64,000 nucleotides of DNA, from contig NZ_CP108488.1 of NCBI RefSeq assembly GCF_035987325.1, forward strand, positions 5,022,001-5,086,000, written 5' to 3'. This stretch comes from Streptomyces sp. NBC_01244. GTDB taxonomy: Bacteria; Actinomycetota; Actinomycetes; Streptomycetales; Streptomycetaceae. The notes under the pieces were generated by a model, which saw only the letters and a program-made list of their open reading frames with translations, ran no database searches and had not been told where the DNA came from. This document shows, piece after piece, positions 1 through 64,000 of this stretch. The number at the start of each line of letters is the position of its first letter. Within the stretch, counting starts at the first letter, position 1. A program made the translations under genes and the position numbers.

Positions 1-442
1 AGGAGTCGGCGGCGCCGGCCGGGCGGGCCTGGTCCAGGATGTACGCCGCCTGCTCGGCGGCTTCGGTGACGGCGGCCGCGGCGGCCCGTACGACACCGAG
101 CGGGACCCCGGAGACGCGGGCGGTGATCCGCTCGTGGGCGGCGGGGTCCAGGCCGCCGATGGTGTCCTCGGCGAAGATCCGGCCGGCCCGGGCGAGCAGC
201 GCGAACCGCTCCGCGGCGGGCGGCGGGGAGGCGGCCCGCAGGGCTGCCATGGTGCGCCGCACGTACAGCCGGGGCACCAGGCCGAGGGTGGCGGCGGGGC
301 GGCCGGCGACATCGGTGAGCGTGATCCGGTTGCGGGCGCGGAAGGTCCCCGAGGGCCCGAGGGCGTCCAGGGCGGGCAGCGTGTCCAGGGTGTCCGGCAC
401 GGGCGGCGCGGGCGGCGCGGGCGGCTCTTCGGGGGCGGCCAT
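1..442 (-). CDS. LuxC-like acyl-CoA/acyl-protein reductase, N-terminal part (cut by window edge)
   Basis: The gene starts at ATG 440-442 and runs off the left edge, so only about 147 residues are visible. They resemble the N-terminal part of LuxC-type acyl reductases of the aldehyde dehydrogenase superfamily, with a segment reading FAEDTIGGLDP and then VSGVPLGVVRAA. Its start overlaps the stop of the adenylating enzyme gene upstream (TGATG), so the two are translationally coupled. A LuxE/EhpF-type activator beside a LuxC-type reductase normally reduces a carboxylic acid to an aldehyde with NADPH. I infer that role here, probably on a chorismate-derived aromatic acid. The catalytic cysteine would lie outside the window, so activity cannot be judged. 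Confidence 0.6.
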   Translation of the reverse strand, partial: MAAPEEPPAPPAPPVPDTLDTLPALDALGPSGTFRARNRITLTDVAGRPAATLGLVPRLYVRRTMAALRAASPPPAAERFALLARAGRIFAEDTIGGLDPAAHERITARVSGVPLGVVRAAAAAVTEAAEQAAYILDQARPAGAADS

Positions 443-1512
443 CAGTAGACCCCTTCGATCACGGTCTCGTTGTCGAACTCCCTGACCGGCGCGATGTCCG
501 CGACCGAGTCCCCGGTCTGCTCCGCGCCGTGCGGGGGCCGGATCCGGGTGGCGTGGTCCCGCTCCAGGTTGTTCGGCATGAGCAGGCTCCGGCTCACGTG
601 GTGCATGACCACCTGGCCGCGCTCCCCGTACGCGACGGGCCGCCGGGTCTCGGGGTCGACCACCGACAGCGTCATGTAGGGCGAGTACGGGTCGTACACG
701 CACGGGTCGTCGTGTCCGAGCCCCGGCCGCTCGCCGGCGTTGCCGAGGATCATCGTGCTGCCGTACCCGCTGTAGAGGACGGTGTCCGGGAAGACCTCCG
801 TGCGGTACAGGTACCGGCTGTCGGCGTCCATCTGGGTGCCCACCCAGTTGATCGCCCGCACCTTCTCGTTGACCAGCTCCGCCAGCTCCGTGTCGGCCGC
901 GATCCGCTCCAGCACGGGCGGGGTGCACATGAGCACCCCGATGTCCTGGCTGCGCAGCACGTACCGCACCTGGTCCAGGATGTGCTCGGCGTACGCCCCG
1001 GCCCCGGCGGTGTCGCCGCGTGCGATGAGCTTCTTCACCCAGCGCGGGTCGAGGTCCACACCGAAGGTGAGGCCGCCCCGGTGGGCGGTCTGCCGTTTGA
1101 TGATGTCGCCGACCATGTGGGGGCCCGAGGGCACCACCGAGAGCCAGTTCACCCCCTGCGGGACCCCGTGCGCGTCGAGTTGGGCGCTGCTCCATTCGAC
1201 GAGGCGGTCCAGCCAGTCCCGCAGCAGCACGATCCGCTTCGGGGCGCCGGTGGTGCCACCGCTCTCGTACACGCCCACGACGTCGGGGCGTTCGCCGTAG
1301 CCGCGCGGGATCAGGTCCTCGGCGCGTACGTCGCGCAGCTCGCCGGCGTAGTTGGGGAAGCGGGTGAGGTCGGCGAAGGTGCGGATGTCGGTCAGCGGGT
1401 CGAAATCCAGGTCCCGGACCCGGTCCAGCCAGAACGGAGAGCCGGTCTCGGGGGAGAAGTGCCAGCGCATGGCGGAGCGCAGGAACTCCTCGGGGTCTTC
1501 CGTGGGGAACAC
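442..1512 (-). CDS. EhpF/LuxE-like adenylate-forming enzyme (ANL superfamily, no C-terminal lid)
   Basis: This 356-residue protein carries the ANL phosphate-binding signature ESGGTTGAPKRI at about residues 100-111. It has an adenine-side motif around YSGYGSTMI and ends without the roughly 100-residue mobile lid of acyl-CoA ligases. That short form is known for EhpF, the phenazine-dicarboxylate adenylating protein, and for LuxE-like acyl-protein synthetases. The start is GTG 1510-1512, chosen because AGGAG lies six bases upstream; the frame is open further upstream but that part is antisense-like and overlaps the NAT gene. The stop overlaps the start of the LuxC-like gene. I infer that it activates an aromatic carboxylate, such as 3-hydroxyanthranilate or a derivative, for reduction. 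The substrate is unknown. Confidence 0.72.
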   Translation of the reverse strand: MFPTEDPEEFLRSAMRWHFSPETGSPFWLDRVRDLDFDPLTDIRTFADLTRFPNYAGELRDVRAEDLIPRGYGERPDVVGVYESGGTTGAPKRIVLLRDWLDRLVEWSSAQLDAHGVPQGVNWLSVVPSGPHMVGDIIKRQTAHRGGLTFGVDLDPRWVKKLIARGDTAGAGAYAEHILDQVRYVLRSQDIGVLMCTPPVLERIAADTELAELVNEKVRAINWVGTQMDADSRYLYRTEVFPDTVLYSGYGSTMILGNAGERPGLGHDDPCVYDPYSPYMTLSVVDPETRRPVAYGERGQVVMHHVSRSLLMPNNLERDHATRIRPPHGAEQTGDSVADIAPVREFDNETVIEGVY

Positions 1513-1562
1513 GGTGCTCCTGAGGGGTGGGGAGAGCGGGGAGGGATGGGGGAGGGCGCCGG

Positions 1563-2378
1563 TCAGGACGCGCCCAGCCGGACCGCGCCGGCCGCGTCCA
1601 CGTCGAGGTCCGGCGGGATCTCGTCGAGCTCGATGCCGAAGTGCTCGCGGTAGGTCTCGATCACCTGGGAGTCGTCGTCGAGGCGCTCGGAGAACCGGTC
1701 GGCCCCCACCTGGCGCAGCAGGGTGCGGCCGATCAGGGTGACCCGGCCGTCCTCGGTCGGCAGGGAACACAACTGGCTCTGCAGGAACGGCGATTCCGCG
1801 CTGGTGCGGTACCACCACAGGGTGGCCCGCAGGTCCTCGACGGCGATCGGGCGGGGCTCCACGCGGTACTGCGCATGGGTGTTCATGAAGAGCTCGTGGC
1901 CGCCGTCGGGCAGCGGCGCGAGCCGGTAGACCCCGTGCGGGTCCCGCTGGTCGGCGCGGGTGTCGAGGGACAGCGGGTGGCGGCTGTTGCGGCCGAAGCC
2001 GACGTCGACGAGCCAGTCCCCTTCCGCGGTGCGCACGCGCAGCACCACGTGGCCGAGCGGGACGCCGAGCACCCCGTCGATCCAGACCCGGGCCGGCAGC
2101 AGCTCCACGTCGAAGCCGAGGGCCCGCAGCAGGTGGGCGAAGGAGGGGTTGACCTCGTAGCAGCCGCCGCCGCGGCGTTCGTAGACGATCTTGTGGACGA
2201 TGGTGTGGTCGAGGCGGATCGGCTTGCCCGCGTAGTAGTGCAGGTTCTCGAACGGCACGCTCAGCACGTGCCGTTCCTGGAGGTCGCGCAGGGCGGCGGC
2301 ATCCGGCCGGACCGGGTGCGCGGCCCCGATGCGGGCCAGGTAGGCGTCCACCAGCTCCGGATCGAGCGTCTCGGACAT
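1563..2378 (-). CDS. Arylamine N-acetyltransferase family protein (putative amide synthase)
   Basis: The 271-residue protein has the NAT fold with its Cys-His-Asp triad intact: C73 in RGGGCYEVN, H110 in PLGHVVLRV and D125 in WLVDVGFG. NAT enzymes transfer an acyl group from CoA or a carrier protein to an aromatic amine. In ansamycin clusters a NAT homologue (RifF type) closes the amide bond. I chose ATG 2376-2378 because GGAGGA lies nine bases upstream; a GTG at 2406-2408 overlapping the KAS III stop is the alternative and adds ten residues. It lies between KAS III and the adenylating enzyme. With 3-hydroxyanthranilate as the predicted amine, N-acylation of that amine is a reasonable inference. 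A second NAT paralogue lies at 27,263-28,108. Confidence 0.85.
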   Translation of the reverse strand: MSETLDPELVDAYLARIGAAHPVRPDAAALRDLQERHVLSVPFENLHYYAGKPIRLDHTIVHKIVYERRGGGCYEVNPSFAHLLRALGFDVELLPARVWIDGVLGVPLGHVVLRVRTAEGDWLVDVGFGRNSRHPLSLDTRADQRDPHGVYRLAPLPDGGHELFMNTHAQYRVEPRPIAVEDLRATLWWYRTSAESPFLQSQLCSLPTEDGRVTLIGRTLLRQVGADRFSERLDDDSQVIETYREHFGIELDEIPPDLDVDAAGAVRLGAS

Positions 2379-2404
2379 ACGGGGCCTTCCTCCGCCGGTC
2401 CGGT

Positions 2405-3418
2405 TCACCAGCGCAGCAGGGTGAGCCCCATGGTCATGCCGCCGCCGAACGCGGCGAGCAGCACGAGGTCACCGGCGGCGAGGGCACCGGACCTGGCGGT
2501 CAGATCGAGGGTGAGTGGGACGGAGGCGGCCCCCGTGTTCCCGTACGCGGCGAAGGAGCCCCGGGTACGGTCGGCGGGGATGCCGAGGCCGGCGGCGAGC
2601 TCTTCGAGCATCCGGCCGTTGCCCTGGTGGGGGACGAAGTGCGCGAGGTCGGCGGGCCGCACCCCGCAGTCGGCGAGGAACCGGGCCACGGCGGGCACCA
2701 CCTCGGCCGCGACGAAGTCCCGTACCCCGCGCCCGTTCATCGTGAACCGGTGCTCGCCGCGGGCCAGGGTCTGCGCCGAGGACGGCAGCCGGCTGCCGCC
2801 CGCGGCGACCCCGACGAGTTCCCGCTCGGCGCCGAAGGAGGCCAGCCGCGAGGCGATCAGGCCCCGCCCGGATTCCGGCCGCACGGGGCCGAGCACCACC
2901 GCGCCCGCGCCGTCGCCGAAGAGCACGACGGTGCGCCGGTCGGCGGGGTCCAGGATGCGGGAGTAGACGTCGGCGCCGATGACGAGGGCGTGGCCGGCGC
3001 CGCCGGAGGTCCGCAGCAGTCCTTCGGCGGTGGCCAGGGCGAACGCGAAGCCGCTGCACACCGCGTTGACGTCGAAGGCGGCGGTGCCGTGGCCGATGCC
3101 CAGCTCGTCGGCGACGAAGCAGGCGGTCGCGGGCTGCGGGCTGTCGGGGGTGGAGGTGCCCAGCACGATCAGCGAGAGGTCGCGGGCGCGCAGCCCGGCG
3201 TCCTGGAGCGCGGCCCGGGCGGCCTGGACGGCCAGGTCTCCGGTGGCCTCGTCGGGTTTGGCCCAACGCCGCTGCCGGATGGCCGTCTTGGCGTGGATCC
3301 AGGCGTCGTCGACACCGGCCTCCGCGCCCGCCTCGTCGTTGGTGACGATGCGGGACGGGGTGGCCGATCCGGTGCCCAGGATGCCGATCCGGCGGGCCGC
3401 TGCCCTCGTGGTCAGCAC
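2405..3418 (-). CDS. 3-oxoacyl-ACP synthase III (KAS III/FabH-like)
   Basis: This 337-residue thiolase-fold enzyme keeps the FabH triad: C121 in [10 protein letters not shown]264 in [10 protein letters not shown] and N294 in AYGNTGAAS. The [10 protein letters not shown] and C-terminal GGGMTMG loops are also normal. KAS III enzymes condense an acyl-CoA starter with malonyl-ACP, and cluster-borne relatives can also act as acyltransferases making esters or amides. The start is GTG 3416-3418, which overlaps the stop of the dehydroquinase gene; the 3' end meets the NAT region. Because a 2-oxoacid dehydrogenase set lies in the same cluster, a branched or unusual acyl-CoA starter made by that complex is a plausible substrate. 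That link is inference only. Confidence 0.88.
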
Positions 3419-3942
3419 GGGCCGTGCACCTCCCGGGCCACGGCGTGCAGCGCGAGCCGGTAGGAGCCGGCGCCGAGGCCCGAGATCGTCCCGCTCGCCA
3501 CCGGGGAGATCACCGAGCGGTGGCGGAACTCCTCGCGGGCGTACGGGTTGGAGAGGTGGACCTCGATGAGCGGCGCGGTCCGCTGGGCGGCGGCGTCGCG
3601 CAGGGCGTACGAGTAGTGGGTGAAGGCGGCGGGGTTGAGGACGACGGGGATCTCGCCGTCGGCGGCCTCGTGCAGCCAGCGCACCAGGTCGGCCTCGGCG
3701 TCGCTCTGGCGGACCTCGACGTCCAGGCCCAGTTCCCGGCCGGTCCGGCGGCAGCTCTCGGCCAGCTCCTCATGGCTTCCGGCGCCGTAGATGCCGGGCT
3801 CGCGGCGGCCCAGCCGGCCCAGATTGGGCCCGTTGATCACCAGGACGGGAACCGGGGCAACCGGGGCGGCGGGGACGGCCGGGACGACGGGATCGGCTGG
3901 GGAACCGGCGGAACCGGTGGAACCGGCGGAACCGGCGGTCAT
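3412..3942 (-). CDS. aroQ: 3-dehydroquinate dehydratase, type II
   Basis: This enzyme converts 3-dehydroquinate to 3-dehydroshikimate, step three of the shikimate pathway. After a low-complexity Ala/Gly/Ser/Pro N-terminus of about 30 residues come the type II motifs [20 protein letters not shown] (with catalytic Tyr), [15 protein letters not shown] (with catalytic His), and EVHLSN. The segment [16 protein letters not shown] closes the active site. The mature core is about 145 residues, the usual size, in a 176-residue product. ATG 3940-3942 overlaps the chorismate synthase stop as ATGA, which fixes the start. The repeated GGAACC(GGC/T) DNA near the start encodes the low-complexity tail. It is a cluster-dedicated copy in a run with aroC and aroA. 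Confidence 0.9.
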
Positions 3943-5126
3943 CGGATGCGCAGGTGGTCGAGGTAGGACCGGACGTTGCGCCGCGTCTCGGGGACGGAGT
4001 CGCCGCCGAACTTCTCCAGCAGAGCGTCCGCGAGCACCAGGGCCACCATGGCCTCCGCGACGATCCCGGCGGCCGGGACGGCGCACACGTCGGAGCGCTG
4101 GTGGTGGGCGACCGTCGCCTCGCCCGTCGCCACGTCGACGGTCGCCAGCGCGCGCGGCACGGTCGCGATGGGCTTCATCGCGGCCCGTACCCGCAGCAGT
4201 TCACCGGTGGTCAGCCCGCCCTCGGTGCCGCCGGAGCGGCCCGAGGTGCGCTTGAGACCGCCGTCGGTGGAGACGATCTCGTCGTGCGCCTTCGACCCGG
4301 GCACCCGGGCGAGCTCGAAGCCGTCGCCGACCTCCACGCCCTTGATGGCCTGGATGCCCATCAGCGCGGCCGCCAGACGCGCGTCCAGGCGCCGGTCCCA
4401 GTGGACGTGCGAGCCGAGCCCGACGGGCACGCCGTACGCCAGCACCTCGACGACGCCGCCCAGGGTGTCGCCGTCCTTGTGGGCCTGGTCGATCTCCGCG
4501 ACCATCGCCTTGCTCGCGTCCGCGTCCAGGCAGCGCACCGGATCCTCGTCCAGCCGGTCCACGTCGGCCGGCGTCGGGTACACCCCGTACGGGGCCTTCG
4601 CGGCGTTCAGTTCCACCACGTGCGAGACGATCTCGATGCCCGCGGCCTCCTTGAGGAAGGACCGGGCGATCGCGCCGAGCGCGACCCGGGCGGCGGTCTC
4701 CCGGGCGCTGGCGCGCTCCAGGATCGGCCGGGCCTCGTCGAAGCCGTACTTCTGCATCCCGGCGAGGTCGGCGTGACCGGGCCGCGGCCGGGTCAGCGGT
4801 GCGTTGCGGCCCGTCTCCTTCAGCTCCGAGGGGTCCACGGGATCGGCCGACATGACCTTCTCCCACTTGGGCCACTCGCTGTTGCCGACCATGACGGCGA
4901 CCGGGGAGCCCAGCGAACTGCCGTGCCGGACGCCACCGAGGAAGGTGATCTCGTCCTGCTCGAACTTCATCCGCGCCCCGCGGCCGTAGCCGAGCCGGCG
5001 CCGCGCCAGGTGCTCCGCGACCAGGGCGGTGGTGACGGGAACGCCGGCCGGCAGCCCCTCCAGGGTGGCGACCAGCGCGGGCCCGTGGGACTCGCCGGCG
5101 GTCAGCCAGCGCAACCTGCTCAGCAC
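3939..5126 (-). CDS. aroC: Chorismate synthase
   Basis: This enzyme makes chorismate from EPSP using reduced FMN. The 395-residue sequence shows family signatures in order: [18 protein letters not shown] at the N-terminus, [42 protein letters not shown], the [16 protein letters not shown] block, and near the C-terminus [17 protein letters not shown]. Length and motifs are typical of actinobacterial AroC. The start is GTG 5124-5126, six bases after the aroA stop, and the stop overlaps the dehydroquinase start. Its presence in the operon indicates boosted chorismate supply. It is presumably additional to a housekeeping copy elsewhere, which cannot be verified here. Confidence 0.95.
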
Positions 5127-5132
5127 GTTCTC

Positions 5133-6476
5133 TCACTGCTCCTTGTCAAGGCGGATCTGGTACTCGGGGAAGAGCCTGTTCAGCTCGGTGTGGAACTCGG
5201 GGAAGGTCTTGGCCACGCACGCCGGGTCGTCCAGCGTCAGCGGCACGGAACTGCCCAGGCCCAGTACGGCGAACGACATCGCGATGCGGTGGTCGCGATG
5301 GCAGTCGACGACGGCCGGGCGCGGGGTGCCGGGGTGGACGGTGATCCGGTCCGGCCCCTCCTCCACGCGGATCCCGCAGGCCCGCAGGTTCGCGGCCACC
5401 GCGGCGATCCGGTCGGACTCCTTCAGCCGGGCGTGCGCGATCCCGGTGATGGTGACCGGCCCGTCGAAGAGCGGCGCGATGGCGGCCAGGGTCATGAAGG
5501 TGTCGGAGATCTCGCCCATGTCGACGGTGAAACCACCGGTCAGCCGTCCGCCGGCCGGGCCGGTGACGGTGGTCGAGTGCAGGCCGATCTCCACCTCGGC
5601 GCCCGTCAGCTCCAGCACCCGGGCGAACCGCAGGTCCCCCTGGAGGCTGCTGCTGCCCAGACCGGGCACGGTCAGGGTGCGGCCGGTGACGGCCGCCGCC
5701 GCGAAGAAGTACGAGGCGGTCGACGCGTCCGGCTCGATCACCAGGTCCGTCGCCGCGTACCCGCCGGGTCGGACCGTGACCGTACCGGCGTCCTCGCTCA
5801 CGTCCGCGCCGAAGCGCCGCATCAGTGCCAGGGTCATGTCCAGGTACGGGCGGCTCACCAGGCGCGGCACGTCCACCGTGAGCGGGCCGGTCATCAGCGG
5901 GCCGGCCATCAGCAGCCCGCTCAGGTACTGGCTGCTGAGGCCGGAGTCCAGCTCCACGACGCCGCCCGCCAGCCCCCGGGCGGCCACGGTCAGCGGCAGT
6001 CCGCCGTCCGGGCCCGCCGCGACCTCGGCGCCGAGCCGGGTCAGGGCCCGGGTGAGCGGGCCCAGCGGGCGGGCCCGCAACTGCTCGGAGCCGTCGAAGA
6101 CGAAGCTGCCGCGTCCGGTGGCCGCGAAGGGCGGCAGGAAGCGGGCGGCGGTCCCGGCGTCCGCGCACCAGACCCGGCCGGGGGCGTACGGGCCGCCACC
6201 GGTGCCGGTGACCTCCCAGCACTCGTCGGAGGGGGTGGTGGAGGTGCTGATGCCGATCGCGGTCAGGGCCCGCCGGAAGGCGACGGTGTCGTCGCTGACC
6301 AGCGGTGCCCACAGGCCCGAGGTGCCGCGTGCGGCGGCGGCCAGCAGCAGGGCGCGGTTGGTGAGGCTCTTGGATCCCGGGATCCGGGCGGACAGGGCGG
6401 ACGCGGCGGCTGCCGTGTTGGGCGACAAGGTGGCTCCAGGTCGGGACTGGTGGTCAGGACGCGGGGTGCCGGACAC
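5133..6476 (-). CDS. aroA: 3-phosphoshikimate 1-carboxyvinyltransferase (EPSP synthase)
   Basis: This enzyme transfers enolpyruvyl from PEP to shikimate-3-phosphate. The 447-residue protein has the expected landmarks: PGSKSLTNRALLLAA near residue 33, the PEP-site loop DAGTAARFLPPF, SSQYLSGLL, PDASTASYF, ISDTFMTLAAIAP, RLKESDRIAA and DHRIAMSFAVLGLG. The glyphosate-site loop reads DAGTAARF rather than the NAGTAMRP of enterobacterial enzymes, as in other non-enterobacterial lineages. The start is GTG 6474-6476, three bases after the transketolase-domain gene. A distal ATG-rich upstream extension is not needed. It belongs to the minus-strand run chorismate mutase, TK-C domain, aroA, aroC, dehydroquinase. 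Confidence 0.94.
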   Translation of the reverse strand: MSGTPRPDHQSRPGATLSPNTAAAASALSARIPGSKSLTNRALLLAAAARGTSGLWAPLVSDDTVAFRRALTAIGISTSTTPSDECWEVTGTGGGPYAPGRVWCADAGTAARFLPPFAATGRGSFVFDGSEQLRARPLGPLTRALTRLGAEVAAGPDGGLPLTVAARGLAGGVVELDSGLSSQYLSGLLMAGPLMTGPLTVDVPRLVSRPYLDMTLALMRRFGADVSEDAGTVTVRPGGYAATDLVIEPDASTASYFFAAAAVTGRTLTVPGLGSSSLQGDLRFARVLELTGAEVEIGLHSTTVTGPAGGRLTGGFTVDMGEISDTFMTLAAIAPLFDGPVTITGIAHARLKESDRIAAVAANLRACGIRVEEGPDRITVHPGTPRPAVVDCHRDHRIAMSFAVLGLGSSVPLTLDDPACVAKTFPEFHTELNRLFPEYQIRLDKEQ

Positions 6477-6479
6477 CCC

Positions 6480-6914
6480 TCACGACAGGCCCTGGTTGCG
6501 GGCCCTGTGGGCCCGGGCCAGGCCGGCCCGGGCTGCGCTGGCGACGCGGTGGGCGGTCAGCCCGCACTGCTGGTACAGGCTCCGGTAGCTGCCCCAGCGG
6601 CCGAACCGGTCCAGGCTCGCGGTCTGGCCCGCACCGCCGGCCATGGCGTACCAGCCGAGGGCCGAACCGGCCTCGACGGACACCCTGACCGCCGTGTGCG
6701 GGGCCAGGACCGCATCGCGGTAGGCCTGGTCCTGGGCGAGGAACCGGTCGGGGCGGGGAACCGACACCACGCGGGTGCCGATGCCGTCACGCTCCAGGAT
6801 CGCCCGGGCTTCCAGGGCCACGGCGGTCTCACCGCCGGTGGCCACCAGAACCGTCAGGGGTGTACCGCCGGATGCTTCGACGAGGACGTAGCCCCCGCGT
6901 GCTTCATCGCTCAT
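6480..6914 (-). CDS. Stand-alone transketolase C-terminal domain protein
   Basis: The 144-residue product matches only the last domain of transketolase. Residues 20-130 show TVLVATGGETAVALEARA, RVVSVPRPDRFLAQDQAYRD, VSVEAGSALGWYAMAGG and a final DRFG...GLTAHRV segment, as in the C-terminal third of TktA-like enzymes. The thiamine-binding and pyrimidine-binding domains are absent and no reading frame for them lies upstream. The gene is intact, starts at ATG 6912-6914, and ends three bases before aroA. In full-length transketolase this domain does not bear the catalytic residues. Transketolase supplies erythrose-4-phosphate for DAHP synthase, so the placement is suggestive, but a domain alone should not catalyse the reaction. 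A partner outside the window or a regulatory role is possible. Confidence 0.78.
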   Translation of the reverse strand: MSDEARGGYVLVEASGGTPLTVLVATGGETAVALEARAILERDGIGTRVVSVPRPDRFLAQDQAYRDAVLAPHTAVRVSVEAGSALGWYAMAGGAGQTASLDRFGRWGSYRSLYQQCGLTAHRVASAARAGLARAHRARNQGLS

Positions 6915-7058
6915 GGTGGTACGGCTCCTTGCCGGTTCCGGTGCGGGACGCTGCCCGCCGGGTCATCGTGGGACAGCGGGGCGGGCCCCTTCAACGGGCC
7001 GTGCGCCGTCTCGTCAGGTCGCGCCCCGGGTACGTCAGGTGCGCGCCGGGCGCGACGA

Positions 7059-7379
7059 TCAGTCCTGGCCCCGGCCCAGTTCGAGGAGCACGCGGGCGAT
7101 CGCCTCGCCGGAGCTGCCCAGTTCACGCTCGTAGGTGCCGAGGATCTGCTCCTCGCGGTAGTACACGATGCGCGGGCCGCCGGCCCCCATCCGGGCCTTC
7201 TGGACCCGGCTGGAGATCTGGATCCGCTCCTTGATCAGTGAGATCAGGCGGCGGTCGACCTCGTCGATGTCGCTCCGGTGCGCGAGGACGGCCTGCACGG
7301 CCCGGGCGGCGTTGCCGGCGTCGCTGCGGACCCCGGTGAGCAGGCTCGTGCCGCTGATCGGACTCATGTCGACGGACAT
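7059..7379 (-). CDS. Chorismate mutase, AroQ (all-helical) class
   Basis: This is a 106-residue one-domain mutase converting chorismate to prephenate. The helical signature is present: RSDIDEVDRRLISLIKERI, then SRVQKARM carrying the active-site Lys, and YYREEQILGTYE with the Arg/Glu pair. There is no prephenate dehydratase or dehydrogenase domain and no signal peptide. ATG 7377-7379 is preceded by GGGAG; its first bases overlap the end of the TetR gene. With PhzE in the same cluster, chorismate has two fates here: ADIC for the aminobenzoate branch and prephenate for an arylpyruvate branch. The second could feed the neighbouring oxoacid dehydrogenase, which is inference. Confidence 0.88.
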   Translation of the reverse strand: MSVDMSPISGTSLLTGVRSDAGNAARAVQAVLAHRSDIDEVDRRLISLIKERIQISSRVQKARMGAGGPRIVYYREEQILGTYERELGSSGEAIARVLLELGRGQD

Positions 7380-7948
7380 ACGGAACTCCCTGGAAGGATC
7401 GGTGTGCGGTACTCGCGCAGCCCGCCGAGGGCGAGGGCGACGAGCACGTCGATGGGCACGGTGGTGGACCGCCGGGCGAGGGCGGAGCCGATGGTGTCGA
7501 GCAGCAGCCCGGCGCACAGGTCCGGCGGCAGGTCCTGCCGTACGGTCCCTTCGTCCGCGGCACGCCGGATCAGCTCGGCGACGCGGCGCTCGATGTCGGT
7601 GCGCGCCCCTGCCGCGGACCATCCGTCCGGGCCCAGGAGCAGCTGGATGCAGGGCAGTTCGCGGTCCGGCCGGTCGGGCACGGCACGTACGAACGATTCG
7701 AGCCGGCCGAACGCGGTGCGGCTCGGCGAGGCGGGGTGCAGGGCGGTGAGGAGCATGCCGTGGGCGCGGCCGAGGGCCAGCTCCAGCAGCTCTTCCTTGC
7801 TCTGCACGTGGTGGTAGAGGCTTGATTTGCGGATGCCGATCCGATCGGCGAGGAGCCCCATGCCGGACGCCGCGAAGCCCTTCTCGTTGAAGAGCAGGAC
7901 GGCCTCGCCCAGCAGGGTCTCGCGGGTGTTCGGCCGGCCGTCGCTCAC
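7364..7948 (-). CDS. TetR/AcrR family transcriptional regulator
   Basis: A 194-residue protein with a TetR-type N-terminal helix-turn-helix: TRETLLGEAVLLFNEKGF followed by GMGLLADRIGIRKSSLYHHV and QSKEELLELAL. The C-terminal half is a variable all-helical ligand-binding domain with no clear family match. The GTG start (7946-7948) overlaps the E2 stop as GTGA, and the 3' end overlaps the chorismate mutase start, so it is embedded in the biosynthetic operon rather than divergent from an exporter. It may sense a pathway intermediate; the target is unknown. Confidence 0.9.
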   Translation of the reverse strand: MSDGRPNTRETLLGEAVLLFNEKGFAASGMGLLADRIGIRKSSLYHHVQSKEELLELALGRAHGMLLTALHPASPSRTAFGRLESFVRAVPDRPDRELPCIQLLLGPDGWSAAGARTDIERRVAELIRRAADEGTVRQDLPPDLCAGLLLDTIGSALARRSTTVPIDVLVALALGGLREYRTPILPGSSVCPST

Positions 7949-9291
7949 AGGTCCGCGAACGTTGCGCCCGGGTGCTCGACGCAGTCCGCGACGAAGCGCA
8001 GGAAGCCGCCGGCGGCGGCGCCGTCGCAGACCCGGTGGTCGAAGACGAGCGAGAGCTGGCTGATGGAGCGGGACTCGATGCGGCCTTCGAAGGTCCAGGG
8101 CCGCTCGATGATCCGGCCGATGCCCAGGATGCCCGCCTCGGGGGCGTTGAGCAGCATGGAGCTGCCGTCGACGCCGAAGGTCCCGTAGTTGTTGAGGGTG
8201 AAGGTGCCGCCCGTGAGCTCGGCCGGGCCGTGGCCGCCGGAGCGGGCCCGCTCGACGAGGGCGGCGAGCTCGCGCTGGAAACCGCGGGTGGTCAGGCGGT
8301 CCGCGTCGCGGACGACGGGAACCAGCAGGCCGGCGTCGGTCTGCGCCGCGATGCCGAGGTGCACGGAGTCGTAGCGGACGATCTCGTCCTCGCGGACGGT
8401 GGCGTTGAGTTCGGGGAACAAGCGCAGGCCCGCGACGGTGAACCGGGCGAGCAGCGCGAGCAGTCCGATGCCGTCGAGGCTCCGCTTGAGCTCCAGCAGC
8501 TCGGTGGCGTCCACGTCGACCCACACGGTGGCGGTGGGGACGGCGGCGGCCTTGGTGAGCTTGCGCGCGATGGCCCCCCGCACCCCGCGCAGCGGCAGCC
8601 GGGTCTCCCCGACGGCCTGCGCCGGGGCGGTGGGCGCCGGTGTCCGCACGGCGCGGCACAGATCCCGCTGGGCGAGCGCGGCGTTGACGTCCTGCCGGGT
8701 GATGACCGCACCGGCCCCCGTCCCGGCCACGGACCCGAGATCGAGCCCGTTGGCGGCGGCCAGCGCCCGTACGACGGGCGACACGACCCGCGCGGCCTCG
8801 GCCGGGGCCTGGCCGGCGGCCGGAGCCGGAGCCGGAGCCGTGGACCGGGTCACCTGCGGGTCGGCGCCCGTGGGCGGGGTCAGGGCGCGCGCCGCCGCGC
8901 GGCGGCGGCGGTTGGTGCCCAGGGGCTGGGTGCCGTAGCCGACCAGGACCTTGCCCGAACCCTCCTCGGCGGGCTGCGTGGCAGCGGGGACGGCGACGGA
9001 GACGGCGGGAACGGTGGTGGCGACGCCGGCGACCGTGCCGGGCGGGGTGACCGTCAGCAGGGGGCGGCCCACCTCCAGGGTGGCGCCCTCCGCGGCGTGG
9101 CGGACGGCCACCGTCCCGGCGTACGGGCTCGGCACCTCCACCGTGGCCTTCGCCGTCTCGACCTCCACCACCGGCTGGTCGACGGTGACCACGTCCCCCT
9201 CGGCCACCAGCCAGCGGACGATCTCCGCCTCGGTCAGTCCCTCACCCAGATCGGGCAGGAGGAAGTCCTGCACGGCCGCTGCCGTACTCAT
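7945..9291 (-). CDS. 2-oxoacid dehydrogenase E2 (dihydrolipoyl acyltransferase, BkdC-like)
   Basis: The 448-residue protein has the E2 layout: one N-terminal lipoyl domain with the lipoylated K48 in VEVETAKATVEV, and an Ala/Pro-rich linker. A peripheral-subunit-binding domain follows near residues 165-200 (VSPVVRALAAANGLDL...), then the catalytic acyltransferase domain ending in the active-site motif FDHRVCDG. It passes the acyl group from E1 to CoA. It is coupled to E1beta by an ATGA overlap and to the TetR gene by GTGA. No E3 (dihydrolipoyl dehydrogenase) gene is in the window, so a shared housekeeping E3 is expected. Which oxoacid it handles (branched-chain, aryl or other) cannot be read from the sequence. 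Confidence 0.92.
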   Translation of the reverse strand: MSTAAAVQDFLLPDLGEGLTEAEIVRWLVAEGDVVTVDQPVVEVETAKATVEVPSPYAGTVAVRHAAEGATLEVGRPLLTVTPPGTVAGVATTVPAVSVAVPAATQPAEEGSGKVLVGYGTQPLGTNRRRRAAARALTPPTGADPQVTRSTAPAPAPAAGQAPAEAARVVSPVVRALAAANGLDLGSVAGTGAGAVITRQDVNAALAQRDLCRAVRTPAPTAPAQAVGETRLPLRGVRGAIARKLTKAAAVPTATVWVDVDATELLELKRSLDGIGLLALLARFTVAGLRLFPELNATVREDEIVRYDSVHLGIAAQTDAGLLVPVVRDADRLTTRGFQRELAALVERARSGGHGPAELTGGTFTLNNYGTFGVDGSSMLLNAPEAGILGIGRIIERPWTFEGRIESRSISQLSLVFDHRVCDGAAAGGFLRFVADCVEHPGATFADL

Positions 9292-10310
9292 GCGCTCTCC
9301 CACTGAAGCTCGTCGACGGTGTCGAGGATCCGGTCGACACCGGGCAGGTGGTGCCGCTCCAACTTCGGCGGCGGATACGGAATGTCGAAGCCGGTGACCC
9401 GGCGGACCGGTGCGTGCAGCGAGTGGAAGCACTGCTCCGCGATGCGTGCGCTGATCTCGGAGGCGACGCTCGCGAAGCCCGAGGCCTCCGCGATCACCAC
9501 CGCGCGCCCGGTGCGGCGTACCGAGGCCGCGACCGTCTCCTCGTCGAAGGGCACCAGGGACCGTACGTCGACGACCTCCAGCGAGCGGCCCTCCGCCGCG
9601 GCCACCGCAGCCGCCGCCAGTGCCACCGGCACGGACGGCCCGTACGCGACCAGCGTGGCGTCGGTGCCCGCCCGGCGGACCACGGCCCGGCCGATCGGCT
9701 CGGTGCGCACCGGCAGGGACAGCGGCTCCTTGGCCCAGTACAGCCGCTTGGGCTCCAGGAACACCACCGGGTCCGGGTACTCGATCGCCTCGCGCAGCAG
9801 CGAGTAGGCGTCGGCCGCGGTCGACGGGGCCACGACCGTGAGGCCGGCGGTGTGCGCGTAGTACGACTCGGAGGAGTCGCTGTGGTGCTCGACGCCGCCG
9901 ATGCCGCCCGCGTACGGGATCCTGATGACCATCGGGAGGTTCAGGACGCCCCGGGTCCGGTTGCGCATCTTCGCGACATGGCCGACGACCTGCTCGAACG
10001 CCGGCAGCGCGAACGCGTCGAACTGCATCTCGGCGACCGGCCGGAAGCCGTTCATCGCCATTCCGACGGCCATGCCGATGATCCCGGCCTCGGCCAGCGG
10101 TGTGTCGAAGCACCGCTCCTCGCCGAACTCGCGCTGCAGCCGGTCGGTGATCCGGAAGACGCCGCCGAGGGGGCCGACGTCCTCGCCCAGCACGACCACC
10201 GAGGGATCGGCGGTCATCGCGTCGGCCAGGGCCCGGTTCAGGGCCTGCGCCATCGTCGTGCGCGCGAGCGTCGCGTCCAGCTGCTGCGGCGCGTCCACAA
10301 CTGCCGTCAT
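9288..10310 (-). CDS. 2-oxoacid dehydrogenase E1 beta subunit (BkdB-like)
   Basis: This 340-residue transketolase-like subunit pairs with the adjacent E1alpha to decarboxylate a 2-oxoacid using thiamine diphosphate. Family marks are VVVLGEDVGPLGGVFRIT near residue 38, RCFDTPLAEAGIIGMAVGMA, IRIPYAGGIGGVEHHSDS, and VFLEPKRLYWAKEPL. The C-terminal domain ends in RRVTGFDIPYPPPKLE. All are typical of branched-chain or pyruvate-type E1beta. ATG 10308-10310 is two bases after the E1alpha stop, and the stop overlaps the E2 start. The set is complete except for E3. Confidence 0.93.
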   Translation of the reverse strand: MTAVVDAPQQLDATLARTTMAQALNRALADAMTADPSVVVLGEDVGPLGGVFRITDRLQREFGEERCFDTPLAEAGIIGMAVGMAMNGFRPVAEMQFDAFALPAFEQVVGHVAKMRNRTRGVLNLPMVIRIPYAGGIGGVEHHSDSSESYYAHTAGLTVVAPSTAADAYSLLREAIEYPDPVVFLEPKRLYWAKEPLSLPVRTEPIGRAVVRRAGTDATLVAYGPSVPVALAAAAVAAAEGRSLEVVDVRSLVPFDEETVAASVRRTGRAVVIAEASGFASVASEISARIAEQCFHSLHAPVRRVTGFDIPYPPPKLERHHLPGVDRILDTVDELQWESA

Positions 10311-10312
10311 CG

Positions 10313-11524
10313 TCAGTCCTCCAGGGCGGTTTCGGCGGCCAGCAGTGCTTCCTGCTCGCTCAGCTGCGCCGAGCCCCCGCTGCGGATGTGGTGGAAGAGG
10401 GTCCGCGGCTCCGGCGGGCCGGACCGCAGGATCCGGCCGCGCAGATCGACGGCCCGCTCCTCCGCCGCGCGGGCGGCGTCGGCGATGTCCGCCCCGGACA
10501 GCAGCCCCTCGGCCGTCAGGTAGCGCTCCAGCCGGGCCACCGGGTCCTTGGCCACCCAGCTGTCGGTGACGGCGGCGTCGCGGTAGCGGCCCGGGTCGTC
10601 GGCGCTGGAGTGCGGGTCCATGCGGTAGGTGTGGGCTTCGATCAGGGTCGGTCCGCCGCCCGCCCGGGCCCGTGTCACGGCCTCGCCCAGCACCGCGAGG
10701 AGCGCCGCCGCGTCGTTGCCGTCGAGCTGTTCGGACGGGATGCCGTAGCCGATGCCCTTGTAGGCGAGCGAGGGCGCCGCGGTCTGCTTCTCGAGCGGGA
10801 CGGAGATCGCGAAGCCGTTGTTCTGCACCAGGAAGACCACCGGGGACTTGAACACGGCCGCGAAGTTCAGCGCCTCGTGGAAGTCGCCCTCGCTGGTGGC
10901 CCCGTCGCCGATGAGTACGAGGGCCACGGTGTCCTCGCCCCGAAGCCGGGCGGCGTGCGCCACGCCGACGGCGTGCGGTCCCTGCGTGGCCAGCGGGGTG
11001 GCCTGCGGGGCGGTGCGGTGCAGGGCGGGGTCGTAGCCGCAGTGCCAGTCGCCGCGCATCAGGGTCAGGGTCTCGACCGGGTCGATGCCGCGGGCCTGGA
11101 CGGCGACGCAGTCCCGGTAGGTGGGGAACAGCCAGTCGTTCTCGCCGAGTACGAGCGCCGCGGCCACCTGGCAGGCCTCCTGGCCGTGCGAGGAGGGGTA
11201 CACGGCGAGTTCGCCCTGCTTGGCGAGGGCGGTCGCCTGCTGGTCGAAGCGGCGGCCGGTCACCATCGCCCGGTAGGCCTTCAACAGCTGTTCGGCGTCA
11301 GGTAGTTCGTATCCCGCGTCCTGTCCGGCGGCGGTCCGGCGTCCGTCGGCGTCGATGAGCCGGACGGGATGCTCGGACGGCAGCAGCGGGTGGCGGGCCG
11401 GCGTGGCCGGCGTGGCCGGGGCCGCGGTGGCGCCCGACCGGGCCCGGGTCCGTACGGTGCGCGGGGCGGGCTGCCGCTTCACCTCCGTTCCCGTGCCGGA
11501 ACGCGTCTGTTCGACGGTGCTCAC
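10313..11524 (-). CDS. 2-oxoacid dehydrogenase E1 alpha subunit (BkdA-like)
   Basis: This 403-residue thiamine diphosphate enzyme has the cofactor motif beginning GDGATSEGDFHEALNFA and closing with VQNNGFAIS. It also has the phosphorylation-loop region TYRMDPHSSADDPGRYRD of E1alpha proteins. A basic, disordered stretch of about 65 residues precedes the core. I take GTG 11522-11524 as start because a purine-rich AAGAAGGGGA lies just upstream; the frame upstream of it is open but not conserved in appearance. The E1alpha-E1beta-E2 order matches bkd operons. The product would be an acyl-CoA starter or side chain; KAS III and NAT are the candidate users. Confidence 0.9.
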   Translation of the reverse strand: MSTVEQTRSGTGTEVKRQPAPRTVRTRARSGATAAPATPATPARHPLLPSEHPVRLIDADGRRTAAGQDAGYELPDAEQLLKAYRAMVTGRRFDQQATALAKQGELAVYPSSHGQEACQVAAALVLGENDWLFPTYRDCVAVQARGIDPVETLTLMRGDWHCGYDPALHRTAPQATPLATQGPHAVGVAHAARLRGEDTVALVLIGDGATSEGDFHEALNFAAVFKSPVVFLVQNNGFAISVPLEKQTAAPSLAYKGIGYGIPSEQLDGNDAAALLAVLGEAVTRARAGGGPTLIEAHTYRMDPHSSADDPGRYRDAAVTDSWVAKDPVARLERYLTAEGLLSGADIADAARAAEERAVDLRGRILRSGPPEPRTLFHHIRSGGSAQLSEQEALLAAETALED

Positions 11525-11570
11525 GTGTCCCCTTCTTCCTCTTGCGGTCTCCTCAAAAGCTGTCAGCCGA

Positions 11571-11625
11571 GGGCACCGCGCGGGGAGGTAGGCCGGCAAC
11601 ACTCTCGGCCGCCCGCGCGGTGCCC
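11571..11625. terminator. Perfect 14-bp inverted repeat between the oxygenase and E1alpha genes
   Basis: Arms 11571-11584 (gggcaccgcgcggg) and 11612-11625 are exact reverse complements with a 27-base spacer. The repeat lies in the 175-base gap between the AspH-like gene and E1alpha, both read leftward. No T-run follows. It could stop or attenuate transcription between two sub-operons, or serve as a protein-binding site for a promoter in front of E1alpha. The sequence does not decide between them. Confidence 0.5.
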
Positions 11626-11699
11626 CGGCCACACAGCCCGGCGCCGGACACGCGGCACCGGAACGGCTGTGCAGGGCTGTTGAGACTTTTCAGGGACCG

Positions 11700-12665
11700 C
11701 TACGGCGTGCGGAGCGGGACCGTGCGCTGCCGCTCGTGGCGGCCCGCACGGGCCCGGAGGACGATCTCCGCCCGCGCGCCCTCACCACGGGTCTGCAGCG
11801 TGCGCTCCTCGCTGCGGCCCGCGAAGCGGTACTCCTCGCCGCCGACGTGGACCAGCGGCAGCGTCCGGCCGCTGGCCAGCCGCAGGACCATCCGGCCGGC
11901 CGCGGGCTCGGGCGCCAGCACCGCGCGCTGGGCCGCCGCGTAGCCGTCCAGCGGGTCCGCGTGCTCCCGCAGGAAGAAGGCGGACGGCAGCTCGAAGGCC
12001 CGGGGCGGGGCCTCGAGAGCGGCCTGCGCGACCGGCCGGGCGATCCGGTTGACCAGGACGTCACCGGACCGGAACCAGTCCCGCCAGGCCACCGGGAAGA
12101 GACGGGCGAGCGGCTCGGTCAGCAGCACGTCCAGGGCCAGGTGCACCGAGTGCTCCGAGCCTTGGTTGCGGACCTGGTGGGTCCGCGTGAAGTCACCGAA
12201 CCACAGGTCACCGGGGTTCCAGCGGTGGACCTCGCCGTCGAGCAGGAGCAGGGTCTGGGCGTTGGTCTCCACCGGGACGTGCAGCCGCGCCGTTCCCCAG
12301 TACGGGCCCTGCGCGGCCTCGATGCGGCCGACCGCGCCGCTGCCGGGCGCCCGGCACAGGAACCGGGCACTGACGACCGGTGCGGGCACCGCTTTCAGGA
12401 TGTAGCGGGTGTGCGGCAGCCGCTCCAGCCACGGGGTGTCGGTCCAGTCCCCGTCCGGGCCGTCCGCGGGGATGCCGGGCAGGGCCCGCCCGCCCGGTGC
12501 CCGCAGCACCAGGCTGCGCCAGTCGTCGGAGGGCGGGCAGACCCGCCGCAGCTCGGCGGCGAGCCAGCCCGCGTTGAACGACGGGGCGAGCCGGGCCGCC
12601 GCCGGCATGGCGGCGGCGGCCGGTCTCGTCCCGGGGCGTTCCGCGGTGAGTGTGGCGGCAGTCAC
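11700..12665 (-). CDS. Aspartyl/asparaginyl beta-hydroxylase-like Fe(II)/2-oxoglutarate oxygenase
   Basis: A 321-residue protein whose middle part carries the AspH-domain pattern: ARLHVPVETNAQTLLLLDG, then HRWNPGDLWFGDFTRTHQVRN and SVHLALDVLL. The His residues in ARLHVP and RTHQVRN are the likely iron ligands, as expected for this cupin-type double-stranded helix, and the later Arg/His region would hold 2-oxoglutarate. The C-terminal 120 residues are of unknown type. The GTG start (12663-12665) overlaps the PhzE stop as GTGA, so it is coupled to the aminobenzoate pathway. Hydroxylation of a pathway intermediate is inferred; the substrate is unknown. Confidence 0.7.
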   Translation of the reverse strand: MTAATLTAERPGTRPAAAAMPAAARLAPSFNAGWLAAELRRVCPPSDDWRSLVLRAPGGRALPGIPADGPDGDWTDTPWLERLPHTRYILKAVPAPVVSARFLCRAPGSGAVGRIEAAQGPYWGTARLHVPVETNAQTLLLLDGEVHRWNPGDLWFGDFTRTHQVRNQGSEHSVHLALDVLLTEPLARLFPVAWRDWFRSGDVLVNRIARPVAQAALEAPPRAFELPSAFFLREHADPLDGYAAAQRAVLAPEPAAGRMVLRLASGRTLPLVHVGGEEYRFAGRSEERTLQTRGEGARAEIVLRARAGRHERQRTVPLRTP

Positions 12666-14647
12666 GACGCCGGGCCCGGACCGGCGGGGGAGGACGGCGC
12701 GTGTACGCCCCCTTCCCGCGCCGGCTGCCCGCCGACGAGCAGTTCGCGGATCAGCCCGCCGACGATGGCCGGCCCGTTGCGGGTGAGCAGCGATTCGGCG
12801 TGGAACTGCAGCGAGGCGAAGTGCGGCCCGCGCAGGGCGTGCACGTCGTCCGTCTCGGGGTCCCGGCTGAGCTCGATGACGCCGACCCCGTCGACCTCCA
12901 CCTTGTCCTCGGGGGAGCGCGCGGCGAAGGTGTTGTAGAACCCGACCAGTTCGGGGGTCCCGAAGAGCTGGACCGGCTTCTGGACGCCCTGGTTCGGGGT
13001 GTCGCGGCGGACCAGCGGGAGCCCGAGGAGGGTGCTGAGCACCTGGTGGCTCAGGCAGACCGCGAAGAACGGCCGCTTCTCGGCCAGGAGCCGGCGGACC
13101 GTGCCCCGCAGGTGCGAGATCTTGGGGTCGCCGGTCTCGCGCGGGTCGCCCGGGCCGGGGCCCATCACCACGAGGTCGTAGTCGTCGATCTCGTACGGCT
13201 CGTCGAAGCGGCGCACGGTGACCGTCATGCCCAGGGAGCGCAGCTGCTGGTCGATCATCGAGGTGAAGGTGTCCTCGGCGTCCACCACCAGGATCCGCTT
13301 GCCGCTGAGCACCGGATCGTGCGCGGTGCGCAGCCGCTCCTCGGGGTCGTCGAACCAGAAGCGGGCCACGTTCTCGTTGCGGCTCTCCAGCGCGGCGCGG
13401 ACCTCGGGGTGCTCGCGGAAGGTCACCGGTCCCCGGTCCTTGAGCGCGTCGAGCAGCGAGGCGGCCTTGGCCCGGGTCTCGGCGACCTCGCAGTCCGGGT
13501 CGGAGTGGCGCACCAGGGTCGCGCCGACGCCGATGCGGACCTGGCCGGCCCCGTCGATCTCGGCGGTCCGGATCAGGATCGCGGAGTCCATCGCCCGCTC
13601 GCCCCGCTCGTCGCGGCCGATGAGCGCGAGCACGCCGCTGTAGTAGCCGCGCCCCTGGGGCTCGTAGCGGGAGATGACACGGGCCGCGCTCTCCAGCGGG
13701 CTGCCGGTGACCGTCGGCGCGAACAGCGTCTCGCGCAGGATCTCCCGCGGGTCGCGCGTGGTGCGGCCCGAGATGAAGTACTCGGTGTGCGCGAGGCGGG
13801 CCATCTCCTTGAGGTGGGGTCCGGTGACGATGCCGCCCGCGTCGCAGATGCGGGCCATCATCTTGAGTTCCTCGTCGACGACCATGTACAGCTCGTCGGC
13901 CTCCTTGCGGTCGGCGAGGAAGTCGAGGATCTCGGGCACGGAGGGGCCCTGGGCGGGGTAGCGGTACGTCCCGCTGATCGGGTTCATCACCGCGGTGCCG
14001 TCGTCGAGGCTGACGTGCCGCTCGGGGCTGGCGCCGACGAGGGTCCGCTCACCGGTGTGGACGATGAACGTCCAGTAGGCTCCCGTCTCCGCGCTCAGCA
14101 GCCGCCGGTAGAAGGCGAGCGCGTGGCGCGGCGAGTAGTCGGAGATGTCGGCGACGAAGGAGCGGCGGATGACGAAGTTCGCGCCCTCGCCCCGGCCGAT
14201 CTCGTTGTCGATGATCTTCCGGACGGTGTCGGCGTACACCTCGTCGGTGACGTCGAAGACGCCCTCGGAGACGTCCAGCGGCAGGTCGGGCAGGAGCGAC
14301 AGGCCCGTCGAGAGGGGCAGCTCGTACTGCTCCTCGACGAGCAGCGACAGCAGCGGGGCGCCGTCGTCGGGGGCGTGGAACCCGCGCTCGGCGAGCTGCC
14401 GGTACGGGATCAGGGTCAGCACCTCGTGCCCGGGGCCGGCGGCGCCGTCCTCGGCGAGCGGGATGCCGGCCAGGTTCTCGTACTCCGCGACCGTGCCGGT
14501 CAGCACCTCCAGCCGGCCGGGTCCGGCCGACTCGGGGCGGTGGAGCACGGCGAAGGCGGGTGGATGCTCCCCGGTGATCCGGCGCAGCAGCCCGGTCGCG
14601 AGAGCGGTCCGGTCGGCCTGGTCCACGGTGTCTTCGTGGTCGGTCAT
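12662..14647 (-). CDS. phzE: 2-amino-2-deoxyisochorismate (ADIC) synthase, PhzE type
   Basis: A 661-residue fusion of an anthranilate-synthase-like chorismate-binding domain (about residues 20-430) and a class I glutamine amidotransferase (about 455-650). The synthase part shows [33 protein letters not shown] and [10 protein letters not shown]; the amidotransferase has [10 protein letters not shown], the nucleophile Cys in FAVCLSHQ and His/Glu in FHAESL. Fused TrpEG proteins look similar, but the adjacent PhzD gene indicates the product is ADIC rather than anthranilate. ATG 14645-14647 overlaps the PhzD stop. It is the entry point of the aminobenzoate branch from chorismate. Confidence 0.9.
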
Positions 14648-15267
14648 GCGGTGATCTCCTTGGTGGTGGTGACCGCGGCACAGCGCTGGGCCGCGTACTC
14701 CAAGGTCATCCGGTGGTGCGCCTCGGAGAAGTCGGCGATGGCGTCGGCGACGAGGAACGGCTGGATGTCGTTGGTGAACGCCTCTAGCACGCTGGCCAGC
14801 ACACCCACATGCGCGTACACACCGACGGTGATCAGCTGGTCGCGGCCCTGGGCCCGCATCTGTTCGAGCAGGTCGGTACGGAAGAAGGCGCTGTAGCGCC
14901 ACTTGGTGAGCACCCGGTCGCCGGGGCGCGGAGCCAGCGGCTCCACCACGTCCCGGTCGACCGGGTCGGTCCGCATCCCCGGCCCCCAGAAGTCGCGCAG
15001 CAGACCGCGCTCCTTCTCGGTCATCCCGCCGGGCTGGGCGGTGTAGTACGTCGGCACGCCGCGCTCGGCGCAGAACTCGCGCACCTGGACGGCGTTGGCG
15101 ACCACTTCCTCGCGCAGCGCGCCGGGCAGCGGATTGAGGAAGTACCGCTGCATGTCATGGATCAGCAGGACCGCCCGGTCCGGGTCTACCGACCAGGCAG
15201 CGGTGTTCTCGGGCAGATCGCCCGACGTCGGCAAGGGGTAGGAGCTGATGGTCGGGATCCCGGCCAT
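14644..15267 (-). CDS. phzD: Isochorismatase-like ADIC hydrolase, PhzD type (makes DHHA)
   Basis: This 207-residue alpha/beta hydrolase cleaves the enolpyruvyl ether of ADIC to give trans-2,3-dihydro-3-hydroxyanthranilate. The key residues sit at the numbering known for PhzD: D38 in [10 protein letters not shown] and K122 in [10 protein letters not shown]. The usual cysteine of related cysteine hydrolases is absent after VGVYAHVG, as expected for vinyl-ether hydrolysis that does not need it. There is no carrier-protein domain of the EntB type. The start is ATG 15265-15267; the 133 bases upstream to the dehydrogenase gene are non-coding. Confidence 0.92.
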
Positions 15268-15400
15268 GGACGTCCTCTCGTAACTGGGCGGACTGGTGGG
15301 GCGCCGCGTGTGCGATCGGCGGCGAGCCCGGCGTGGCCGGGCGTCCGCCCTGGTGCGGCACCGGGAGGGTGCGACCCGGCGGCCTCGCCGGTCGCGGGTG

Positions 15401-16204
15401 CTATGCGCCGAGCGAGGCGCCTCCGTCGACCGTCAGGACGTGCAGGGTGATCTGCTCGGCCTCGTCGGACAGCAGGAAGGCGACGGCGTCGGCGATGTTG
15501 TCGGGCTGGGCGATGCGGCCCAGCGGAATGCCGATGCGGAAGGCCTGCGGGCTGCCTTCGAGGGTGCCCCGGGAGGCCGACTCGTCCGGCCACATGGAAC
15601 GCAGCATCGGGGTGTCGGTGGATCCCGGCGCGACGATGTTGCAGCGGATCCCGTACCGGGCGACCTCCAGGCCCAGCGACTTGGTGAACATCGCCGCGGC
15701 GGCCTTGGAGGCGGCGTAGGCGGCCATGTCGGAGCGCGGGACCGCGGCCGCGTTGGAGGCGACCGTGACGAGCGCGCCCCGGTTGCGGGGCAGCATCCTG
15801 CGGGTGACGGCGCGGGAGAGGTGGAACACCCCGTCCACGTTGACCCGGAAGGTGGTGTGCCAGTCCTCGTCGCTGTAGTCGACGACCTTGCCCAGGCGCA
15901 GCACGCCGGCGGAGTTGACCAGGTACTCGATCGGCCCGAGCTCTTCCTCGACCCGGTCCACGGTCTCCTCGACGGCCTCGCTGGAGGTGACGTCGGCGGG
16001 ATGGGCGACCACGCGTGGCGCACCGTCCGGGCGCTGCCCCAGTTCCGCGTCGAGCTCCTCGTTCAGCTCCTTGACGGCCCATGCGAGCGGGTCCGGGTAC
16101 CGGTCCACCGCGGCGACCAGCACCCCGGACCGGGCCAGGCGCCGGACGACACTGCGTCCGATTCCTCCTGCCGCGCCCGTGACGACGGCGACCTTCTCCT
16201 CCAT
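15401..16204 (-). CDS. Short-chain dehydrogenase, DhbA/EntA-like (probable DHHA dehydrogenase)
   Basis: A 267-residue SDR with the nucleotide-binding motif TGAAGGIG at residues 9-16, NSAGV, and the catalytic pair in AAYAASKAA. The C-terminal segment [11 protein letters not shown] is typical. DhbA/EntA enzymes oxidise a cyclohexadiene diol to the aromatic ring. Next to PhzE and PhzD the logical substrate is DHHA, giving 3-hydroxyanthranilate, as seen in benzoxazole and some pyrrolobenzodiazepine pathways. ATG 16202-16204 is preceded by GAAGGAGGGG. No PhzF competitor is present, which supports aromatisation over phenazine formation. Confidence 0.85.
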
Positions 16205-16298
16205 GCTTCCCCTCCTTCGTTCTCGTTCCCGGATCCTCCGGGAGCCGGTTCTGGGGCCCCGGGGCCGCCGCGCACCGTCCGGGCGGGAGGCCCGGGCG

Positions 16299-17477
16299 TC
16301 ACTTCTGCCAGGCGGTCACGACCGAGATGGCCTGCGCCGGGTTCAGCCGCGGGTCGCAGAAGCTCGTGTACGTCCGGCCCACCCGGTGGTTCGCGGCCTC
16401 GGTCGGCACGCACTCCGTGACGTCCTCGGGGGTGGTCTCCAGGTGGAGGCCGCCCGCCACGCCGCCCACGGACTCGACGGCGAACTGGAAGGCCTGCACC
16501 TCGCGCTTCACGGTCTCGATGTGCCGGGTCTTGTGGCCGCTCGGCGTGGACACGGTGTTGCCGTGCATCGGGTCCGACAGCCAGATGACCGGGTGGCCGG
16601 CCCTGCGGACCGCCTCGACCAGCGGCGGCAGCGCGTCCACGATGGCCTCGGAGCCCATCCGGCTGATCAGCGTGAGCCGGCCCGCCTCCCGCTCGGGGTC
16701 CAGGGTCCGGCACAGCGCCAGCAGTTCGTCCTCCGTCATGGAGGGGCCGACCTTGCAGGCCACCGGATTGGAGACCTCGGCCAGCAGCGCCACGTGCGCG
16801 CCGTCCAGTTGGCGGGTCCGCTCGCCGATCCACGGGAAGTGGGTCGACGAGAGGTACGTACCGCCCTCGCCGTCCGCGCGCAGCTGGGGCAGCTCGTAGT
16901 CCAGCAGCAGCGCCTCGTGGCTCGTCCACACCTGGGGTTCGAGCGCGGGCCGGGACGGGGACACCGGGCCCTGCCAGCCCAGGTGCTTCGTGATCTCGCT
17001 GGCGGCCATGTAGCCGACGAGCAGGCGCAGCGGGTCCGGGCGGCGGGATTCGGCGTCGGCCTCCGGGGCGTTGACCAGGTGGCCGCGGTAGACGGGGAGT
17101 TCGACGCCGTCGACGATCTCGGTGCCGTTGGAACGCGGCTTGGCGAACTGGCCCGCGATCCGGCCCACCCGGACCACCGGCTTCTGCGTGATCATCTTGA
17201 AGGCGCCCGCGATCAGGTCCAAGACGGCCGTCTTGCGGTGCACGTCCCGCGCGGTGCTCTCGTCGGGGTCCTCGGCGCAGTCGCCGGACTGGACCAGGTG
17301 CGCCTCGCCCCGCGCGACCACGGCGAGGGCGGCGCGCAGGGCGCGTACGTCCTGGGCACGCACCAGCGGCGGCCGTCCGGCCAGCTCCCGGCGCACCACG
17401 TCGACCTGGGCGTGGTCGTCCCATTCGGGCTGCTGCAGAGCCGGCTTCAGTCGGATGTCGAGCGTGATGTTGTCCAC
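16299..17477 (-). CDS. 3-deoxy-D-arabino-heptulosonate 7-phosphate synthase, type II (PhzC-like)
   Basis: This enzyme condenses PEP and erythrose-4-phosphate, the first shikimate step. At 392 residues it is shorter than the roughly 450-residue housekeeping class II enzymes and similar to PhzC-type versions in secondary pathways. Motifs include VQSGDCAED near residue 63, VVRVGRIAGQFAKPRS, YLSSTHFPWIGERTRQ, NPVACKVGPSM, LSDPMHGNT and GGLHLETTPEDVTEC. The short form suggests reduced allosteric control by aromatic amino acids, which is known for such paralogues and not shown here. The start is GTG 17475-17477 after AGGAAG. The gap of 94 bases to the SDR contains GC-rich inverted repeats. Confidence 0.92.
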   Translation of the reverse strand: MDNITLDIRLKPALQQPEWDDHAQVDVVRRELAGRPPLVRAQDVRALRAALAVVARGEAHLVQSGDCAEDPDESTARDVHRKTAVLDLIAGAFKMITQKPVVRVGRIAGQFAKPRSNGTEIVDGVELPVYRGHLVNAPEADAESRRPDPLRLLVGYMAASEITKHLGWQGPVSPSRPALEPQVWTSHEALLLDYELPQLRADGEGGTYLSSTHFPWIGERTRQLDGAHVALLAEVSNPVACKVGPSMTEDELLALCRTLDPEREAGRLTLISRMGSEAIVDALPPLVEAVRRAGHPVIWLSDPMHGNTVSTPSGHKTRHIETVKREVQAFQFAVESVGGVAGGLHLETTPEDVTECVPTEAANHRVGRTYTSFCDPRLNPAQAISVVTAWQK

Positions 17478-17514
17478 GGGTTTCTTCCTGATGAGTAGGT
17501 GTGGGGGCGGGCGG

Positions 17515-19206
17515 TCACGCGGGAGCCAGACCCCACCCGAGGTCGTCCCAGAAGCGCAGTTGACGCTGTTTGCCCAGGGCGCCGATCACGGCGGCGGGCG
17601 CGTGCGCGCCGTGCCCGCCGAGGATCAGGGCGGTCGGCCGGCCGGGGGAGAAGCGCGGCCAGGCGGGGGCGCCGGGACTCGCGGGCACGCCGGTGCGGGC
17701 GAAGGAACCGACGAGGTCCGCGAGGATCCCGGCGATCTCGCGCTCGGCCGGCCCGTCGCCGAACTCGGCCACGTGCTCGGGCAGTCGATGGGTACCGAAG
17801 AGGAATTTGGACGTCGCCTCGTGGGGCGTGCCGAAGTAGGGGGCGCGCACCGGGTGCGCGAACTCCATGACGTACGAGGGGGAGTGGCCCGCCCGTGCGT
17901 GGCGTTCGGCGGTGCGCAGCACGGGGTGCCGGAAGAAGGCGTCGCCCCAGATCTCCGTCCAGAGGTCGAGGGGCCGCGTGGGGCGTCCCTCGGCCAGGGC
18001 GGCCTCCCGGTAGACCGCGACGCACCGCTCGGCGAGCGAGGCCGCGGCGCCGGGCAGCCCGTACCGCAGGAAGTCCTGGACGAGGGAGGTAAGTTCGGCC
18101 TCGTCGGCCGGGGCCGGCGGTGCCAGGGGGGTGGGTGCGGACGGCCCGGTGAAGAAGGCGCCCTCGGTACGGGTGTGCACGGACAGGACCGGCAGGTCGG
18201 GGGCGGGCCGCTCGTGTTCGAAGGCCGGGAGCCATTCGCCGTCGCGCACCGGGCCGCGGAACGCGCGGCCGGAGGCGACGATCCGCCCCTTGGAGCGCGG
18301 CGCGGTCAACTCTGCCCAGGCGGCGCCGAGTTCGGAGGCAGGCACCTCGCGCAGCCCCGGGACCGTGGTGGCGAACCGGGCGGCGAGCGCGGCGTGGACG
18401 CCGCGGGCGTCCTCGGCGGTGAACGCGAGCGCGGGCTCCCACTGGTGGGCGGCGCTGATCGCGACGAGGCGCCGGATCAGCCGGCGGGTGGCGGGCAGCA
18501 GGGCGAGCTGGTGGGCGGACGTCCCGCCGGCCGAGGTTCCGACGAGGGTGATGTTGCCGGGGTCGCCGCCAAACGCGGCCGCGTTGTCGTGCACCCACTG
18601 CACGGCGGCCGCCTGGTCCTGGAGTCCCCAGTTGGAGAAGGAACCGGTCTCCGGGTCGGTCAGGTCCTCGTGCAGGCCGAAGCCGAAGACCCCGAGCCGG
18701 TAGTTGAAGGTGACCACGACGGCGTCGGTGCGCGCGGCGAGCCAGGAGCCGTCGAAGGTGGGCAGGTTCCCGGATCCGGCGATCCAGGCCCCGCCGTGCA
18801 CGTAACAGAGCACCGGCCGGGAGCCGGTGGTGGCGGGGGTCCACACGTTGGCGTGCAGGGCGTCCTCGCTGCCCGCTCCGGTGGGCTGGCAGAAGGGCGG
18901 GCCGTAGGCGGTGGCGTCCCGTACCCCCGTCCAGGGCGCGGGCGGCCGCGGCGAGGCGAAGCGCAGCGGGCCGACGGGGGGCGCGGCGTAGGGGACGCCG
19001 CGGAAGGCGAGCACGCCCGCGCCGGCGGCGCCGCGGACCTCGCCCGCGGTGGTACGGGCCCGGGGCGGGCCGGCGGCTGCCCGGGTCGCGGCGCCGGACT
19101 CGGACTCGGTCGCGGCCCCGGCTCCGGTCCGAGCCCCGGTCTGGGCCCCGGTCTCGATCCGGGTCGCGCCTCGGGTCTCGGCCGGCGCGGCGTACACGGT
19201 TGCCAT
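17515..19206 (-). CDS. Type B carboxylesterase
   Basis: A 563-residue alpha/beta hydrolase of the carboxylesterase B family. After about 55 low-complexity residues the family core begins (LAFRGVPYAAPPVGPLRF). The oxyanion hole HGGAW and the nucleophile elbow GTSAGG, with the less common Thr instead of Glu before Ser, are present. The catalytic His is probably that in YFGTPHEATSK. No convincing signal peptide precedes the core, so it is likely cytoplasmic. It starts at ATG 19204-19206, directly after the flavodoxin gene. It may hydrolyse or transfer an ester or amide of the cluster product, or remove a protecting acyl group. Confidence 0.87.
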   Translation of the reverse strand: MATVYAAPAETRGATRIETGAQTGARTGAGAATESESGAATRAAAGPPRARTTAGEVRGAAGAGVLAFRGVPYAAPPVGPLRFASPRPPAPWTGVRDATAYGPPFCQPTGAGSEDALHANVWTPATTGSRPVLCYVHGGAWIAGSGNLPTFDGSWLAARTDAVVVTFNYRLGVFGFGLHEDLTDPETGSFSNWGLQDQAAAVQWVHDNAAAFGGDPGNITLVGTSAGGTSAHQLALLPATRRLIRRLVAISAAHQWEPALAFTAEDARGVHAALAARFATTVPGLREVPASELGAAWAELTAPRSKGRIVASGRAFRGPVRDGEWLPAFEHERPAPDLPVLSVHTRTEGAFFTGPSAPTPLAPPAPADEAELTSLVQDFLRYGLPGAAASLAERCVAVYREAALAEGRPTRPLDLWTEIWGDAFFRHPVLRTAERHARAGHSPSYVMEFAHPVRAPYFGTPHEATSKFLFGTHRLPEHVAEFGDGPAEREIAGILADLVGSFARTGVPASPGAPAWPRFSPGRPTALILGGHGAHAPAAVIGALGKQRQLRFWDDLGWGLAPA

Positions 19207-19207
19207 G

Positions 19208-19786
19208 TCAGGCCTCCTGGCGGGCGCGGGCGAGGGCGCGGGCGAACCAGGCGGTGCGGGCCGCCTGGAACCGGACGGCGGCGACGGCGTCCTCGTGGAC
19301 GGTGCCGGGATCGGCGCCGGAGGCCGTGTGGGTGCCGTACGGGTTCCCGTTCTGCGGCAGGTAGAGCACCGGGTGGGCGGAGCCCATCGGGATGACGGCG
19401 GCGCCCCAGTGGCAGATCACGCTGTGCAGGGACTGGATGGTGTTGTCCAGCCCGCCGTTGCGGGAGGACCCGGCGACGAAGGCCGAGGCGGCCTTGTGGA
19501 CGAAGGCGCCCGCGTGCGAGAGGTGGGGGGTGGTGTTGACGAACTCCAGCAGCGGCGCGGCCGGCAGGCCCCAGTGCGAGGGGCTGCCCAGCAGGATGCC
19601 GTCGGCCCACTCCAGGTCTTCGGGGGTGGCGTCGGGGGTGCCGGGCTCGCGGCCCGCCTCGGGGGTACCGGGCACCGCGCGGAGTCGGACCTCCGCACCG
19701 GCCTCGCGTGCCGAGGCCGCCGCCTCCTCGGCCAGTCCGCGGACCGTACCGGTGGCGGAGTAGTAGATCACGGAGACGGTGGTCAT
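19208..19786 (-). CDS. WrbA-like flavodoxin / NAD(P)H:quinone oxidoreductase family protein
   Basis: A 192-residue flavodoxin-fold protein. The FMN phosphate loop reads VIYYSATGTVRGLAEE at residues 6-21, and SPSHWGLPAAPLLEF and AGSSRNGGL are flavin- and loop-contacting segments as in WrbA. It would reduce quinones using NAD(P)H. The start is ATG 19784-19786, first gene of the long leftward operon; only one base separates its stop codon from the esterase start. The 215-base leader upstream contains a TTGACG box on the minus strand (complement of 19,908-19,913) that could be a -35 element. A role in quinone/aminophenol redox handling fits the aminophenol product predicted for the cluster. Confidence 0.85.
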   Translation of the reverse strand: MTTVSVIYYSATGTVRGLAEEAAASAREAGAEVRLRAVPGTPEAGREPGTPDATPEDLEWADGILLGSPSHWGLPAAPLLEFVNTTPHLSHAGAFVHKAASAFVAGSSRNGGLDNTIQSLHSVICHWGAAVIPMGSAHPVLYLPQNGNPYGTHTASGADPGTVHEDAVAAVRFQAARTAWFARALARARQEA

Positions 19787-20001
19787 GCCCGGAGCACTCC
19801 CTCGACAGCGATGGAACCGGTCCCGCCGGTCAGGTCCGCGGCGGGCGGTGAGTCCTGTCGATCGTGTGCTGGGGCGGTGAGCGCCACCAACGTGCTCGGG
19901 GGCTTTCCGTCAAGTGCCCGGGCAGTGCGTCAGGTCCCGGGTCCGAGACCGCTACGGCCCGTCTGAACAGGGCAGTTGACGCCGCAGGGCGGTCCTCGCG
20001 G

Positions 20002-20790
20002 TCAGGCGGCCCGGGGATCCGGGGCGCCGCCCATGAGGACGGTACGGCGTACGGCGCGCAGGGCCGAGGCGGTGCTGCGCCCGCCCTCCGCGTCCAGTGT
20101 GGCCACCAGGGAGTGCAGGCCGCGCAGCGACCCGACGCGCCGCCCGGAGCGGCGCAGGGCCGCGAGGTACGGTTCGTTGGGGTGCTCGCGGCCGTTGTGC
20201 CGGGCGAGCAGGGCCGAGAGCTCCGTGAGCAGCTCGCGGTGGCGGCCGAGGGCCAGTCCGGCCTCCACCCACTGGCCGAGCACGGCGAGCCGCGTCTCCT
20301 CCAGGACCGCGATGCGTTCGCCGAGCCAGGCGCCCGCCTCGACCCCCGCGAAGGCGGGGCCCGTCCACAGGTCGAGGGCACCGCGCAGCCGGCGGGCGGC
20401 CGTGGCGAAGTCGCCGCGGGACATGGCCCGGTAGCCGGCGCCCGCCTCGCGCTCGAACTCGTGGAGGTCGCAGCGGCCGCCTCCGGTGTCGAGAAGATAC
20501 CCGCCGGGTACGGCCGGCAGCACGGTGTCGAGGGTGCGTACGGCACCCGGTCCGGCGTCGAGGGCGCCCGCGAGCTGTTCGCGCAGCACGCGGACCGCGG
20601 CGTGTGCCACGGCCCGGGTGTGCTCGGGCGGAGCGCAGTTCGTGAGCTCTTCGGCCAGTACTGACACGGGTACGACCTGGTTGGCGTGGGCGGCGAGGAC
20701 CGCCAGTACGTGCCGGGTCTCCGGGGTGGGCGCCACGATGGGCACACCGTTCTCGGTGACGCGCAGCCCTCCGAGTACGTCGATGTCCAC
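20002..20790 (-). CDS. SARP-family pathway activator (AfsR/DnrI type)
   Basis: A 262-residue protein with the SARP layout: an OmpR-like winged helix in residues 1-95 (DVLGGLRVTENGVPI, then VPGGYLLDTGGG) and a bacterial transcriptional activation domain from about 95 to 240. The start is GTG 20788-20790, preceded by GGGAGAG. It has no NB-ARC or TPR extension. SARPs bind heptamer direct repeats overlapping the -35 region of biosynthetic promoters. Lying between the biosynthetic operon and the butyrolactone locus, it is the probable switch that links the hormone receptor to cluster expression. Confidence 0.9.
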   Translation of the reverse strand: MDIDVLGGLRVTENGVPIVAPTPETRHVLAVLAAHANQVVPVSVLAEELTNCAPPEHTRAVAHAAVRVLREQLAGALDAGPGAVRTLDTVLPAVPGGYLLDTGGGRCDLHEFEREAGAGYRAMSRGDFATAARRLRGALDLWTGPAFAGVEAGAWLGERIAVLEETRLAVLGQWVEAGLALGRHRELLTELSALLARHNGREHPNEPYLAALRRSGRRVGSLRGLHSLVATLDAEGGRSTASALRAVRRTVLMGGAPDPRAA

Positions 20791-20809
20791 AGTTCTCTCC
20801 CTGGGCAGG

Positions 20810-20832
20810 CAGGGTCAGCGATGCTGACCCTG
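20810..20832. promoter_or_regulatory. Perfect palindrome in the SARP gene leader
   Basis: Arms 20810-20819 (cagggtcagc) and 20823-20832 are exact inverted repeats around a 3-base loop. On the minus strand a TATTCT (complement of 20836-20841) lies just upstream and could be the -10 box, so the palindrome would fall at the transcript start or in the 5' untranslated region. It may be an operator or an RNA hairpin controlling SARP translation. Confidence 0.5.
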
Positions 20833-20922
20833 GAAAGAATAGTACCCGGAAGAATGTTTTGCACGTGGGCGAATACCCAGATCTCTGCCGGCCCCTCGGA
20901 AAAAGTTCCGGACATGCGGAAA

Positions 20923-20964
20923 CCCCGGATGAGAGACCCCGATTCGGGGTTCTCTCATCCGGGG
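20923..20964. terminator. Long hairpin between the receptor and SARP genes
   Basis: Arms 20923-20940 and 20946-20964 are reverse complements over 18 base pairs with a single bulged base and a 5-base loop. It lies 33 bases past the stop of the butyrolactone receptor gene, so it most likely terminates that transcript before the SARP promoter. Confidence 0.75.
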
Positions 20965-20991
20965 CATCCGGTACATCCGGGGCATCCGCCC
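20956..20991. repeat. Four tandem 9-bp repeats (catccggNN)
   Basis: Units begin at 20956, 20965, 20974 and 20983 with catccgg in the first three and catccgc in the last. The first overlaps the right arm of the terminator hairpin. They lie between the receptor stop codon and the SARP promoter. Regularly phased short repeats could be protein-binding sites, or the by-product of slippage. Confidence 0.6.
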
Positions 20992-20996
20992 GGCGC

Positions 20997-21731
20997 TCAG
21001 GCGCCGGTCGCCTCCACCTGTGCGGCCACCTGTGCGGCCACAGGGGCCACACCGGACGCGCAGCCGACCGTGCACGGGTGCGTACCCTGCCGTCCGTACA
21101 GCGCGCGCGCCCCACGGCCCGGGGCCGTGTCCAGCCGGATGGCCAGTGACGGCACCACCACGTTCGGCATCACGTGCGTGTACAGCGCCGACACCTGTTC
21201 ATCCAGGTCCAGGCCGATCATCTGCGACATCAGGTTGAGTCCCGCGTAAGACCCCACGATCAGCTGCGACGCCACCGTGGGATCCACGTTGGGCAGCAGC
21301 TCGCCGCGAGCCTTGGCCTCCGTCATCAGGGACACGTGGAGTTTGATCCACGCGTCGTAGGGGGCGGCCCGGTCCAGAGTCAGGTTCGTCTGATCCAGCG
21401 TGAGCCGCGCGCTCGCCCGCATCAGCGGATCGTGCATCAACCGGTGCGAGAACACCATGCCGATGTCGACGAACGCCTGCACCTGCAACTCCTGGGGCAC
21501 GACGCTCGGGGCCGACGCCACCTGGGCGTCGATCACCGCCTGCGCGAGATGCTCCTTGGAGTCGAAGTGGAAGTAGAGCGCGCCCTTGGTGACTTTGGCG
21601 ATGCTGACGATGTCGGTGAGTTTGGCCTGTTCATAGCCGCGCTCCTCGAACACCACTGCGGCCGCCTCCAGGATCGCCTGGCGGGTGCGGACCGCCCGGT
21701 CCTGCATGACGAGGGGTCGCTCTGTTCCCAT
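20997..21731 (-). CDS. Gamma-butyrolactone receptor, ArpA/ScbR-type TetR repressor
   Basis: A 244-residue TetR protein whose DNA-binding part is characteristic of butyrolactone receptors: RTRQAILEAAAVVFEERGY followed by TDIVSIAKVTKGALYFHF and SKEHLAQAV. The ligand domain follows, and a short Ala/Val-rich tail closes the protein. ATG 21729-21731 is taken as start; an internal ATG eight codons later is possible. Receptors of this class bind autoregulatory elements near afsA and SARP genes and release DNA on binding the hormone. The adjacent AfsA, SDR and SARP genes support that role. A pseudoreceptor is less likely given the complete locus, but cannot be excluded. Confidence 0.88.
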   Translation of the reverse strand: MGTERPLVMQDRAVRTRQAILEAAAVVFEERGYEQAKLTDIVSIAKVTKGALYFHFDSKEHLAQAVIDAQVASAPSVVPQELQVQAFVDIGMVFSHRLMHDPLMRASARLTLDQTNLTLDRAAPYDAWIKLHVSLMTEAKARGELLPNVDPTVASQLIVGSYAGLNLMSQMIGLDLDEQVSALYTHVMPNVVVPSLAIRLDTAPGRGARALYGRQGTHPCTVGCASGVAPVAAQVAAQVEATGA

Positions 21732-21837
21732 GTGGTGTGTGCCTTTCCGTGACCCCGCCCGTCGTTCCGTTGTATTGACTTGCCGCGCAGCCGGCGGGAG
21801 GGCCGGTCTTCTCCCCGCCACCGGCACCCACGAGCTT

Positions 21838-21862
21838 TACATGCCCCGAGGTTCGTTCTTGT
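21838..21862. promoter_or_regulatory. Candidate autoregulatory (ARE-like) site upstream of the receptor gene
   Basis: The stretch starting tacatgccccgaggttcg and continuing to ttcttg resembles loosely the AT-flanked, CCNNNNGGTT-centred sites bound by ScbR/ArpA proteins. It lies in the 141-base gap between the SDR stop and the receptor start. The match is by eye only and weak. Confidence 0.25.
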
Positions 21863-21872
21863 GAGTACATTT

Positions 21873-22640
21873 TCACACCATGGAGAACCCGCCGTCCACC
21901 GGCACCGTCACACCCGTGACGAATGACGCCTTCGCGCTGCACAGCCAGGCAGCGGCCTCGGCTATCTCGGCCGGCTCCGCGGTACGCGGCTGGGGCGTCC
22001 CCGCGTGGAGCTGGGCCTCGATGCCCGGGACGGCCGCGAACCACTCCTCGACCACCTCGGTCCGCGTGGTGCCGGGCGCCACCGAGTTGACCCGGATGCC
22101 CCGGGCCCCGTACTCGGCCGCGGCGGCCTTGGTCAGGCCGATGACCGCGTGCTTGGCCGCGACGTAGGGAGCGGCCACCGGGGTGGCCAGCAGCCCGCCG
22201 ACGCTGCTGTTGTTGACGATCGACCCGCCGCCCGTCTCGAGCATCGCGGCGATCTCCGGGCGCAGGCAGTTCCACACGCCGCGCACGTTGACCTCCATGA
22301 TCTCGTCGTACAGCTTGTCGTCCATCTCGTGCAGAGGTGTCCGCCCGACGCCCCAACCGGCGTTGTTGAAGGCGCAGTCGAGCCGGCCGAACTCCTCGAC
22401 CGCGCGGGCCACGGCCGCCTCCGCGTCTTCCCGGCGGGTCACGTCCGTCACCACGTACGCCGCCTGCGCGCCGCCCGCCCGCAGTTCCTCGGCCAGCTCC
22501 CTGATCCGCTCCTCGCGCCGCGCGGCGAGCACGACCAGCGCACCCTCCCGCGCGAACACCCGGGCGGCCGCGGCTCCTATGCCACTGCTCGCCCCGGTGA
22601 TCAGTGCGACTTTCCCCTCCAGCAAACCGTGACCCCGCAT
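21873..22640 (-). CDS. Short-chain dehydrogenase of the butyrolactone locus
   Basis: A 255-residue classical SDR with TGASSGIG near residue 16, NNAGWG and the catalytic pair in YVAAKHAVIG, ending PVDGGFSMV. SDR enzymes beside afsA homologues (ScbB, JadW2, BarS types) reduce the 6-keto group or another late position of the butyrolactone hormone; that function is inferred from context. Three in-frame ATGs lie at 22,640, 22,658 and 22,673. I choose 22,640 because it begins just before the conserved core and has GGAGGG eight bases upstream; 22,658 has the same ribosome site because the initiation region is duplicated. Confidence 0.85.
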   Translation of the reverse strand: MRGHGLLEGKVALITGASSGIGAAAARVFAREGALVVLAARREERIRELAEELRAGGAQAAYVVTDVTRREDAEAAVARAVEEFGRLDCAFNNAGWGVGRTPLHEMDDKLYDEIMEVNVRGVWNCLRPEIAAMLETGGGSIVNNSSVGGLLATPVAAPYVAAKHAVIGLTKAAAAEYGARGIRVNSVAPGTTRTEVVEEWFAAVPGIEAQLHAGTPQPRTAEPAEIAEAAAWLCSAKASFVTGVTVPVDGGFSMV

Positions 22641-22671
22641 CGCCGTTCCCTCCCGCATCGCCGTTCCCTCC
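22636..22671. repeat. Perfect 18-bp tandem duplication of a translation start region
   Basis: The unit cgcatcgccgttccctcc occupies 22636-22653 and 22654-22671. On the minus strand each copy supplies a GGAGGG ribosome site and an ATG, so the SDR gene has two equivalent initiation sites in the same frame, six codons apart. Confidence 0.85.
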
Positions 22672-22704
22672 ATCGATTGGCCCCCTGCTCCGGTATGCCG
22701 CAGC

Positions 22705-23412
22705 TCAGGCAGCGTAGGCACTGCGCGCGCAGGCCGCGTACGAGGCCTCGGCGTCCACCCTGCGCAGCAGGCCCTCGTCGATCTCGCCCAGGGAGCCGAC
22801 CAGGTGCCGCACCCCGGCCTCGCGCATCTGCTGCCGCTGGAAGCCGTGCTCGAAGGTGCTCGGGTGGCCGATGAACGCCGCGCCCAGTCCGAGGGCCGCC
22901 TCGCCGACCCGCGCCACGTCGTCCACGAACAGCGCCTCCGTGTGGTCGAGGCCGAACCAGTCGGTGGTGATCTCGTGGACGCCCGGCCGGAACGAGTTCG
23001 TGCTGATGTACCCGGGGCCGTCGAAGAGGTGGGCGAGGTGGCCCAGGTGGCGGTCGAAGTGCTCCTTGTCGAGGCCCCCGTAGCAGACGGTGCGCAGGCC
23101 GAGGCCCCGCAGCCGGAGCAGCAGTTCCTCGACCCCGTCCAGCATCCGCAGCGGGTGCTGCGCCAGGTGGGCGGCCCGCTCCTGGAAGTAGACCTCCAGC
23201 ACCCGCTCCGGGGTCCAGTCCAGTCCCGCGGCGCGAGCCATGGCCCGGGCCGCGACCGTCCGGACCTGGGAGAAGATCCCGCGCTCCACCTCACCGTCGT
23301 AGGAGCCGCCCCGGCTCGTGACGAACCGGTGGATGACCGGGCTGAAGGTGTCGTTGAGGAGGACTCCGTCGATGTTCAGGGCTGCGAGCCGCAGGTGCTG
23401 CAGGGACTGCAT
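22705..23412 (-). CDS. HAD-superfamily protein with altered nucleophile, butyrolactone locus
   Basis: A 235-residue HAD-like protein. Motif I reads LNIDGVLLND, so the first aspartate of the DxD signature (the phosphoenzyme nucleophile) is N13 while D15 is kept. The cap-domain helices and the motif IV acidic pair in ALFVDDVARVG are present. HAD phosphatases occur in hormone loci, for example MmfP in methylenomycin furan synthesis, where a phosphate must be removed. The Asp-to-Asn change would normally abolish such activity, so it may be inactive or non-catalytic. The start ATG 23410-23412 faces afsA across a shared 376-base promoter region. Confidence 0.75.
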   Translation of the reverse strand: MQSLQHLRLAALNIDGVLLNDTFSPVIHRFVTSRGGSYDGEVERGIFSQVRTVAARAMARAAGLDWTPERVLEVYFQERAAHLAQHPLRMLDGVEELLLRLRGLGLRTVCYGGLDKEHFDRHLGHLAHLFDGPGYISTNSFRPGVHEITTDWFGLDHTEALFVDDVARVGEAALGLGAAFIGHPSTFEHGFQRQQMREAGVRHLVGSLGEIDEGLLRRVDAEASYAACARSAYAA

Positions 23413-23788
23413 GGCGCTCCGATCGGGCGGGGGAGGGCCGGTACGACGAATTCGGGTCAGATGTGTGCGCGGAGTGGCAGGCCCCCCTAAAAAATACCTA
23501 CCAGTACGCACTCGTGCCCGGGACTCGAAAGATACCGGACGTTCGCTCGAGATGGCCACCCACCCCGTCCCCGACCCGTGTCCTGCCCCGCCCGTGAGGT
23601 CGGGCGCTACCTGGGCGTTCTTCGCAAGATGGTGCGATGAAGCCATCCCGCCGTATGGCCTGCGTCACTCCCTCGGGACGGATGGAGATCTTTAGGCGAG
23701 GATCTCCCCGAGCAACCAAACCCGTAAGTACGTACTTTGCGGGCGGTGGAAGTATGTTGTATCCGGCCATGATGACGAGGGGGACTTC
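23413..23788. promoter_or_regulatory. Divergent promoter region between HAD and afsA genes
   Basis: This 376-base gene-free stretch separates the leftward HAD gene from the rightward afsA gene. It holds a 12-bp perfect palindrome at 23726-23737 (aagtacgtactt) flanked by CCCG and GCGGG, which together form an imperfect dyad of about 25 bases. This is the best candidate for the receptor operator. A TATGTT at about 23,753-23,758 may be the afsA -10 box. An A-rich run near 23,489-23,495 lies just upstream of the HAD gene promoter side. No small gene is evident. Confidence 0.55.
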
Positions 23789-24787
23789 ATGATCACGACT
23801 TTGGAACCGGCGGACCGCATGACCACGTCTGCTCCCACCGAGTGCTGCGCATGTCCGGCCCAGTCGGACGACCAGCTGACGACCACGGTTCCAAGAGCGC
23901 TCGTACACCGGGCCGCTGTGGCCGAGGTCTTCCTGACCGGCATGTGCCGCCCCGCGGAGGACCGCTTCCACATCCGCGCCCAGTGGCCGCGCGGACACAG
24001 CTTCTTCACCCCCATAGCGGGCACCCACTACGACCCGATGCTGATCGCCGAGACCATTCGACAGGTCGGCGCGTACGTCGCGCACGAGACCTTCGGCGTG
24101 CCGCTCGGGCACCAGTTCCTGCTCTGGTCGCTGGAGTACTCCACCGTCCCCGAGCACCTCGTCATCGGCAACGCCCCGGCCAGCCTCGACCTGACCGTCA
24201 CCTGCCCCGAGATACAGCGCCGGGGGAGCAGGCTCACCGGGCTCGTCTACGAAGTGGTCGTCCGCCAGGAGGACCGTGTCGTCGCCACCGGAAAGGTCGG
24301 CTACACCGTCACCTCCCCCGCCGTCTACCAGCGCCTGCGCGCCGAACAGCTGGCCAACCGGCCCGTGTCCGCGCTGCCGCCCGCCCCGCTCGCACCCGCG
24401 CAGGTGGGCCGGCTCTCGCCCTTCGACGTCGTCCTGGCCGGCTCCCGTCCGGGAGTCTGGGAGCTGCGGTACGACACCCGGCATCCGGTCCTCTTCGACC
24501 ACGCCAGCGACCACCTGCCCGGCATGGTCCTCCTCGAGGCCGCCCGCCAGGCCGCGCTGGCCCTCGGCGGCGAACCCGACTCCGTCCTCCCGGTCTCCGT
24601 CACGAGCACCTACCAGCGCTATGCCGAGTTCGGCAGCCCCCTGTTGATCCACGCGGAGCCCACCGACTCGGACCTGAGCGACAGCGCGCGCCGGTCGTTC
24701 AAGGTGACGGGCGTCCAGGACGGGGAGCAGGTCTTCGAGGCCGTCGTGAGCACCGAACGCGTCGACTCCGGCCTGCAGGGATTCTGA
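23789..24787 (+). CDS. afsA: AfsA-type gamma-butyrolactone biosynthesis protein
   Basis: AfsA enzymes join a beta-keto acyl group to dihydroxyacetone phosphate, the committed step of butyrolactone hormone synthesis. The 332-residue protein has the two AfsA hot-dog repeats: one from about 35 to 170 (ALVHRAAVAEVFLTG, then YDPMLIAETIRQVGAY), the second from about 210 to 325 (FDVVLAG, then HPVLFDHASDHLPGMVLLEA). ATG 23789 follows GAGGGGG. With the SDR, HAD protein and ArpA-type receptor it forms a hormone synthesis-and-sensing cassette, and its promoter region is the expected receptor target. Confidence 0.92.
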   Translation: MITTLEPADRMTTSAPTECCACPAQSDDQLTTTVPRALVHRAAVAEVFLTGMCRPAEDRFHIRAQWPRGHSFFTPIAGTHYDPMLIAETIRQVGAYVAHETFGVPLGHQFLLWSLEYSTVPEHLVIGNAPASLDLTVTCPEIQRRGSRLTGLVYEVVVRQEDRVVATGKVGYTVTSPAVYQRLRAEQLANRPVSALPPAPLAPAQVGRLSPFDVVLAGSRPGVWELRYDTRHPVLFDHASDHLPGMVLLEAARQAALALGGEPDSVLPVSVTSTYQRYAEFGSPLLIHAEPTDSDLSDSARRSFKVTGVQDGEQVFEAVVSTERVDSGLQGF

Positions 24788-24788
24788 C

Positions 24789-24824
24789 TTCCACTGCCCG
24801 GCTGGACCTCTTCCGGGCGTGGAA
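24789..24824 (+). terminator. Hairpin after afsA
   Basis: The left arm at about 24,789-24,801 (ttccactgcccgg) pairs with the right arm at about 24,813-24,824 (ccgggcgtggaa) with one bulged T and an 11-base loop. It begins two bases after the afsA stop, so it probably ends that transcript. The remaining gap to the MFS gene (to 25,098) shows no gene; a TTGACG at about 24,936 could belong to the MFS promoter. Confidence 0.65.
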
Positions 24825-25098
24825 GGTATTTCCCGGGGATTCCGGTGTGGTTCGGATGGGGATCGCTTTGAACATGTGGCGGAGATCGACTTCCGCCGCA
24901 TTCCTCGGCATGTCCGCACAGGGTGATGCGCGAACTTGACGTACCTGTGCCCGACAACTTGCCCGTAGATGGGGGTGCTCAGCAGCCTTGGGGAGGCTGT
25001 CCGGCGGTCAGCTGCTCGTCGAGTTGGTACAGATCACCAACAGCGGGCATGCCGAGGTACGTTCGCCGGCCCTGGCCGAATATAGGAGGTATCTTCTG

Positions 25099-26367
25099 AT
25101 GTCGGATGTATCGGCCTCGGACAGGAAATCGGCCGGGGTCCCCAGAACCGGAATAGCGAAAATGACTCCGACGGACACTCTGACGGACGAGGAGCGTGCC
25201 GAGCAATTCCCCTTCGGCAAAAACTTGGTGATTCTGGCCGTCGCCGCAATCATCGTCGTCAGCCAGGGGTACGTGGCGATCCCCCTGATGTCGGAGATCG
25301 GCGGCGCGTGGGGAGTGTCGCAGGGCTCCGCGACATGGGCGACCACCGCGTTCTCCTTCGCCTACGCGTGCGCTTCGCTGGCGAGCGGTACCTTGTCGGA
25401 ACGCTACGGCCGCCGTGTCGTGATCGTCGGGAGCATCGCCGCCATGGCCGTGGCGACCGCGCTCGTGCCGTTCTCGGGCGATCTCGTGACCGGTTGCCTG
25501 CTGCGCGTCCTGCAGGGCGCGATGGCCGGTGTGTTCACGCCGGTGGTCTACATCTACCTGAGTGAGAGGGTCCCGGCGCGCCGCCTCGCACTGGCCCTGA
25601 CCGTGGTGTCCTGCGCCCTGGGTGTGGCGCTGATCGTGGGACAGGTCCTGGGGCAGGTCCTGGGATCCTCGCTCGGATGGCGCTCGGTGTTCTGGCTCGT
25701 GGCGCCGCTGTTGGCGCTCGTGGCGGCGGCTGCCTGGCGGGTCATGTCGCCCGACACGGCCAAGGACCTGACGCCCGGCGGAGCCAAGGGCCCCGGCGCC
25801 CTCAGTGTGCTGCGCAACGGCTCGCTCATCGCGCTCTTCGTGTCCTCCCTGGCCGTCCTCGGCAGCCTCACCGCGATCTACACCGGTGTGCAGCTCTACG
25901 GACCGGCGGAAGTGGTCGGGAACCACGACACCATGCTGGCCCTGCGCGCGAGCGCCCTGCCCGCGATGGTCGGTGCCGTGCTGCTCGCGCCGGTCATGGG
26001 GCGCATCTCCGCACTCACCAGGACGGTCATCGGATTTGCCGGCGGGGCCGTCGGACTGCTCGGCGCCGCATTGTTCGCCGACTCCGTGATCGGCCTCGGA
26101 ATTTCCCTCTTCATCTTCGTGCTGGCGATTTCCACGGTCAGCCCGGCCCTCGTCCAGGCCGTCGGAAGCGGCGCGGGGCCCGCACGGGCAACGGCCACCG
26201 CCATTTACAGCTTCATTCTCAATGTCGGAGTCGCGGTGGGCGCTCAACTCCCCCAGGCCATGGCGGATCTGTCCAACCTGGCGCTGTTCCTCGCGGTCGT
26301 CATGGTCATCGGCATCGGGCTCGTATGGCTGGCTGCCCGATCCTCTCGGAGCCGCGCGACCGCATAG
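25099..26367 (+). CDS. MFS transporter (probable exporter of the cluster product)
   Basis: A 422-residue membrane protein with about 12 to 14 hydrophobic segments after a charged cytoplasmic N-terminus of roughly 40 residues. The MFS loop 2-3 motif appears as GTLSERYGRRVVIVGS. The region VVSCALGVALIVGQVLGQVLG resembles the antiporter motif C of drug/H+ exporters. ATG 25099-25101 follows a strong AGGAGGT; the frame is open further upstream but lacks a site. Its place next to the hormone locus suggests export of, and self-protection from, the cluster product. Confidence 0.85.
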   Translation: MSDVSASDRKSAGVPRTGIAKMTPTDTLTDEERAEQFPFGKNLVILAVAAIIVVSQGYVAIPLMSEIGGAWGVSQGSATWATTAFSFAYACASLASGTLSERYGRRVVIVGSIAAMAVATALVPFSGDLVTGCLLRVLQGAMAGVFTPVVYIYLSERVPARRLALALTVVSCALGVALIVGQVLGQVLGSSLGWRSVFWLVAPLLALVAAAAWRVMSPDTAKDLTPGGAKGPGALSVLRNGSLIALFVSSLAVLGSLTAIYTGVQLYGPAEVVGNHDTMLALRASALPAMVGAVLLAPVMGRISALTRTVIGFAGGAVGLLGAALFADSVIGLGISLFIFVLAISTVSPALVQAVGSGAGPARATATAIYSFILNVGVAVGAQLPQAMADLSNLALFLAVVMVIGIGLVWLAARSSRSRATA

Positions 26368-26494
26368 TGCGCGCCGGTCGAAGTGAAGGGAGGTGGTTGT
26401 TTTTCTCCATAGATTCCTTCGAGTCTGATGCTTGTCAAAAGCGGCATCCACTGCACGGGCCGCGCATAGACAGAATGTATAGAGGGAGATATCA

Positions 26495-26980
26495 GTGACC
26501 ACGCAAGACCAGTCCGCTCCAGAGCTCATGCACGTCGCTCAGGGCGAGGGTGACACCAGGTGGGTATTCCGTGACCACTACACCTTCAAGGCGGAGAAGC
26601 AGGACACCGGCGGCGCGTTCGGCCTGCTGGAAGTAGTCCTCTACCCCGGTTCGGGTGCCCCGCCGCACACGCACCACGGCGAGGACGAGGCGTTCTACCT
26701 CATCGAAGGCAGCCTGGAACTCCGCTGGGAGGGCCGTGTCGAGACGGCCGGGCCGGGATCCTTCGTGTTCCTGCCGCGCGGCAAGGCCCACACCTACAGC
26801 GTCATCGGCGACACGCCGGTCAAGATGCTGGCCTGGTACACGCCGGGCGGCACCGAGGGCTACTTCAAGAAGCTGGGCATTTCCGCCGCCAACGGGGAGC
26901 CCCGTCCGCCGGCCGAGCAGTTCGAGATCGATGCCCAGACGGCCAGCAAGGTCGCCCTGGAATTCGACGTCATTCGCTAG
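26495..26980 (+). CDS. Cupin-domain protein
   Basis: A 161-residue single-domain cupin. The two motifs are seen as PHTHHGEDEAFYLIEGSLEL (cupin 1 with HxH and Glu) and FLPRGKAHTYSVIG (cupin 2 with His), giving a likely metal site. Its family includes quercetinase-like dioxygenases, isomerases and cyclases, so the reaction is open. The start is GTG 26495 with AGAGGGAG upstream. It lies between the exporter and a second NAT-like gene and may belong to the cluster. A 17-bp hairpin follows 61 bases after the stop. Confidence 0.82.
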   Translation: MTTQDQSAPELMHVAQGEGDTRWVFRDHYTFKAEKQDTGGAFGLLEVVLYPGSGAPPHTHHGEDEAFYLIEGSLELRWEGRVETAGPGSFVFLPRGKAHTYSVIGDTPVKMLAWYTPGGTEGYFKKLGISAANGEPRPPAEQFEIDAQTASKVALEFDVIR

Positions 26981-27041
26981 ACCGATCCATCCATCGGACC
27001 CTTCGGCGATCGAGCCGAATTCCCGATGACCTAGGTTGACC

Positions 27042-27082
27042 CGTCGATCATGGTTGGTGATGTGGACCAACCATGATCGACG
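27042..27082. terminator. Perfect 17-bp inverted repeat after the cupin gene
   Basis: Arms 27042-27058 (cgtcgatcatggttggt) and 27066-27082 are exact reverse complements around a 7-base loop. No T-run follows, which is common for Streptomyces terminators. The arms are AT-richer than the surroundings, so a protein-binding site controlling the second NAT gene is also possible. The rest of the 282-base gap before the NAT gene shows no gene. Confidence 0.7.
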
Positions 27083-27262
27083 CTGCCCCCTTCAGGGTCT
27101 CCCAGCCGACCGCACACCGGGCGGCGGTGCGGAGTGGCCGGTCACCGGCTGAGAGGGCACCTCGGGCAGGTCCGTTCTCGCTTGCGCAAGGCGCTGTGTC
27201 ATTGGGGCCCGCAGGCCACCCGCCGCCCCGCCGCCTCCCCGACACATTCGAGAGGCTTCACC

Positions 27263-28108
27263 ATGAACCACGACGCGCTGCCGTCTCCGCCCGGATCCGA
27301 ACCGGAGTGGGGGGCCGAACTCCTCGACCTGGACGCCTACCTGGCGCGCATCGGCTACGAGGGCCCCCGTACGGCCACCGTCGAGACGCTGCGGGGCCTG
27401 CACCGTGCCCACCTCGCCGCCATCTCCTTCGAGAACGTCACCATAGCGCTCGGCGAACCCCTCGACATCGGCGTCGAGGCCATCCAGGAGAAGATCGTGG
27501 GCGCCGGGCACGGCGGCTACTGCTACGAGAACAACCTGCTGTTCGCCGCGGCCCTGGAACGTCTGGGCTTTCCCGTCTCCCGCCTCCTGGCGCGGGTGCG
27601 CCGGGGCGTGGCGCCCATCCGCTGGCGTTCGCACACCGTCCTGCTGGTGGAAGCCGGCGGCGAAGTGTGGCTGGCGGACGTCGGTTTCGGTGACGAGGGG
27701 CCGCTCGAGCCGGTCCGCTTCCAGGCCGGAGCGCAGCTCGAGGTCGGTGCCTGGTCCTGGCGCCTCGACCAGGAGGGTCCCGACTGGATCCTGCGCAGCC
27801 TGCACGCGGACGGCTGGTTCGACGTGTACGCCCTGCGCCTGGAGCGACAGCACCCGGTCGACTTCCAGGTGGCCAACTACTACTCCTCCACCAACCCGCG
27901 CTCGCCGTTCGTCAACAACCTGGTGGCTCAGCGGCCCGAGGACCAGGTCCGCTACAGCCTGGTGAACCGGGTCCTGTCGACCCAGTTCCCGGACGGCCGC
28001 AAGGACGTTGCCGAACTCAGCGGTGACGAAGTGGTGCGGACCCTGCGCGACACGTTCCTCGTCACCCTCTCCGACGACGAGGCCAAGCTGCTGCGGGACC
28101 GCCCCTGA
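27263..28108 (+). CDS. Second arylamine N-acetyltransferase family protein
   Basis: A 281-residue NAT homologue with the triad C87 in HGGYCYENN, H124 in WRSHTVLLV and D139 in LADVGFGDEG. It has the same fold and length class as the NAT at 1,563-2,378 but clearly different sequence (RGGGCYE against HGGYCYE), so the two are divergent paralogues. ATG 27261-27265 region: I use ATG 27263 with a weak GAGAGG upstream. It could N-acylate an aromatic amine such as 3-hydroxyanthranilate, detoxify it, or be a housekeeping NAT. It is the last plausible cluster gene before a strong bidirectional terminator. Confidence 0.85.
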   Translation: MNHDALPSPPGSEPEWGAELLDLDAYLARIGYEGPRTATVETLRGLHRAHLAAISFENVTIALGEPLDIGVEAIQEKIVGAGHGGYCYENNLLFAAALERLGFPVSRLLARVRRGVAPIRWRSHTVLLVEAGGEVWLADVGFGDEGPLEPVRFQAGAQLEVGAWSWRLDQEGPDWILRSLHADGWFDVYALRLERQHPVDFQVANYYSSTNPRSPFVNNLVAQRPEDQVRYSLVNRVLSTQFPDGRKDVAELSGDEVVRTLRDTFLVTLSDDEAKLLRDRP

Positions 28109-28151
28109 TCCGGTGGTGAGCCGTACCCGGTGCGAGGTGCCGGGTGCCGGT

Positions 28152-28197
28152 CGGCCGCGGCCTGCTGTCGGTTGTGGGTGACAGCGGGCCGCGGCCG
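28152..28197. terminator. Bidirectional terminator between convergent genes
   Basis: Arms 28152-28169 and 28180-28197 pair over 18 positions with one G-U wobble and a 10-base loop. It sits between the NAT gene (+) and the PPOX gene (-), so it can serve both transcripts. Confidence 0.85.
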
Positions 28198-28220
28198 TGG
28201 GCGTCCGTGCGCGACGGGTT

Positions 28221-28631
28221 TCAGCGGGCCGCGTTGCCCAGCACCTTGGCCGGGGTGACGCGCAGGACGACCCGTACGTTCTCGTCGGGGGCCTCCGCGT
28301 AGGCCCGGCCCGCGCCGGGGCCCTCGTACTCCTCCGCGATGCGGACCGCGACGGCCCGCCCGGTGTCCTCGGTGACGGTGGCGGTGCCGCGGATCTCGGC
28401 GTAGAGGAAGGGGTTGGCCAGGTCGAAGACGGTCAGCCCGATCCGGGCGTCGCGCACGATGTTGCGTTCCTTGCGGCGGCCGCGCTCGGTGGAGATCAGG
28501 ATCTCCTCCCCGTCCCGGGTCACCCACACCACCGAACTCTGCGGGCTGCCATCGGGGTTCAGCGTGGACAGCACCGCCGGATGCGGGGCGTCGAGAAGCT
28601 TGCGTACCGTGTCGTTCAGCAGAAGAGTCAT
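28221..28631 (-). CDS. PPOX-class F420/FMN-dependent oxidoreductase
   Basis: A 136-residue split-barrel flavin-binding protein. Typical segments are AVLSTLNPDGSPQSSVVWV, ILISTERGRRKERNIVRD and LYAEIRGTATV. Members use F420 or FMN to reduce unsaturated substrates; in actinobacteria F420 is frequent. The start is ATG 28629-28631. It stands alone, convergent with the NAT gene and divergent from a small remnant and the next gene. Confidence 0.85.
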   Translation of the reverse strand: MTLLLNDTVRKLLDAPHPAVLSTLNPDGSPQSSVVWVTRDGEEILISTERGRRKERNIVRDARIGLTVFDLANPFLYAEIRGTATVTEDTGRAVAVRIAEEYEGPGAGRAYAEAPDENVRVVLRVTPAKVLGNAAR

Positions 28632-28656
28632 GCGCGAAACGGTAGTAGGGGCGCCG

Positions 28657-28767
28657 GTGCGGCCGCGTACGGGTCGGTGCGGACGCGGCCGACTAGGGCA
28701 GGTCGACTTCCACGGCCGTATCGACCCGGAGACCGGCGAGATCGTCGACACCAACACCTGGCGCTGA
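28657..28767 (+). pseudogene. Short coding remnant (C-terminal fragment, unidentified)
   Basis: The 36-codon frame opens at GTG 28657 and ends at TGA 28765-28767. Its last 23 codons encode a segment starting GQVDFHGRIDPETGEIVD, with nearly every third position G or C, as in real genes of this genome, while the first 13 codons look random. There is no ribosome site. It is best read as the 3' end of a lost gene, or a very small protein. I do not recognise the family. Confidence 0.35.
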
Positions 28768-28808
28768 CCCGCGCGGTAGCCTCCCCGCCGGGAGAGGGGT
28801 GGGGCGGG

Positions 28809-29558
28809 GTGTCCTTCGCGGAGTTGCAGGTGTGTGCCGTCGAGGCGGCCGATGCCGCGGGCGGCGTGTGCGTGGTGCGGTGCATCGGCGGGGTGGCGCG
28901 TGCCGGGCAGGTGTACGCCGTGGGGGAGTTGCGGATCGGGCTGCGGCACATCGAGCGGTACGGGCGCGCCGTCGGGTTCTTCGACGCGGGGCACGTGGCG
29001 AAGGTGCACCTCACCGGGTCCGTGGTCGCTTTGCTCGCCGGGGGGCAGGTGCTGACGTACGTACCGCCCGACGGGCACGCGCTGGCCGAACTGGAGGCGT
29101 GGCTGGCCACCGGCCCCCCGCTGCTGGAGGAGCCGCACCCGGAGCAGCTGAGGTCCTTGGCGACGAGCCGGATGCAGGACGAGGAACTGCCCGACGGGGT
29201 CCGGCTCCGCTGGGGCCGGGTCGCGCTGGCCGCCCTCGACCGGGCGGACCGCTCGGAGGAACGGCCGTACGTACGGAGCTACTTGCTCCAGCGCTTCGGC
29301 CCCGGCGGGGACGGTGATCCGGAGCGCGACCCCGCCGCCCTGTGCCGGGACGTGCTGGCCCTCTTCGAGCTGACCCCGGCGCAGGCGGCCGAGCAGGCCC
29401 CCGGCTGGCGGGACCTGCCGCGCCCCGCCATCCTGCGGCTGCGCCGCATCAAGAACCTGCTGCGCTGCACGGAGCCGGCCCGGCCGTACCTCGCGGCGAC
29501 CGATCCCCTGGCGATGGCGGTGGACGCCTGGGCGGCGGTGCGGCCGGGGCTTCCCTAG
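28809..29558 (+). CDS. Conserved hypothetical protein
   Basis: A 249-residue soluble protein with no signal peptide, membrane segment or motif I can name. The N-terminal 90 residues (VSFAELQVCAVEAAD...) look like a compact alpha/beta domain and the C-terminal part is Leu/Arg-rich and helical. The start is GTG 28809-28811, with GGGAGAGG upstream. Codon use is typical of the window. It converges with the HxlR gene, the stops being only ten bases apart. Confidence 0.65.
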   Translation: MSFAELQVCAVEAADAAGGVCVVRCIGGVARAGQVYAVGELRIGLRHIERYGRAVGFFDAGHVAKVHLTGSVVALLAGGQVLTYVPPDGHALAELEAWLATGPPLLEEPHPEQLRSLATSRMQDEELPDGVRLRWGRVALAALDRADRSEERPYVRSYLLQRFGPGGDGDPERDPAALCRDVLALFELTPAQAAEQAPGWRDLPRPAILRLRRIKNLLRCTEPARPYLAATDPLAMAVDAWAAVRPGLP

Positions 29559-29567
29559 GGCCTGCCG

Positions 29568-29927
29568 TCAGCAGGTGTCCTCGCCCTTGATCAGGCACTT
29601 CTCCGCCCACTGGCCCAGCTCCGTGAGTGCGGGCTTCAGCGCGGCGCCCCGCTCCGTCAGCCGGTAGGCCACCCGAAGGGGCGGGCCTTCGTCCACCTCG
29701 CGCAGGACGAGGCCGGCGGCTCCGAGCTCGACCAGGCGGTCGGACAGCATGCGCTCGCTGATCCCGGTGATGGACCTGCGCAGATCGGCGAAGTGGACCG
29801 GGCCCTCCAGGAGCGAGGCCACGATCACGCCGGTCCAGCGCTTTCCGAGCAGCCCGAAGACCTGGGTGATGCCGTCGCTCACCCGGCTGCAGGCCTCCGT
29901 GTCCTGGTGCTTCCCCTTGTCCGCCAT
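29568..29927 (-). CDS. HxlR-family transcriptional regulator
   Basis: A 119-residue winged-helix regulator with the HxlR pattern: GLLGKRWTGVIVASLLEGPV, FADLRRSITGISERMLSDRL and GLVLREV. Two Cys residues (C13 in TEACSRV and C110 in EKCLIKG, plus a C-terminal Cys) could sense redox or electrophiles, as in related quinone-sensing members. It is divergent from the azoreductase gene with 98 bases between them, so it probably controls that gene. Confidence 0.88.
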   Translation of the reverse strand: MADKGKHQDTEACSRVSDGITQVFGLLGKRWTGVIVASLLEGPVHFADLRRSITGISERMLSDRLVELGAAGLVLREVDEGPPLRVAYRLTERGAALKPALTELGQWAEKCLIKGEDTC

Positions 29928-30025
29928 GGCTCCAGGGTACTACCTCCGATTTAGGGGATGAAAAAAAGTAAGTGGCTGTGTTATTACTAGTGACGTACGA
30001 AAAAACGCGCTCCTCGGAGGTTCCC

Positions 30026-30682
30026 ATGGCCACGCTTCTGCACCTCGACTCGTCCCTCAGCCCCGCCGAGGGCTCCACCTCGCGTGCGGTGACCGCCGCC
30101 TTCCGCAAGGCCTGGCAGGAGCAGAACCCCGACGGCACCGTCGTCTACCGCGACCTCGCCGCGGACCCCGCCCCGCACCTCGGCGCCCCCGCCGCGTTCG
30201 CCGCCTTCACCGACCCCGCCACCCACGGCCCCGAGCAGGCCGCGGCCTTCGCCGAGCGGCTGAAGCTGGTCGAGGAACTGGAGCGGGCGGACGCCGTGCT
30301 GATCGGCGCCCCGATGTACAACTTCTCGATCCCCTCGACCCTGAAGGCGTGGCTCGACCAGGTCATCGTGATGGGCCGCACCGCGGGCCCCGAGTCGCCC
30401 CTCAAGGGCCTGCCGGTCACCGTCGTCGCCAGCCGCGGCGGCTCCTACGCCGCCGGCACGCCGCGCGAGGGGCTGGAGTACGTGCAGAACTACCTGGACG
30501 GGCTCCTGACCGCCATGTTCGGCGCCGAGGTCGACTTCATCGTCCCCGAGCTGACCCTGGCCGCGACCAACCCGGCGATGGCCGAGCTCATCCCGCTCGC
30601 GGAGGCCTCGTACGCGCAGGCGCTCGCGGACGCGGAGTCCAAGGGCAAGGACTTCGGGGCGCCCATCGCTTCGGCCGCCTGA
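30026..30682 (+). CDS. FMN-dependent NADH azoreductase / quinone reductase
   Basis: A 218-residue flavodoxin-like AzoR homologue. FMN-site segments are LDSSLSPAEGSTSRAV near residue 8, APMYNFSIPSTLKAWLD near 97 and ASRGGSY near 140. It reduces azo compounds and quinones by two-electron transfer. ATG 30026 follows CGGAGG; the upstream in-frame start at 29,972 lacks a site. Divergent control by the HxlR regulator suggests induction by quinones or electrophiles. Confidence 0.9.
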   Translation: MATLLHLDSSLSPAEGSTSRAVTAAFRKAWQEQNPDGTVVYRDLAADPAPHLGAPAAFAAFTDPATHGPEQAAAFAERLKLVEELERADAVLIGAPMYNFSIPSTLKAWLDQVIVMGRTAGPESPLKGLPVTVVASRGGSYAAGTPREGLEYVQNYLDGLLTAMFGAEVDFIVPELTLAATNPAMAELIPLAEASYAQALADAESKGKDFGAPIASAA

Positions 30683-30749
30683 GGTCCGGGCCGTGACGTG
30701 GGCCACAACCCGGTGGTGTCCCGAGCGGTGATCGGCAAGGCTGGGGCGC

Positions 30750-31133
30750 ATGGTTTCGGTAGTGCAGAACGTGGCGATCGACTGTGCGGATGCCTATGGG
30801 CTGGCCCGCTTCTGGAGCGGCGTGACGGGCCGCCCGGTGGATCCGGACGCCCGACCGGGTGACCCGGCGACACAGGTACTGCTCGCGCAGGGCCCGGCGC
30901 TGTACTTCAACCAGGTGCCCGAGGCCAAGACGGTCAAGAACCGGATCCACCTGTGCCTGCGCCCCGAGACCTCGAGCGAACAGGAGGTGGACCGGCTCCT
31001 TGGCCTCGGCGCCGTACTGGTCGCCGATCGCCGGAACCCCGACGGCTCGGGCTGGGCCGTCCTCGCCGATCCCGAGGGCAACGAGTTCTGCGTCCTGCGC
31101 AGCGAGTCCGACAAGGCCGCCATGGACTCCTGA
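30750..31133 (+). CDS. VOC-superfamily (glyoxalase-like) protein
   Basis: A 127-residue protein with two beta-alpha-beta-beta-beta units: VVQNVAIDCADAYGLARFW at the start and the closing segment WAVLADPEGNEFCVLRS, typical of the glyoxalase-like VOC subfamily. Probable metal or substrate residues are not clear enough to name a reaction. It lies 67 bases after the azoreductase gene, on the same strand. Confidence 0.82.
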   Translation: MVSVVQNVAIDCADAYGLARFWSGVTGRPVDPDARPGDPATQVLLAQGPALYFNQVPEAKTVKNRIHLCLRPETSSEQEVDRLLGLGAVLVADRRNPDGSGWAVLADPEGNEFCVLRSESDKAAMDS

Positions 31134-31157
31134 CCGTGCGCGCTCGCGCTCGCGCCT

Positions 31158-31718
31158 TCAGCGCCGCAGATCGAGCAGCATCACGTCATGCAGGTCCGCG
31201 TCCGCGGACCGGGGCCTTGCCTCGCCGATCTTGCGGTATCCCCACGCCCGGTAGGCGACCGAGGCCGCCCTGGCCTCCGGGTGGACGTTCAGCAGCACCC
31301 GCTCGGCCCGGATGTCATCGAGCAGCGCCGTGTGCAGACTCCGGGCGACACCCTGTCCGCGCCACGGTGCGCGCACGGCGAGTTCCACGAGCCCGAAGGT
31401 GCGGTGGCCGTCCTCGCGGCGCATGGCGGCGGACACGGGCTCGGTGAGTTCGTCCCACCACACCGCGTCGGGTGCGAGCATCCAGCCGTAGGCCATGCCG
31501 ACCGGTTCGCCCTCCGGCGTACGGGCCAAGGCCGCGCGGAAGCCGTGCCGGCGTGTCTGCGCGGGGAAGTGGAGGAAGGCGGCGGCGACGTCCTCCCCGG
31601 TCTCCTCGTACGGGGGCTCCGCGAACGCTTCGGCGTAGATCAGCCGGAACGCGTCCGCGGCCCGCAACGCGGCCGCGCCGTCCATGTGCTCCGTCGTGAT
31701 GGGCGGTTGCCGCGTCAT
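31158..31718 (-). CDS. GNAT-family N-acetyltransferase
   Basis: A 186-residue acetyltransferase with the acetyl-CoA loop in LAVRAPWRGQGVARSLH (R/QxxGxG/A) and a following AERVLLNVHPEARAASVAYR segment. The substrate is unknown. ATG 31716-31718 overlaps the stop of the DUF1266 gene, so the two are coupled. It converges with the VOC gene. Confidence 0.85.
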   Translation of the reverse strand: MTRQPPITTEHMDGAAALRAADAFRLIYAEAFAEPPYEETGEDVAAAFLHFPAQTRRHGFRAALARTPEGEPVGMAYGWMLAPDAVWWDELTEPVSAAMRREDGHRTFGLVELAVRAPWRGQGVARSLHTALLDDIRAERVLLNVHPEARAASVAYRAWGYRKIGEARPRSADADLHDVMLLDLRR

Positions 31719-32929
31719 GTCTGCCAGGGGATGTTGCGCCAGGGGCTCGCCGGGTCGGTGACCAGGGTGAGGTGGGTGGCCAGCACGCCCGTGTACCACT
31801 CGCCGAACTCCTCCTCGTCGAAGTGCAGGCAGCGCCCCAGGGCGTACCCGGCGGAGAACTCCTCCCACGAGCGGTACGTGGCCTTCGCCGCCTCCCCGGC
31901 TCCCAGTACGCCGTGCTCCGCGTCGGCCAGGGTTCCGTAGCGGGTCCCGAGGCCCCAGCGGGCCATCTGCGAGGCCCGGCCCTGGTCCCAGCCCTCCACG
32001 GAGCGGACCCAGCCGTCCTCGGGGAGCAGCCCGTCGGCGCGGAAGCGCTGCTCGTAGCGGGCGATCCGGCCGATCAGCCGCTGTACGCCCGTCACCTCGC
32101 CCTCCACCTCGGCGGTGGGGCGGGGCGCGGCGACGGTGACCCCCTCGGGGGTGAGCTGCGGTTCGGCGGCCCGTTCGGCGCTGCGGCGTAGGGAAGAGGC
32201 GGCGGCGTGCCGCCAGTGCTCCACGTCCACGGGGCCGGCGAAGTCGGAGGCGAGGAGGCGGCGCACGCGCAGCGCGAACTCCCAGACGGGGCTGACCATC
32301 TCGGTGGCGAGCAGGCGGCGCAGCGTGTCGTGCCACTCGGTGGCGCCGGTGATGCCCCAGCCCTTGCGCAGCCGTTCGCGCTCACGGGTGTAGCCGTTGC
32401 CGTGGTAGGCCAGCGCGTTCCAGAACTCCCCGTTGGAGACGGCGAGATGGGCTCCGACGGCGAGTCCGTGCGCGACCGGCCCGTGCAGCGGGCCGCCGAC
32501 GTGCAGGGAGTGCACGGCTCCGGGGGCGAGGCCCCAGACCGGGGCCGCGGCGTCCCAGTGGGCGCGCCAGCGGGCGAGGTCGGCCGGGGTGGTGGTGAGG
32601 TAGGCCTCGGTGGGGGAGCCGGGGTTCACGGCGAGGTGCGGGGGGTCCGCGGAGTCCCAGGCGTTCGAGAACCAGGCGAGTGACCTGGGCAGGTACACGG
32701 TGTGCGGGTCGGGGACGGGCAGCATCCCGCGGGTGTGGACGACGAGGCAGCGCCGGTCCGGGGTGGGGTGGAAGCGGGCCGTCGTGGGCTCGGCGTCGAC
32801 CTGCGCCCGGGACTGCGGCAGGAACAGCTCGCTCCGGGCGAGGGCGTCCAGGTATCCCGGCCAGTCCCCGCGCGCCTTGGCCTCGTACAGCTCGCGCTCG
32901 ATGGAACTCGGCGCCGTCCACCCATCCAT
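31715..32929 (-). CDS. SseB/DUF1266-like protein
   Basis: A 404-residue protein. Residues 10-135 resemble the SseB-type N-terminal domain (LYEAKARGDWPGYLDAL, LFLPQ), and the C-terminal 230 residues match the pattern of DUF1266 proteins (WGITGATEWHDTLRRLL, then VEGWDQGRASQMARWG). Such proteins are frequent in Streptomyces and of unknown function. I take ATG 32927-32929, with AGGGTG seven bases upstream; a GTG three codons earlier is the alternative. Confidence 0.7.
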   Translation of the reverse strand: MDGWTAPSSIERELYEAKARGDWPGYLDALARSELFLPQSRAQVDAEPTTARFHPTPDRRCLVVHTRGMLPVPDPHTVYLPRSLAWFSNAWDSADPPHLAVNPGSPTEAYLTTTPADLARWRAHWDAAAPVWGLAPGAVHSLHVGGPLHGPVAHGLAVGAHLAVSNGEFWNALAYHGNGYTRERERLRKGWGITGATEWHDTLRRLLATEMVSPVWEFALRVRRLLASDFAGPVDVEHWRHAAASSLRRSAERAAEPQLTPEGVTVAAPRPTAEVEGEVTGVQRLIGRIARYEQRFRADGLLPEDGWVRSVEGWDQGRASQMARWGLGTRYGTLADAEHGVLGAGEAAKATYRSWEEFSAGYALGRCLHFDEEEFGEWYTGVLATHLTLVTDPASPWRNIPWQT

Positions 32930-32939
32930 GTGGATCACC

Positions 32940-33350
32940 CTAACGGGGGGACTCGCGCCCTCCGCCCTGGGCCAGCTCCGCCCACACCGTCTTGCCGACG
33001 ATCCGGTCCGTACACCCCCAGTGCGCCGAGAGGGCTTTGACGATGTGCAGTCCGCGCCCGAACTGGTCGTGGTCGGCGACCGCCGCTCGCGGTTCGGGGC
33101 GGCGCTCTCCTTTCGGATCGGTGACCTCGATGCGGAGCACTGCTCCGGTGAGGCTGACCTCGACCCGGAAGTACCGGTCCCAGACGGAGCCGTGCAGCAG
33201 CGCGTTGGTCGTCAGCTCGCTGGTCAGCAACGCCGCGTCGGCCGCCAGCTCGGGCCGCCCCCACGCCACGGCGAGCCACGCGGTGTGCCGGCGGGCGGTG
33301 GGTACGGAGTCCTGGCGGGGCGGGTAGTTCCGTACGTCGTGACGCTCCAT
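32940..33350 (-). CDS. ATP-binding protein (RsbW-like HATPase domain)
   Basis: A 136-residue GHKL-type ATPase domain. The N-box is LLTSELTTNALLHGS and the G-boxes are DQFGRGLHIVKALS and TVWAEL. It resembles the anti-sigma-factor/serine kinase family that is highly repeated in Streptomyces and commonly found next to XRE/DUF397 genes, as is the case here (divergent, 222-base gap). It likely modulates a partner protein; no sigma factor lies nearby. Confidence 0.85.
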   Translation of the reverse strand: MERHDVRNYPPRQDSVPTARRHTAWLAVAWGRPELAADAALLTSELTTNALLHGSVWDRYFRVEVSLTGAVLRIEVTDPKGERRPEPRAAVADHDQFGRGLHIVKALSAHWGCTDRIVGKTVWAELAQGGGRESPR

Positions 33351-33572
33351 GACCTTGCACCTCCGGTACGGGCGGTGGCATGCCGGTGCCGCTTCGTGGG
33401 CAGCCCGGTGCGCTTCCGCCAACTGACTCTGTGCGGTGAGTGGTTCGTCACCGACCGTAGGGTGAGCGCGTGGATGGGTGCAACCTCTTCCGGAGATATC
33501 TATCCCCACGGAGTAGTTGTGCGGTTCGGTCCGGGCGCGGAAGACTGCCCCGGGTACGAGGAGGTGGATCAA

Positions 33573-34436
33573 GTGCCCACGGACAACCGGGTATCCACGG
33601 TGCTGGCACGCCGACTGGGCGGGGAGCTGCTGCGCCTGCGGGACGCTGCGGGCCTGACGCAGCCGCAAGCGGCGCAGGTGCTGAGTGCGACGGCGGCCAA
33701 GGTCGCCAAAATGGAGCGAGGCTGGGTTCCGTTCCGGGACCCGGACATCGTCGCCCTGTGCAAGCTCTACGGGGAGACGGACGAGTCGGCCGTCGCCGGA
33801 TTGCTGGCGCTGGCCAAGCTGGACCGCGAGCGGCGCAAGGCCAAGGGCTGGTGGCAGCAGATGCACCTCGTCGGCAACCTTGGTGAGTACATCGCGATGG
33901 AGCAGGTGGCCACGCGGATCCGTACGTGGCAGCTGGCCCTTGTTCCTGGATTGCTCCAGACTCCCGAGTACATTCGGGCGCTGGGGGTCACGTCCAACTG
34001 GTCGCACCCCGACGAGATCGAGGTGCTGGTCACGTCTCGGGTCAAGCGACAAGCGCGGCTGTGGGGCGAGCAACCACTGGAATTCCACGCGGTGGTGTGG
34101 GAGGCCGCATTGCGCCAGCAGATCGGTAGCCCCGAGGTGATGCGTGGGCAGCTCAATCACCTGGCCGAGATGGCCAGGCTCCCCCACGTCCACGTGCAGG
34201 TGTTGCCTTTCCGGGCGGGAGGGCACCATGGCGCCTCGGGCTCGTTCAACATCGTTTCGTTCGCTGAACAAGGTGCATTGGACGTCGCTTACGCCGAGAC
34301 GGCCGCGGCTAAGGTTTGGGTGGAGGGGTCGGAAGGCAACGAGGCGTTCAGCCGGGCCTTCGCACGGGTGTCCCGTCTGAGTCTCTCGCCGCATGACTCC
34401 GTGAACCTGATCGACTCCATCAGCAAAGGTATGTAA
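33573..34436 (+). CDS. XRE-family regulator with DUF5753 domain
   Basis: A 287-residue protein with an N-terminal helix-turn-helix (LLRLRDAAGLTQPQAAQVL, residues 20-75) and a long C-terminal DUF5753-type ligand-like domain (WQLALVPGLLQTPEYIRAL, then HVHVQVLPFRAGGH). It is paired with the DUF397 gene four bases downstream, an arrangement known in Streptomyces development and antibiotic regulation loci. The start is GTG 33573 with GAGGAGGTG upstream. Confidence 0.9.
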   Translation: MPTDNRVSTVLARRLGGELLRLRDAAGLTQPQAAQVLSATAAKVAKMERGWVPFRDPDIVALCKLYGETDESAVAGLLALAKLDRERRKAKGWWQQMHLVGNLGEYIAMEQVATRIRTWQLALVPGLLQTPEYIRALGVTSNWSHPDEIEVLVTSRVKRQARLWGEQPLEFHAVVWEAALRQQIGSPEVMRGQLNHLAEMARLPHVHVQVLPFRAGGHHGASGSFNIVSFAEQGALDVAYAETAAAKVWVEGSEGNEAFSRAFARVSRLSLSPHDSVNLIDSISKGM

Positions 34437-34440
34437 GCCC

Positions 34441-34623
34441 GTGAACCAGTTCGAGTTCGTGAAGTCCAGTTACAGCGACGACCAGGCCGATTCGGAGTGC
34501 GTCGAGGTGGCCACCAACATCGTCGGCACGGTCGCCGTCCGGGACAGCAAGCGGGGCGACGGGCCGGTCATCCGGGTCACCGCCACCGCGTGGGCCGACT
34601 TCGCGGCGACGCAGGCCGGGTGA
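34441..34623 (+). CDS. DUF397 small protein
   Basis: A 60-residue protein with the DUF397 pattern: FVKSSYSDDQADSECVEV at the N-terminus, AVRDSKRGDGPVI and a final WADFAATQ. It is the usual partner of an XRE/DUF5753 regulator; the pair likely works as an antagonist or co-regulator system. The GTG start is four bases after the XRE stop and its TGA overlaps the next GTG. Confidence 0.9.
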   Translation: MNQFEFVKSSYSDDQADSECVEVATNIVGTVAVRDSKRGDGPVIRVTATAWADFAATQAG

Positions 34624-35105
34624 GCATCCGGACCGGGCGGCTGACCCTGCTGCCCCTGGAGGTCGCGCACGCCGAGGAGATGGCGGCCGTGCTGGGCGAT
34701 CCGGAGCTGCACGGCTTCATCGGCGGAGCCCCCCTCACCGAGTCGGAGCTGCACGCCCGCTACGAACGACTGGTCGCCGGTTCGCCGGACCCCGCCGTCA
34801 CCTGGTGCAACTGGGTGGTCCGGCTCGACGCCGAGGACTGCCTGACCGGCACGGTCCAGGCGACCGTGTCCGGGGAGGCCGCCGAGATCGCCTGGGTCAT
34901 CGGTACGCCCTGGCAGCGCCGCGGCATCGCCGTCGAGGCGGCCCGGGCGATGGTCGAGTGGCTCGGGACGCAGGCCGGGGTGCGCACCGTCATCGCGCAC
35001 GTGCACCCCGACCACACCGCGTCCGCCGCCGTCGCCACGCGGGTCGGACTCGCCGCCACGGACCGGGTCGAGGACGGCGAGATCCGCTGGGAGGGGCCCG
35101 CCTGA
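34620..35105 (+). CDS. GNAT-family N-acetyltransferase (RimJ/RimL-like)
   Basis: A 161-residue acetyltransferase. It begins SIRTGRLTLLPLEVAHAEEM, with the RimJ/RimL-like N-terminus, and has the acetyl-CoA loop in WVIGTPWQRRGIAVEAARAM. The GTG start overlaps the DUF397 stop (GTGA), so it is co-translated with the regulator pair. The acceptor is unknown. Confidence 0.82.
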   Translation: MSIRTGRLTLLPLEVAHAEEMAAVLGDPELHGFIGGAPLTESELHARYERLVAGSPDPAVTWCNWVVRLDAEDCLTGTVQATVSGEAAEIAWVIGTPWQRRGIAVEAARAMVEWLGTQAGVRTVIAHVHPDHTASAAVATRVGLAATDRVEDGEIRWEGPA

Positions 35106-35311
35106 CGGGGCATCGCCCGAGGGTGACGGTGTACGCGCAGGTCAAGGGCGTACGTAGGCCGGTTGCGCGGCGTGTCCGCACGGGCGGTGCGGGGGCTCGG
35201 GTTGCGGGGGCTGACGGGGTGTCGGTGAGTGGGCTGGGACACGTCCCATGTCGCGTCCCACGTCACGCTCCGGCACGTCCCATGTCGGGGCTCCTCGACA
35301 GGAGAGATTCG

Positions 35312-36157
35312 TTGCACCGCATCACGCGTTACACCGTCCCCGCCGCCCTCTGCCTGACCCTGCTGACCGCGTCCCCCGGTCTGGCGTCGGCGGCGGCGGA
35401 GTCGTCCGCGAAGCCGCAGGCCGCCGCCGCGTTCGTGGCGGCCGCGCCGGCCGGGAAGGCGATCCCCGGTACCGAGGCCCTGCTCGCGCAGGTCCAGTCG
35501 CTGGGCGGGCTCGGCGGGCTGCTCAAACCCATCACCGATCTGCTGGCCGCCATCCTGAAGTCCCCCGACGGCAAGATCCCGGAGGCGGACCTGGCCGCCT
35601 TCAAGGAGAAGATCGCCGCCGCGATCGAGGACCTGAAGAAGAGCCTGCCCGCCGCCCCGGCCCTGCCGGTACCGGTCCCGCCGGTGGAGGCCCCGAACCT
35701 CCCGGTGGACCCGCCGAAGCTCCCGGTCGAGGCCCCGAAGCTTCCGGTGGAGGCCCCGGCGGTCCCGGTCGAGGCTCCGAAGCTGCCGGTGGAAGCTCCG
35801 AAGCTCCCTGTTGAGGCCCCGGCGCTGCCCGTCGAGGCGCCGAAGCTGCCGGTCGAGGCTCCGAAGCTCCCGGTGGCGGCGCCTGCGCTGCCCGTGGCGC
35901 TCACCGTCTCCGTCCGCAAGGCCGCCAAGCCCGCCGCCGGCCCGCTCGACCTGGCCACGGGTGCCATCGACAAGCTCAAGGGCTCCGTCGACGGCCTCAC
36001 CAAGGCCGCCGGCCCCTGCGGTTGCTCCACCGACGCCAAGGCCAAGGCCACGGACGTGGTGACCGACCTGGTCGCGGCCCTGGTCGCCCTGCTCACCGGC
36101 CTCGGCCTCCCGGGCCTGCCCCCGCTCCCGGCCCCGGTCCCGCTGCCCGTCCAGTAA
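35312..36157 (+). CDS. Secreted Pro-rich repeat protein
   Basis: A 281-residue protein with a clear signal peptide (HRITRYTVPAALCLTLLT, cut after about residue 27, ASA). The mature part has a helical region of about 70 residues, then some 15 tandem copies of a heptapeptide-like unit (E/D)APKLPV between residues about 120 and 195. An alanine-rich region with AGPCGCSTDAK follows, and a Leu/Pro-rich tail. The TTG start at 35312 is favoured by GGAGAG five bases upstream; an ATG ten codons earlier has no site. It is probably a cell-surface or wall-spanning protein; no sortase motif is seen. The function is unknown. Confidence 0.7.
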   Translation: MHRITRYTVPAALCLTLLTASPGLASAAAESSAKPQAAAAFVAAAPAGKAIPGTEALLAQVQSLGGLGGLLKPITDLLAAILKSPDGKIPEADLAAFKEKIAAAIEDLKKSLPAAPALPVPVPPVEAPNLPVDPPKLPVEAPKLPVEAPAVPVEAPKLPVEAPKLPVEAPALPVEAPKLPVEAPKLPVAAPALPVALTVSVRKAAKPAAGPLDLATGAIDKLKGSVDGLTKAAGPCGCSTDAKAKATDVVTDLVAALVALLTGLGLPGLPPLPAPVPLPVQ

Positions 36158-36170
36158 CACCGCACCCGCC

Positions 36171-36235
36171 GCACCCCCGGCCCCGGCGCTGCCCGCCCAC
36201 CAGCGGCAGCGCCCCGCCGGGTCGGTCGCGGTCGG
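36171..36235. repeat. GC-rich hairpin repeat, copy A
   Basis: This stretch begins gcacccccggccccggcgct and contains the stem ggcgctgcc (36185-36193) with ggcagcgcc (36205-36213). It follows the secreted-protein stop by 14 bases and likely acts as its terminator. Nearly the same sequence recurs at 36742-36807 after the next gene. Confidence 0.7.
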
Positions 36236-36269
36236 TTGCCTGCTTCGCGGGGCATGAGACGGTCTGGCC

Positions 36270-36686
36270 GTGACAGAGATGACGGGTGGGTTGGAGTCGG
36301 CCCTGGCCGAGGCGTCGTCCCCTTCGTGGACGCGACGTGCTCGCGCCGGGCGCGACCTCGCTTCCTTCGCCGATGTTCCGGAAGCTGCGGAAGTCCTGGT
36401 GAGGCTGCTGCTGGATGCCGAGGACACCGCGGTGACGCGCCGGACGGCGGAGGCCCTGGCCCGCACGGGGACGACGGCCGCGGTGAGGCTCATCGCTCTC
36501 GCGGTCGTGGAGGCCGACGACAACCGGGCCGACTGGCTGCAGACCGGGGTGCACGACGCACGCGTGGGGCCGGACGGTGTGCCGGACGTAGCCGAGGCCT
36601 GCGCAAAGCTCGCCCAGGATCAGGAGGAACCGGTCCGGCGGGGCGCCGCGGAGATCTCGGCGTGGGCAGCCGGGACAAGCCGCTGA
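36270..36686 (+). CDS. HEAT-repeat-like small protein
   Basis: A 138-residue all-helical protein; the pattern AEDTAVTRRTAEALARTGTTA followed by further helices is that of short HEAT/ARM repeats, which mediate protein binding. The start is GTG 36270, or ATG 36279. It is enclosed by two copies of a GC-rich hairpin repeat. No enzymatic motif is seen. Confidence 0.55.
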   Translation: MTEMTGGLESALAEASSPSWTRRARAGRDLASFADVPEAAEVLVRLLLDAEDTAVTRRTAEALARTGTTAAVRLIALAVVEADDNRADWLQTGVHDARVGPDGVPDVAEACAKLAQDQEEPVRRGAAEISAWAAGTSR

Positions 36687-37250
36687 CCTGAACGGCATGC
36701 ACATGGGCGCAGCCCGGTTCCCCCTGACCGATGAGATCGGTGCACCCCCGGCCCCGGCGCTGCCCGCCCACCGGCGGCAGGGCCCCGCCGGGGGCGATCG
36801 CGGCCGGGCAAGGCCCGCCCCACCCCGATGCTCGCCGCCGGAGCGGCGGCAGGCCCCCGCTCGGGCGAACCCGCAGCAGCGGCAGTGTCCCCGCCCCCGC
36901 GCTGCCCACCCATGAGCGGGCAGGGCCCCACCCCGGTGCTCGCGTTCGAGCAAGGCTCGCCCCCACCCCGGAGCTCAGGCGGAGCGCTGCCCGCATCAGG
37001 CTCGCCCCTGGGCGGCAGCGCGGCCGCGCCCCGGCGCACTCCGAGCAGCGGAGCGGCGGCCGCACCCCCGGGCGGGCCGCGCCGCCGGTGCTCGCCGAGC
37101 AGGGCGGCGTCCCCGGCCCGGGGGGCCCGTTCACCGAGCGGCCAGCGCCCCCGCGTGCCGCCGCGCGACCGTACGGACCCCCTTGACGCGCCCCCCGCGC
37201 CGGTGGACGCTCCCGGGGCGCGGATCCGTACGGTGCGTTGGGGGGCCGGT
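36687..37250. other. Gene-free GC-rich stretch with repeat copies
   Basis: This 564-base stretch contains no supported gene. It holds copy B of the GC-rich repeat at 36742-36807 and a third, partial relative near 36,892-36,925 whose stem is ctgccc/gggcag. It also has many short palindromes such as ccgccggagcggcgg. A frame open through it in phase with the papain-like gene is made of Pro/Ala/Gly/Arg and is likely an effect of base composition. Confidence 0.5.
36742..36807. repeat. GC-rich hairpin repeat, copy B
   Basis: Copy of the element at 36171-36235, with only a few differences over about 60 bases. It follows the HEAT-like gene by 55 bases. The stem is weaker here than in copy A because the right arm reads ggcagggcc. 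Confidence 0.7.
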
Positions 37251-39185
37251 ATGCCGGAGCAGTCGGAGGGGCGTGTCCAGACGGCGGGGGAGCTGCGGGC
37301 CCTGCTCGCGGCGTGCGGGGCGCGGTGGTCCGTGAGCGAGCACCTCGCCGACGGGGATCGCGTACCGAGGCCCGCGCTGGGCCTGGGCGCGAGCACGGCG
37401 GCGGCAGCGGAGCTGACGCCCGCCGGGGCCGCGCCGCCGGTGGACCTGCGGAGCCTCGTGGGCCGGGCCAGCGGCAATCCGCACCTCACCCGGCGCAGGG
37501 CGGCGCACGGGCTGCTCCCCGACACCGACACCGGCACGGGCACCGGCACCGGGGCCCCCGCCCGCCCCTCCGCCGTGGACTGGCGGAGCCGGTGGGGGTG
37601 GCCCTGGCTCACCAAGGTGCAGGACCAGGGCCCGTGCAGCGCCTCATGGGCGTTCGGGGCGGCCGGCCTGGTGGAGTCGATGGCCCGCATCGAGCACCAC
37701 GTGTGGGCCGAGCGGTCCGAGGGGGACGTGCACGACGGGATGAAGGCCCCCTGCGGGCAGACGGGCAGCCCCGAGGCCGCCCTCGACTGGATCCGGACCA
37801 ACGGCGGACTCGCGGACCCGGGCTGCTGGCCGTACTCGCCGCCGCCGCCCGGTACCCCGGTCGACCGCCGGGAGGCCTGGCGGGCCGAGTACACCCCGAG
37901 CTGGGACCGCTCGGGCCGGACCGTCCGCATCACCGGGGGACACGTCCTGCTCGGCGACGTGGAGCAGCAGAAGGTCTGGCTGGACACGGTGGGCCCGCTG
38001 ACCGCCTGCTTCGACGTCTACGAGGACTTCTTCGGCCTCGGCTCCGGCGTCTATCACCGCACCAGTGACCGCCTGGCGGGCGGCCACTGCGTCCTGATCA
38101 CCGGCTACGACGACGCGGCGGGCTGCTGGCTGTTCAAGAACTCCTGGGGGACCGGCTACCACGTGGGCGGCCACGGCCGGATCGCGTACGGCGAGGCGCG
38201 GATCGACGACTGGGCGAAGTGCGGGCTGCAGGACACCAACATCGACCCGTGGAGCAAGCGCCGCCTGCACACCGGCAACGTCTACGAGAGCGGCAACGGC
38301 CGGGCCCACCGCAACTTCGAGATGGCGTCCCTCAGCGGAGTCGGCGGGGGCTCCCTGACCCACTGGTGGCGCGAGGGCGACGCCCCCTTCGCCTGGAACC
38401 GCGCCCAGAGCTTCGCCTCCGACGCCTCGGGCCAGCCCGCCTTCACGGGGACCACGTACAACCGGAACATGGAGTCCCTGCACGTCACCACGGGCGGCCG
38501 GCTCCGCCACTGGTACTACGAGCACTTCGCCGGCGCCTGGCGCGACGGCGGCGCCTTCGGCCCCGGCGACGCGGCGGTCGGCTCGACCCCGGCCTTCATC
38601 CAGAGCGACTACGGGGCTCCCGGCAACTTCGAGGTGGTCGTCCGCACCGCCGACGGCCGCCTGGGCCACTGGTGGCGGATCAACGGCGCTCCCTGGACCT
38701 GGAACGACGGCGGCCGCTTCGCCTCCGGCATCGCGCACTTCGGCCCGGCCCTGGTCCAGACCCGCTCCCGCCACCTCGACCTGGTGGCCACCCGCACCGA
38801 CGGCCGGATGCAGCTGTGGTGGCGCGACGACCCGAACGGGTTCGTCTGGCGCCCCGGCGAGGTCTTCGGCTCCGGGATCACCTCCGCGCCCTGCCTGATC
38901 GAGGCGCAGTACGGGGCGGCCGACGAGGACACCGCCGGGAACTACGAGCTGTGCGTGACGGGCGCGGGCGGCCGCGTCGAGCACTGGTGGCGCGGCAACG
39001 CGGGCGGCGCGGCCTGGCAGCGCTCCACCGTCTTCGGCCACGACGTGCTGGCGGTCACCGGGATGCTCCAGGGCAGCTTCGGGTTCAACCTGGAGGTGAT
39101 CGTCCTGCGCACGGACCGCCTGCTCCAGCACTACCGGCGCGACGGCGCGGGCTGGCACGAGGGGGCGGTGATCGGCCCGGCATAG
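37251..39185 (+). CDS. Papain-fold (C1A-like) protein with Cys-to-Ser active site and lectin-like propeller
   Basis: A 644-residue protein. Residues 1-105 are a prodomain-like part. The C1A fold spans about 105-325: DWRSRWGWPWLTKVQDQGPC gives Q126, then the catalytic cysteine position is S132 (SASWAF instead of the usual GSCWAF). H279 in AGGHCVLITGY and N297 in FKNSWGTGY are kept. Residues about 330-640 contain repeats of 45-50 residues with an HWWR motif (for example SLTHWWR, LGHWWRING, VEHWWRGN), like PLL-type lectin propellers. No signal peptide is evident. It may be a binding protein with a dead protease domain, or a serine-nucleophile variant. A chagasin-like inhibitor gene follows 37 bases downstream. 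Confidence 0.75.
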   Translation: MPEQSEGRVQTAGELRALLAACGARWSVSEHLADGDRVPRPALGLGASTAAAAELTPAGAAPPVDLRSLVGRASGNPHLTRRRAAHGLLPDTDTGTGTGTGAPARPSAVDWRSRWGWPWLTKVQDQGPCSASWAFGAAGLVESMARIEHHVWAERSEGDVHDGMKAPCGQTGSPEAALDWIRTNGGLADPGCWPYSPPPPGTPVDRREAWRAEYTPSWDRSGRTVRITGGHVLLGDVEQQKVWLDTVGPLTACFDVYEDFFGLGSGVYHRTSDRLAGGHCVLITGYDDAAGCWLFKNSWGTGYHVGGHGRIAYGEARIDDWAKCGLQDTNIDPWSKRRLHTGNVYESGNGRAHRNFEMASLSGVGGGSLTHWWREGDAPFAWNRAQSFASDASGQPAFTGTTYNRNMESLHVTTGGRLRHWYYEHFAGAWRDGGAFGPGDAAVGSTPAFIQSDYGAPGNFEVVVRTADGRLGHWWRINGAPWTWNDGGRFASGIAHFGPALVQTRSRHLDLVATRTDGRMQLWWRDDPNGFVWRPGEVFGSGITSAPCLIEAQYGAADEDTAGNYELCVTGAGGRVEHWWRGNAGGAAWQRSTVFGHDVLAVTGMLQGSFGFNLEVIVLRTDRLLQHYRRDGAGWHEGAVIGPA

Positions 39186-39222
39186 GCCGTCTCCGCAGGA
39201 GATCCGCAGGAGAGGAGTCCGC

Positions 39223-39534
39223 GTGGAGGTGCGCGAGGTGGCGCTCGCGCCCGGTGAGCCGTACGAGCTGCGGCTCACCGGGCGCGGTGCGCGCGGCTAC
39301 GTCTGGACCTGGCGGGTGACGGGGGACGCGGACGCGGTCTCGGTGGCGGAGGGGCCGTCGGGGCCGCCGGACCCTGCCGCGGGGCCGCCGCTGCCCGGGG
39401 CGACGGTGGAGCGGCTGTACCTCGTACGGGGGCTGGTGGCGGGCCGGGCCAGGATCCGCTTCGCGCAGGTGCGTCCGCCGTATCCGGACGAGGCCGCGTA
39501 CGACGAGTTCGTGCTGGACGTCACGGTGCGGTGA
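39223..39534 (+). CDS. Chagasin-like (I42 family) cysteine-protease inhibitor homologue
   Basis: A 103-residue beta-rich protein. The chagasin pattern is visible as an N-terminal strand then a GRGARGYVWTW loop (compare NPTTGYxW), LPGATVERLYLVRGLVAGRA, and a final QVRPPYPDE loop (compare RPW). These three loops plug the active site in known I42 inhibitors of papain-like proteases. The conserved Thr-Thr is not present, so affinity is uncertain. There is no signal peptide. The start is GTG 39223 with GGAGAGGAG upstream; it follows the papain-fold gene and is probably co-transcribed. I infer a matched protease-fold/inhibitor pair. Confidence 0.55.
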   Translation: MEVREVALAPGEPYELRLTGRGARGYVWTWRVTGDADAVSVAEGPSGPPDPAAGPPLPGATVERLYLVRGLVAGRARIRFAQVRPPYPDEAAYDEFVLDVTVR

Positions 39535-39624
39535 GGGACGGTGCGGTGAGGATCCACATGCGGTGAGGGTCCACATGGTGGACGGGCTCCCGGGTTGCAC
39601 CTCTGTTGTATCTATGCTGTGCGC

Positions 39625-40284
39625 ATGCCACCCGCCCGAACCGCCGGTACCACCGTGACCGCTGCCGAACGCGTCTACCAACACGTCAAGCAGGCCGTGC
39701 TCGACCGCCGCTACGAAGGCGGGGTGCTGTTGACCGAGGGCGAGCTGGCGGACGCCGTCGGGGTCTCGCGCACACCGGTCCGCGAGGCGCTGCTGCGGCT
39801 GGAGACCGAGGGACTGCTGAAGCTGTACCCGAAGAAGGGCGCGCTCGTCCTCGCGGTCTCCGCCCAAGAGATCGCCGACGTCATCGAAACCCGGCTGCTG
39901 GTCGAGGAGTTCACCGTCCGCCGGGCGGTACCCGCCCCGGCCGGGCTGCTGGAACGGCTCGCGGAACTGGTCGAGGAGCAGCGCCGGCTCGGCGACGCGG
40001 GCGAGCTCGGGGCGATGATGGCCGCCGACCGGGCCTTCCACGCGGAGATCGTGCGCAGCGCCGGCAACCAGATCCTCTGCCGCCTCTACGACCAACTGCG
40101 CGACCGCCAGCTCCGCATGGGCGTGGCCCTGCTGCACGCGCACCCCGAGCGGGTGGAGCGGACGCTGGCCGAGCACCGGGAGATCCTCGACGCCCTGCGC
40201 GCGGGAGACGCCGACACGGCCGCCGCGGCGGTACGGGCCCACGTGAGCCGGGTCGGGGAACTGGTGCGGGGGTCCGCCCGATGA
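39625..40284 (+). CDS. GntR-family regulator, FCD subfamily
   Basis: A 219-residue regulator with a winged helix at 12-80 (LTEGELADAVGVSRTPVREAL, EGLLKLYPKKGALV) and an FCD ligand domain (ETRLLVEEFTVRRAV, MMAADRAFHAEIVRSAGN, LAEHREILDALRAGD). The FCD domain usually binds a metal and an organic acid. ATG 39625 is preferred; an open upstream extension (MHLCCIYAVR) has no site. The stop overlaps the MFS start (ATGA), so it likely controls and is co-transcribed with the transporter. Confidence 0.9.
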   Translation: MPPARTAGTTVTAAERVYQHVKQAVLDRRYEGGVLLTEGELADAVGVSRTPVREALLRLETEGLLKLYPKKGALVLAVSAQEIADVIETRLLVEEFTVRRAVPAPAGLLERLAELVEEQRRLGDAGELGAMMAADRAFHAEIVRSAGNQILCRLYDQLRDRQLRMGVALLHAHPERVERTLAEHREILDALRAGDADTAAAAVRAHVSRVGELVRGSAR

Positions 40285-41720
40285 GCTCCGCGTCCGCCGC
40301 CTCCCCTGCTGTCTTCAAGGACCCGCCGGGTGGCCGCAAGGCGGTGCTCGTCTGGTCGATCGGCGTCGCCGTCTACTTCGTGGCGGTCATCTTCCGCACC
40401 AGCCTCGGCGTCGCCGGGCTGGAGGCCGCCGACCGCTTCCACGTGAACGCCTCGGCGCTGTCCACCTTCTCCCTGCTCCAACTCCTGGTCTACGCGGGCA
40501 TGCAGATACCCGTCGGCCTGATGGTGGACCGGCTCGGCACCAAGAAGGTGCTCACCCTCGGCGCCGTGCTCTTCACCGCCGGCCAGATCGGCTTCGCGCT
40601 CTCCCCCTCCTACGGGATGGCCCTGGCGGCCCGCGCCCTGCTGGGCTGCGGAGACGCCATGACCTTCATCTCCGTACTGCGGCTCGGCACCCGCTGGTTC
40701 CCGGCCCGCCGGGGCCCGCTGATGGCGCAGTTGGCCGGCCTGGTCGGGATGGCGGGCAACCTGATCTCCACGCTGGTGCTGGCCCCCGTGCTGCACGGGG
40801 TCGGCTGGGTGCCCGCGTTCGCGGGCAGCGCGGTGGCGGGGCTGGTCGTGCTGGTCCCGCTCGTGCTGTTCCTGCGCGACCACCCCGAGGGCCACGAGCC
40901 CGCACCGCAGGCGGGCTCCGGCGCGCGGGGATTCGTACGGCGCCAGATCGCCGACTCCTGGCGGGAGCCGGGCACCAAGCTCGGCCTGTGGGTGCACTTC
41001 ACGACGCAGTTCCCGGCGATGGTGTTCCTGCTGCTGTGGGGGATGCCCTTCCTCGTCGAGGCCCAGAGCCTGTCCCGGACCACCGCGGGCGGGCTGCTGA
41101 CCCTGGTGGTCGCCTCGAACATGGCGCTCGGCCTGGTCTACGGCCAGATCATCGGCCGCAGGCAGTCCTCCCGGATCCCGCTCGCCCTGGGCACGGTCGC
41201 CCTGACCGCCCTCCTGTGGGGCTCGGTCCTGGCCTATCCGGGGGACCACGCGCCGATGTGGCTGCTGATCGCGCTCTGCCTGGTGCTGGGCACGTGCGGG
41301 CCGGCATCGATGATCGGCTTCGACTTCGCCCGGCCCGCCAACCCGGCGGAACGTCAGGGCACCGCCTCCGGAATCACCAACATGGGCGGTTTCATCGCCT
41401 CGATGACGACCCTGCTGGTGGTGGGCCTGCTGCTCGACGCCACCGGGGACGACTACCGCATCGCGTTCTCTTCGGTCTTCGTCCTGGAACTCCTGGGCAT
41501 CGCCCAGATCCTGCGCCTGCGCGGCCGCGCCCTGGCCCGCGAACGCGAACGGATGGGAGCGGGCGTCCTCCCCGGCTTCCTCCCCGGCGTCGGCCCTGCC
41601 ACCGCCCCCGCCGGCGGCCCCGCCGTCCCGCCGGCCCCGGTTCCGGCCGCCACCGCCGTGGCCGCCGCCGGGGCCGGCGCCCCCGTCGGCACCCCTGCCG
41701 ACCCACGACCGTCCGGGTGA
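40281..41720 (+). CDS. MFS transporter (nitrate/sugar-phosphate-like 12-TM)
   Basis: A 479-residue transporter with 12 predicted membrane segments; the loop 2-3 motif reads GLMVDRLGTKKVLTLGA. The last 60 residues are an Ala/Pro-rich cytoplasmic tail. It is coupled to the FCD regulator, which suggests uptake of an organic acid or similar small molecule. The substrate is unknown. Confidence 0.85.
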   Translation: MSSASAASPAVFKDPPGGRKAVLVWSIGVAVYFVAVIFRTSLGVAGLEAADRFHVNASALSTFSLLQLLVYAGMQIPVGLMVDRLGTKKVLTLGAVLFTAGQIGFALSPSYGMALAARALLGCGDAMTFISVLRLGTRWFPARRGPLMAQLAGLVGMAGNLISTLVLAPVLHGVGWVPAFAGSAVAGLVVLVPLVLFLRDHPEGHEPAPQAGSGARGFVRRQIADSWREPGTKLGLWVHFTTQFPAMVFLLLWGMPFLVEAQSLSRTTAGGLLTLVVASNMALGLVYGQIIGRRQSSRIPLALGTVALTALLWGSVLAYPGDHAPMWLLIALCLVLGTCGPASMIGFDFARPANPAERQGTASGITNMGGFIASMTTLLVVGLLLDATGDDYRIAFSSVFVLELLGIAQILRLRGRALARERERMGAGVLPGFLPGVGPATAPAGGPAVPPAPVPAATAVAAAGAGAPVGTPADPRPSG

Positions 41721-41947
41721 CATCCGGAGCCGGCCCGGCTTGTGCGCGGCCCCCGCACCGAGGAGGACGGGACGGGTCCGGGTGGGACAGACCCCCGTCC
41801 TTTCCCACCCATCCGTCCGCCCACTCCACGGAGTCGGGTTCCGGCCAACGCGTGCCGAGCCTATGAGGGCCCCGCGCGGCCGGGTGTGCACTGCGCGCAG
41901 GGACCGTTGACAATGCGCGCAGCGGCCCCGGCCGTGCCCGGGGCCTG

Positions 41948-42949
41948 CTACTCCTCGCGCGCCGGACCCTCCGCGGCCGCCGCGGCCTGCCGCGGCGCCG
42001 CGCGGCGGAACCCGCTGGGGCTGAGCCCGTACGTGTCGCGGAACAGTCGGCTGAACACGGAGGCGTTGGTGAACCCCCAGCGCAGGGCCACGGTGTGGAC
42101 GGGGACGGCGAGCTGTGCGCAATCGGCGAGGTCGGCGTGGCACCGCTCCAGCCGGCGCCGGCGGATCGTGGCCGCGACGCTCTCCCCGCGCTCCCGGAAG
42201 AGGAGCTGGAGCCGGCGCAGCGAGAGGCTGTGCCGGGCGGCGACCACGGACGGGCTCAGCTCCGGATCGCCGAGGTTGTGCCCGATGAAGGCGTCGATCC
42301 GCGCCAGCAGGGCCCGGGTCCGGCTCTCCTCGGACAGTTCGTCCTCGGCTCCGATCCGCCCGGCGAGGCAGGCCCCGGCCAGGTCGAGGGCGACGGACCC
42401 GAGCTGCTCCAGCTCGCCGGGCCCGCACTCCTCCCCGTGCGCGGCCAGGGAGCGCATGTACTGCGCGAGGATCGCCCCCATCCCCCGGTCGGCGGGGATC
42501 CGCTCGGCGAGCAGCCGCTCCACCCGGTCCGACCGAAGGGGGAGCGCCGTGCGGGGCAGCGAGAGGAGCACGACGTGGAGCGGCTGGGTGCCGAGGACGC
42601 CCGACTCGAAGGGGCGGGAGGTGTCCCACAGCACCAGGTCCCCCGAGAAGGGCCCCGAGTCGTGCCGGTTCTGCGCGACCCACGTGGTCCCACTGGTCAC
42701 CAGCCCCAGCTGGTACTGCTCGGGATCGCTGCTGCGCACGTGCGCCGCCGTGCGCCGGGAGTGCAGCGGGGCGTAGCCGAGCTGCTTCACCTGGACGGAG
42801 CCCAGGTCCAGCACGGCAGCCTCCGCCCGGAAGTCCAGGGCGTGCTCACTCTTGATCGACGTGGACACCAACTCCTGCGCCACCACGTCGGCGAACCAAT
42901 CGAACCGGTCCGCCGCCGGCACGGCAGCGGACGACATCATCGACCACAC
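41948..42949 (-). CDS. AraC-family transcriptional regulator
   Basis: A 333-residue protein with an N-terminal AraC-binding-2-like domain (residues 10-190) and a C-terminal AraC DNA-binding domain with two helix-turn-helices (ARHSLSLRRLQLLFRERG and VALRWGFTNASVFSRLFRD, then YGLSPSGFRR). The start is taken as GTG 42947-42949 with GGAG eight bases upstream; ATG 42938-42940 is an alternative. No obvious target lies next to it. Confidence 0.88.
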   Translation of the reverse strand: MWSMMSSAAVPAADRFDWFADVVAQELVSTSIKSEHALDFRAEAAVLDLGSVQVKQLGYAPLHSRRTAAHVRSSDPEQYQLGLVTSGTTWVAQNRHDSGPFSGDLVLWDTSRPFESGVLGTQPLHVVLLSLPRTALPLRSDRVERLLAERIPADRGMGAILAQYMRSLAAHGEECGPGELEQLGSVALDLAGACLAGRIGAEDELSEESRTRALLARIDAFIGHNLGDPELSPSVVAARHSLSLRRLQLLFRERGESVAATIRRRRLERCHADLADCAQLAVPVHTVALRWGFTNASVFSRLFRDTYGLSPSGFRRAAPRQAAAAAEGPAREE

Positions 42950-42965
42950 CAAGGGTTCTCCGAAC

Positions 42966-43796
42966 CTAAGGAGTCACGGAGAAGTTGGCCAGGATGGCGT
43001 CGGCCAGCGCCGGGTCGCCCTCCACCTTCACCCGGTCGGCCACGGTGTGCGGACGCACCCGGCCGGCCGCGAGGCGTACGTACGTCTCCCAGTCCAGGGT
43101 CAGCGTCACCGCGGGCCCCAGCGAGGGGGCCTTGTCGATGGTGCCGCGGCCCTCCGCGTCGACCCGTACGGTCCGCATGAACTCCAGCGCCCCGTGCACA
43201 TCGATGACGACGGCCGAGTTCGCGGGCGCGCCCGCCTTCTTCGCGACCACCTTCGGCAGACCGGAGAGCAGTACGTCCCTGGCCACGTAGGCCCCCGGCG
43301 AGTCCCAGTTCCCCGGTGCGCCCAGGGCCGCCCGCAGGTCCTGCTCGTGGATCCACACGTCGAACGCGCGCAGCCGCAGCGAGTGCTCCAGCGTCGCCGG
43401 CTCGCCCAGCGGGCCGCGGATCATCGTGTCCGGTTCCCGCTTCTCGTTCCGCAGCTGCCGGGAGCGGCGGATGATCGTGTACTCCAGCTCGGAGGTCATC
43501 TCGGGCGCGGTGTGGTGCCGCCGCACGTCGACCTGTACTTCCATGTACCGGGAGAACTCGTCGACCACGTGCCGCAGGTCCCGAGGCAGGGTGTGGATCG
43601 GCCGCGGGTCGCCCAACTGCTCGCACTCGATGCCGATGACGTGGGAGACGACATCGCGCACGGACCAGTTCGGGCAGGGCGTCGCCCGGCTCCACTCGCC
43701 TTCCGTCAGCGGAAGGACCAGCTCGGATATCGCCTCGATGGAGTGGGTCCACGCGTCGGCGTAGGGCTGAAGGCTGGGATGCGGATGGACGGTCAA
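42966..43796 (-). CDS. Maleylpyruvate-isomerase/DinB-type (MDMPI) domain protein
   Basis: A 276-residue protein. The N-terminal metal-binding four-helix bundle has EWSRATPCPNWSVRDVVSHV, with His in VSHVIG and a later RAFDVWIHEQDLR (His), matching the mycothiol-dependent maleylpyruvate isomerase N-domain family. The C-terminal part resembles an SCP2-like sterol/lipid-binding domain (WETYVRLAAGRV, DPALADAILANF). A TTG start at 43,796 with AGGGG close upstream gives the expected MTVHP N-terminus; ATG 43820 has no ribosome site. It may use mycothiol as cofactor. It is divergent from the nitrilase gene. Confidence 0.82.
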   Translation of the reverse strand: MTVHPHPSLQPYADAWTHSIEAISELVLPLTEGEWSRATPCPNWSVRDVVSHVIGIECEQLGDPRPIHTLPRDLRHVVDEFSRYMEVQVDVRRHHTAPEMTSELEYTIIRRSRQLRNEKREPDTMIRGPLGEPATLEHSLRLRAFDVWIHEQDLRAALGAPGNWDSPGAYVARDVLLSGLPKVVAKKAGAPANSAVVIDVHGALEFMRTVRVDAEGRGTIDKAPSLGPAVTLTLDWETYVRLAAGRVRPHTVADRVKVEGDPALADAILANFSVTP

Positions 43797-43951
43797 CGGG
43801 ACCCCTCGCGTGCTGTTCATTGGCGCATTGGCGCGTTCTGGAAGCTTGTGCAATGGCTTCAAAACTACGCTGCCGGTGAGCACCCCGGCAGTGCTTTCGT
43901 GTGACGATCGTAGGCCCGAGTTGACGGCTTGACAGCCAGGACGGTGGTACT

Positions 43952-44731
43952 GTGCGCGCTTCCCTGATCCAAATCGCGGTGAATGAGGGGGAGTCGGTGG
44001 TTTCCCGCCGCTCCCGTGCCGCCGACCTCGTGCGCGAACAGTCCGGCTCGGACCTCGTCGTCCTGCCGGAACTGTGGACCGTGGGCGCCTTCGCCTACGA
44101 GCAGTTCGAGACAGAGGCCGAGCCGCTGGACGGCCCGACCTACGGGGCCATGGCCGCGGCCGCCCGCGATGCCGGGGTCTGGCTGCACGCCGGCTCCTTC
44201 GTGGAGCGCGCGGGCGACGGCTCGCTCTACAACACCGCGCTCGTCCTCTCCCCGACGGGCGAGCTCGCCGCCACGTACCGCAAGATCCACCGCTTCGGCT
44301 TCGACCAGGGCGAGGCCGTCCTGATGTCCGCGGGCGAGTCCCTGACCACGGTCGCCCTGCCGGAGCAGACCCTCGGCCTCGCCACCTGCTACGACCTGCG
44401 CTTCCCGGAGCTGTTCCGCGGCCTGGTCGACGCCGGGGCGACGACGCTGGTCGTCTCCGCGGGCTGGCCGGCCCGCCGCCGGGGCCACTGGACGCTGCTG
44501 AACCGGGCCCGCGCCGTCGAGGACCAGTCGTACGTCCTCGCCTGCGGGACGGCCGGCACCAACGGCGGCGTGGAACAGGCCGGCCACAGCCTGGCCGTGG
44601 ATCCCTGGGGCGAGGTCCTCGCGGAGGCGGGCCCGGGGGAGGAGGTCCTGACGGTGGACCTCGACCCGAAGAAGGTCGCCGAAACCCGCGAGCAGTTCCC
44701 GGCCCTGAAGGACCGCCGCCTCGGCCTCTGA
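43952..44731 (+). CDS. Carbon-nitrogen hydrolase (nitrilase superfamily)
   Basis: A 259-residue nitrilase-fold hydrolase with the E-K-C triad intact: E40 in VVLPELW, K111 in TYRKIHRF and C146 in LATCYDLRFPE. The length and motifs fit the omega-amidase/deaminated-glutathione amidase-like branch, which repairs amide metabolites. The start is GTG 43952. A TTGACG at 43921 with GGTACT 18 bases later would place the start codon very near the transcript start, but AGGACGG also lies upstream. Confidence 0.9.
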   Translation: MRASLIQIAVNEGESVVSRRSRAADLVREQSGSDLVVLPELWTVGAFAYEQFETEAEPLDGPTYGAMAAAARDAGVWLHAGSFVERAGDGSLYNTALVLSPTGELAATYRKIHRFGFDQGEAVLMSAGESLTTVALPEQTLGLATCYDLRFPELFRGLVDAGATTLVVSAGWPARRRGHWTLLNRARAVEDQSYVLACGTAGTNGGVEQAGHSLAVDPWGEVLAEAGPGEEVLTVDLDPKKVAETREQFPALKDRRLGL

Positions 44732-44813
44732 CCCCGCCGGACCTGCGTGCTTTACTCGGCCGGAGCCATCGGCGGACGAGGGCGAGTACGGGGACGAGTA
44801 CGGGGTGCGGGCC

Positions 44814-45557
44814 ATGGCGGACGGAAGAACGGCGGCGGAACCGGAACAGGCGGCGGAACCGGAACCGGCGGTGGAACCGGCGGCGGAACCGGCGGCGGCG
44901 CCGGAACCGGGTTCCGCTGCTCCGGAGCGGCCCCACTGGCTCCAGCGCTCGCTGGCAGGCCTCGCCGTCCTCGTCATGGCCGTCGTGACGGCCTGGGGGA
45001 TGGCGTCCCCGCAGGGCGCGCTCCTGCTGCTCCCCCTGGGCATCATCGCCTCGCCCCTCTTCGTCCGGGAACGCGAAGCCTTCCGCGTCCTGTGCCTCGT
45101 CCTCGGTGGGTTCGGACTCCTCTTCGGGACCCTGCTGGCCGTACTCGGCCTGTTCACGGTGATCCCGTCGGCGGTCGTCCTGTTGCTGGCCGCCACGGCG
45201 GATCCGCGCCGCCGCCCGGTCCTCGCCCACGTGTACGCCGGCGCCGCCGTGCTGTGGACCGCGGCGGTGCTGACCGGCGTGGGCTCGCTGGCGTACGACG
45301 CCTGGCTGCGGCCCTCGTACGCCTACTCCGTGGTCATCCCCGGCCCCCTGTACGGCGAGGACGGCCTCGCCAGGGGGGACCTCTGGCCGTACGGCGTGAC
45401 GGGCATCCACGAGTCGCCCGTCGGTTCCATGACCCGGCTGGAGGTCACGTACGACGAGAGCCTCACCGGACCGGAGCGCGCCGCCCTGCGCGAGGCCCTG
45501 ACGGCCATCCCCGGCGCGAGCCCGCTGCAGGACTGCGGCCGCGGCGACTGCGACTGA
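44814..45557 (+). CDS. Hypothetical membrane protein
   Basis: A 247-residue protein. The first 45 residues are an Ala/Glu/Pro repeat region, encoded by tandem ggcggcggaacc-like DNA. Four or five membrane segments follow (about 45-175), then an extracellular domain of about 70 residues with two cysteines near the end (QDCGRGDC). The function is unknown. ATG 44814 is used; a GTG three codons earlier is possible. Confidence 0.65.
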   Translation: MADGRTAAEPEQAAEPEPAVEPAAEPAAAPEPGSAAPERPHWLQRSLAGLAVLVMAVVTAWGMASPQGALLLLPLGIIASPLFVREREAFRVLCLVLGGFGLLFGTLLAVLGLFTVIPSAVVLLLAATADPRRRPVLAHVYAGAAVLWTAAVLTGVGSLAYDAWLRPSYAYSVVIPGPLYGEDGLARGDLWPYGVTGIHESPVGSMTRLEVTYDESLTGPERAALREALTAIPGASPLQDCGRGDCD

Positions 45558-45564
45558 GCGGGGA

Positions 45565-46071
45565 CTACGGCTCGTCGCCCGGGCCCTCCCGCTCCTTCTC
45601 CGCCATCCGGATCACGCACACCGCGACGGCGATCAGCAGCGAGGCGTCGGCGTCCTCGCGGACCACGTCGACGGCGTACGTCTCGCGGATCCGATACCAC
45701 TGGCGGGAAATCAGCGCCAGCAGCTCCCCGTCGTACTCGACCTTGAACTCCCGGTCCAGGATCCGCCCGCTGACATCGAGCTCGGTGCCCTCGTTGAGCA
45801 CCACCGAGTAGTGGTTGCGCAGCAGCGAGAACCGCTTCTTCCGGATCACCGCCAGCCGCCGCTCGTCGCGCTCCAGCGTCATCGCGTCGCGCAGGGCGAA
45901 GAGCTTCTCCCGCAGCGTGATGAGGATCCGCCCGTCGGGATCCTTCAGCTCCAGGGTGTCCCGGAACCGCAGGGCCTTCCCGTCCACGAGGAAGGCGTGC
46001 CGGCCGTCCTCGTCCTCGATCCAGTAGTCGTCCCCGATGGCCAGCATTTTGTCCCGTACCAGGTATTTCAC
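45565..46071 (-). CDS. LURP-one-related / scramblase-like beta-barrel protein
   Basis: A 168-residue protein with a strand-rich pattern beginning MKYLVRDKMLAIGDDYWIED, then ILITLREKLFALRDAMTLE and FSLLRNHYSVVLNEG. A hydrophobic C-terminal helix follows (LLIAVAVCVI). This is the Tubby/LOR barrel family, whose bacterial role is unknown. The start is ATG 46069-46071. It converges with the upstream membrane-protein gene. Confidence 0.82.
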   Translation of the reverse strand: MKYLVRDKMLAIGDDYWIEDEDGRHAFLVDGKALRFRDTLELKDPDGRILITLREKLFALRDAMTLERDERRLAVIRKKRFSLLRNHYSVVLNEGTELDVSGRILDREFKVEYDGELLALISRQWYRIRETYAVDVVREDADASLLIAVAVCVIRMAEKEREGPGDEP

Positions 46072-46103
46072 GCCCTCATCGCTGCCCGCGATAGGTTCCG
46101 GTC

Positions 46104-46904
46104 ATGCCACTCCTCTACGTGACCGACCTGGCCTACCCGGCGCGCGGCCGCCGCTACGGCGACGAGGACGTCTTCCTCACCGCACGCCTGCGCGAGCACT
46201 TCCCCCTCGCCCTGTGCCACCCCCTGGACGCCGAGGCCCTCCTCCCGGCCTTCGACACCGTGGTCGTCCGCAACAGCGGCCCGGTCCTCCACCACCAGGA
46301 GGCCTACGACTCCTTCCGCGCGGCCGCCCTCGCCGCCGGCACCCGCGTCTACAACCCCCTGACGGGCCGGGGCGACATGGCGGGCAAGCAGTACCTCGTC
46401 GACCTGACCGCCTCCGGCCACCCGGTCATCCCGACGATCGACGACCCGGCGCACGTGTCGGTGCTGCCGCCCTCCCCCACCTACGCGGTGAAGCCGAAAC
46501 AAGGAGCGGACTCGATAGGCCTGACCTTCACCCCGCACCCGGACTGCGCCCCGGGGGAGTTCCTGATCCAGCCGCGCATCGACTTCGCGTACGAGGTGTC
46601 CTTCTACTTCGTCGACGACACCTTCCAGTACGCCCTCTACGCCCCCGACCCGGACCGCCGCTGGGAGCTGATCCCCTACGACCCGACCCCCGCGGACCTG
46701 TCCTTCGCCCGCACCTTCATCGCCTGGAACACCCTCACCCACGGCATCCAGCGCGTGGACGCCTGCCGCGCCCCCTCGGGCGACCTCCTCCTGGTGGAAC
46801 TGGAGGACCTCAACCCGTACCTCTCCCTGGACCTCCTCCCGCCCGAGGTCCAGGACACCTTCGTCACCGCCCTGGTCCGCTCCCTCCACGCCTTCGGAGC
46901 CTGA
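46104..46904 (+). CDS. ATP-grasp-like protein
   Basis: A 266-residue protein with the core of glutathione-synthetase-like ATP-grasp enzymes: FDTVVVRNSGPVLHH, YNPLTGRGDMAGKQYLVDL, YAVKPKQGADSIGLTF, FLIQPRIDF and the metal-site segment LVELEDLNPYLSLD. It would ligate a carboxylate to an amine with ATP. No carrier protein or ligase partner lies nearby. It is divergent from the LURP-like gene, with only 32 bases between the starts. Confidence 0.75.
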   Translation: MPLLYVTDLAYPARGRRYGDEDVFLTARLREHFPLALCHPLDAEALLPAFDTVVVRNSGPVLHHQEAYDSFRAAALAAGTRVYNPLTGRGDMAGKQYLVDLTASGHPVIPTIDDPAHVSVLPPSPTYAVKPKQGADSIGLTFTPHPDCAPGEFLIQPRIDFAYEVSFYFVDDTFQYALYAPDPDRRWELIPYDPTPADLSFARTFIAWNTLTHGIQRVDACRAPSGDLLLVELEDLNPYLSLDLLPPEVQDTFVTALVRSLHAFGA

Positions 46905-46919
46905 TCCGAGGGCCGCGCC

Positions 46920-47381
46920 CTAGGGCCGCGCACCCCGGGCGTCGCGCCGCCGCGCCACGTGGCGGAGCAGGGCCCAGATCGCGGCGGCGTTGATCAGGGC
47001 GCTGACCAGGACCGCACCGTAGAAGCCGAACTCGGTCCCCATGTCGAACTTGCCGTCGTAGGACGTGTCCGGTGCCACCCAGTCCGCGGGGCGCGGGGCG
47101 GACTCCGGATCGAACTCCGTGGGCACCGGCTCGGGAGGCGGCTGCGAGCCTTCGTAGACGGGCCCTTCGACCGGAGGCGTCTCGTCCAGGGCCGCTGCCG
47201 CGGGTCCGAAGGTGCTCAGCAGCAGGAGGCTGACCGGCGCGGTGGCCAGGATCGGCCAGACTCCGAAGAACCCGATGTCCCCGGTCCGGCTGCCGATCGC
47301 GATGTAGACCAGCATCCCGATCACCACGGCCAGGTACGCACCGGGCACCCACATCTCGGTCTTCGACCAGCGCCGCACCAT
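46920..47381 (-). CDS. Small membrane protein
   Basis: A 153-residue protein with two N-terminal membrane segments (VPGAYLAVVIGMLVYIAIG and the next, VWPILATAPVSLLLL), an acidic extracellular Pro-rich loop of about 60 residues, and a third segment near the C-terminus (GAVLVSALINAAAIWALL). The basic tail is cytoplasmic. The function is unknown. It converges with the ATP-grasp gene. Confidence 0.7.
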   Translation of the reverse strand: MVRRWSKTEMWVPGAYLAVVIGMLVYIAIGSRTGDIGFFGVWPILATAPVSLLLLSTFGPAAAALDETPPVEGPVYEGSQPPPEPVPTEFDPESAPRPADWVAPDTSYDGKFDMGTEFGFYGAVLVSALINAAAIWALLRHVARRRDARGARP

Positions 47382-47530
47382 TTCGTTTCCCCGTCCCGTT
47401 CCGCTTCGTTCGCTCTGTTGCCAGTCTCGAAGCTGCCGGGCCCCGCCACCTGAGTACGCCTACTCATCCCACCCTGCCCTGCGTACCTGGTCAGAGCCGT
47501 GCACGACCAGCACGGCGGGGAATTGCGCGA

Positions 47531-47764
47531 CTAGAGCCCGGTGGTGTCGAGGTCGATCCCGAACGGCTCCGGGATGCGGATCGAGGTCCCGAAGGGGTGG
47601 GGGCCGTCGACCTCGGTGTAGCCGAGGCGTCCGGGCCCGGCGAACAGGGTGACGGTCTTCTCCATCCGGTCGACGAGGAGATAGAGCGGCGCACCGTACT
47701 CCGCGTACTGCTCGCCCAGCGTCCCACGGACCCCCGTGCCGTACGGGTGTGATCCGGCGTTCAT
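47531..47764 (-). pseudogene. Uma2-family nuclease remnant (C-terminal part)
   Basis: The 77-codon frame encodes only the last third of a Uma2 (DUF820) endonuclease-like protein: EQYAEYGAPLYLLVDRMEKT, LFAGPGRLGYTEVDGPHPFG and IPEPFGIDLDTTG. Intact members are about 190 residues. The upstream part and catalytic residues are missing, and an ATG at 47,764 is probably accidental. The break lies within 25 bases of the next gene start, so the gene was likely truncated by a rearrangement there. Confidence 0.65.
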
Positions 47765-47786
47765 ACCCGGATGGCAAGCTTGAAGG

Positions 47787-49625
47787 ATGAACGATGCTGC
47801 CCCGGCGCCCACCCCCGCGCCCGCGCCCCGCCGAGCCCGAGTCCGTGCCCCCGAGCTGATCGGCAAGGGCGGCTGGCTCAATACCGGTGGGAAGGATCTG
47901 ACCCTCGCCGACCTGCGGGGGCGGATCACGATTCTCGATTTTTGGACCTTCTGCTGTGTGAACTGCCTGCACGTGCTCGACGAGCTGCGCGAGCTGGAGG
48001 AGAAGCACCGCGACACCGTCGTGATCGTCGGGGTGCACTCGCCGAAGTTCGTGCACGAGGCCGAGCACTCCGCCGTCGTCGACGCCGTGGAGCGGTACGG
48101 GGTGCACCACCCCGTGCTCGACGATCCCGAGCTCGCGACCTGGAAGCAGTACGCCGTCCGCGCCTGGCCCACGCTCGTGGTGATCGACCCCGAGGGGTAC
48201 GTCGTCGCGCAGCACGCCGGGGAGGGGCATGCGCACGCCATCGCGAAGCTCGTGGAGGAGCTGGAGGCAGAGCACGAGGCGAAGGGGACGCTGCGGCGCG
48301 GGGACGGGCCGTACGTGGCGCCCGAGCCGGTGGCGGGGGACCTGCGGTTCCCCGGGAAGGCGCTCGTGCTGCCCTCCGGGAACCTGCTCGTCTCCGATAC
48401 GACCCGGCACCAGCTGGTGGAGCTGGCCCCCGACGGGGAGAGCGTCGTACGGCGCATCGGGGGCGGCGAGCGGGGGTTCGGGCCGGAGGCCTTCAGCGAG
48501 CCCCAGGGGCTGGCGCTGCTGCCCGACGGGTCCGTGGTCGTCGCCGACACCGTCAATCACGCGCTGCGGCGGTTCGACCCCGCGACCGGGGCCGTGGAGA
48601 CCGTCGCCGGGACCGGGCGGCAGTGGTGGCAGGGGTCCCCGACCTCGGGGCCGGCCCTCGAGGTCGACCTGTCCTCGCCGTGGGACGTGGCCTGGTGGCA
48701 GGGCAAGGTGTGGATCGCCATGGCGGGCGTTCACCAGCTGTGGACGTGGGACCCGCAGAGCGACACGGTGGCCGTGGCCGCCGGGACGACCAACGAGGGG
48801 CTCCACGACGGGCCGGCCGCCGAGGCCTGGTTCGCGCAGCCGTCCGGGCTCGCGGCCACCGAGGACCGGCTGTGGATCGCCGACTCCGAGACGAGCGCAC
48901 TGAGGTACGTGGAGGTGGGCGACGGCGGCGGCCATGCCATCCGCACCGCCGTCGGCAGCGGGCTCTTCGACTTCGGGCACCGGGACGGCGACGCCGCCCA
49001 GGCGCTGCTCCAGCACCCGCTCGGCGTCACCGCGCTGCCCGACGGGTCCGTCGCGGTGTGCGATACGTACAACCACGCCCTGCGGCGCTACGACCCCGCC
49101 ACCGGGCAGGTCACCACCCTGGCCACCGATCTGCGCGAGCCCAGCGACGCCGTGCTCGTCGGGGACGACATCGTGGTCGTGGAGTCGGCCCAGCACCGGC
49201 TGACCCGGCTGCGCCTTCCCGAGGAGGCCGTACGGGTCGACGCGGTGGCGCACCGCACGCAGCGGGCCGCCACCGAGGTGGCCCCCGGCACGCTGCGGCT
49301 CGACATCGTCTTCCGGGCACCGTCCGGGCAGAAGCTCGACACCCGTTACGGGCCCTCGACCCGCCTGCTGGTCTCCTCGACGCCGCCCGAACTGCTGACG
49401 GCGGGGGAGGGGGCCGGGACCGACCTGTTCCGGGAGCTCGCGCTGAACCCGGAACTGACCGAGGGCGTCCTGCACGTCTCCGCGATGGCCGCGTCCTGCG
49501 ACGACGACCCGGAGAACGAGTACCCCGCCTGCCACGTCCACCAGCAGGACTGGGGGGTGCCGGTGAGCATCACCCCCGGCGGCGCGACCCGACTGCCCCT
49601 GGTGCTGGCGGGGATGGACGACTGA
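47787..49625 (+). CDS. Thioredoxin/NHL-repeat protein (NHLRC2-like)
   Basis: A 612-residue protein. Residues 30-175 are a thioredoxin-like domain with the redox motif C57-V-N-C60 in FWTFCCVNC. Residues about 185-480 form a six-bladed NHL propeller (repeats such as FSEPQGLALLPDGSVVVADT and HPLGVTALPDGSVAVCDT). A C-terminal beta domain has further Cys residues. Bacterial NHLRC2-type proteins are conserved but uncharacterised. No signal peptide is visible. It is the first gene of its own transcript, ending at a 17-bp-stem terminator. Confidence 0.9.
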   Translation: MNDAAPAPTPAPAPRRARVRAPELIGKGGWLNTGGKDLTLADLRGRITILDFWTFCCVNCLHVLDELRELEEKHRDTVVIVGVHSPKFVHEAEHSAVVDAVERYGVHHPVLDDPELATWKQYAVRAWPTLVVIDPEGYVVAQHAGEGHAHAIAKLVEELEAEHEAKGTLRRGDGPYVAPEPVAGDLRFPGKALVLPSGNLLVSDTTRHQLVELAPDGESVVRRIGGGERGFGPEAFSEPQGLALLPDGSVVVADTVNHALRRFDPATGAVETVAGTGRQWWQGSPTSGPALEVDLSSPWDVAWWQGKVWIAMAGVHQLWTWDPQSDTVAVAAGTTNEGLHDGPAAEAWFAQPSGLAATEDRLWIADSETSALRYVEVGDGGGHAIRTAVGSGLFDFGHRDGDAAQALLQHPLGVTALPDGSVAVCDTYNHALRRYDPATGQVTTLATDLREPSDAVLVGDDIVVVESAQHRLTRLRLPEEAVRVDAVAHRTQRAATEVAPGTLRLDIVFRAPSGQKLDTRYGPSTRLLVSSTPPELLTAGEGAGTDLFRELALNPELTEGVLHVSAMAASCDDDPENEYPACHVHQQDWGVPVSITPGGATRLPLVLAGMDD

Positions 49626-49688
49626 GCCGCCGTCCCGACTGGGCCACCGTACAGACTGGGCCACCGTCTCGACTGAGCCACCGTCAGC
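49621..49688. repeat. Four tandem 17-bp repeats after the NHLRC2-like gene
   Basis: Units actgagccgccgtcccg, actgggccaccgtacag, actgggccaccgtctcg and actgagccaccgtcagc start at 49621, 49638, 49655 and 49672. The first contains the gene's stop codon. The array ends exactly where the terminator hairpin begins. Confidence 0.85.
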
Positions 49689-49725
49689 ACCGTGCCCGCC
49701 GGGGGAGTCCCCCGGCGGGCACGGT
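49689..49725. terminator. Perfect 17-bp-stem terminator between convergent genes
   Basis: Arms 49689-49705 (accgtgcccgccggggg) and 49709-49725 are exact inverted repeats with a 3-base loop (agt). It serves the NHLRC2-like gene and the convergent aminopeptidase gene. Confidence 0.9.
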
Positions 49726-49748
49726 CGTGACGGCGTGATGACGGGGGC

Positions 49749-51044
49749 TCAGTTCTCCAGGAACGCCAGCATGACGTTGGCCAGGAGGTACGGGTCGTCC
49801 GCGCCGCACAGTTCGCGGGCGCTGTGCATCGACAGGATGGCCACGCCGATGTCGACCGTCTGGATGCCGTGGCGGGCGGCGGTGATCGGGCCGATCGTCG
49901 TGCCGCACGGCATCGAGTTGTTGGAGACGAAGGTCTGCCACGGGACGCCGGCGCGCTCGCAGGCGTTCACGAACACCGCGCGGCCGCTGCCGTCGGTCGC
50001 GTACCGCTGGTTGACGTTGACCTTCAGGATCGGGCCGCCGTTGGCGCGCGGGTGGTGCGAGGGGTCGTGCCGCTCCGCGTAGTTGGGGTGCACGGCGTGG
50101 CCGGTGTCCGAGGAGAGGCAGATCGCGCCCGCGAAGGCCCGCGCGCGGTCCTCGTAGGAGCCGCCGCGCGAGAAGACTGAACGTTCCAGCACGTTGCCCA
50201 GCAGGGGCCCGTCCGCGCCGGTGTCCGACTGCGAGCCGTTCTCCTCGTGGTCGAAGGCGGCCAGGACCGGGATGTGGTCGAGCGTGCCCGCGGTGGAGGC
50301 CGCGGCGAGGGCCGCGACGCCGGCGTGGACCGACAGCAGGTTGTCCATGCGCGGGCCGGCCAGCAGCTCGCGGTCGCGGCCCAGGTAGGCCGGGGGCTCG
50401 ATCGAATGGACCATCAGGTCCCAGCCGGCCACGGAGCCGCGCTCGAGGCCTTCCTCGTCCTCGAGGAAGGCGATCAGGTCGCCTTCGTGGACGTCGCCGA
50501 GGCCCCAGATCGGTTGCATGTGCCGCTGCTTGTCCAGCTTGAGCCCGTCGGTGTTCACCGACCGGTCCAGGTGCACGGCGAGTTGGGGTACGCGCATCAG
50601 CGCACGGTCGATGTTGACGAGCCGTTCGGTGCCGTCGAGCAGGGTCAGCCGTCCGGCCAGGCCCAGGTCGCGGTCGAGCCAGGTGTTGAGCAGGGTGCCG
50701 CCGTAGATCTCCACGGCGATCTGCCGCCAGCCCTGGGCGCCGGTGTCGGGCAGCGGCTTGACGCGGAGGTTGGGGGAGTCGGTGTGCGCGCCGATGATCC
50801 GGAACGGGGTGTGCGCGGCAGCGCCTTCGGGCACGTACCAGGCGATGATCGCGCCCCCGCGGAGTACGAACTTGCCTCCCGTGCTGGCGTCCCAAGCGTC
50901 GGTCTCGGCCAACTGCCTGAATCCGGCCTTCTCCAGCCGCTCGGCCGCGTTGGCCACGGCGTGGTACTGGGACGGACTCGCCGCCAGGAAGGTCATCAGG
51001 TCGTCGGTGTGGCCGCGGTCGAAGCGGGCGGCGGGAGAGCTCAT
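49749..51044 (-). CDS. M18-family aminopeptidase (aspartyl aminopeptidase type)
   Basis: A 431-residue zinc aminopeptidase releasing acidic N-terminal residues. The metal-site landmarks of family M18 are present: GAHTDSPNLRVKP, GPRMDNLLSVH, AAFDHEENGSQSD, SSDTGHAVHPNY and VAILSMHSARE. Length is normal. ATG 51042-51044 is chosen because AAGGTG lies just upstream; an in-frame start 11 codons earlier lacks support. It is a cytoplasmic housekeeping peptidase. Confidence 0.93.
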   Translation of the reverse strand: MSSPAARFDRGHTDDLMTFLAASPSQYHAVANAAERLEKAGFRQLAETDAWDASTGGKFVLRGGAIIAWYVPEGAAAHTPFRIIGAHTDSPNLRVKPLPDTGAQGWRQIAVEIYGGTLLNTWLDRDLGLAGRLTLLDGTERLVNIDRALMRVPQLAVHLDRSVNTDGLKLDKQRHMQPIWGLGDVHEGDLIAFLEDEEGLERGSVAGWDLMVHSIEPPAYLGRDRELLAGPRMDNLLSVHAGVAALAAASTAGTLDHIPVLAAFDHEENGSQSDTGADGPLLGNVLERSVFSRGGSYEDRARAFAGAICLSSDTGHAVHPNYAERHDPSHHPRANGGPILKVNVNQRYATDGSGRAVFVNACERAGVPWQTFVSNNSMPCGTTIGPITAARHGIQTVDIGVAILSMHSARELCGADDPYLLANVMLAFLEN

Positions 51045-51143
51045 GTGGTTCACCTTAACGACGGTCGTGTTCGTCATGGCCGGACTGCGGCGGATAGCCG
51101 GAGGAAGGGCCGCGGGGCGGGTGTCCCGGGCTCCCGGTGCTTG

Positions 51144-51884
51144 TCAGCCCGGCGGACGGTCGAAGCGGCGCTGCAACTGTCTGCGCTCGCCCCGGCGGAT
51201 GCGCGGGAGCATTTCCGGGGTCTGCGCGGAGCGCTGCGCGCGCCTCTTGCGTCCGGCGCAGAAGATACAGGCCTCACCGGGAGGGGCGTCGGGATCGATG
51301 GGTGCGCCGGGGTGCTCGGAGCAGCCCGAGGCGTTGCGCGGCCGGGACAGCTCCCGGGCCACGATGAAGGCGCGGTGCAGGTCGTCGGCCATCGCGACGA
51401 AGTCGTCGGGGGGCGAGGAAAGGTTCAGGTGGAAGCGCCGCTCCTCGACCGTGCGCAGGCAGCCGTGCAGTGCCTGGAGGGTGTACGGGGGCTCGGGCAC
51501 CGGGTACCCGAGCCGGCGCTGCTCCCCGGCGGGCGGGGCGGCGGACGCGGCCCGGGCGCCCTGCGCGCGCAGTCCGAGGCGGCGCCGGTCGTTGCAGATC
51601 AGGCAGCGCCCCCAGCCGTCGGGCGCCTCGGGGTCGAGGGCGCCGTTGGGGTGCTCCGGACAGCCGGTGTAGCTCTTGGCGGGCGCGAGCCCGGCGGCGG
51701 TCTGGAAGGCGGTGTAGAGGGCGTCGGCCACCGATTCGTACTCGGTGGGGTGGGCGCCCTCGTAGAGCTCCTTGAGGTGGTCTCCGAGGCTGCCCACGGC
51801 GGACTGCAGCTCCCTCAGGGCATAGGGCCGCCCGGTCGGGACGGAGTACCCCCTGCTGCCGCGCTGCTGCTCCTGTGGACTCAT
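51144..51884 (-). CDS. Hypothetical protein with two CxxH/CxxC zinc-ribbon-like repeats
   Basis: A 246-residue protein made of two homologous halves. Each has a helical segment (DHLKELYEGAHPTEYESVAD and LSSPPDDFVAMADDLHRAF) followed by a four-ligand cluster: GCPEHPN...CLICNDRR in the first and GCSEHPG...CIFCAGRK in the second. These are likely zinc sites. The C-terminus is Arg-rich. I do not recognise the family. The start is ATG 51882-51884. Confidence 0.65.
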   Translation of the reverse strand: MSPQEQQRGSRGYSVPTGRPYALRELQSAVGSLGDHLKELYEGAHPTEYESVADALYTAFQTAAGLAPAKSYTGCPEHPNGALDPEAPDGWGRCLICNDRRRLGLRAQGARAASAAPPAGEQRRLGYPVPEPPYTLQALHGCLRTVEERRFHLNLSSPPDDFVAMADDLHRAFIVARELSRPRNASGCSEHPGAPIDPDAPPGEACIFCAGRKRRAQRSAQTPEMLPRIRRGERRQLQRRFDRPPG

Positions 51885-52099
51885 ACCCACGAGCGTCGCA
51901 CGAACCACCGACATCCCGGGAACCCCGCAGCCCACGGGCCGTACGGGGCCCCGGAAGAGCCGGTGGGCGCCGCGGCCGGCGGGCACCGCGGCCCGCGCGC
52001 ACGCCGACGGCCGGGCCCCCGTGCGGAGGACCCGGCCGTCTGCGCGTACGTACACCGCGTACAGCTGGGGGATGGAGTTTCCCGGGGGACCGGCGGGGC

Positions 52100-53926
52100 C
52101 TAGAAGGCGGCCTCGTCGAGCTCCATCAGGGTGTTGTCGACGGACTCGGCGAGCGCGCGGGCCACCGAGACGCCCGGCAGGATCTGGGAGGCGAAGAACT
52201 TCGCCGCCGCGATCTTGCCGGTGTAGAACGGCACGTCCTTGGCGGAGGCGGACGGCAGCTTCTCGGCGGCCACGGCCGCGCCCTTGAGGAGCAGGTAGCC
52301 GACGACCACGTCACCGGAGGCCATGAGCAGCCGCGTGGTGTTCTGGCCGACCTTGTAGATGTTCTTGACGTCCTCGCCGGTGGCGGTGAGGTCGACGATC
52401 ATCTGGCCGACGATGGCCTCCAGGTCGACGGCCGCCTTGGCGAGCGCGTCGCGGGCCGGGGCGAGGTCCTCGCCGCCGGGGCCCTCGGCCAGGAACTTCT
52501 TCATCGTCTCGGAGAGGACGTTGAGGGAAGCGCCCTGGTCGCGGACGATCTTCCGGAAGAAGAAGTCCTGGCCCTGGATGGCCGTGGTGCCCTCGTAGAG
52601 GGTGTCGATCTTGGCGTCGCGGATGTACTGCTCGATCGGGTATTCCTGCAGGTAGCCCGAGCCGCCGAAGGTCTGGAGCGACTGCGCGAGCTGCTCGTAG
52701 GACTTCTCCGAGCCGTAGCCCTTCACGATCGGCAGGAGCAGGTCGTTGAGGCCCACGAGGGACGCGGTGTCCTCGCCGGCGGCCTGCCCCAGCTGGATCT
52801 CGTCCTGGATCGAGGCGGTGTAGAGGACCAGGGCGCGCATGCCCTCGGCGTACGCCTTCTGCGTCATCAGCGAGCGGCGCACGTCGGGGTGGTGCGTGAT
52901 GGTGACCTTGGGGGCCGCCTTGTCCATGAACTCGGCGAGGTCCGGACCCTGCACGCGCTCCTTGGCGTACTCCAGCGCGTTCAGGTAGCCGGTCGACAGG
53001 GTCGCTATGGCCTTCGTGCCGACCATCATCCGGGCGAACTCGATGATCATGAACATCTGGCGGATGCCGTCGTGCTTGTCACCGATCAGCCAGCCCTTGG
53101 CGGGGTGCTGGTCGCCGAAGGTCATCTCGCACGTGTTGGAGGCCTTGAGGCCCATCTTGTGCTCGACGTTCGTCGCGTAGACGCCGTTGCGCTCGCCCAG
53201 CTCGCCGGTCTCCCGGTCGAAGTGGAACTTCGGGACCAGGAAGAGGGAGAGGCCCTTCGTGCCCGGGCCGTGGCCCTCGGGGCGCGCGAGGACGTAGTGG
53301 AGGATGTTCTCCTCCATGTCGTGCTCGCCCGAGGTGATGAAGCGCTTCACGCCCTCGATGTGCCAGGAGCCGTCGTCCTGCTTGACCGCCTTGGTGCGGC
53401 CGGCGCCGACGTCCGAGCCGGCGTCCGGCTCGGTGAGGACCATGGTGGAGCCCCAGCGCTTCTCGACGGCGAGCGCGGCGATCTTCTTCTGGACCTCGTT
53501 GCCCTCTTCGAAGAGGACGCCGGCGAACGCCGGGCCGGAGGAGTACATCCAGACGGCCGGGTTCGCGCCCAGGATCGTCTCGGCGAACGCCCAGATCAGG
53601 GAACGGGGCGAGGTGGTGCCGCCGATCTCCTCGGGCAGGCCCAGGCGCCAGTACTCGGAGTCCATGAAGGCCTTGTAGCTCTTCTTGAAGGACGCCGGGA
53701 CGGGCGCGGTGTTCGTGGCCGGGTCGAAGACCGGCGGGTTGCGGTCGGCGTCCTCGAAGGAGGCGGCCAGCTCGTTCTCGGAGAGCTTGGCGATCTCGCT
53801 GAGGATCGTCTTGGCGGTCTCGGTGTCCATCTCACCGAACGGGCCAGTGCCGTACACGTTGTCGCGGCCGAGTACCTCGAAGAGGTTGAACTCGATGTCG
53901 CGGAGATTCGACTTGTAGTGCCCCAT
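52100..53926 (-). CDS. Acyl-CoA dehydrogenase
   Basis: A 608-residue flavoenzyme of the larger FadE-like acyl-CoA dehydrogenase class with a C-terminal extension. It has the FAD/substrate segments [26 protein letters not shown] and [15 protein letters not shown]. The [20 protein letters not shown] segment precedes the probable catalytic Glu in [14 protein letters not shown]. It oxidises acyl-CoA to enoyl-CoA in beta-oxidation. ATG 53924-53926 is the start. It is transcribed alone; an adenine-poor 340-base region separates it from the next gene. Confidence 0.93.
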
Positions 53927-54268
53927 GGCGACGGCTCCGTTAAGGCTCGGTGAGAGTGGTTCCTCGTGCATACCAATCGGTAACGTAATGATGCTACCCA
54001 CCGGTAATAAGAGCAACCCTTCCGTGGCGACTGTGACCAGGGTCAAGTTCGAGCGCGCACCGAACGGTCTTGATCCCGGGCCCTGGACGACCTCCATTGC
54101 AGCGCGAGCGCGTCGAGCAGGGCTCGACCGCGCCCGGACTCCGCGTCGTCCCGGCCCGGCCGGCCACCGCGACCGCGGTCCCCGGCCGGCCACCGCGACC
54201 GCGGGCCGAACGCCCACTGACCGGAACTCGACGCCCCGGCGGCCCGCCGCCTCGGTAGGCTTCGGGCC

Positions 54269-54736
54269 ATGTACGGCTATGACCAGAACGTGAGCGCGGG
54301 GCAGCAGGGCGGCTACGCCCAGCCCCAGCAGGGCTACGCGCAGCAGCAGCCTCAGCAGCCGCTGTACCCCGAGCCCTCGCCGCCCTCCCTCGCGGACGCG
54401 GTGCGCGCCTTCACGACCGGGTCGCTGTCCGCCGAGGACTTCCAGCAGATCTTCGCCTCCTCGAAGGTCTACTGCCCGCGCGGCGACACCCCGGGCTTCC
54501 TGGCGCTGCACAACACGCAGCAGCCGGTCATCCCGATGTTCACCACCCTCAAGGAGCTCCGCCGGTACGCCGGCAAGGAGTCCAAGTACTTCGTGATCAC
54601 CGGCGCCGAGGTGATCGACCTGCTGCCCACCGGCTACGGCTTCGTCCTCGACATGGAGGGCGACCACCGGATGGTCTTCGACGCGAAGGCGGTCGAGCAG
54701 ATGGTCGACTTCGCCATGCGCCGCATGTACGGCTAG
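54269..54736 (+). CDS. SseB-like domain protein with Gln/Tyr-rich N-terminus
   Basis: A 155-residue protein. Residues 1-37 are low-complexity (Gly, Gln, Tyr, Pro), resembling a disordered tail. Residues 38-155 form an SseB-like domain: [39 protein letters not shown] and [13 protein letters not shown]. Its role is unknown. It precedes an ArsR-type regulator by 31 bases. Confidence 0.78.
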
Positions 54737-54767
54737 AAGCCGACGGTCGGGCCGGTAGGGGGCGGAC

Positions 54768-55727
54768 ATGCTGCGCGTGCACTTCGAGGCCGAGGACCTG
54801 CTCAACGTCACGTTCGCGAGCGAGCCGCTGCCCCTGGTGGAGCTGGCCCTCGCGCTCGTCGCCGCGCAGCGCACGGACCAGCAGGCGGTTTTCGGCCGTT
54901 GGCGGAGCCTCGCCGCGCGGGAGCTGCCGGGGCGGGTGCGGCCGCTGTTCGACCTGCTCCGTCCCGACGGGGACAACCCGCAGTTCGTGGAGCCGTACGT
55001 ACGGAACCTCGAGGAGGGCCTCACCGTCATCCGGGACGGAGCCTCCTTCCTCACGCCGGAGGGGCTCGCCCGCGCCGCCACCCGCGCGCCCGGCTCCCCG
55101 TCCTGGCTACGCGCCCTGTGGGGCCGCGACCGGCAGGCCTGGGACCAGCTCGACGCCGCGATCCGGTCGGCGTACGACGTCCTCATAGCCCCGCAGTGGC
55201 CGCGGATCCGGCAGTCCTTCCAGGCGGACGTGGCCTGGCGGACCCGACTGCTGGCCGCGCACGGGATCAAGGCCTGCCTGGCGAGCACCCACCCGGAGGC
55301 CGACTGGTCGGGCCTCGTCTTCGAAGTGGGCCGGCCGCCGGACTACGAGGTCCGGCTCGGCGGGCGCGGGCTGGTGCTGATGCCCTCGCCGTTCTGGACG
55401 GGCCGCCCGCTGCTGGTCGACCAGCCGGACGGGTCGTACGTACTCCTCTACCCGGCGCTGACCCCCCTGCCGCTGGTGTCCCCGGACCGGGCGGACGGCG
55501 CGCTGGACGCGCTGCTGGGGCGGACCCGGGCGGCCGTGCTCCAGCTGCTGATAGAGCAGCGGACCACCTCCGAGCTGGCCCGCGACCTCGACATCAGCCT
55601 CCCGTCGGTCTCGGAGCACACCCGCACGCTGCGCGCGGCGGGCCTGATCACCACGGCCCGGGACGGCAAGGCGGTCCTGCACTCGGCGACCGCGCTGGGC
55701 GTGGACCTCCTGCACAGCGGCGCCTGA
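54768..55727 (+). CDS. ArsR-family regulator with large N-terminal domain
   Basis: A 319-residue protein. The last 80 residues are an ArsR winged helix ([40 protein letters not shown]). The N-terminal 230 residues form the DUF5937-like domain common in actinobacterial ArsR proteins. No metal-binding cysteine cluster is seen, so it is probably not a metal sensor. It may control the adjacent genes. Confidence 0.85.
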
Positions 55728-55732
55728 CCCTT

Positions 55733-56167
55733 TCAGGAGCGGTGGCGGAGCCGCCAGAAGACCGCCGCCACCGCGATCAGCGCGACGGCAGGGGCGGCGT
55801 ACGCCCACAGGAGGGCGAGGTCGGGGCGGTGGGCGAGGGAGATGCGGATGCCCGCGAAGGCCAGGGCGCCGACCCCGTAGGCACCGCCCTCCACGCTCCC
55901 GAACCCCGCCGACCAGCGCAGCAGCAGGCAGCAGGCCAGGCAGAGGACGCCCCAGGTGGCGAGGTAGGGCCACGGCGAGCCGGGGAGCGGTTCCAGCGGG
56001 CTGACGGTGGACGCCCACCGGTAGGAGGCGTACCCGAGGGCCACGACCGTGGCGGCGACGGCGGCGGACCAGCCCAGTGCGGCGAGCGCGGCCCGCGGGT
56101 TCCCGTGACCAGGGTCCGCCTCCGCGCCGGGCTGCGCGCCGTCGGCCTCGTTCGTCGAGGTGGTCAC
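55733..56167 (-). CDS. Hypothetical membrane protein
   Basis: A 144-residue protein with an acidic cytoplasmic N-terminus and four predicted membrane segments (WSAAVAATVVALGYASYRW, YLATWGVLCLACCLLLRW, YGVGALAFAGIRISL and YAAPAVALIAVAAVFW). The function is unknown. GTG 56165-56167 with AGGAG ten bases upstream fixes the start. It converges with the ArsR gene, five bases between stops. Confidence 0.7.
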   Translation of the reverse strand: MTTSTNEADGAQPGAEADPGHGNPRAALAALGWSAAVAATVVALGYASYRWASTVSPLEPLPGSPWPYLATWGVLCLACCLLLRWSAGFGSVEGGAYGVGALAFAGIRISLAHRPDLALLWAYAAPAVALIAVAAVFWRLRHRS

Positions 56168-56369
56168 TGATGGGGCTCCTGTCGTGCGGCGTGCGGCGGT
56201 CCGTACATGTCGATCATGAGGACGCCCGTCCGGGGCCTCTGGTTGTCCCGGGGAAGCGCAGGGGGGTGCCTGACCTTTCGGCCACCACCGAAACCATCGC
56301 GGCGAGGGCCGCGAGTCCCGAATATCAGTGCTGCGGGGGGAAACCGCTCCTACTGACAGGGGGACTGTG

Positions 56370-56732
56370 ATGGTGCGTACGTCCTTACGTACGAAGCTCG
56401 CGGCAATGGCGGCCACGGGGGTGATGGCGCTGGGTACGGGGGTCCTGGCGGCGACACCCGCGGAGGCCTCGACCCACTGCCCGAGCGAGTTCGCCTGCAT
56501 CTACTGGGGCACCACCTTGGACAGCGGGATCCGCAACATGTACAGGATCGGGGGCGCCCACAGGATCTACGGCTACTACGGCAGACACCTGGTCGACAAC
56601 AACCAGACCGAGGGCTGGAAGATCTGGCTGTGCCGGAACCGCGACGGCACCAACTGTGACTTCGCGTTGTGGCCGGACAGGCGGCAGGTGTTCGACATGA
56701 CCCCGTTCAACTCGGTGTCGCTCGAACCGTAG
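56370..56732 (+). CDS. Secreted peptidase-inhibitor (I36)-like protein
   Basis: A 120-residue exported protein. A signal peptide spans residues 1-33, cleaved after PAEA. The mature part (STHCPSEFACIYW, later LCRNRDGTNCDFALWP) has four Cys residues in the beta/gamma-crystallin-like pattern of the peptidase inhibitor I36 family, which includes Streptomyces metalloprotease inhibitors. The target is not known. ATG 56370 follows AGGGGG. Confidence 0.72.
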   Translation: MVRTSLRTKLAAMAATGVMALGTGVLAATPAEASTHCPSEFACIYWGTTLDSGIRNMYRIGGAHRIYGYYGRHLVDNNQTEGWKIWLCRNRDGTNCDFALWPDRRQVFDMTPFNSVSLEP

Positions 56733-56837
56733 GTGCTGCGGCCCGGCCCGGTCTGTGGGGGATGCACGGGGGGTCCCCCACGACCTCACCCCACCCCATC
56801 TCGATCTCGATCCGGAATTCGACCTGAGGAGACGGCA

Positions 56838-57008
56838 ATGACTCGTACCCGTAAGACTTCGGCCCCGCGCGCAGGGCTCCGCACGAAGGCGGGCGCGGTG
56901 CTGGCCGCGGTGGCCCTGGCGGTGGGCGTGGGCGTGCTCGCCGCGGCCCCGGCCGAGGCCGCCACGGCCCACCTGTGCCGCTACCCCGCTCCGTCCTGCA
57001 GCGGCTGA
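56838..57008 (+). CDS. Very small secreted Cys-containing peptide
   Basis: A 56-residue precursor with a ribosome site GAGGAG and a strong signal peptide (GAVLAAVALAVGVGVLAAAP, cut after AEA at about residue 41). The predicted mature peptide is only about 15 residues with two Cys, of the form ATAHLCRYPAPSCSG, which could form a disulfide ring. It follows the I36-like gene by 105 bases and shares the style of its signal peptide, so a truncated I36 relative is also possible. A terminator hairpin follows. Confidence 0.6.
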   Translation: MTRTRKTSAPRAGLRTKAGAVLAAVALAVGVGVLAAAPAEAATAHLCRYPAPSCSG

Positions 57009-57033
57009 GCGACCGGCGCACACTGAGCAACGG

Positions 57034-57059
57034 GCCCCGGGGGGAATATCCCCCGGGGC
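57034..57059 (+). terminator. Intrinsic terminator after the small secreted peptide gene
   Basis: Arms 57034-57043 (gccccggggg) and 57050-57059 pair perfectly with a 6-base loop and are followed by a T-rich run (tccttctgttctg). This is the most classical terminator in the window. Confidence 0.88.
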
Positions 57060-57130
57060 TCCTTCTGTTCTGTCGGGTGGCAGAAAGTTCGGGTTTCAAC
57101 TAAACTCGACGCCAGAAGGAGGTTCCGACC

Positions 57131-58132
57131 ATGCCTGCAGTGACTGTGGAGAACCCGTTGACGCTCCCGCGCGTCGGGGAGCCGGCCCAGGAGACGACCG
57201 CCCGCAAGGTGCTGGCCGTCACGACCGCCCCGGGTGGCTTCGAGGGTGAGGGATTCCCGGTGCGCCGTGCGTTCGCCGGGATCAACTACCAGTACCTCGA
57301 CCCGTTCATCATGATGGACCAGATGGGCGAGGTGGAGTACGCCCCGGGCGAGCCCAAGGGCACCCCCTGGCACCCCCACCGCGGCTTCGAGACCGTCACC
57401 TACCTGATCGACGGAACCTTCGTCCACCAGGACAGCAACGGCGGCGGCGGAGTCATCAACGGCGGCGACACCCAGTGGATGACGGCAGGCAGCGGCCTGT
57501 TGCACATCGAGGCCCCGCCGGAGTCGCTCGTGGTGTCGGGCGGTCTCTTCCACGGCCTCCAGCTGTGGGTGAACCTCCCCGCCTCCGACAAGATGATGCC
57601 CCCGCGCTACCAGGACATCGGCGGCGGCCAGGTCCAGCTGCTGTCCACCCCGGACGGCGGCGCCCTGCTCCGCGTGATCGCCGGCGAGCTGGACGGCCAC
57701 GAGGGCCCCGGCATCACCCACACCCCGATCACGATGATCCACGCGACGGTCGCACCCGGCGCGCAGATCACCCTCCCGTGGCGCGAGGACTTCAACGCCC
57801 TGGCGTACGTACTGGCCGGGCGCGGCTCGGTCGGCGAGGATCGGCGGCCCATCCACACCGGGCAGACCGCGGTCTTCGGCGAGGGCGGCTCGCTGACCCT
57901 GCGCGCGGACGAGGGTCAGGACTCCAACGCCCCGGCGCTGGAGATCGTCCTGCTCGGCGGGCGGCCGATCCGGGAGCCGATGGCGCACTACGGGCCGTTC
58001 GTGATGAACAGCAAGCACGAGCTCCAGCAGGCGTTCGACGACTTCCAGGCCGGACGGCTGGGTCGCATCCCGACCACCGAGCGCACCGGCCTCGGCCACC
58101 GCGGCACGGGCGAGGCCGACACCGAGTCGTAG
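57131..58132 (+). CDS. Pirin family protein
   Basis: A 333-residue bicupin. The N-terminal cupin has the metal-binding pattern in PWHPHRGFETVTYLIDG and SGLLHIEAPPE (His and Glu ligands); the C-terminal cupin is degenerate. Pirins may act as quercetinases or regulators. ATG 57131 follows AAGGAGG. A TAAACT (about 57,101) is a possible -10 box. It is a single-gene unit. Confidence 0.93.
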   Translation: MPAVTVENPLTLPRVGEPAQETTARKVLAVTTAPGGFEGEGFPVRRAFAGINYQYLDPFIMMDQMGEVEYAPGEPKGTPWHPHRGFETVTYLIDGTFVHQDSNGGGGVINGGDTQWMTAGSGLLHIEAPPESLVVSGGLFHGLQLWVNLPASDKMMPPRYQDIGGGQVQLLSTPDGGALLRVIAGELDGHEGPGITHTPITMIHATVAPGAQITLPWREDFNALAYVLAGRGSVGEDRRPIHTGQTAVFGEGGSLTLRADEGQDSNAPALEIVLLGGRPIREPMAHYGPFVMNSKHELQQAFDDFQAGRLGRIPTTERTGLGHRGTGEADTES

Positions 58133-58334
58133 GCCGTGGTCCGACCTTGGCGTGAGTACGTCACCGGCCGGCCGGGCGCGAGCCCGGACCGGCCGGACGC
58201 CGTTGGCGCGCGGGGCGGAGCCGGCACGACGCAGCGTCGGCATTCGCCCGCAGGGGTGGTCCGGGAGCCGCTAGGGTCGGCAGCCCACGAGGTCACCCCG
58301 GCGGCACAGAGCGGGGTCAGGGGAGGGAATCTCG

Positions 58335-59012
58335 TTGAGCGGTGGACAGAAGAGTCTGGCTGATCATCCCTTTGTCGTCATCGTCGCCCTCATCGGCGCG
58401 CTTCTCGGCGTAGTGGTCGCCGTCAAGGAGCTGACGGCCCCGGACGCCCCGCCGCCCGGGGCGTCCGCACAGCCCCCGGCACAGCCCTCGTCGCACGCGG
58501 GCGGCCAGGCGTCGCCCGACGCCGGCAGCGCCACCCGTGTGCCGCCTCCCGCACAGGAGACGGAACGGTCCGGGGCCGACGAGACCACCGAGCCGGAGCG
58601 GCGGCCCGGGTCCGGGTCCAAGAACTCGCCGCCGGTGAACTCACCCTCCGCGCCTGCTCCGCGTCCCTCTCCGCAGCACACCGGCGCCTTGACCGTTCGC
58701 ATCGTGATGGGATCGAGCGGCAAGATCGGGCCGAACGTCTATCGGACCCGGTCCACGCCCGGCGCCAACACCGAGGTCTACGACGCGACGGGTCGCCTGG
58801 ACACCAGCTGCTACGTGCAGTGGACGCTCAAACGCGGTAGCGAGGTGGTCCAGCTCCACCGCAGCGGCCGTTGCCGGCCGCCGAGCGTGACCCTCTTCAA
58901 CTTCGACGACAGCCTCAGGGAAGTCGGCACCTACACGTTGCAGGCCGACATCACCACCGACTGGGGCCAGACGGGAAGCAAGACCATCGAGTTTCAGGTG
59001 GCCGCGGGCTAG
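58335..59012 (+). CDS. Membrane-anchored protein with beta-sandwich domain
   Basis: A 225-residue protein. One membrane segment (FVVIVALIGALLGVVVAV, residues 13-30) is followed by a Pro/Ser/Glu-rich linker of about 85 residues. A C-terminal extracellular domain of 110 residues begins ALTVRIVMGSSGKIGPNVYR, with two Cys (SCYVQW and GRCRPP), probably an Ig-like sandwich. The TTG start is supported by GGAGGG seven bases upstream. The function is unknown. Confidence 0.68.
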   Translation: MSGGQKSLADHPFVVIVALIGALLGVVVAVKELTAPDAPPPGASAQPPAQPSSHAGGQASPDAGSATRVPPPAQETERSGADETTEPERRPGSGSKNSPPVNSPSAPAPRPSPQHTGALTVRIVMGSSGKIGPNVYRTRSTPGANTEVYDATGRLDTSCYVQWTLKRGSEVVQLHRSGRCRPPSVTLFNFDDSLREVGTYTLQADITTDWGQTGSKTIEFQVAAG

Positions 59013-59047
59013 GACCGGCGGGCGCCCGCCTCTCGGGCGCCCGTCCC

Positions 59048-59941
59048 TCAGGCGCCGGCGCCCAGTACCTGGATCAGCCGCGAGCTGCTGTCGGCGCCGA
59101 AGCCCGCGGCGACTCCGCGGCGGTACAGGTCGGCGTGCGCCGTCAGGATCCCGGTGTCCACGCCGGAGTCGGCGGCGGTGTGGAGGATGTGCTCCACGCT
59201 CGCGGCGCACATGGCGAGGCGCTCGTACGTGCCCTCGTGCGCGTCCGCGTCGATCAGCGGGGCGGAGCCCTCGTAGAAGCCGCGCAGGGTGTCGGCGGTG
59301 TAACCGGCGTACGGCACGATGTCCGCGGCCGTCAGGCCGTTGGCCCGCGCCACGGCGAGTGCCTGGTACCAGCCGGTGTACGAGGTCCAGAACATGATCA
59401 TGTTGAGCTGGTAGTAGAGCTGCGCGTATCCGGCGTCGGCGCCCCGGTAGTCGGTGGCGGCGAGCACGTCGAGCGCCGCGCGGTGGGCGGCGTAGACGTC
59501 CTCGGGTCCGCTGACGAAGGCGGACGAGCCCTCCTGGCCGATGCCGGTCGGCGGGACGTTGACCCCGCCCGTCAGGTAGGAGGCCCCGCGCTCCTGCGCC
59601 CAGCGGGCGGCCGCCCGGGCCTTGTCGGGTACGTCGGAGGACAGGTTGGCCAGGACCCGGCCGCCGAGGTCGGCGTCGCCGAGGGTCGGGTACATGGCGT
59701 CCACGTCGATGAGGCTGAGCACGGTCAGCCCGCTCGCCGCGACCGCCTCGGCGGCGCTCCCGGCCCGCCGCGCTCCGCGTGCCACGAGCTCGGTGTCCTT
59801 GCCGATGCTGCGGTTCCAGACGGTGACCTCGTAGCCGGCGTCCAGGTAGGCGGCGGCCATGGCCCGGCCCATGGGGCCGAGCCCGATGACGGTGACGGTG
59901 GTGGTCGTGGTGGGTGTCGTTCCGGTCGTGACCTGGTTCAT
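59048..59941 (-). CDS. NAD(P)-dependent beta-hydroxyacid dehydrogenase/imine-reductase-like protein
   Basis: A 297-residue two-domain dehydrogenase. The Rossmann motif is VTVIGLGPMGRAMAAAYLDAG after a Thr-rich tail; the C-terminal helical domain (YYQLNMIMFWTSYTGW, GVDTGILTAHADLYRRGV) resembles that of imine reductases and 6-phosphogluconate-like enzymes. The catalytic residue cannot be settled by eye. It is divergent from a TetR gene with two identical operator-like boxes in between. Confidence 0.8.
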   Translation of the reverse strand: MNQVTTGTTPTTTTTVTVIGLGPMGRAMAAAYLDAGYEVTVWNRSIGKDTELVARGARRAGSAAEAVAASGLTVLSLIDVDAMYPTLGDADLGGRVLANLSSDVPDKARAAARWAQERGASYLTGGVNVPPTGIGQEGSSAFVSGPEDVYAAHRAALDVLAATDYRGADAGYAQLYYQLNMIMFWTSYTGWYQALAVARANGLTAADIVPYAGYTADTLRGFYEGSAPLIDADAHEGTYERLAMCAASVEHILHTAADSGVDTGILTAHADLYRRGVAAGFGADSSSRLIQVLGAGA

Positions 59942-59972
59942 GGCAGAGCTCTCCTGGGATCCGATGCTGCGG

Positions 59973-59993
59973 CACTAGAACGAACGCTCTATC
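59973..59993. promoter_or_regulatory. TetR operator candidate, box 1
   Basis: The sequence cactagaacgaacgctctat plus one more base contains the dyad tagaacg/cgctcta. The identical 21-base box recurs at 60019-60039. It lies within the promoter region of the leftward dehydrogenase gene. Confidence 0.75.
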
Positions 59994-60018
59994 CGGCGCT
60001 CGGGACGAACGTAGCACG

Positions 60019-60039
60019 CACTAGAACGAACGCTCTATC
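60019..60039. promoter_or_regulatory. TetR operator candidate, box 2
   Basis: Identical 21-base copy of box 1, 46 bases away centre to centre (about 4.5 helix turns). It sits 26 bases before the TetR start codon, so it fits autorepression. A shorter partial match (acgaacg) lies between the boxes at 60005. Confidence 0.75.
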
Positions 60040-60064
60040 TAGATCCCGGGGTAGGGTTCCTCCC

Positions 60065-60685
60065 ATGGCAGCAGCAGAGGTGAAGGCGACCGCGACGGCG
60101 ACGGCGACGGCGGACGGACTCGGAACGCGGGAGCGGCTGGTCCGCACCGCCTCGCGGCTCCTCCAGCACGGCGGGTACGAGAACACGCCCGTCAAGCAGC
60201 TCGTCCGCGAGGCGGAGGCCACCCTCGGTTCGCTCTACCACTTCTTCCCCGGGGGCAAGCAGGAGCTCGCGGTCGCCGCGATCCACTTCGGCGACGAGGA
60301 GTTCGCCGAGCTGCTCCGCTCCGGGCTGTCCGCGCACGCGGACCCGGCACGGGCCATGGAGGCCGTCGCGGAGCTGCTCGCCGAGGCGCTGGAGGAATCC
60401 GACTGGCGCGACGGCTGCCCGGTGACGGCCACGGCCCTGGAGTCGGTAGGCCGCCTGCCGGAGCTGCAGGCGGCCTGCGCCCAGGCTTTCGCGAACTGGC
60501 AGCGGATCGTCGCCGCGAAGCTCCTGGCCTGCGGCCACCCGGAGCCGGAGGCGCGCGACCTGGCGGTCACCGTGATCAACACCCTCGAGGGCGCCGAGAT
60601 GACCTCCCAGGTCACCCGGGACCGGACCCCCCTCGCCCTGGCGGGCCGCCACCTCGCGCGCCTCGTCTCCTCGTACGCCTTGTGA
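60065..60685 (+). CDS. TetR-family transcriptional regulator
   Basis: A 206-residue TetR protein with TRERLVRTASRLLQHGGYEN then PVKQLVREAEATLGSLYHFF and GGKQELAVAAI in the DNA-binding domain. The C-domain (DWRDGCPVTATALES, LLACGHPEPEARDLAVTVIN) is like TetR_C in LmrA/YxaF-type regulators. It probably represses itself and the divergent dehydrogenase gene through the two boxes. Confidence 0.9.
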   Translation: MAAAEVKATATATATADGLGTRERLVRTASRLLQHGGYENTPVKQLVREAEATLGSLYHFFPGGKQELAVAAIHFGDEEFAELLRSGLSAHADPARAMEAVAELLAEALEESDWRDGCPVTATALESVGRLPELQAACAQAFANWQRIVAAKLLACGHPEPEARDLAVTVINTLEGAEMTSQVTRDRTPLALAGRHLARLVSSYAL

Positions 60686-60701
60686 GGCGCCCTGAGGCCT
60701 G

Positions 60702-60896
60702 TCAGTGCCCGCGCTTCGGGCCGCGGGGCCGGGCCGGATCGGGGCTGGGCTTCCGGCCGTAGTCCATCAGCCGGAAGGCCCGCTCGCTGTACTCGCGGGG
60801 TGCGAACAGCGCGGTCAGGAACAGCATTCCGACCCCGGCGGCGATCACCATCGCGCCCTGGCCTGCGCCTGCCGTGAGTTGTTCCGTGGCATCCAT
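60702..60896 (-). CDS. Small membrane protein
   Basis: A 64-residue protein with one membrane helix (GAMVIAAGVGMLFLTALF) and a basic C-terminal tail (RKPSPDPARPRGPKRGH). ATG 60894-60896 is preceded by AGGAC. The role is unknown. Confidence 0.55.
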   Translation of the reverse strand: MDATEQLTAGAGQGAMVIAAGVGMLFLTALFAPREYSERAFRLMDYGRKPSPDPARPRGPKRGH

Positions 60897-61099
60897 CGAT
60901 GTCCTGCCTCTCGCTGAGGTCTCGCCCGGGTGCCGGACGAGCGGGCTCGGGGTTCCTGTCGTTGACCGTAGGAGCCGGAAGGGGGTCCGTCGGAGTTTGG
61001 GCGGAACCCGCAACCCGGGTCCCACCGGCGTGGTATGCCCCCCTGGGTGAGGCTTTGCGTATACCAAAGGCGTACCAGTCGGGAGCCGGGCCGTCCGGC

Positions 61100-61383
61100 C
61101 CGGCGGCTGCCCTCCGAGCGGTACCTGTGCGAGCAGCTCGGCATCAGCCGTTCCACCCTGCGCCGGACCCTGAAGGAACTCGGCGAGGAGGGGCTGGTCG
61201 AATCCTCCGAGCCGCGCGGCCCTCGCCGACGCCGAGCAGAAGCGGCTGCTCGACCTGAGCGGCCCCTCGCCCGTACTGAACACCCGGCGGCTGCCGCTCG
61301 ACTCCGCCGGGCTGCCGTGCGCCGACAGCCGGGAGACGTATCGGGGCGACCGCCACGAGGTGCGGCTCACCCTCGGCAGCTGA
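61100..61383 (+). pseudogene. GntR/UTRA regulator remnant with frameshift
   Basis: One frame encodes the GntR winged helix (RRLPSERYLCEQLGISRSTL, LKELGEEGLVESSEPRG). After about 61,225 coding switches to another frame with the end of a UTRA ligand domain: PVLNTRRLPLDSAGLPC and RHEVRLTLGS before the TGA at 61381-61383. The first helices and the middle of the UTRA domain are missing. It is a decayed regulator. Confidence 0.75.
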
Positions 61384-61724
61384 GCCCCCTGGCCTTCGCC
61401 CCTGTGCGCCGCCGGGTCTTTGGTCGGCAATCCGGCCGCCGATTTTCCCTTTATGAGGATCCTGTAAGCAACTGCCCTGTTTTGTCGGCTATACCTGAAT
61501 CATCTGGTCTGTCTCTGGTCTGGTGTGAGCAGACCGTCCGTGTGTTCAGGAGGAACCACCTGCGGACCCCCGGTCGCGAACGGGACGAGGAGCCCTCCGA
61601 GCACCCGGAGCACCCGGAGCACCCGGAGAGCGACGCCACGAACGCCTGACACCCCGTCGGTCCCCGCCCCGGGCCGCCGCAGTGGCCACGATGATCCGGA
61701 CCCCGCAGAGAGCAGGAGCAGCCC
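61384..61724 (+). promoter_or_regulatory. Long leader of the tryptophanyl-tRNA synthetase gene
   Basis: This 341-base stretch precedes trpS. A hairpin near 61,421-61,439 (tcggc/gccga) is followed by tttt and may end the remnant's transcript. A small frame from GTG 61542 to TGA 61647-61649 has strong G/C third positions and repeated His-Pro-Glu units; just upstream in the same frame is a lone Trp codon. An AGGAGG at about 61,548 has no ATG or GTG at proper distance. Auxiliary trpS genes of Streptomyces are known to be controlled by ribosome-mediated attenuation, so a leader peptide is plausible here, but none with several Trp codons is visible. Confidence 0.4.
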
Positions 61725-62783
61725 GTGAGTACGTACGACCTGTCGGTGGCCCGGCGGCGCAGCGCCGAGTTGGAGGAGCGGATCGGTGCCGGTCCGGGCG
61801 GGTTCCGCGTGCTGACGGGGGACCGGCCGACGGGGCGGCTGCACTTGGGGCACTACTTCGGGACGCTGCAGGGCCGGGTGCGGCTCCAGGACCTGGGTGT
61901 GGACACCTTCGTGATCGTGGCCGACTACCAGGTGCTCACCGACCGGGACGTGGCCGAACGCCTCGGCGAGCACGTCGAGGAGCTCGTGCTCGACTACCTG
62001 GCGGCCGGGATCGACCCCGAACGCTCCACGGTCTTCGCGCACAGCGCGCTGCCCGCCCTCAACCAGCTCCTGCTGCCGTTCCTCTCGCTGGTGTCGGTGG
62101 CGGAACTGGGCCGCAACCCCACCGTCAAGGACGAGATCGCGCACTCCCGGCAGGCTTCGGTGAGCGGGCTGATGTTCACCTATCCGGTGCACCAGGCCGC
62201 CGACATCCTCTTCTGCAAGGCCGGTGTGGTGCCCGTGGGCCAGGACCAGCTCCCGCACCTGGAGGTCACCCGCACCATCGCCCGCCGCTTCAACGAGCGG
62301 TACGGGGCCGACGGGCCGGTCTTCCCCGAGCCGGAGGCCCTGCTGTCCGCGGCTCCGCTGCTGCTCGGCACGGACGGCACCAAGATGAGCAAGTCCCGGG
62401 GCAACGCGATCACCCTGTCGGCGACCGCCGACGAGACGGCCCGGCTGCTGAAGGGCGCCAAGACCGACGCGGTCCGCCGCATCACCTACGACCCGGCCGC
62501 CCGCCCCGAGGTCTCCAGCCTCGTCCTGCTCGCCGCCCTGTGCCAGGACCGGGACCCGGTCGCGGTCGCGCAGGAGATCGGCGACGGCGGCGCGGCCCAG
62601 CTGAAGAAGGTCGTCACCGAGGCCGTCAACGAACACTTCGCCCCGTTGCGGGCGCGCCGTACGGAGCTGGCGGCCGACCGCGGCCACGTACGCGAGGTCC
62701 TGCGCGCCGGCAACGAACGTGCGAACGCGGTCGCCGAGACCACCCTCGCCGAGGTCCGCGCCGCCATGGGGATGGCGTACTGA
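61725..62783 (+). CDS. trpS: Tryptophanyl-tRNA synthetase, auxiliary type
   Basis: A 352-residue class I synthetase that charges tRNA-Trp. The HIGH-type motif is LHLGH at residues 39-43 in GDRPTGRLHLGHYFGTL, and the KMSKS motif is KMSKSRGN at about 223. The segment GDRPTG...HYFGTLQGRVRLQ differs from the common GxQPTGxxHLGNYLGA form of housekeeping TrpRS and resembles the second, indolmycin-resistant TrpRS (TrpRS1) of Streptomyces. That subclass call is by eye. GTG 61725 follows AGGAG. It may protect against a TrpRS inhibitor or respond to Trp starvation. Confidence 0.85.
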   Translation: MSTYDLSVARRRSAELEERIGAGPGGFRVLTGDRPTGRLHLGHYFGTLQGRVRLQDLGVDTFVIVADYQVLTDRDVAERLGEHVEELVLDYLAAGIDPERSTVFAHSALPALNQLLLPFLSLVSVAELGRNPTVKDEIAHSRQASVSGLMFTYPVHQAADILFCKAGVVPVGQDQLPHLEVTRTIARRFNERYGADGPVFPEPEALLSAAPLLLGTDGTKMSKSRGNAITLSATADETARLLKGAKTDAVRRITYDPAARPEVSSLVLLAALCQDRDPVAVAQEIGDGGAAQLKKVVTEAVNEHFAPLRARRTELAADRGHVREVLRAGNERANAVAETTLAEVRAAMGMAY

Positions 62784-63830
62784 TCAGGCGGCTTCGGCCG
62801 TGTACCGGGACCTCAGCTCCGAGACCACCCCGAAGAAGGCCGCGGTCAGCGGTACGGCCAGCAGCATCCCGAGGATGCCGGCGACGCTCGCTCCGGCCGT
62901 GATCGCCAGCATGACCACCGCCGGGTGCATCTGCACGGTGCGGCTCTGCACCATGGGCTGGAGGACGTAGCCCTCGATCATCTGGACCGCCAGCACCACG
63001 CCCAGCGCCCACAGGCCGATCACCCAGCCGCGGTCGGCGAGGGCGACGAGGACCGCCACGGCGCCGGAGAGGAAGGCGCCGAGGTAGGGGATGTAGGCGG
63101 TCACGAACACCAGGGCGGCCAGCCCCACGGCGCCCGGGACCCGGAGGATCAGCAGACCCGCGCCGATGAGCACGGCGTCGACCAGGGCCACGAAGGTGGT
63201 CCCGCGCATGAAGCCCTCGACGGCCCCGTACGCGCGCCGCCCCATCGCCTCCATCAGGTCGCCCGAGCTGCTCGGCACCATCGAGCGCAGGGTGCCCACG
63301 GCCCGGTCGGAGTCGCGGAGGAAGAAGAAGATCAGCACCATGGCCAGCAGGGCCGTCGCGAGCATCGTCGCGACCACGCTGAGCCCGGTGACCACGCCCG
63401 AGGCGGCCGTTCCGCCGAACTTGGTGAGCAGGTCCTTGGAGTTCTTGGCCACGTCCTCCAGGGAGGTGCCGACCGCCCCGAAATGCTCGGCGAGGTCCGC
63501 GCCGGCCTTCCGCAGGGAGTCGATGATCTGGTCACCGGTCTCGATGAGCGCGAGCACGACGATGTAGCCGGCCCCGCCGACCACGGCGGCCACGGTCAGG
63601 CAGGTGAGGGCCGCGGCGAGCGAGCGGTTGACCTTCATGCGGACCAGCCGCCGGTGCATCGGCCCGAGCAGGGCCGTGCCGAGCACGGCGAGCAGGACGG
63701 GCGTGACCACCGTCCGGAAGACGGCGCACAGCCACACCACGAGCGCGAGGACGGCGGTGGCCAGGAGGACGACGACGCACCAGGCGGCGAGGCGGCGTAC
63801 GGGCTCGGGCAGCAGGGGAGTTGTCGGCAC
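62784..63830 (-). CDS. AI-2E family transporter (YdiK/PerM-like)
   Basis: A 348-residue membrane protein with about eight segments. It has the family pattern: two N-terminal helices, then a soluble loop with GDQIIDSLRKAGADLAEHF. The later conserved blocks are LIFFFLRDSDRAVGTL, FMRGTTFVALVDAVLIGAGL, TAYIPYLGAFLSGAVAV and EGYVLQPMVQSRTVQMHP. The substrate is not established for most members. The start is GTG 63828-63830. It ends directly against the trpS stop (convergent, no gap). Confidence 0.9.
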   Translation of the reverse strand: MPTTPLLPEPVRRLAAWCVVVLLATAVLALVVWLCAVFRTVVTPVLLAVLGTALLGPMHRRLVRMKVNRSLAAALTCLTVAAVVGGAGYIVVLALIETGDQIIDSLRKAGADLAEHFGAVGTSLEDVAKNSKDLLTKFGGTAASGVVTGLSVVATMLATALLAMVLIFFFLRDSDRAVGTLRSMVPSSSGDLMEAMGRRAYGAVEGFMRGTTFVALVDAVLIGAGLLILRVPGAVGLAALVFVTAYIPYLGAFLSGAVAVLVALADRGWVIGLWALGVVLAVQMIEGYVLQPMVQSRTVQMHPAVVMLAITAGASVAGILGMLLAVPLTAAFFGVVSELRSRYTAEAA

Positions 63831-63910
63831 GGCTCATACAAACAGTTGGGGAGCCGCCCCGGGCCGCGCCCCGCCGGGGAGGCCGGGGAGCGCGGCCGGG
63901 GGCGCCGGTG

Positions 63911-64000
63911 TCACGGGTTGACGATGACCTCGTCGACACGGCTCTCGGCGAAGAAGTGGGTCGCGTCGGGCTCTTCGTAGCGGGCCATCCAGGAGCCGGT
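63911..64000 (-). CDS. C-terminal end of an unidentified protein (cut by window edge)
   Basis: Only the last 29 codons are visible, ending at TGA 63911-63913. They encode a segment beginning TGSWMARYEEPDATHFFAES and ending DEVIVNP. Third positions are G/C-rich, as in real genes here. I do not recognise the family from this fragment. Confidence 0.5.
   Translation of the reverse strand, partial: TGSWMARYEEPDATHFFAESRVDEVIVNP

Follow-up and report, generated by a model that had tools for sequence, protein, structure and literature searches.

The window analysed here, a 64,000-nucleotide stretch of the Streptomyces sp. NBC_01244 genome, carries part of what is probably (roughly 70%) a nitrite-dependent biosynthetic cluster of the diazaquinomycin, nybomycin, streptonigrin and penzonemycin kind. 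The cluster would span ~42-47 kb: it would begin about 21.9 kb beyond the left edge of the window and end within the window near 19.8 kb, or perhaps 24.8 kb. Gene content, gene families, operon overlaps and relatives were observed directly.

Layout of the cluster and the route to 3-hydroxyanthranilate

All genes called from position 19786 down to 1 lie on the minus strand, and Pfam and NCBIfam matches bear out the families named in the initial annotation, which had described a single leftward run. Neighbouring genes mostly overlap or are separated by small gaps; the widest, 433 bases ahead of E1alpha, arises because the start of that gene was called too late. When the sequence was extended to the left, as the initial annotation had proposed, the cluster continued for ~22 kb past the window edge. 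This left flank encodes CreD, CreE, two CreM-like AMP-binding enzymes, a transporter and a nitrate reductase, as well as hydroxylases, a flavodoxin and another NAT. Transcription of the two halves is divergent, with the left operon g008-g017 on the strand opposite to the window genes. The nitrite supply and CreM-like enzymes of the left half alter the chemistry that would be inferred from the window alone.

The window genes for 3-hydroxyanthranilate and the shikimate pathway are:
12662..14647, minus strand: PhzE, ADIC synthase (g037); PhzE structure 3r74, 746 bits
14644..15267, minus strand: PhzD, isochorismatase (g038); PhzD structure 1nf9, 327 bits
15401..16204, minus strand: DhbA-like SDR (g039); PF00106
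16299..17477, minus strand: class II DAHP synthase (g040); PF01474, 435 bits
3412..3840, minus strand: type II dehydroquinase (g027); TIGR01088 (aroQ equivalog), 182 bits, cut-off 170
3939..5126, minus strand: chorismate synthase (g028); TIGR00033 (aroC), 454 bits, cut-off 212
5133..6428, minus strand: EPSP synthase (g029); TIGR01356 (aroA), 381 bits, cut-off 287
7059..7379, minus strand: type II chorismate mutase (g031); PF01817, 33 bits, cut-off 27
6480..6914, minus strand: transketolase C-terminal domain only, a probable remnant (g030); PF22613

Structure matches to PhzE and PhzD support the route that had been proposed from chorismate through ADIC and DHHA to 3-hydroxyanthranilate. Against the 746 bits for PhzE, aminodeoxychorismate synthases score 94 and 72 bits and the best anthranilate synthase 63 bits. 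A plain anthranilate synthase in place of PhzE is therefore ruled out, by similarity scores rather than by a tree. PhzD likewise exceeds the best isochorismatase match (210 bits). PhzF and PhzB/PhzG of the phenazine pathway were absent from the subset of genes scanned.

The claim that the cluster has its own shikimate enzymes holds for class II DAHP synthase, AroQ, AroA, AroC and chorismate mutase, but AroB, AroE and AroK were not identified among the genes scanned, and the set is partial. The AroC protein is 94% identical to another AroC copy in the source genome. The transketolase piece aligns to residues 572-701 of a 709-residue transketolase of Streptomyces sp. TBY4; full-length or near full-length transketolases are found in TBY4 and on contig C2 of the source genome. 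DAHP synthase, the extra AroQ, AroA and AroC, PhzE, PhzD and the SDR would together yield 3-hydroxyanthranilate.

The window also holds genes that the initial annotation had not named, among them the transketolase piece above and four others. These four and the likely regulatory border of the cluster are:
7364..7948, minus strand: TetR regulator (g032); PF00440
11700..12608, minus strand: Asp/Asn beta-hydroxylase-like protein (g036); PF05118
17515..19014, minus strand: carboxylesterase (g041); PF00135
19208..19786, minus strand: WrbA-like flavodoxin (g042); PF03358
20002..24787, no single strand assigned: likely regulatory border of SARP, TetR, SDR, HAD and AfsA-type butyrolactone synthase genes (g043-g047); PF03704 at 20002-20790, PF03756 at 23918-24787, TetR, SDR and HAD read by eye

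Proposed acyl supply and carboxylate reduction

Five window genes would provide an acyl group and two would reduce a carboxylate:
1563..2378, minus strand: arylamine N-acyltransferase, NAT (g025); PF00797, 183 bits
2405..3418, minus strand: KAS III (g026); PRK09352, 319 bits, Cys-His-Asn motifs
7945..9273, minus strand: E2 acyltransferase (g033); PF00198, PF00364, PF02817
9288..10310, minus strand: E1 beta (g034); PRK09212, 268 bits (below the cut-off of 321), PF02779/PF02780
10313..11632, minus strand: E1 alpha (g035), given as the open frame and called as 10313-11266 or longer; PF00676
1..442, minus strand, with a further 997 bases past the left edge: LuxC-like acyl reductase, C-terminal part (g023); PF00171 (aldehyde dehydrogenase domain), 42 bits
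442..1512, minus strand: EhpF-like activator (g024); EhpF structure 3l2k, 272 bits

E1alpha homology begins at about residue 82 of its open frame, and the true start probably lies near 11.4 kb. The oxoacid dehydrogenase had been described as full. E1alpha, E1beta and E2, of either the pyruvate or the branched-chain type, are indeed present, but no E3 was found among the genes scanned, where g017 matches the E3 model weakly (73 bits vs 409); E3 would therefore be needed from elsewhere in the genome. E1alpha was useless as a cluster marker, matching in 293 of 295 genomes at 1e-85. We propose that the E1/E2 complex would supply an acyl-CoA, from which KAS III would form a beta-ketoacyl donor, and that the NATs would load the beta-ketoacyl group onto an aryl amine. 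N-acylation by NAT, as earlier proposed, is plausible.

The reductase had been called LuxC-like. It has an aldehyde dehydrogenase domain and is truncated by the window edge; no NCBIfam model matched g023, which makes LuxC-like one reading of it. Homology of g024 to EhpF makes it plausible that the pair reduces the ring carboxylate. The likeness to EhpF and to the GriC-GriD type consists of this match and the adjoining LuxC-like reductase. The pair also occurs in quite different settings, such as a Streptomyces griseus locus (L106). Identification with grixazone GriC/GriD by way of that locus was dropped, as none of its eight scanned neighbours (cucumopine-synthase-like, DAO, TerC and other genes) is grixazone-like.

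Relation to known clusters

The closest system compared directly is a locus of Streptomyces sp. F001, inferred to be its diazaquinomycin (daq) cluster. It clearly contains 12 of the gene types of the present cluster (g007, g009-g013, g025 in two copies, g026 and g037-g040) and a thirteenth, g042, weakly (38%), as well as the IS701-like g003. The 3-hydroxyanthranilate genes, CreE/CreD, the first CreM-like enzyme, an SRPBCC protein, an FAD hydroxylase, a quinone reductase, KAS III and NATs are common to both at 45-75% identity (KAS III, 65%; g025 against the two F001 NATs, 45-48%). Across the 60 kb compared, however, the F001 locus lacks LuxC/EhpF, the separate second CreM-like gene, g019, nitrate reductase, AroA/AroC and E1/E2. 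The present cluster adds LuxC/EhpF, g018-g020, g022, nitrate reductase and E1/E2.

Three further clusters were compared through published gene tables. In the nybomycin (nyb) cluster, nybA-F, nybK and nybM-P are of the same gene types, but the table lists neither a carboxylate reductase nor a second CreM-like gene, and nitrate reductase and E1/E2 are likewise absent from it (PMC6265801). The streptonigrin (stn) genes stnH1, I, J, H2, K1, L, M1-M3 and N also correspond, within a larger pathway of 48 genes (PMC11206028). Penzonemycin (pzm) shares the 3-hydroxyanthranilate core, homologues of CreD, CreE and CreM, SRPBCC and a quinone reductase, but has a different acyltransferase (171 aa) and an acetolactate synthase, and its table lacks KAS III, E1/E2 and the LuxC/EhpF pair; its product bears an acylated nitrogen at C2 and a hydrazone nitrogen at C4 (PMC9323291).

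More distant systems share the nitrite chemistry. Cremeomycin (cre) has CreE/CreD nitrite supply and CreM-like enzymes in common with the present cluster, but its CreM acts on 3-amino-2-hydroxy-4-methoxybenzoate (PMC11705231). The same source suggests nitrate/nitrite reductases as the nitrogen source in alanosine (aln) clusters where CreE/CreD is absent; alanosine is amino-acid derived and is not known to involve 3-hydroxyanthranilate.

The initial annotation knew of no described pathway with exactly this gene set. This stands against the clusters compared, but the core is not new, being present in the F001 locus and in the nybomycin, streptonigrin and penzonemycin tables. By sequence comparison, none of the other genomes compared has this combination of parts: some relatives have the carboxylate-reductase pair and different ones the second CreM-like gene, and among these genomes the two are joined only here.

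Nitrite supply and a proposed origin of the second ring nitrogen

The CreD protein scores 756 bits against the nitrosuccinate lyase model NF052556 (curated cut-off 650) and 576 bits against the CreD structure, and carries an SSxMPxKxN motif at residue 313. F001 CreD also passes the cut-off (775 vs 650). The NF052556 scores in both loci and the structure match rule out muconate cycloisomerase, the name CreD bears in older tables. The CreE-like protein has a sole PDB match at 1e-5, 8cp2 (660 bits), which we take to be an aspartate N-hydroxylase. Nitrite would be formed from aspartate by CreE and then CreD, and from nitrate by a dedicated transporter and a nitrate reductase without a nitrite-reducing domain. 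CreD alone is too common to mark the cluster (123 of 295 genomes at 1e-100), and a plasmid search turned up CreD homologues, at up to 71% identity, on Streptomyces plasmids.

Our survey covered 34 loci that carry a gene of the first CreM-like type (g010); they were picked by similarity, not randomly, and are related by descent. CreE and CreD were the only nitrite source in 16, several of which were viewed across 8-20 kb only. Both sources were present in eight, nitrate reductase only in four (one beside a creD remnant) and CreE only in one. No nitrite source was seen near the CreM-like gene in the other five, partly owing to contig edges, although G105 does not lie at one. The G250 copy of the nitrate reductase may be broken, as the gene calls split its frame.

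The nitrate transporter and reductase could be ordinary assimilation genes that lie here by chance. Such reductases are common, with a match at 1e-200 in 203 of 295 genomes, and in G180 and G105 a reductase of similar identity is located apart from any g010-type gene. We nevertheless consider this improbable. Same-strand overlaps of 4-8 bases run through g011, CreE, CreD, the transporter, the nitrate reductase and the two NirB-like subunits, and creD overlaps the transporter by 4 bases. The genome has another reductase copy elsewhere, 65% identical to that of the cluster, and g016/g017 represent the N-terminal half of NirB without the nitrite-reducing half. Twelve of the 34 loci have a reductase close to the CreM-like gene, and four of the twelve lack CreE/CreD; in the 11 loci other than this one, the reductase is 65-73% identical to the cluster's. 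Equally doubtful is a division into two independent adjoining clusters with separate products, one for 3-hydroxyanthranilate and carboxylate reduction in the window and one for nitrite and CreM-like chemistry in the left flank. It would fit the opposite strand of g008-g017 and the occurrence of g018-g022 in G289 and of g018-g021, in unchanged order and lacking LuxC/EhpF, in G279. However, a single locus unites 3-hydroxyanthranilate, LuxC/EhpF and nitrite genes in TBY4, G250, C10-9-1, Kitasatospora purpeofusca, K. paracochleata and S. xiaopingdaonensis, and the F001 locus pairs 3-hydroxyanthranilate genes with nitrite genes.

The function of the two CreM-like proteins (g010, g020) requires more caution. 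Both have an AMP-binding domain and a YGQSE motif, but they score 86 and 74 bits against the AvaA6 diazotase model NF058622 (cut-off 975), and their best NCBIfam models are long-chain acyl-CoA ligases. We therefore base their reaction on their neighbours and on the published CreM homology of related genes. They could be plain acyl-CoA or amide ligases, with nitrite used elsewhere, or could only diazotise amines later lost as N2, as for avenalumic acid; such deamination has been described for avenalumic and p-coumaric acid (PMC11705231). We regard this as rather unlikely, since a nitrite source lies beside close CreM-like relatives in 28 of the 34 loci. Diazaquinomycin, moreover, keeps two ring nitrogens. 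So does nybomycin (PMC6265801), and the homologue Pzm18 has been proposed as the penzonemycin diazotase (PMC9323291).

For the nitrite-dependent cluster, all reactions beyond 3-hydroxyanthranilate, their order and the product are inferred. Acting with an SRPBCC partner and reductases, the first CreM-like enzyme would use ATP and nitrite to introduce the second ring nitrogen, most likely at C4. N-acylation would follow, with possible diazotisation, in which the second CreM-like enzyme may convert an aryl amine to a diazonium or diazo group, and reduction of the ring carboxylate by the LuxC/EhpF-like pair. Expression of the nybomycin cluster in S. albus gave benzanthric acid, an anthranilate-derived ring joined to a benzoate ring (PMC6965495); a diazonium origin of that biaryl bond is speculation.

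Our joint reading is tentative, at odds clearly short of even. A module common to this cluster and those of diazaquinomycin, nybomycin, streptonigrin and penzonemycin would form the second aromatic amine of those compounds from nitrite: the first CreM-like enzyme and SRPBCC would nitrosate C4 of 3-hydroxyanthranilate or a dihydro precursor, and a reductase would convert nitroso to amine. Aspartate and a captured, dedicated nitrate reductase would have replaced each other as the source in evolution. Only this cluster, among those compared, would have both sources together with a carboxylate reductase and a second CreM-like enzyme that could convert the new amine to a diazonium, and a new diazo-, hydrazone- or quinolone-type product would be expected.

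Diazaquinomycin, nybomycin and streptonigrin each carry a pair of ring nitrogens, and the published accounts consulted do not settle how the second arises. In the nybomycin paper, nybC, nybD, nybE and an amidohydrolase, nybL, are assigned the steps that turn chorismate into 4-aminoanthranilate (PMC6265801), and the penzonemycin paper invokes an "unknown enzyme" for the second-nitrogen step (PMC9323291). Within the open literature that our search covered, nitrosuccinate is not named in the papers that mention at least two of streptonigrin, nybomycin and diazaquinomycin. The nitrosuccinate lyase in the F001 locus and the substitution of nitrate reductase in some relatives point to nitrite as the origin of the second nitrogen, which can be tested by labelling. 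The cluster also offers a lead towards a new compound, and we suggest adding nitrate when strains with such clusters are grown.

Gene content of the window and its left flank

Gene calls and profile matches placed every gene listed by the initial annotation on the minus strand at 1-19786. Its "full" oxoacid dehydrogenase held for E1alpha, E1beta and E2, with no E3 found among the genes scanned. By similarity, the PhzE gene encodes a true PhzE, as had been proposed, and not a plain anthranilate synthase, scoring 746 bits to PhzE (3r74) versus 63 for the best anthranilate synthase; its best aminodeoxychorismate synthase match was 94 bits. The PhzD gene scored 327 bits to PhzD (1nf9) and the EhpF-like gene 272 bits to EhpF.

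The transketolase piece at 6480-6914 encodes the C-terminal domain alone. The TBY4 transketolase is full length (709 residues), and in C10-9-1 the C-terminal part alone was matched. Almost complete transketolase matches came from TBY4 and from contig C2 of the window's genome, while the lone domain occurs in two different clusters, the window and compared genome G361 (locus L139), and may be a remnant or have a function of its own. Besides the cluster copies, the genome carries two AroC genes (94% and 75% identity), three AroA genes (75, 56 and 37%) and another nitrate reductase (65%). Contig C2 (300 kb) encodes a DAHP synthase-like protein, AroC, transketolase and AroA near 43-52 kb. Another CreE/CreD pair lies on it near 133-137 kb, about 80 kb from these genes.

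At the right border (20002-24787) lie SARP and AfsA-like genes, identified by profile match, together with TetR, SDR and HAD genes assigned by visual inspection. This set points to regulation through a butyrolactone-type signal.

The analysis was extended by 32 kb to the left of the source interval (G000:C1:5022001-5086000 of the 10.0 Mb genome), where a codon-position script was used for gene calling. Leftward of the LuxC-like gene, the minus strand encodes an MFS protein, a NAT, g020, g019 and a flavodoxin. Further left is a plus-strand operon of g009, g010, g011, CreE, CreD, an MFS transporter, a nitrate-reductase-type molybdopterin oxidoreductase and two NirB-like flavoprotein subunits, in which successive genes from g011 to g017 overlap by 4 to 8 bases. 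The quinone reductase g007 lies beyond this operon.

Genes of the left flank (coordinates relative to the window; adding 5022000 gives the position on genome C1)
-21889..-20876, minus: g007, quinone oxidoreductase-like (PF00107/PF08240)
-20265..-19723, plus: g009, SRPBCC protein (PF10604)
-19616..-18039, plus: g010, first CreM-like (PF00501)
-18020..-16755, plus: g011, FAD hydroxylase (PRK08163, 444 bits, slightly below the cut-off of 459)
-16758..-14770, plus: g012, CreE-like (660 bits to 8cp2)
-14773..-13307, plus: g013, CreD (nitrosuccinate lyase model, 756 bits, cut-off 650)
-13310..-11940, plus: g014, MFS transporter, putatively nitrate-specific
-11947..-9833, plus: g015, nitrate reductase (PF00384, PF01568, PF04879)
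-9836..-8547, plus: g016, NirB-like N-terminal flavoprotein
-8550..-7348, plus: g017, NirB-like N-terminal flavoprotein
-7270..-6596, minus: g018, flavodoxin
-6596..-4998, minus: g019, FAD monooxygenase
-5001..-3427, minus: g020, second CreM-like, AMP-binding
-3364..-2510, minus: g021, NAT (PRK15047, 113 bits, below the cut-off of 493; Cys motif)
-2405..-1224, minus: g022, MFS exporter
-997..442, minus: g023, LuxC-like

Some 27.2-25.9 kb beyond the left edge of the window, an IS701-family transposase gene (L009:4834-6090; NCBIfam 267 bits, cut-off 150) is convergent with the gene of a GAF/PucR-type regulator. Of the 33 other core loci, 17 have a homologue (37-60% identity, in one case partial), including that of Streptomyces sp. 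F001, and this gene may be domesticated.

Nitrite sources across related loci

CreD scored 576 bits to the CreD structure versus 262 to muconate cycloisomerase. Because g016 and g017 align to the first half of NirB alone, the plus-strand operon should not reduce nitrite further.

We compared 34 loci, including the window, whose g010-type gene matched with no less than 62% identity and 85% coverage. The view extended up to 22 kb, or less where the available stretch ended sooner; some stretches span just 8-20 kb. In 32 of these loci the g010-type gene has a g009-type gene nearby. Since the loci were picked for their resemblance to window genes and are related by ancestry, the tallies are counts and not independent events.

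Nitrite sources near the g010-type gene in 34 loci (G, compared genomes; L, fetched loci)
CreE plus CreD, no nitrate reductase, 16: G361, L054, L060, L067, G023, G272, G017, G146, G196, G062, G233, G005, G219, G032, G080, G259b
Both sources, 8: G250, G278, G108, G321, G134, G167, G173, window
Nitrate reductase without CreE/CreD, 4: L071, G009, G069, G239
CreE without CreD, 1: G259
No source seen, 5: L053, L059, G105, two G289 pieces (view limited at least partly by contig or stretch ends, except in G105)

G071 has both sources by coordinates and was left out of the count. The G250 nitrate reductase is split in the gene calls and may be broken. In G259 (L178-L179), CreE has no adjoining CreD; a CreD lies elsewhere in the genome, beside a second CreM-like locus. 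The reductase search covered the genomes of 12 of the 16 loci with CreE and CreD only, and listed no match near their g010-type genes. Three of the 12 (G005, G062, G080) had no nitrate reductase match at 1e-200, and five (G017, G032, G196, G272, G259) had only matches weaker than those listed by place.

G009 had no CreD match genome-wide at 1e-100, and G069 and G239 are absent from the 123 CreD-matching genomes (1e-100, same set of 295). Between g010 and the transporter, G069 retains a partial CreD-like stretch (residues 107-375, 48%), which looks like a remnant of a lost aspartate route. G105 has no source near its g010-type gene; elsewhere its genome encodes CreD and also a nitrate reductase of the same type. 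Reductases of similar identity also occur away from g010-type genes, for example in G180.

Proposed pathway

Gene content and family membership are the part of the mechanism that we observe directly. Established chemistry of these families leads from chorismate through ADIC and DHHA to 3-hydroxyanthranilate, from aspartate through nitrosuccinate to nitrite, and from nitrate to nitrite. In the proposed pathway, g010 would use nitrite at C4, the NATs would acylate with a KAS III-derived beta-ketoacyl group, the carboxylate would be reduced, and g020 would have a putative diazotising activity. For both CreM-like proteins (g010, g020) the AvaA6 diazotase score falls far short of the cut-off, and general acyl-CoA ligase models score higher. 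Speculatively, if the beta-ketoacylated amine adjoins the reduced carboxyl, the ring could close to give a 3-acyl-2-quinolone.

Beta-ketoacyl NAT acylation was already proposed for nybomycin (PMC6265801) and diazaquinomycin (PMC11213898), and nitrate reductase was suggested as a nitrogen source for alanosine (PMC11705231). Searches confined to open-licence papers yielded no report of nitrate reductase as nitrogen source in 3-hydroxyanthranilate clusters, and no nitrosuccinate link to nybomycin, streptonigrin or diazaquinomycin.

Known relatives and the gene combination

The diazaquinomycin cluster was placed on QZWF01000007.1 of Streptomyces sp. F001 (PMC9946207), and two NATs, daqS and daqT, are named for this strain (PMC11213898). 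The F001 locus that we compared (G196:C7) has two adjacent NATs; given that placement and the pair of NATs, we infer that it is this cluster. It shares with the window and its left flank g007, g009-g013, two g025-like NATs, g026, g037-g040 and IS701-like g003, with a weak g042 match (38%). Its NAT and CreM-like genes also match g002, g021 and g020, and its SDR also matches g045. No further gene of g002-g049 had a match at 1e-8, so that the 60 kb compared gave no counterpart of g014-g019, g022-g024, AroA, AroC or E1/E2. The F001 CreD scores 775 bits against the nitrosuccinate lyase cut-off of 650. To our knowledge, diazaquinomycins have no N-N bond, and nitrite must therefore serve another purpose in that cluster, with the second ring nitrogen as the simplest candidate.

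By published tables, the nybomycin (PMC6265801) and streptonigrin (PMC11206028) clusters have these same gene types, the CreD-type gene being named muconate cycloisomerase or PcaB. Penzonemycin carries nitrogen at C2 and C4 of one ring (PMC9323291).

A search with the LuxC-like protein gave 217 relatives, the best 80 of which were taken as named loci; whole-genome searches added more. One type, found in Streptomyces, Kitasatospora and Sphaerimonospora, combines the LuxC/EhpF pair with 3-hydroxyanthranilate and CreM-like genes. Another has g019 and g020 without LuxC/EhpF within 40 kb (G023, G259, G272, G108, G321, G134, G009). A different setting for the pair is L106 (Streptomyces griseus NCTC13033), where homologues 59% and 58% identical lie beside cucumopine-synthase-like and DAO genes.

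Streptomyces sp. NPDC006487 and NPDC101132 encode homologues of g020 with 99% and 83% identity, respectively; going by these homologues, strains with close relatives of the cluster are probably present in public collections. Among 392 genomes searched with each protein, EhpF-like (1e-40) and g020 (1e-130) matches share a locus in the window only, as judged from coordinates and depending on these cut-offs. This kind of cluster is already known, and its gene combination is new within the comparisons made.
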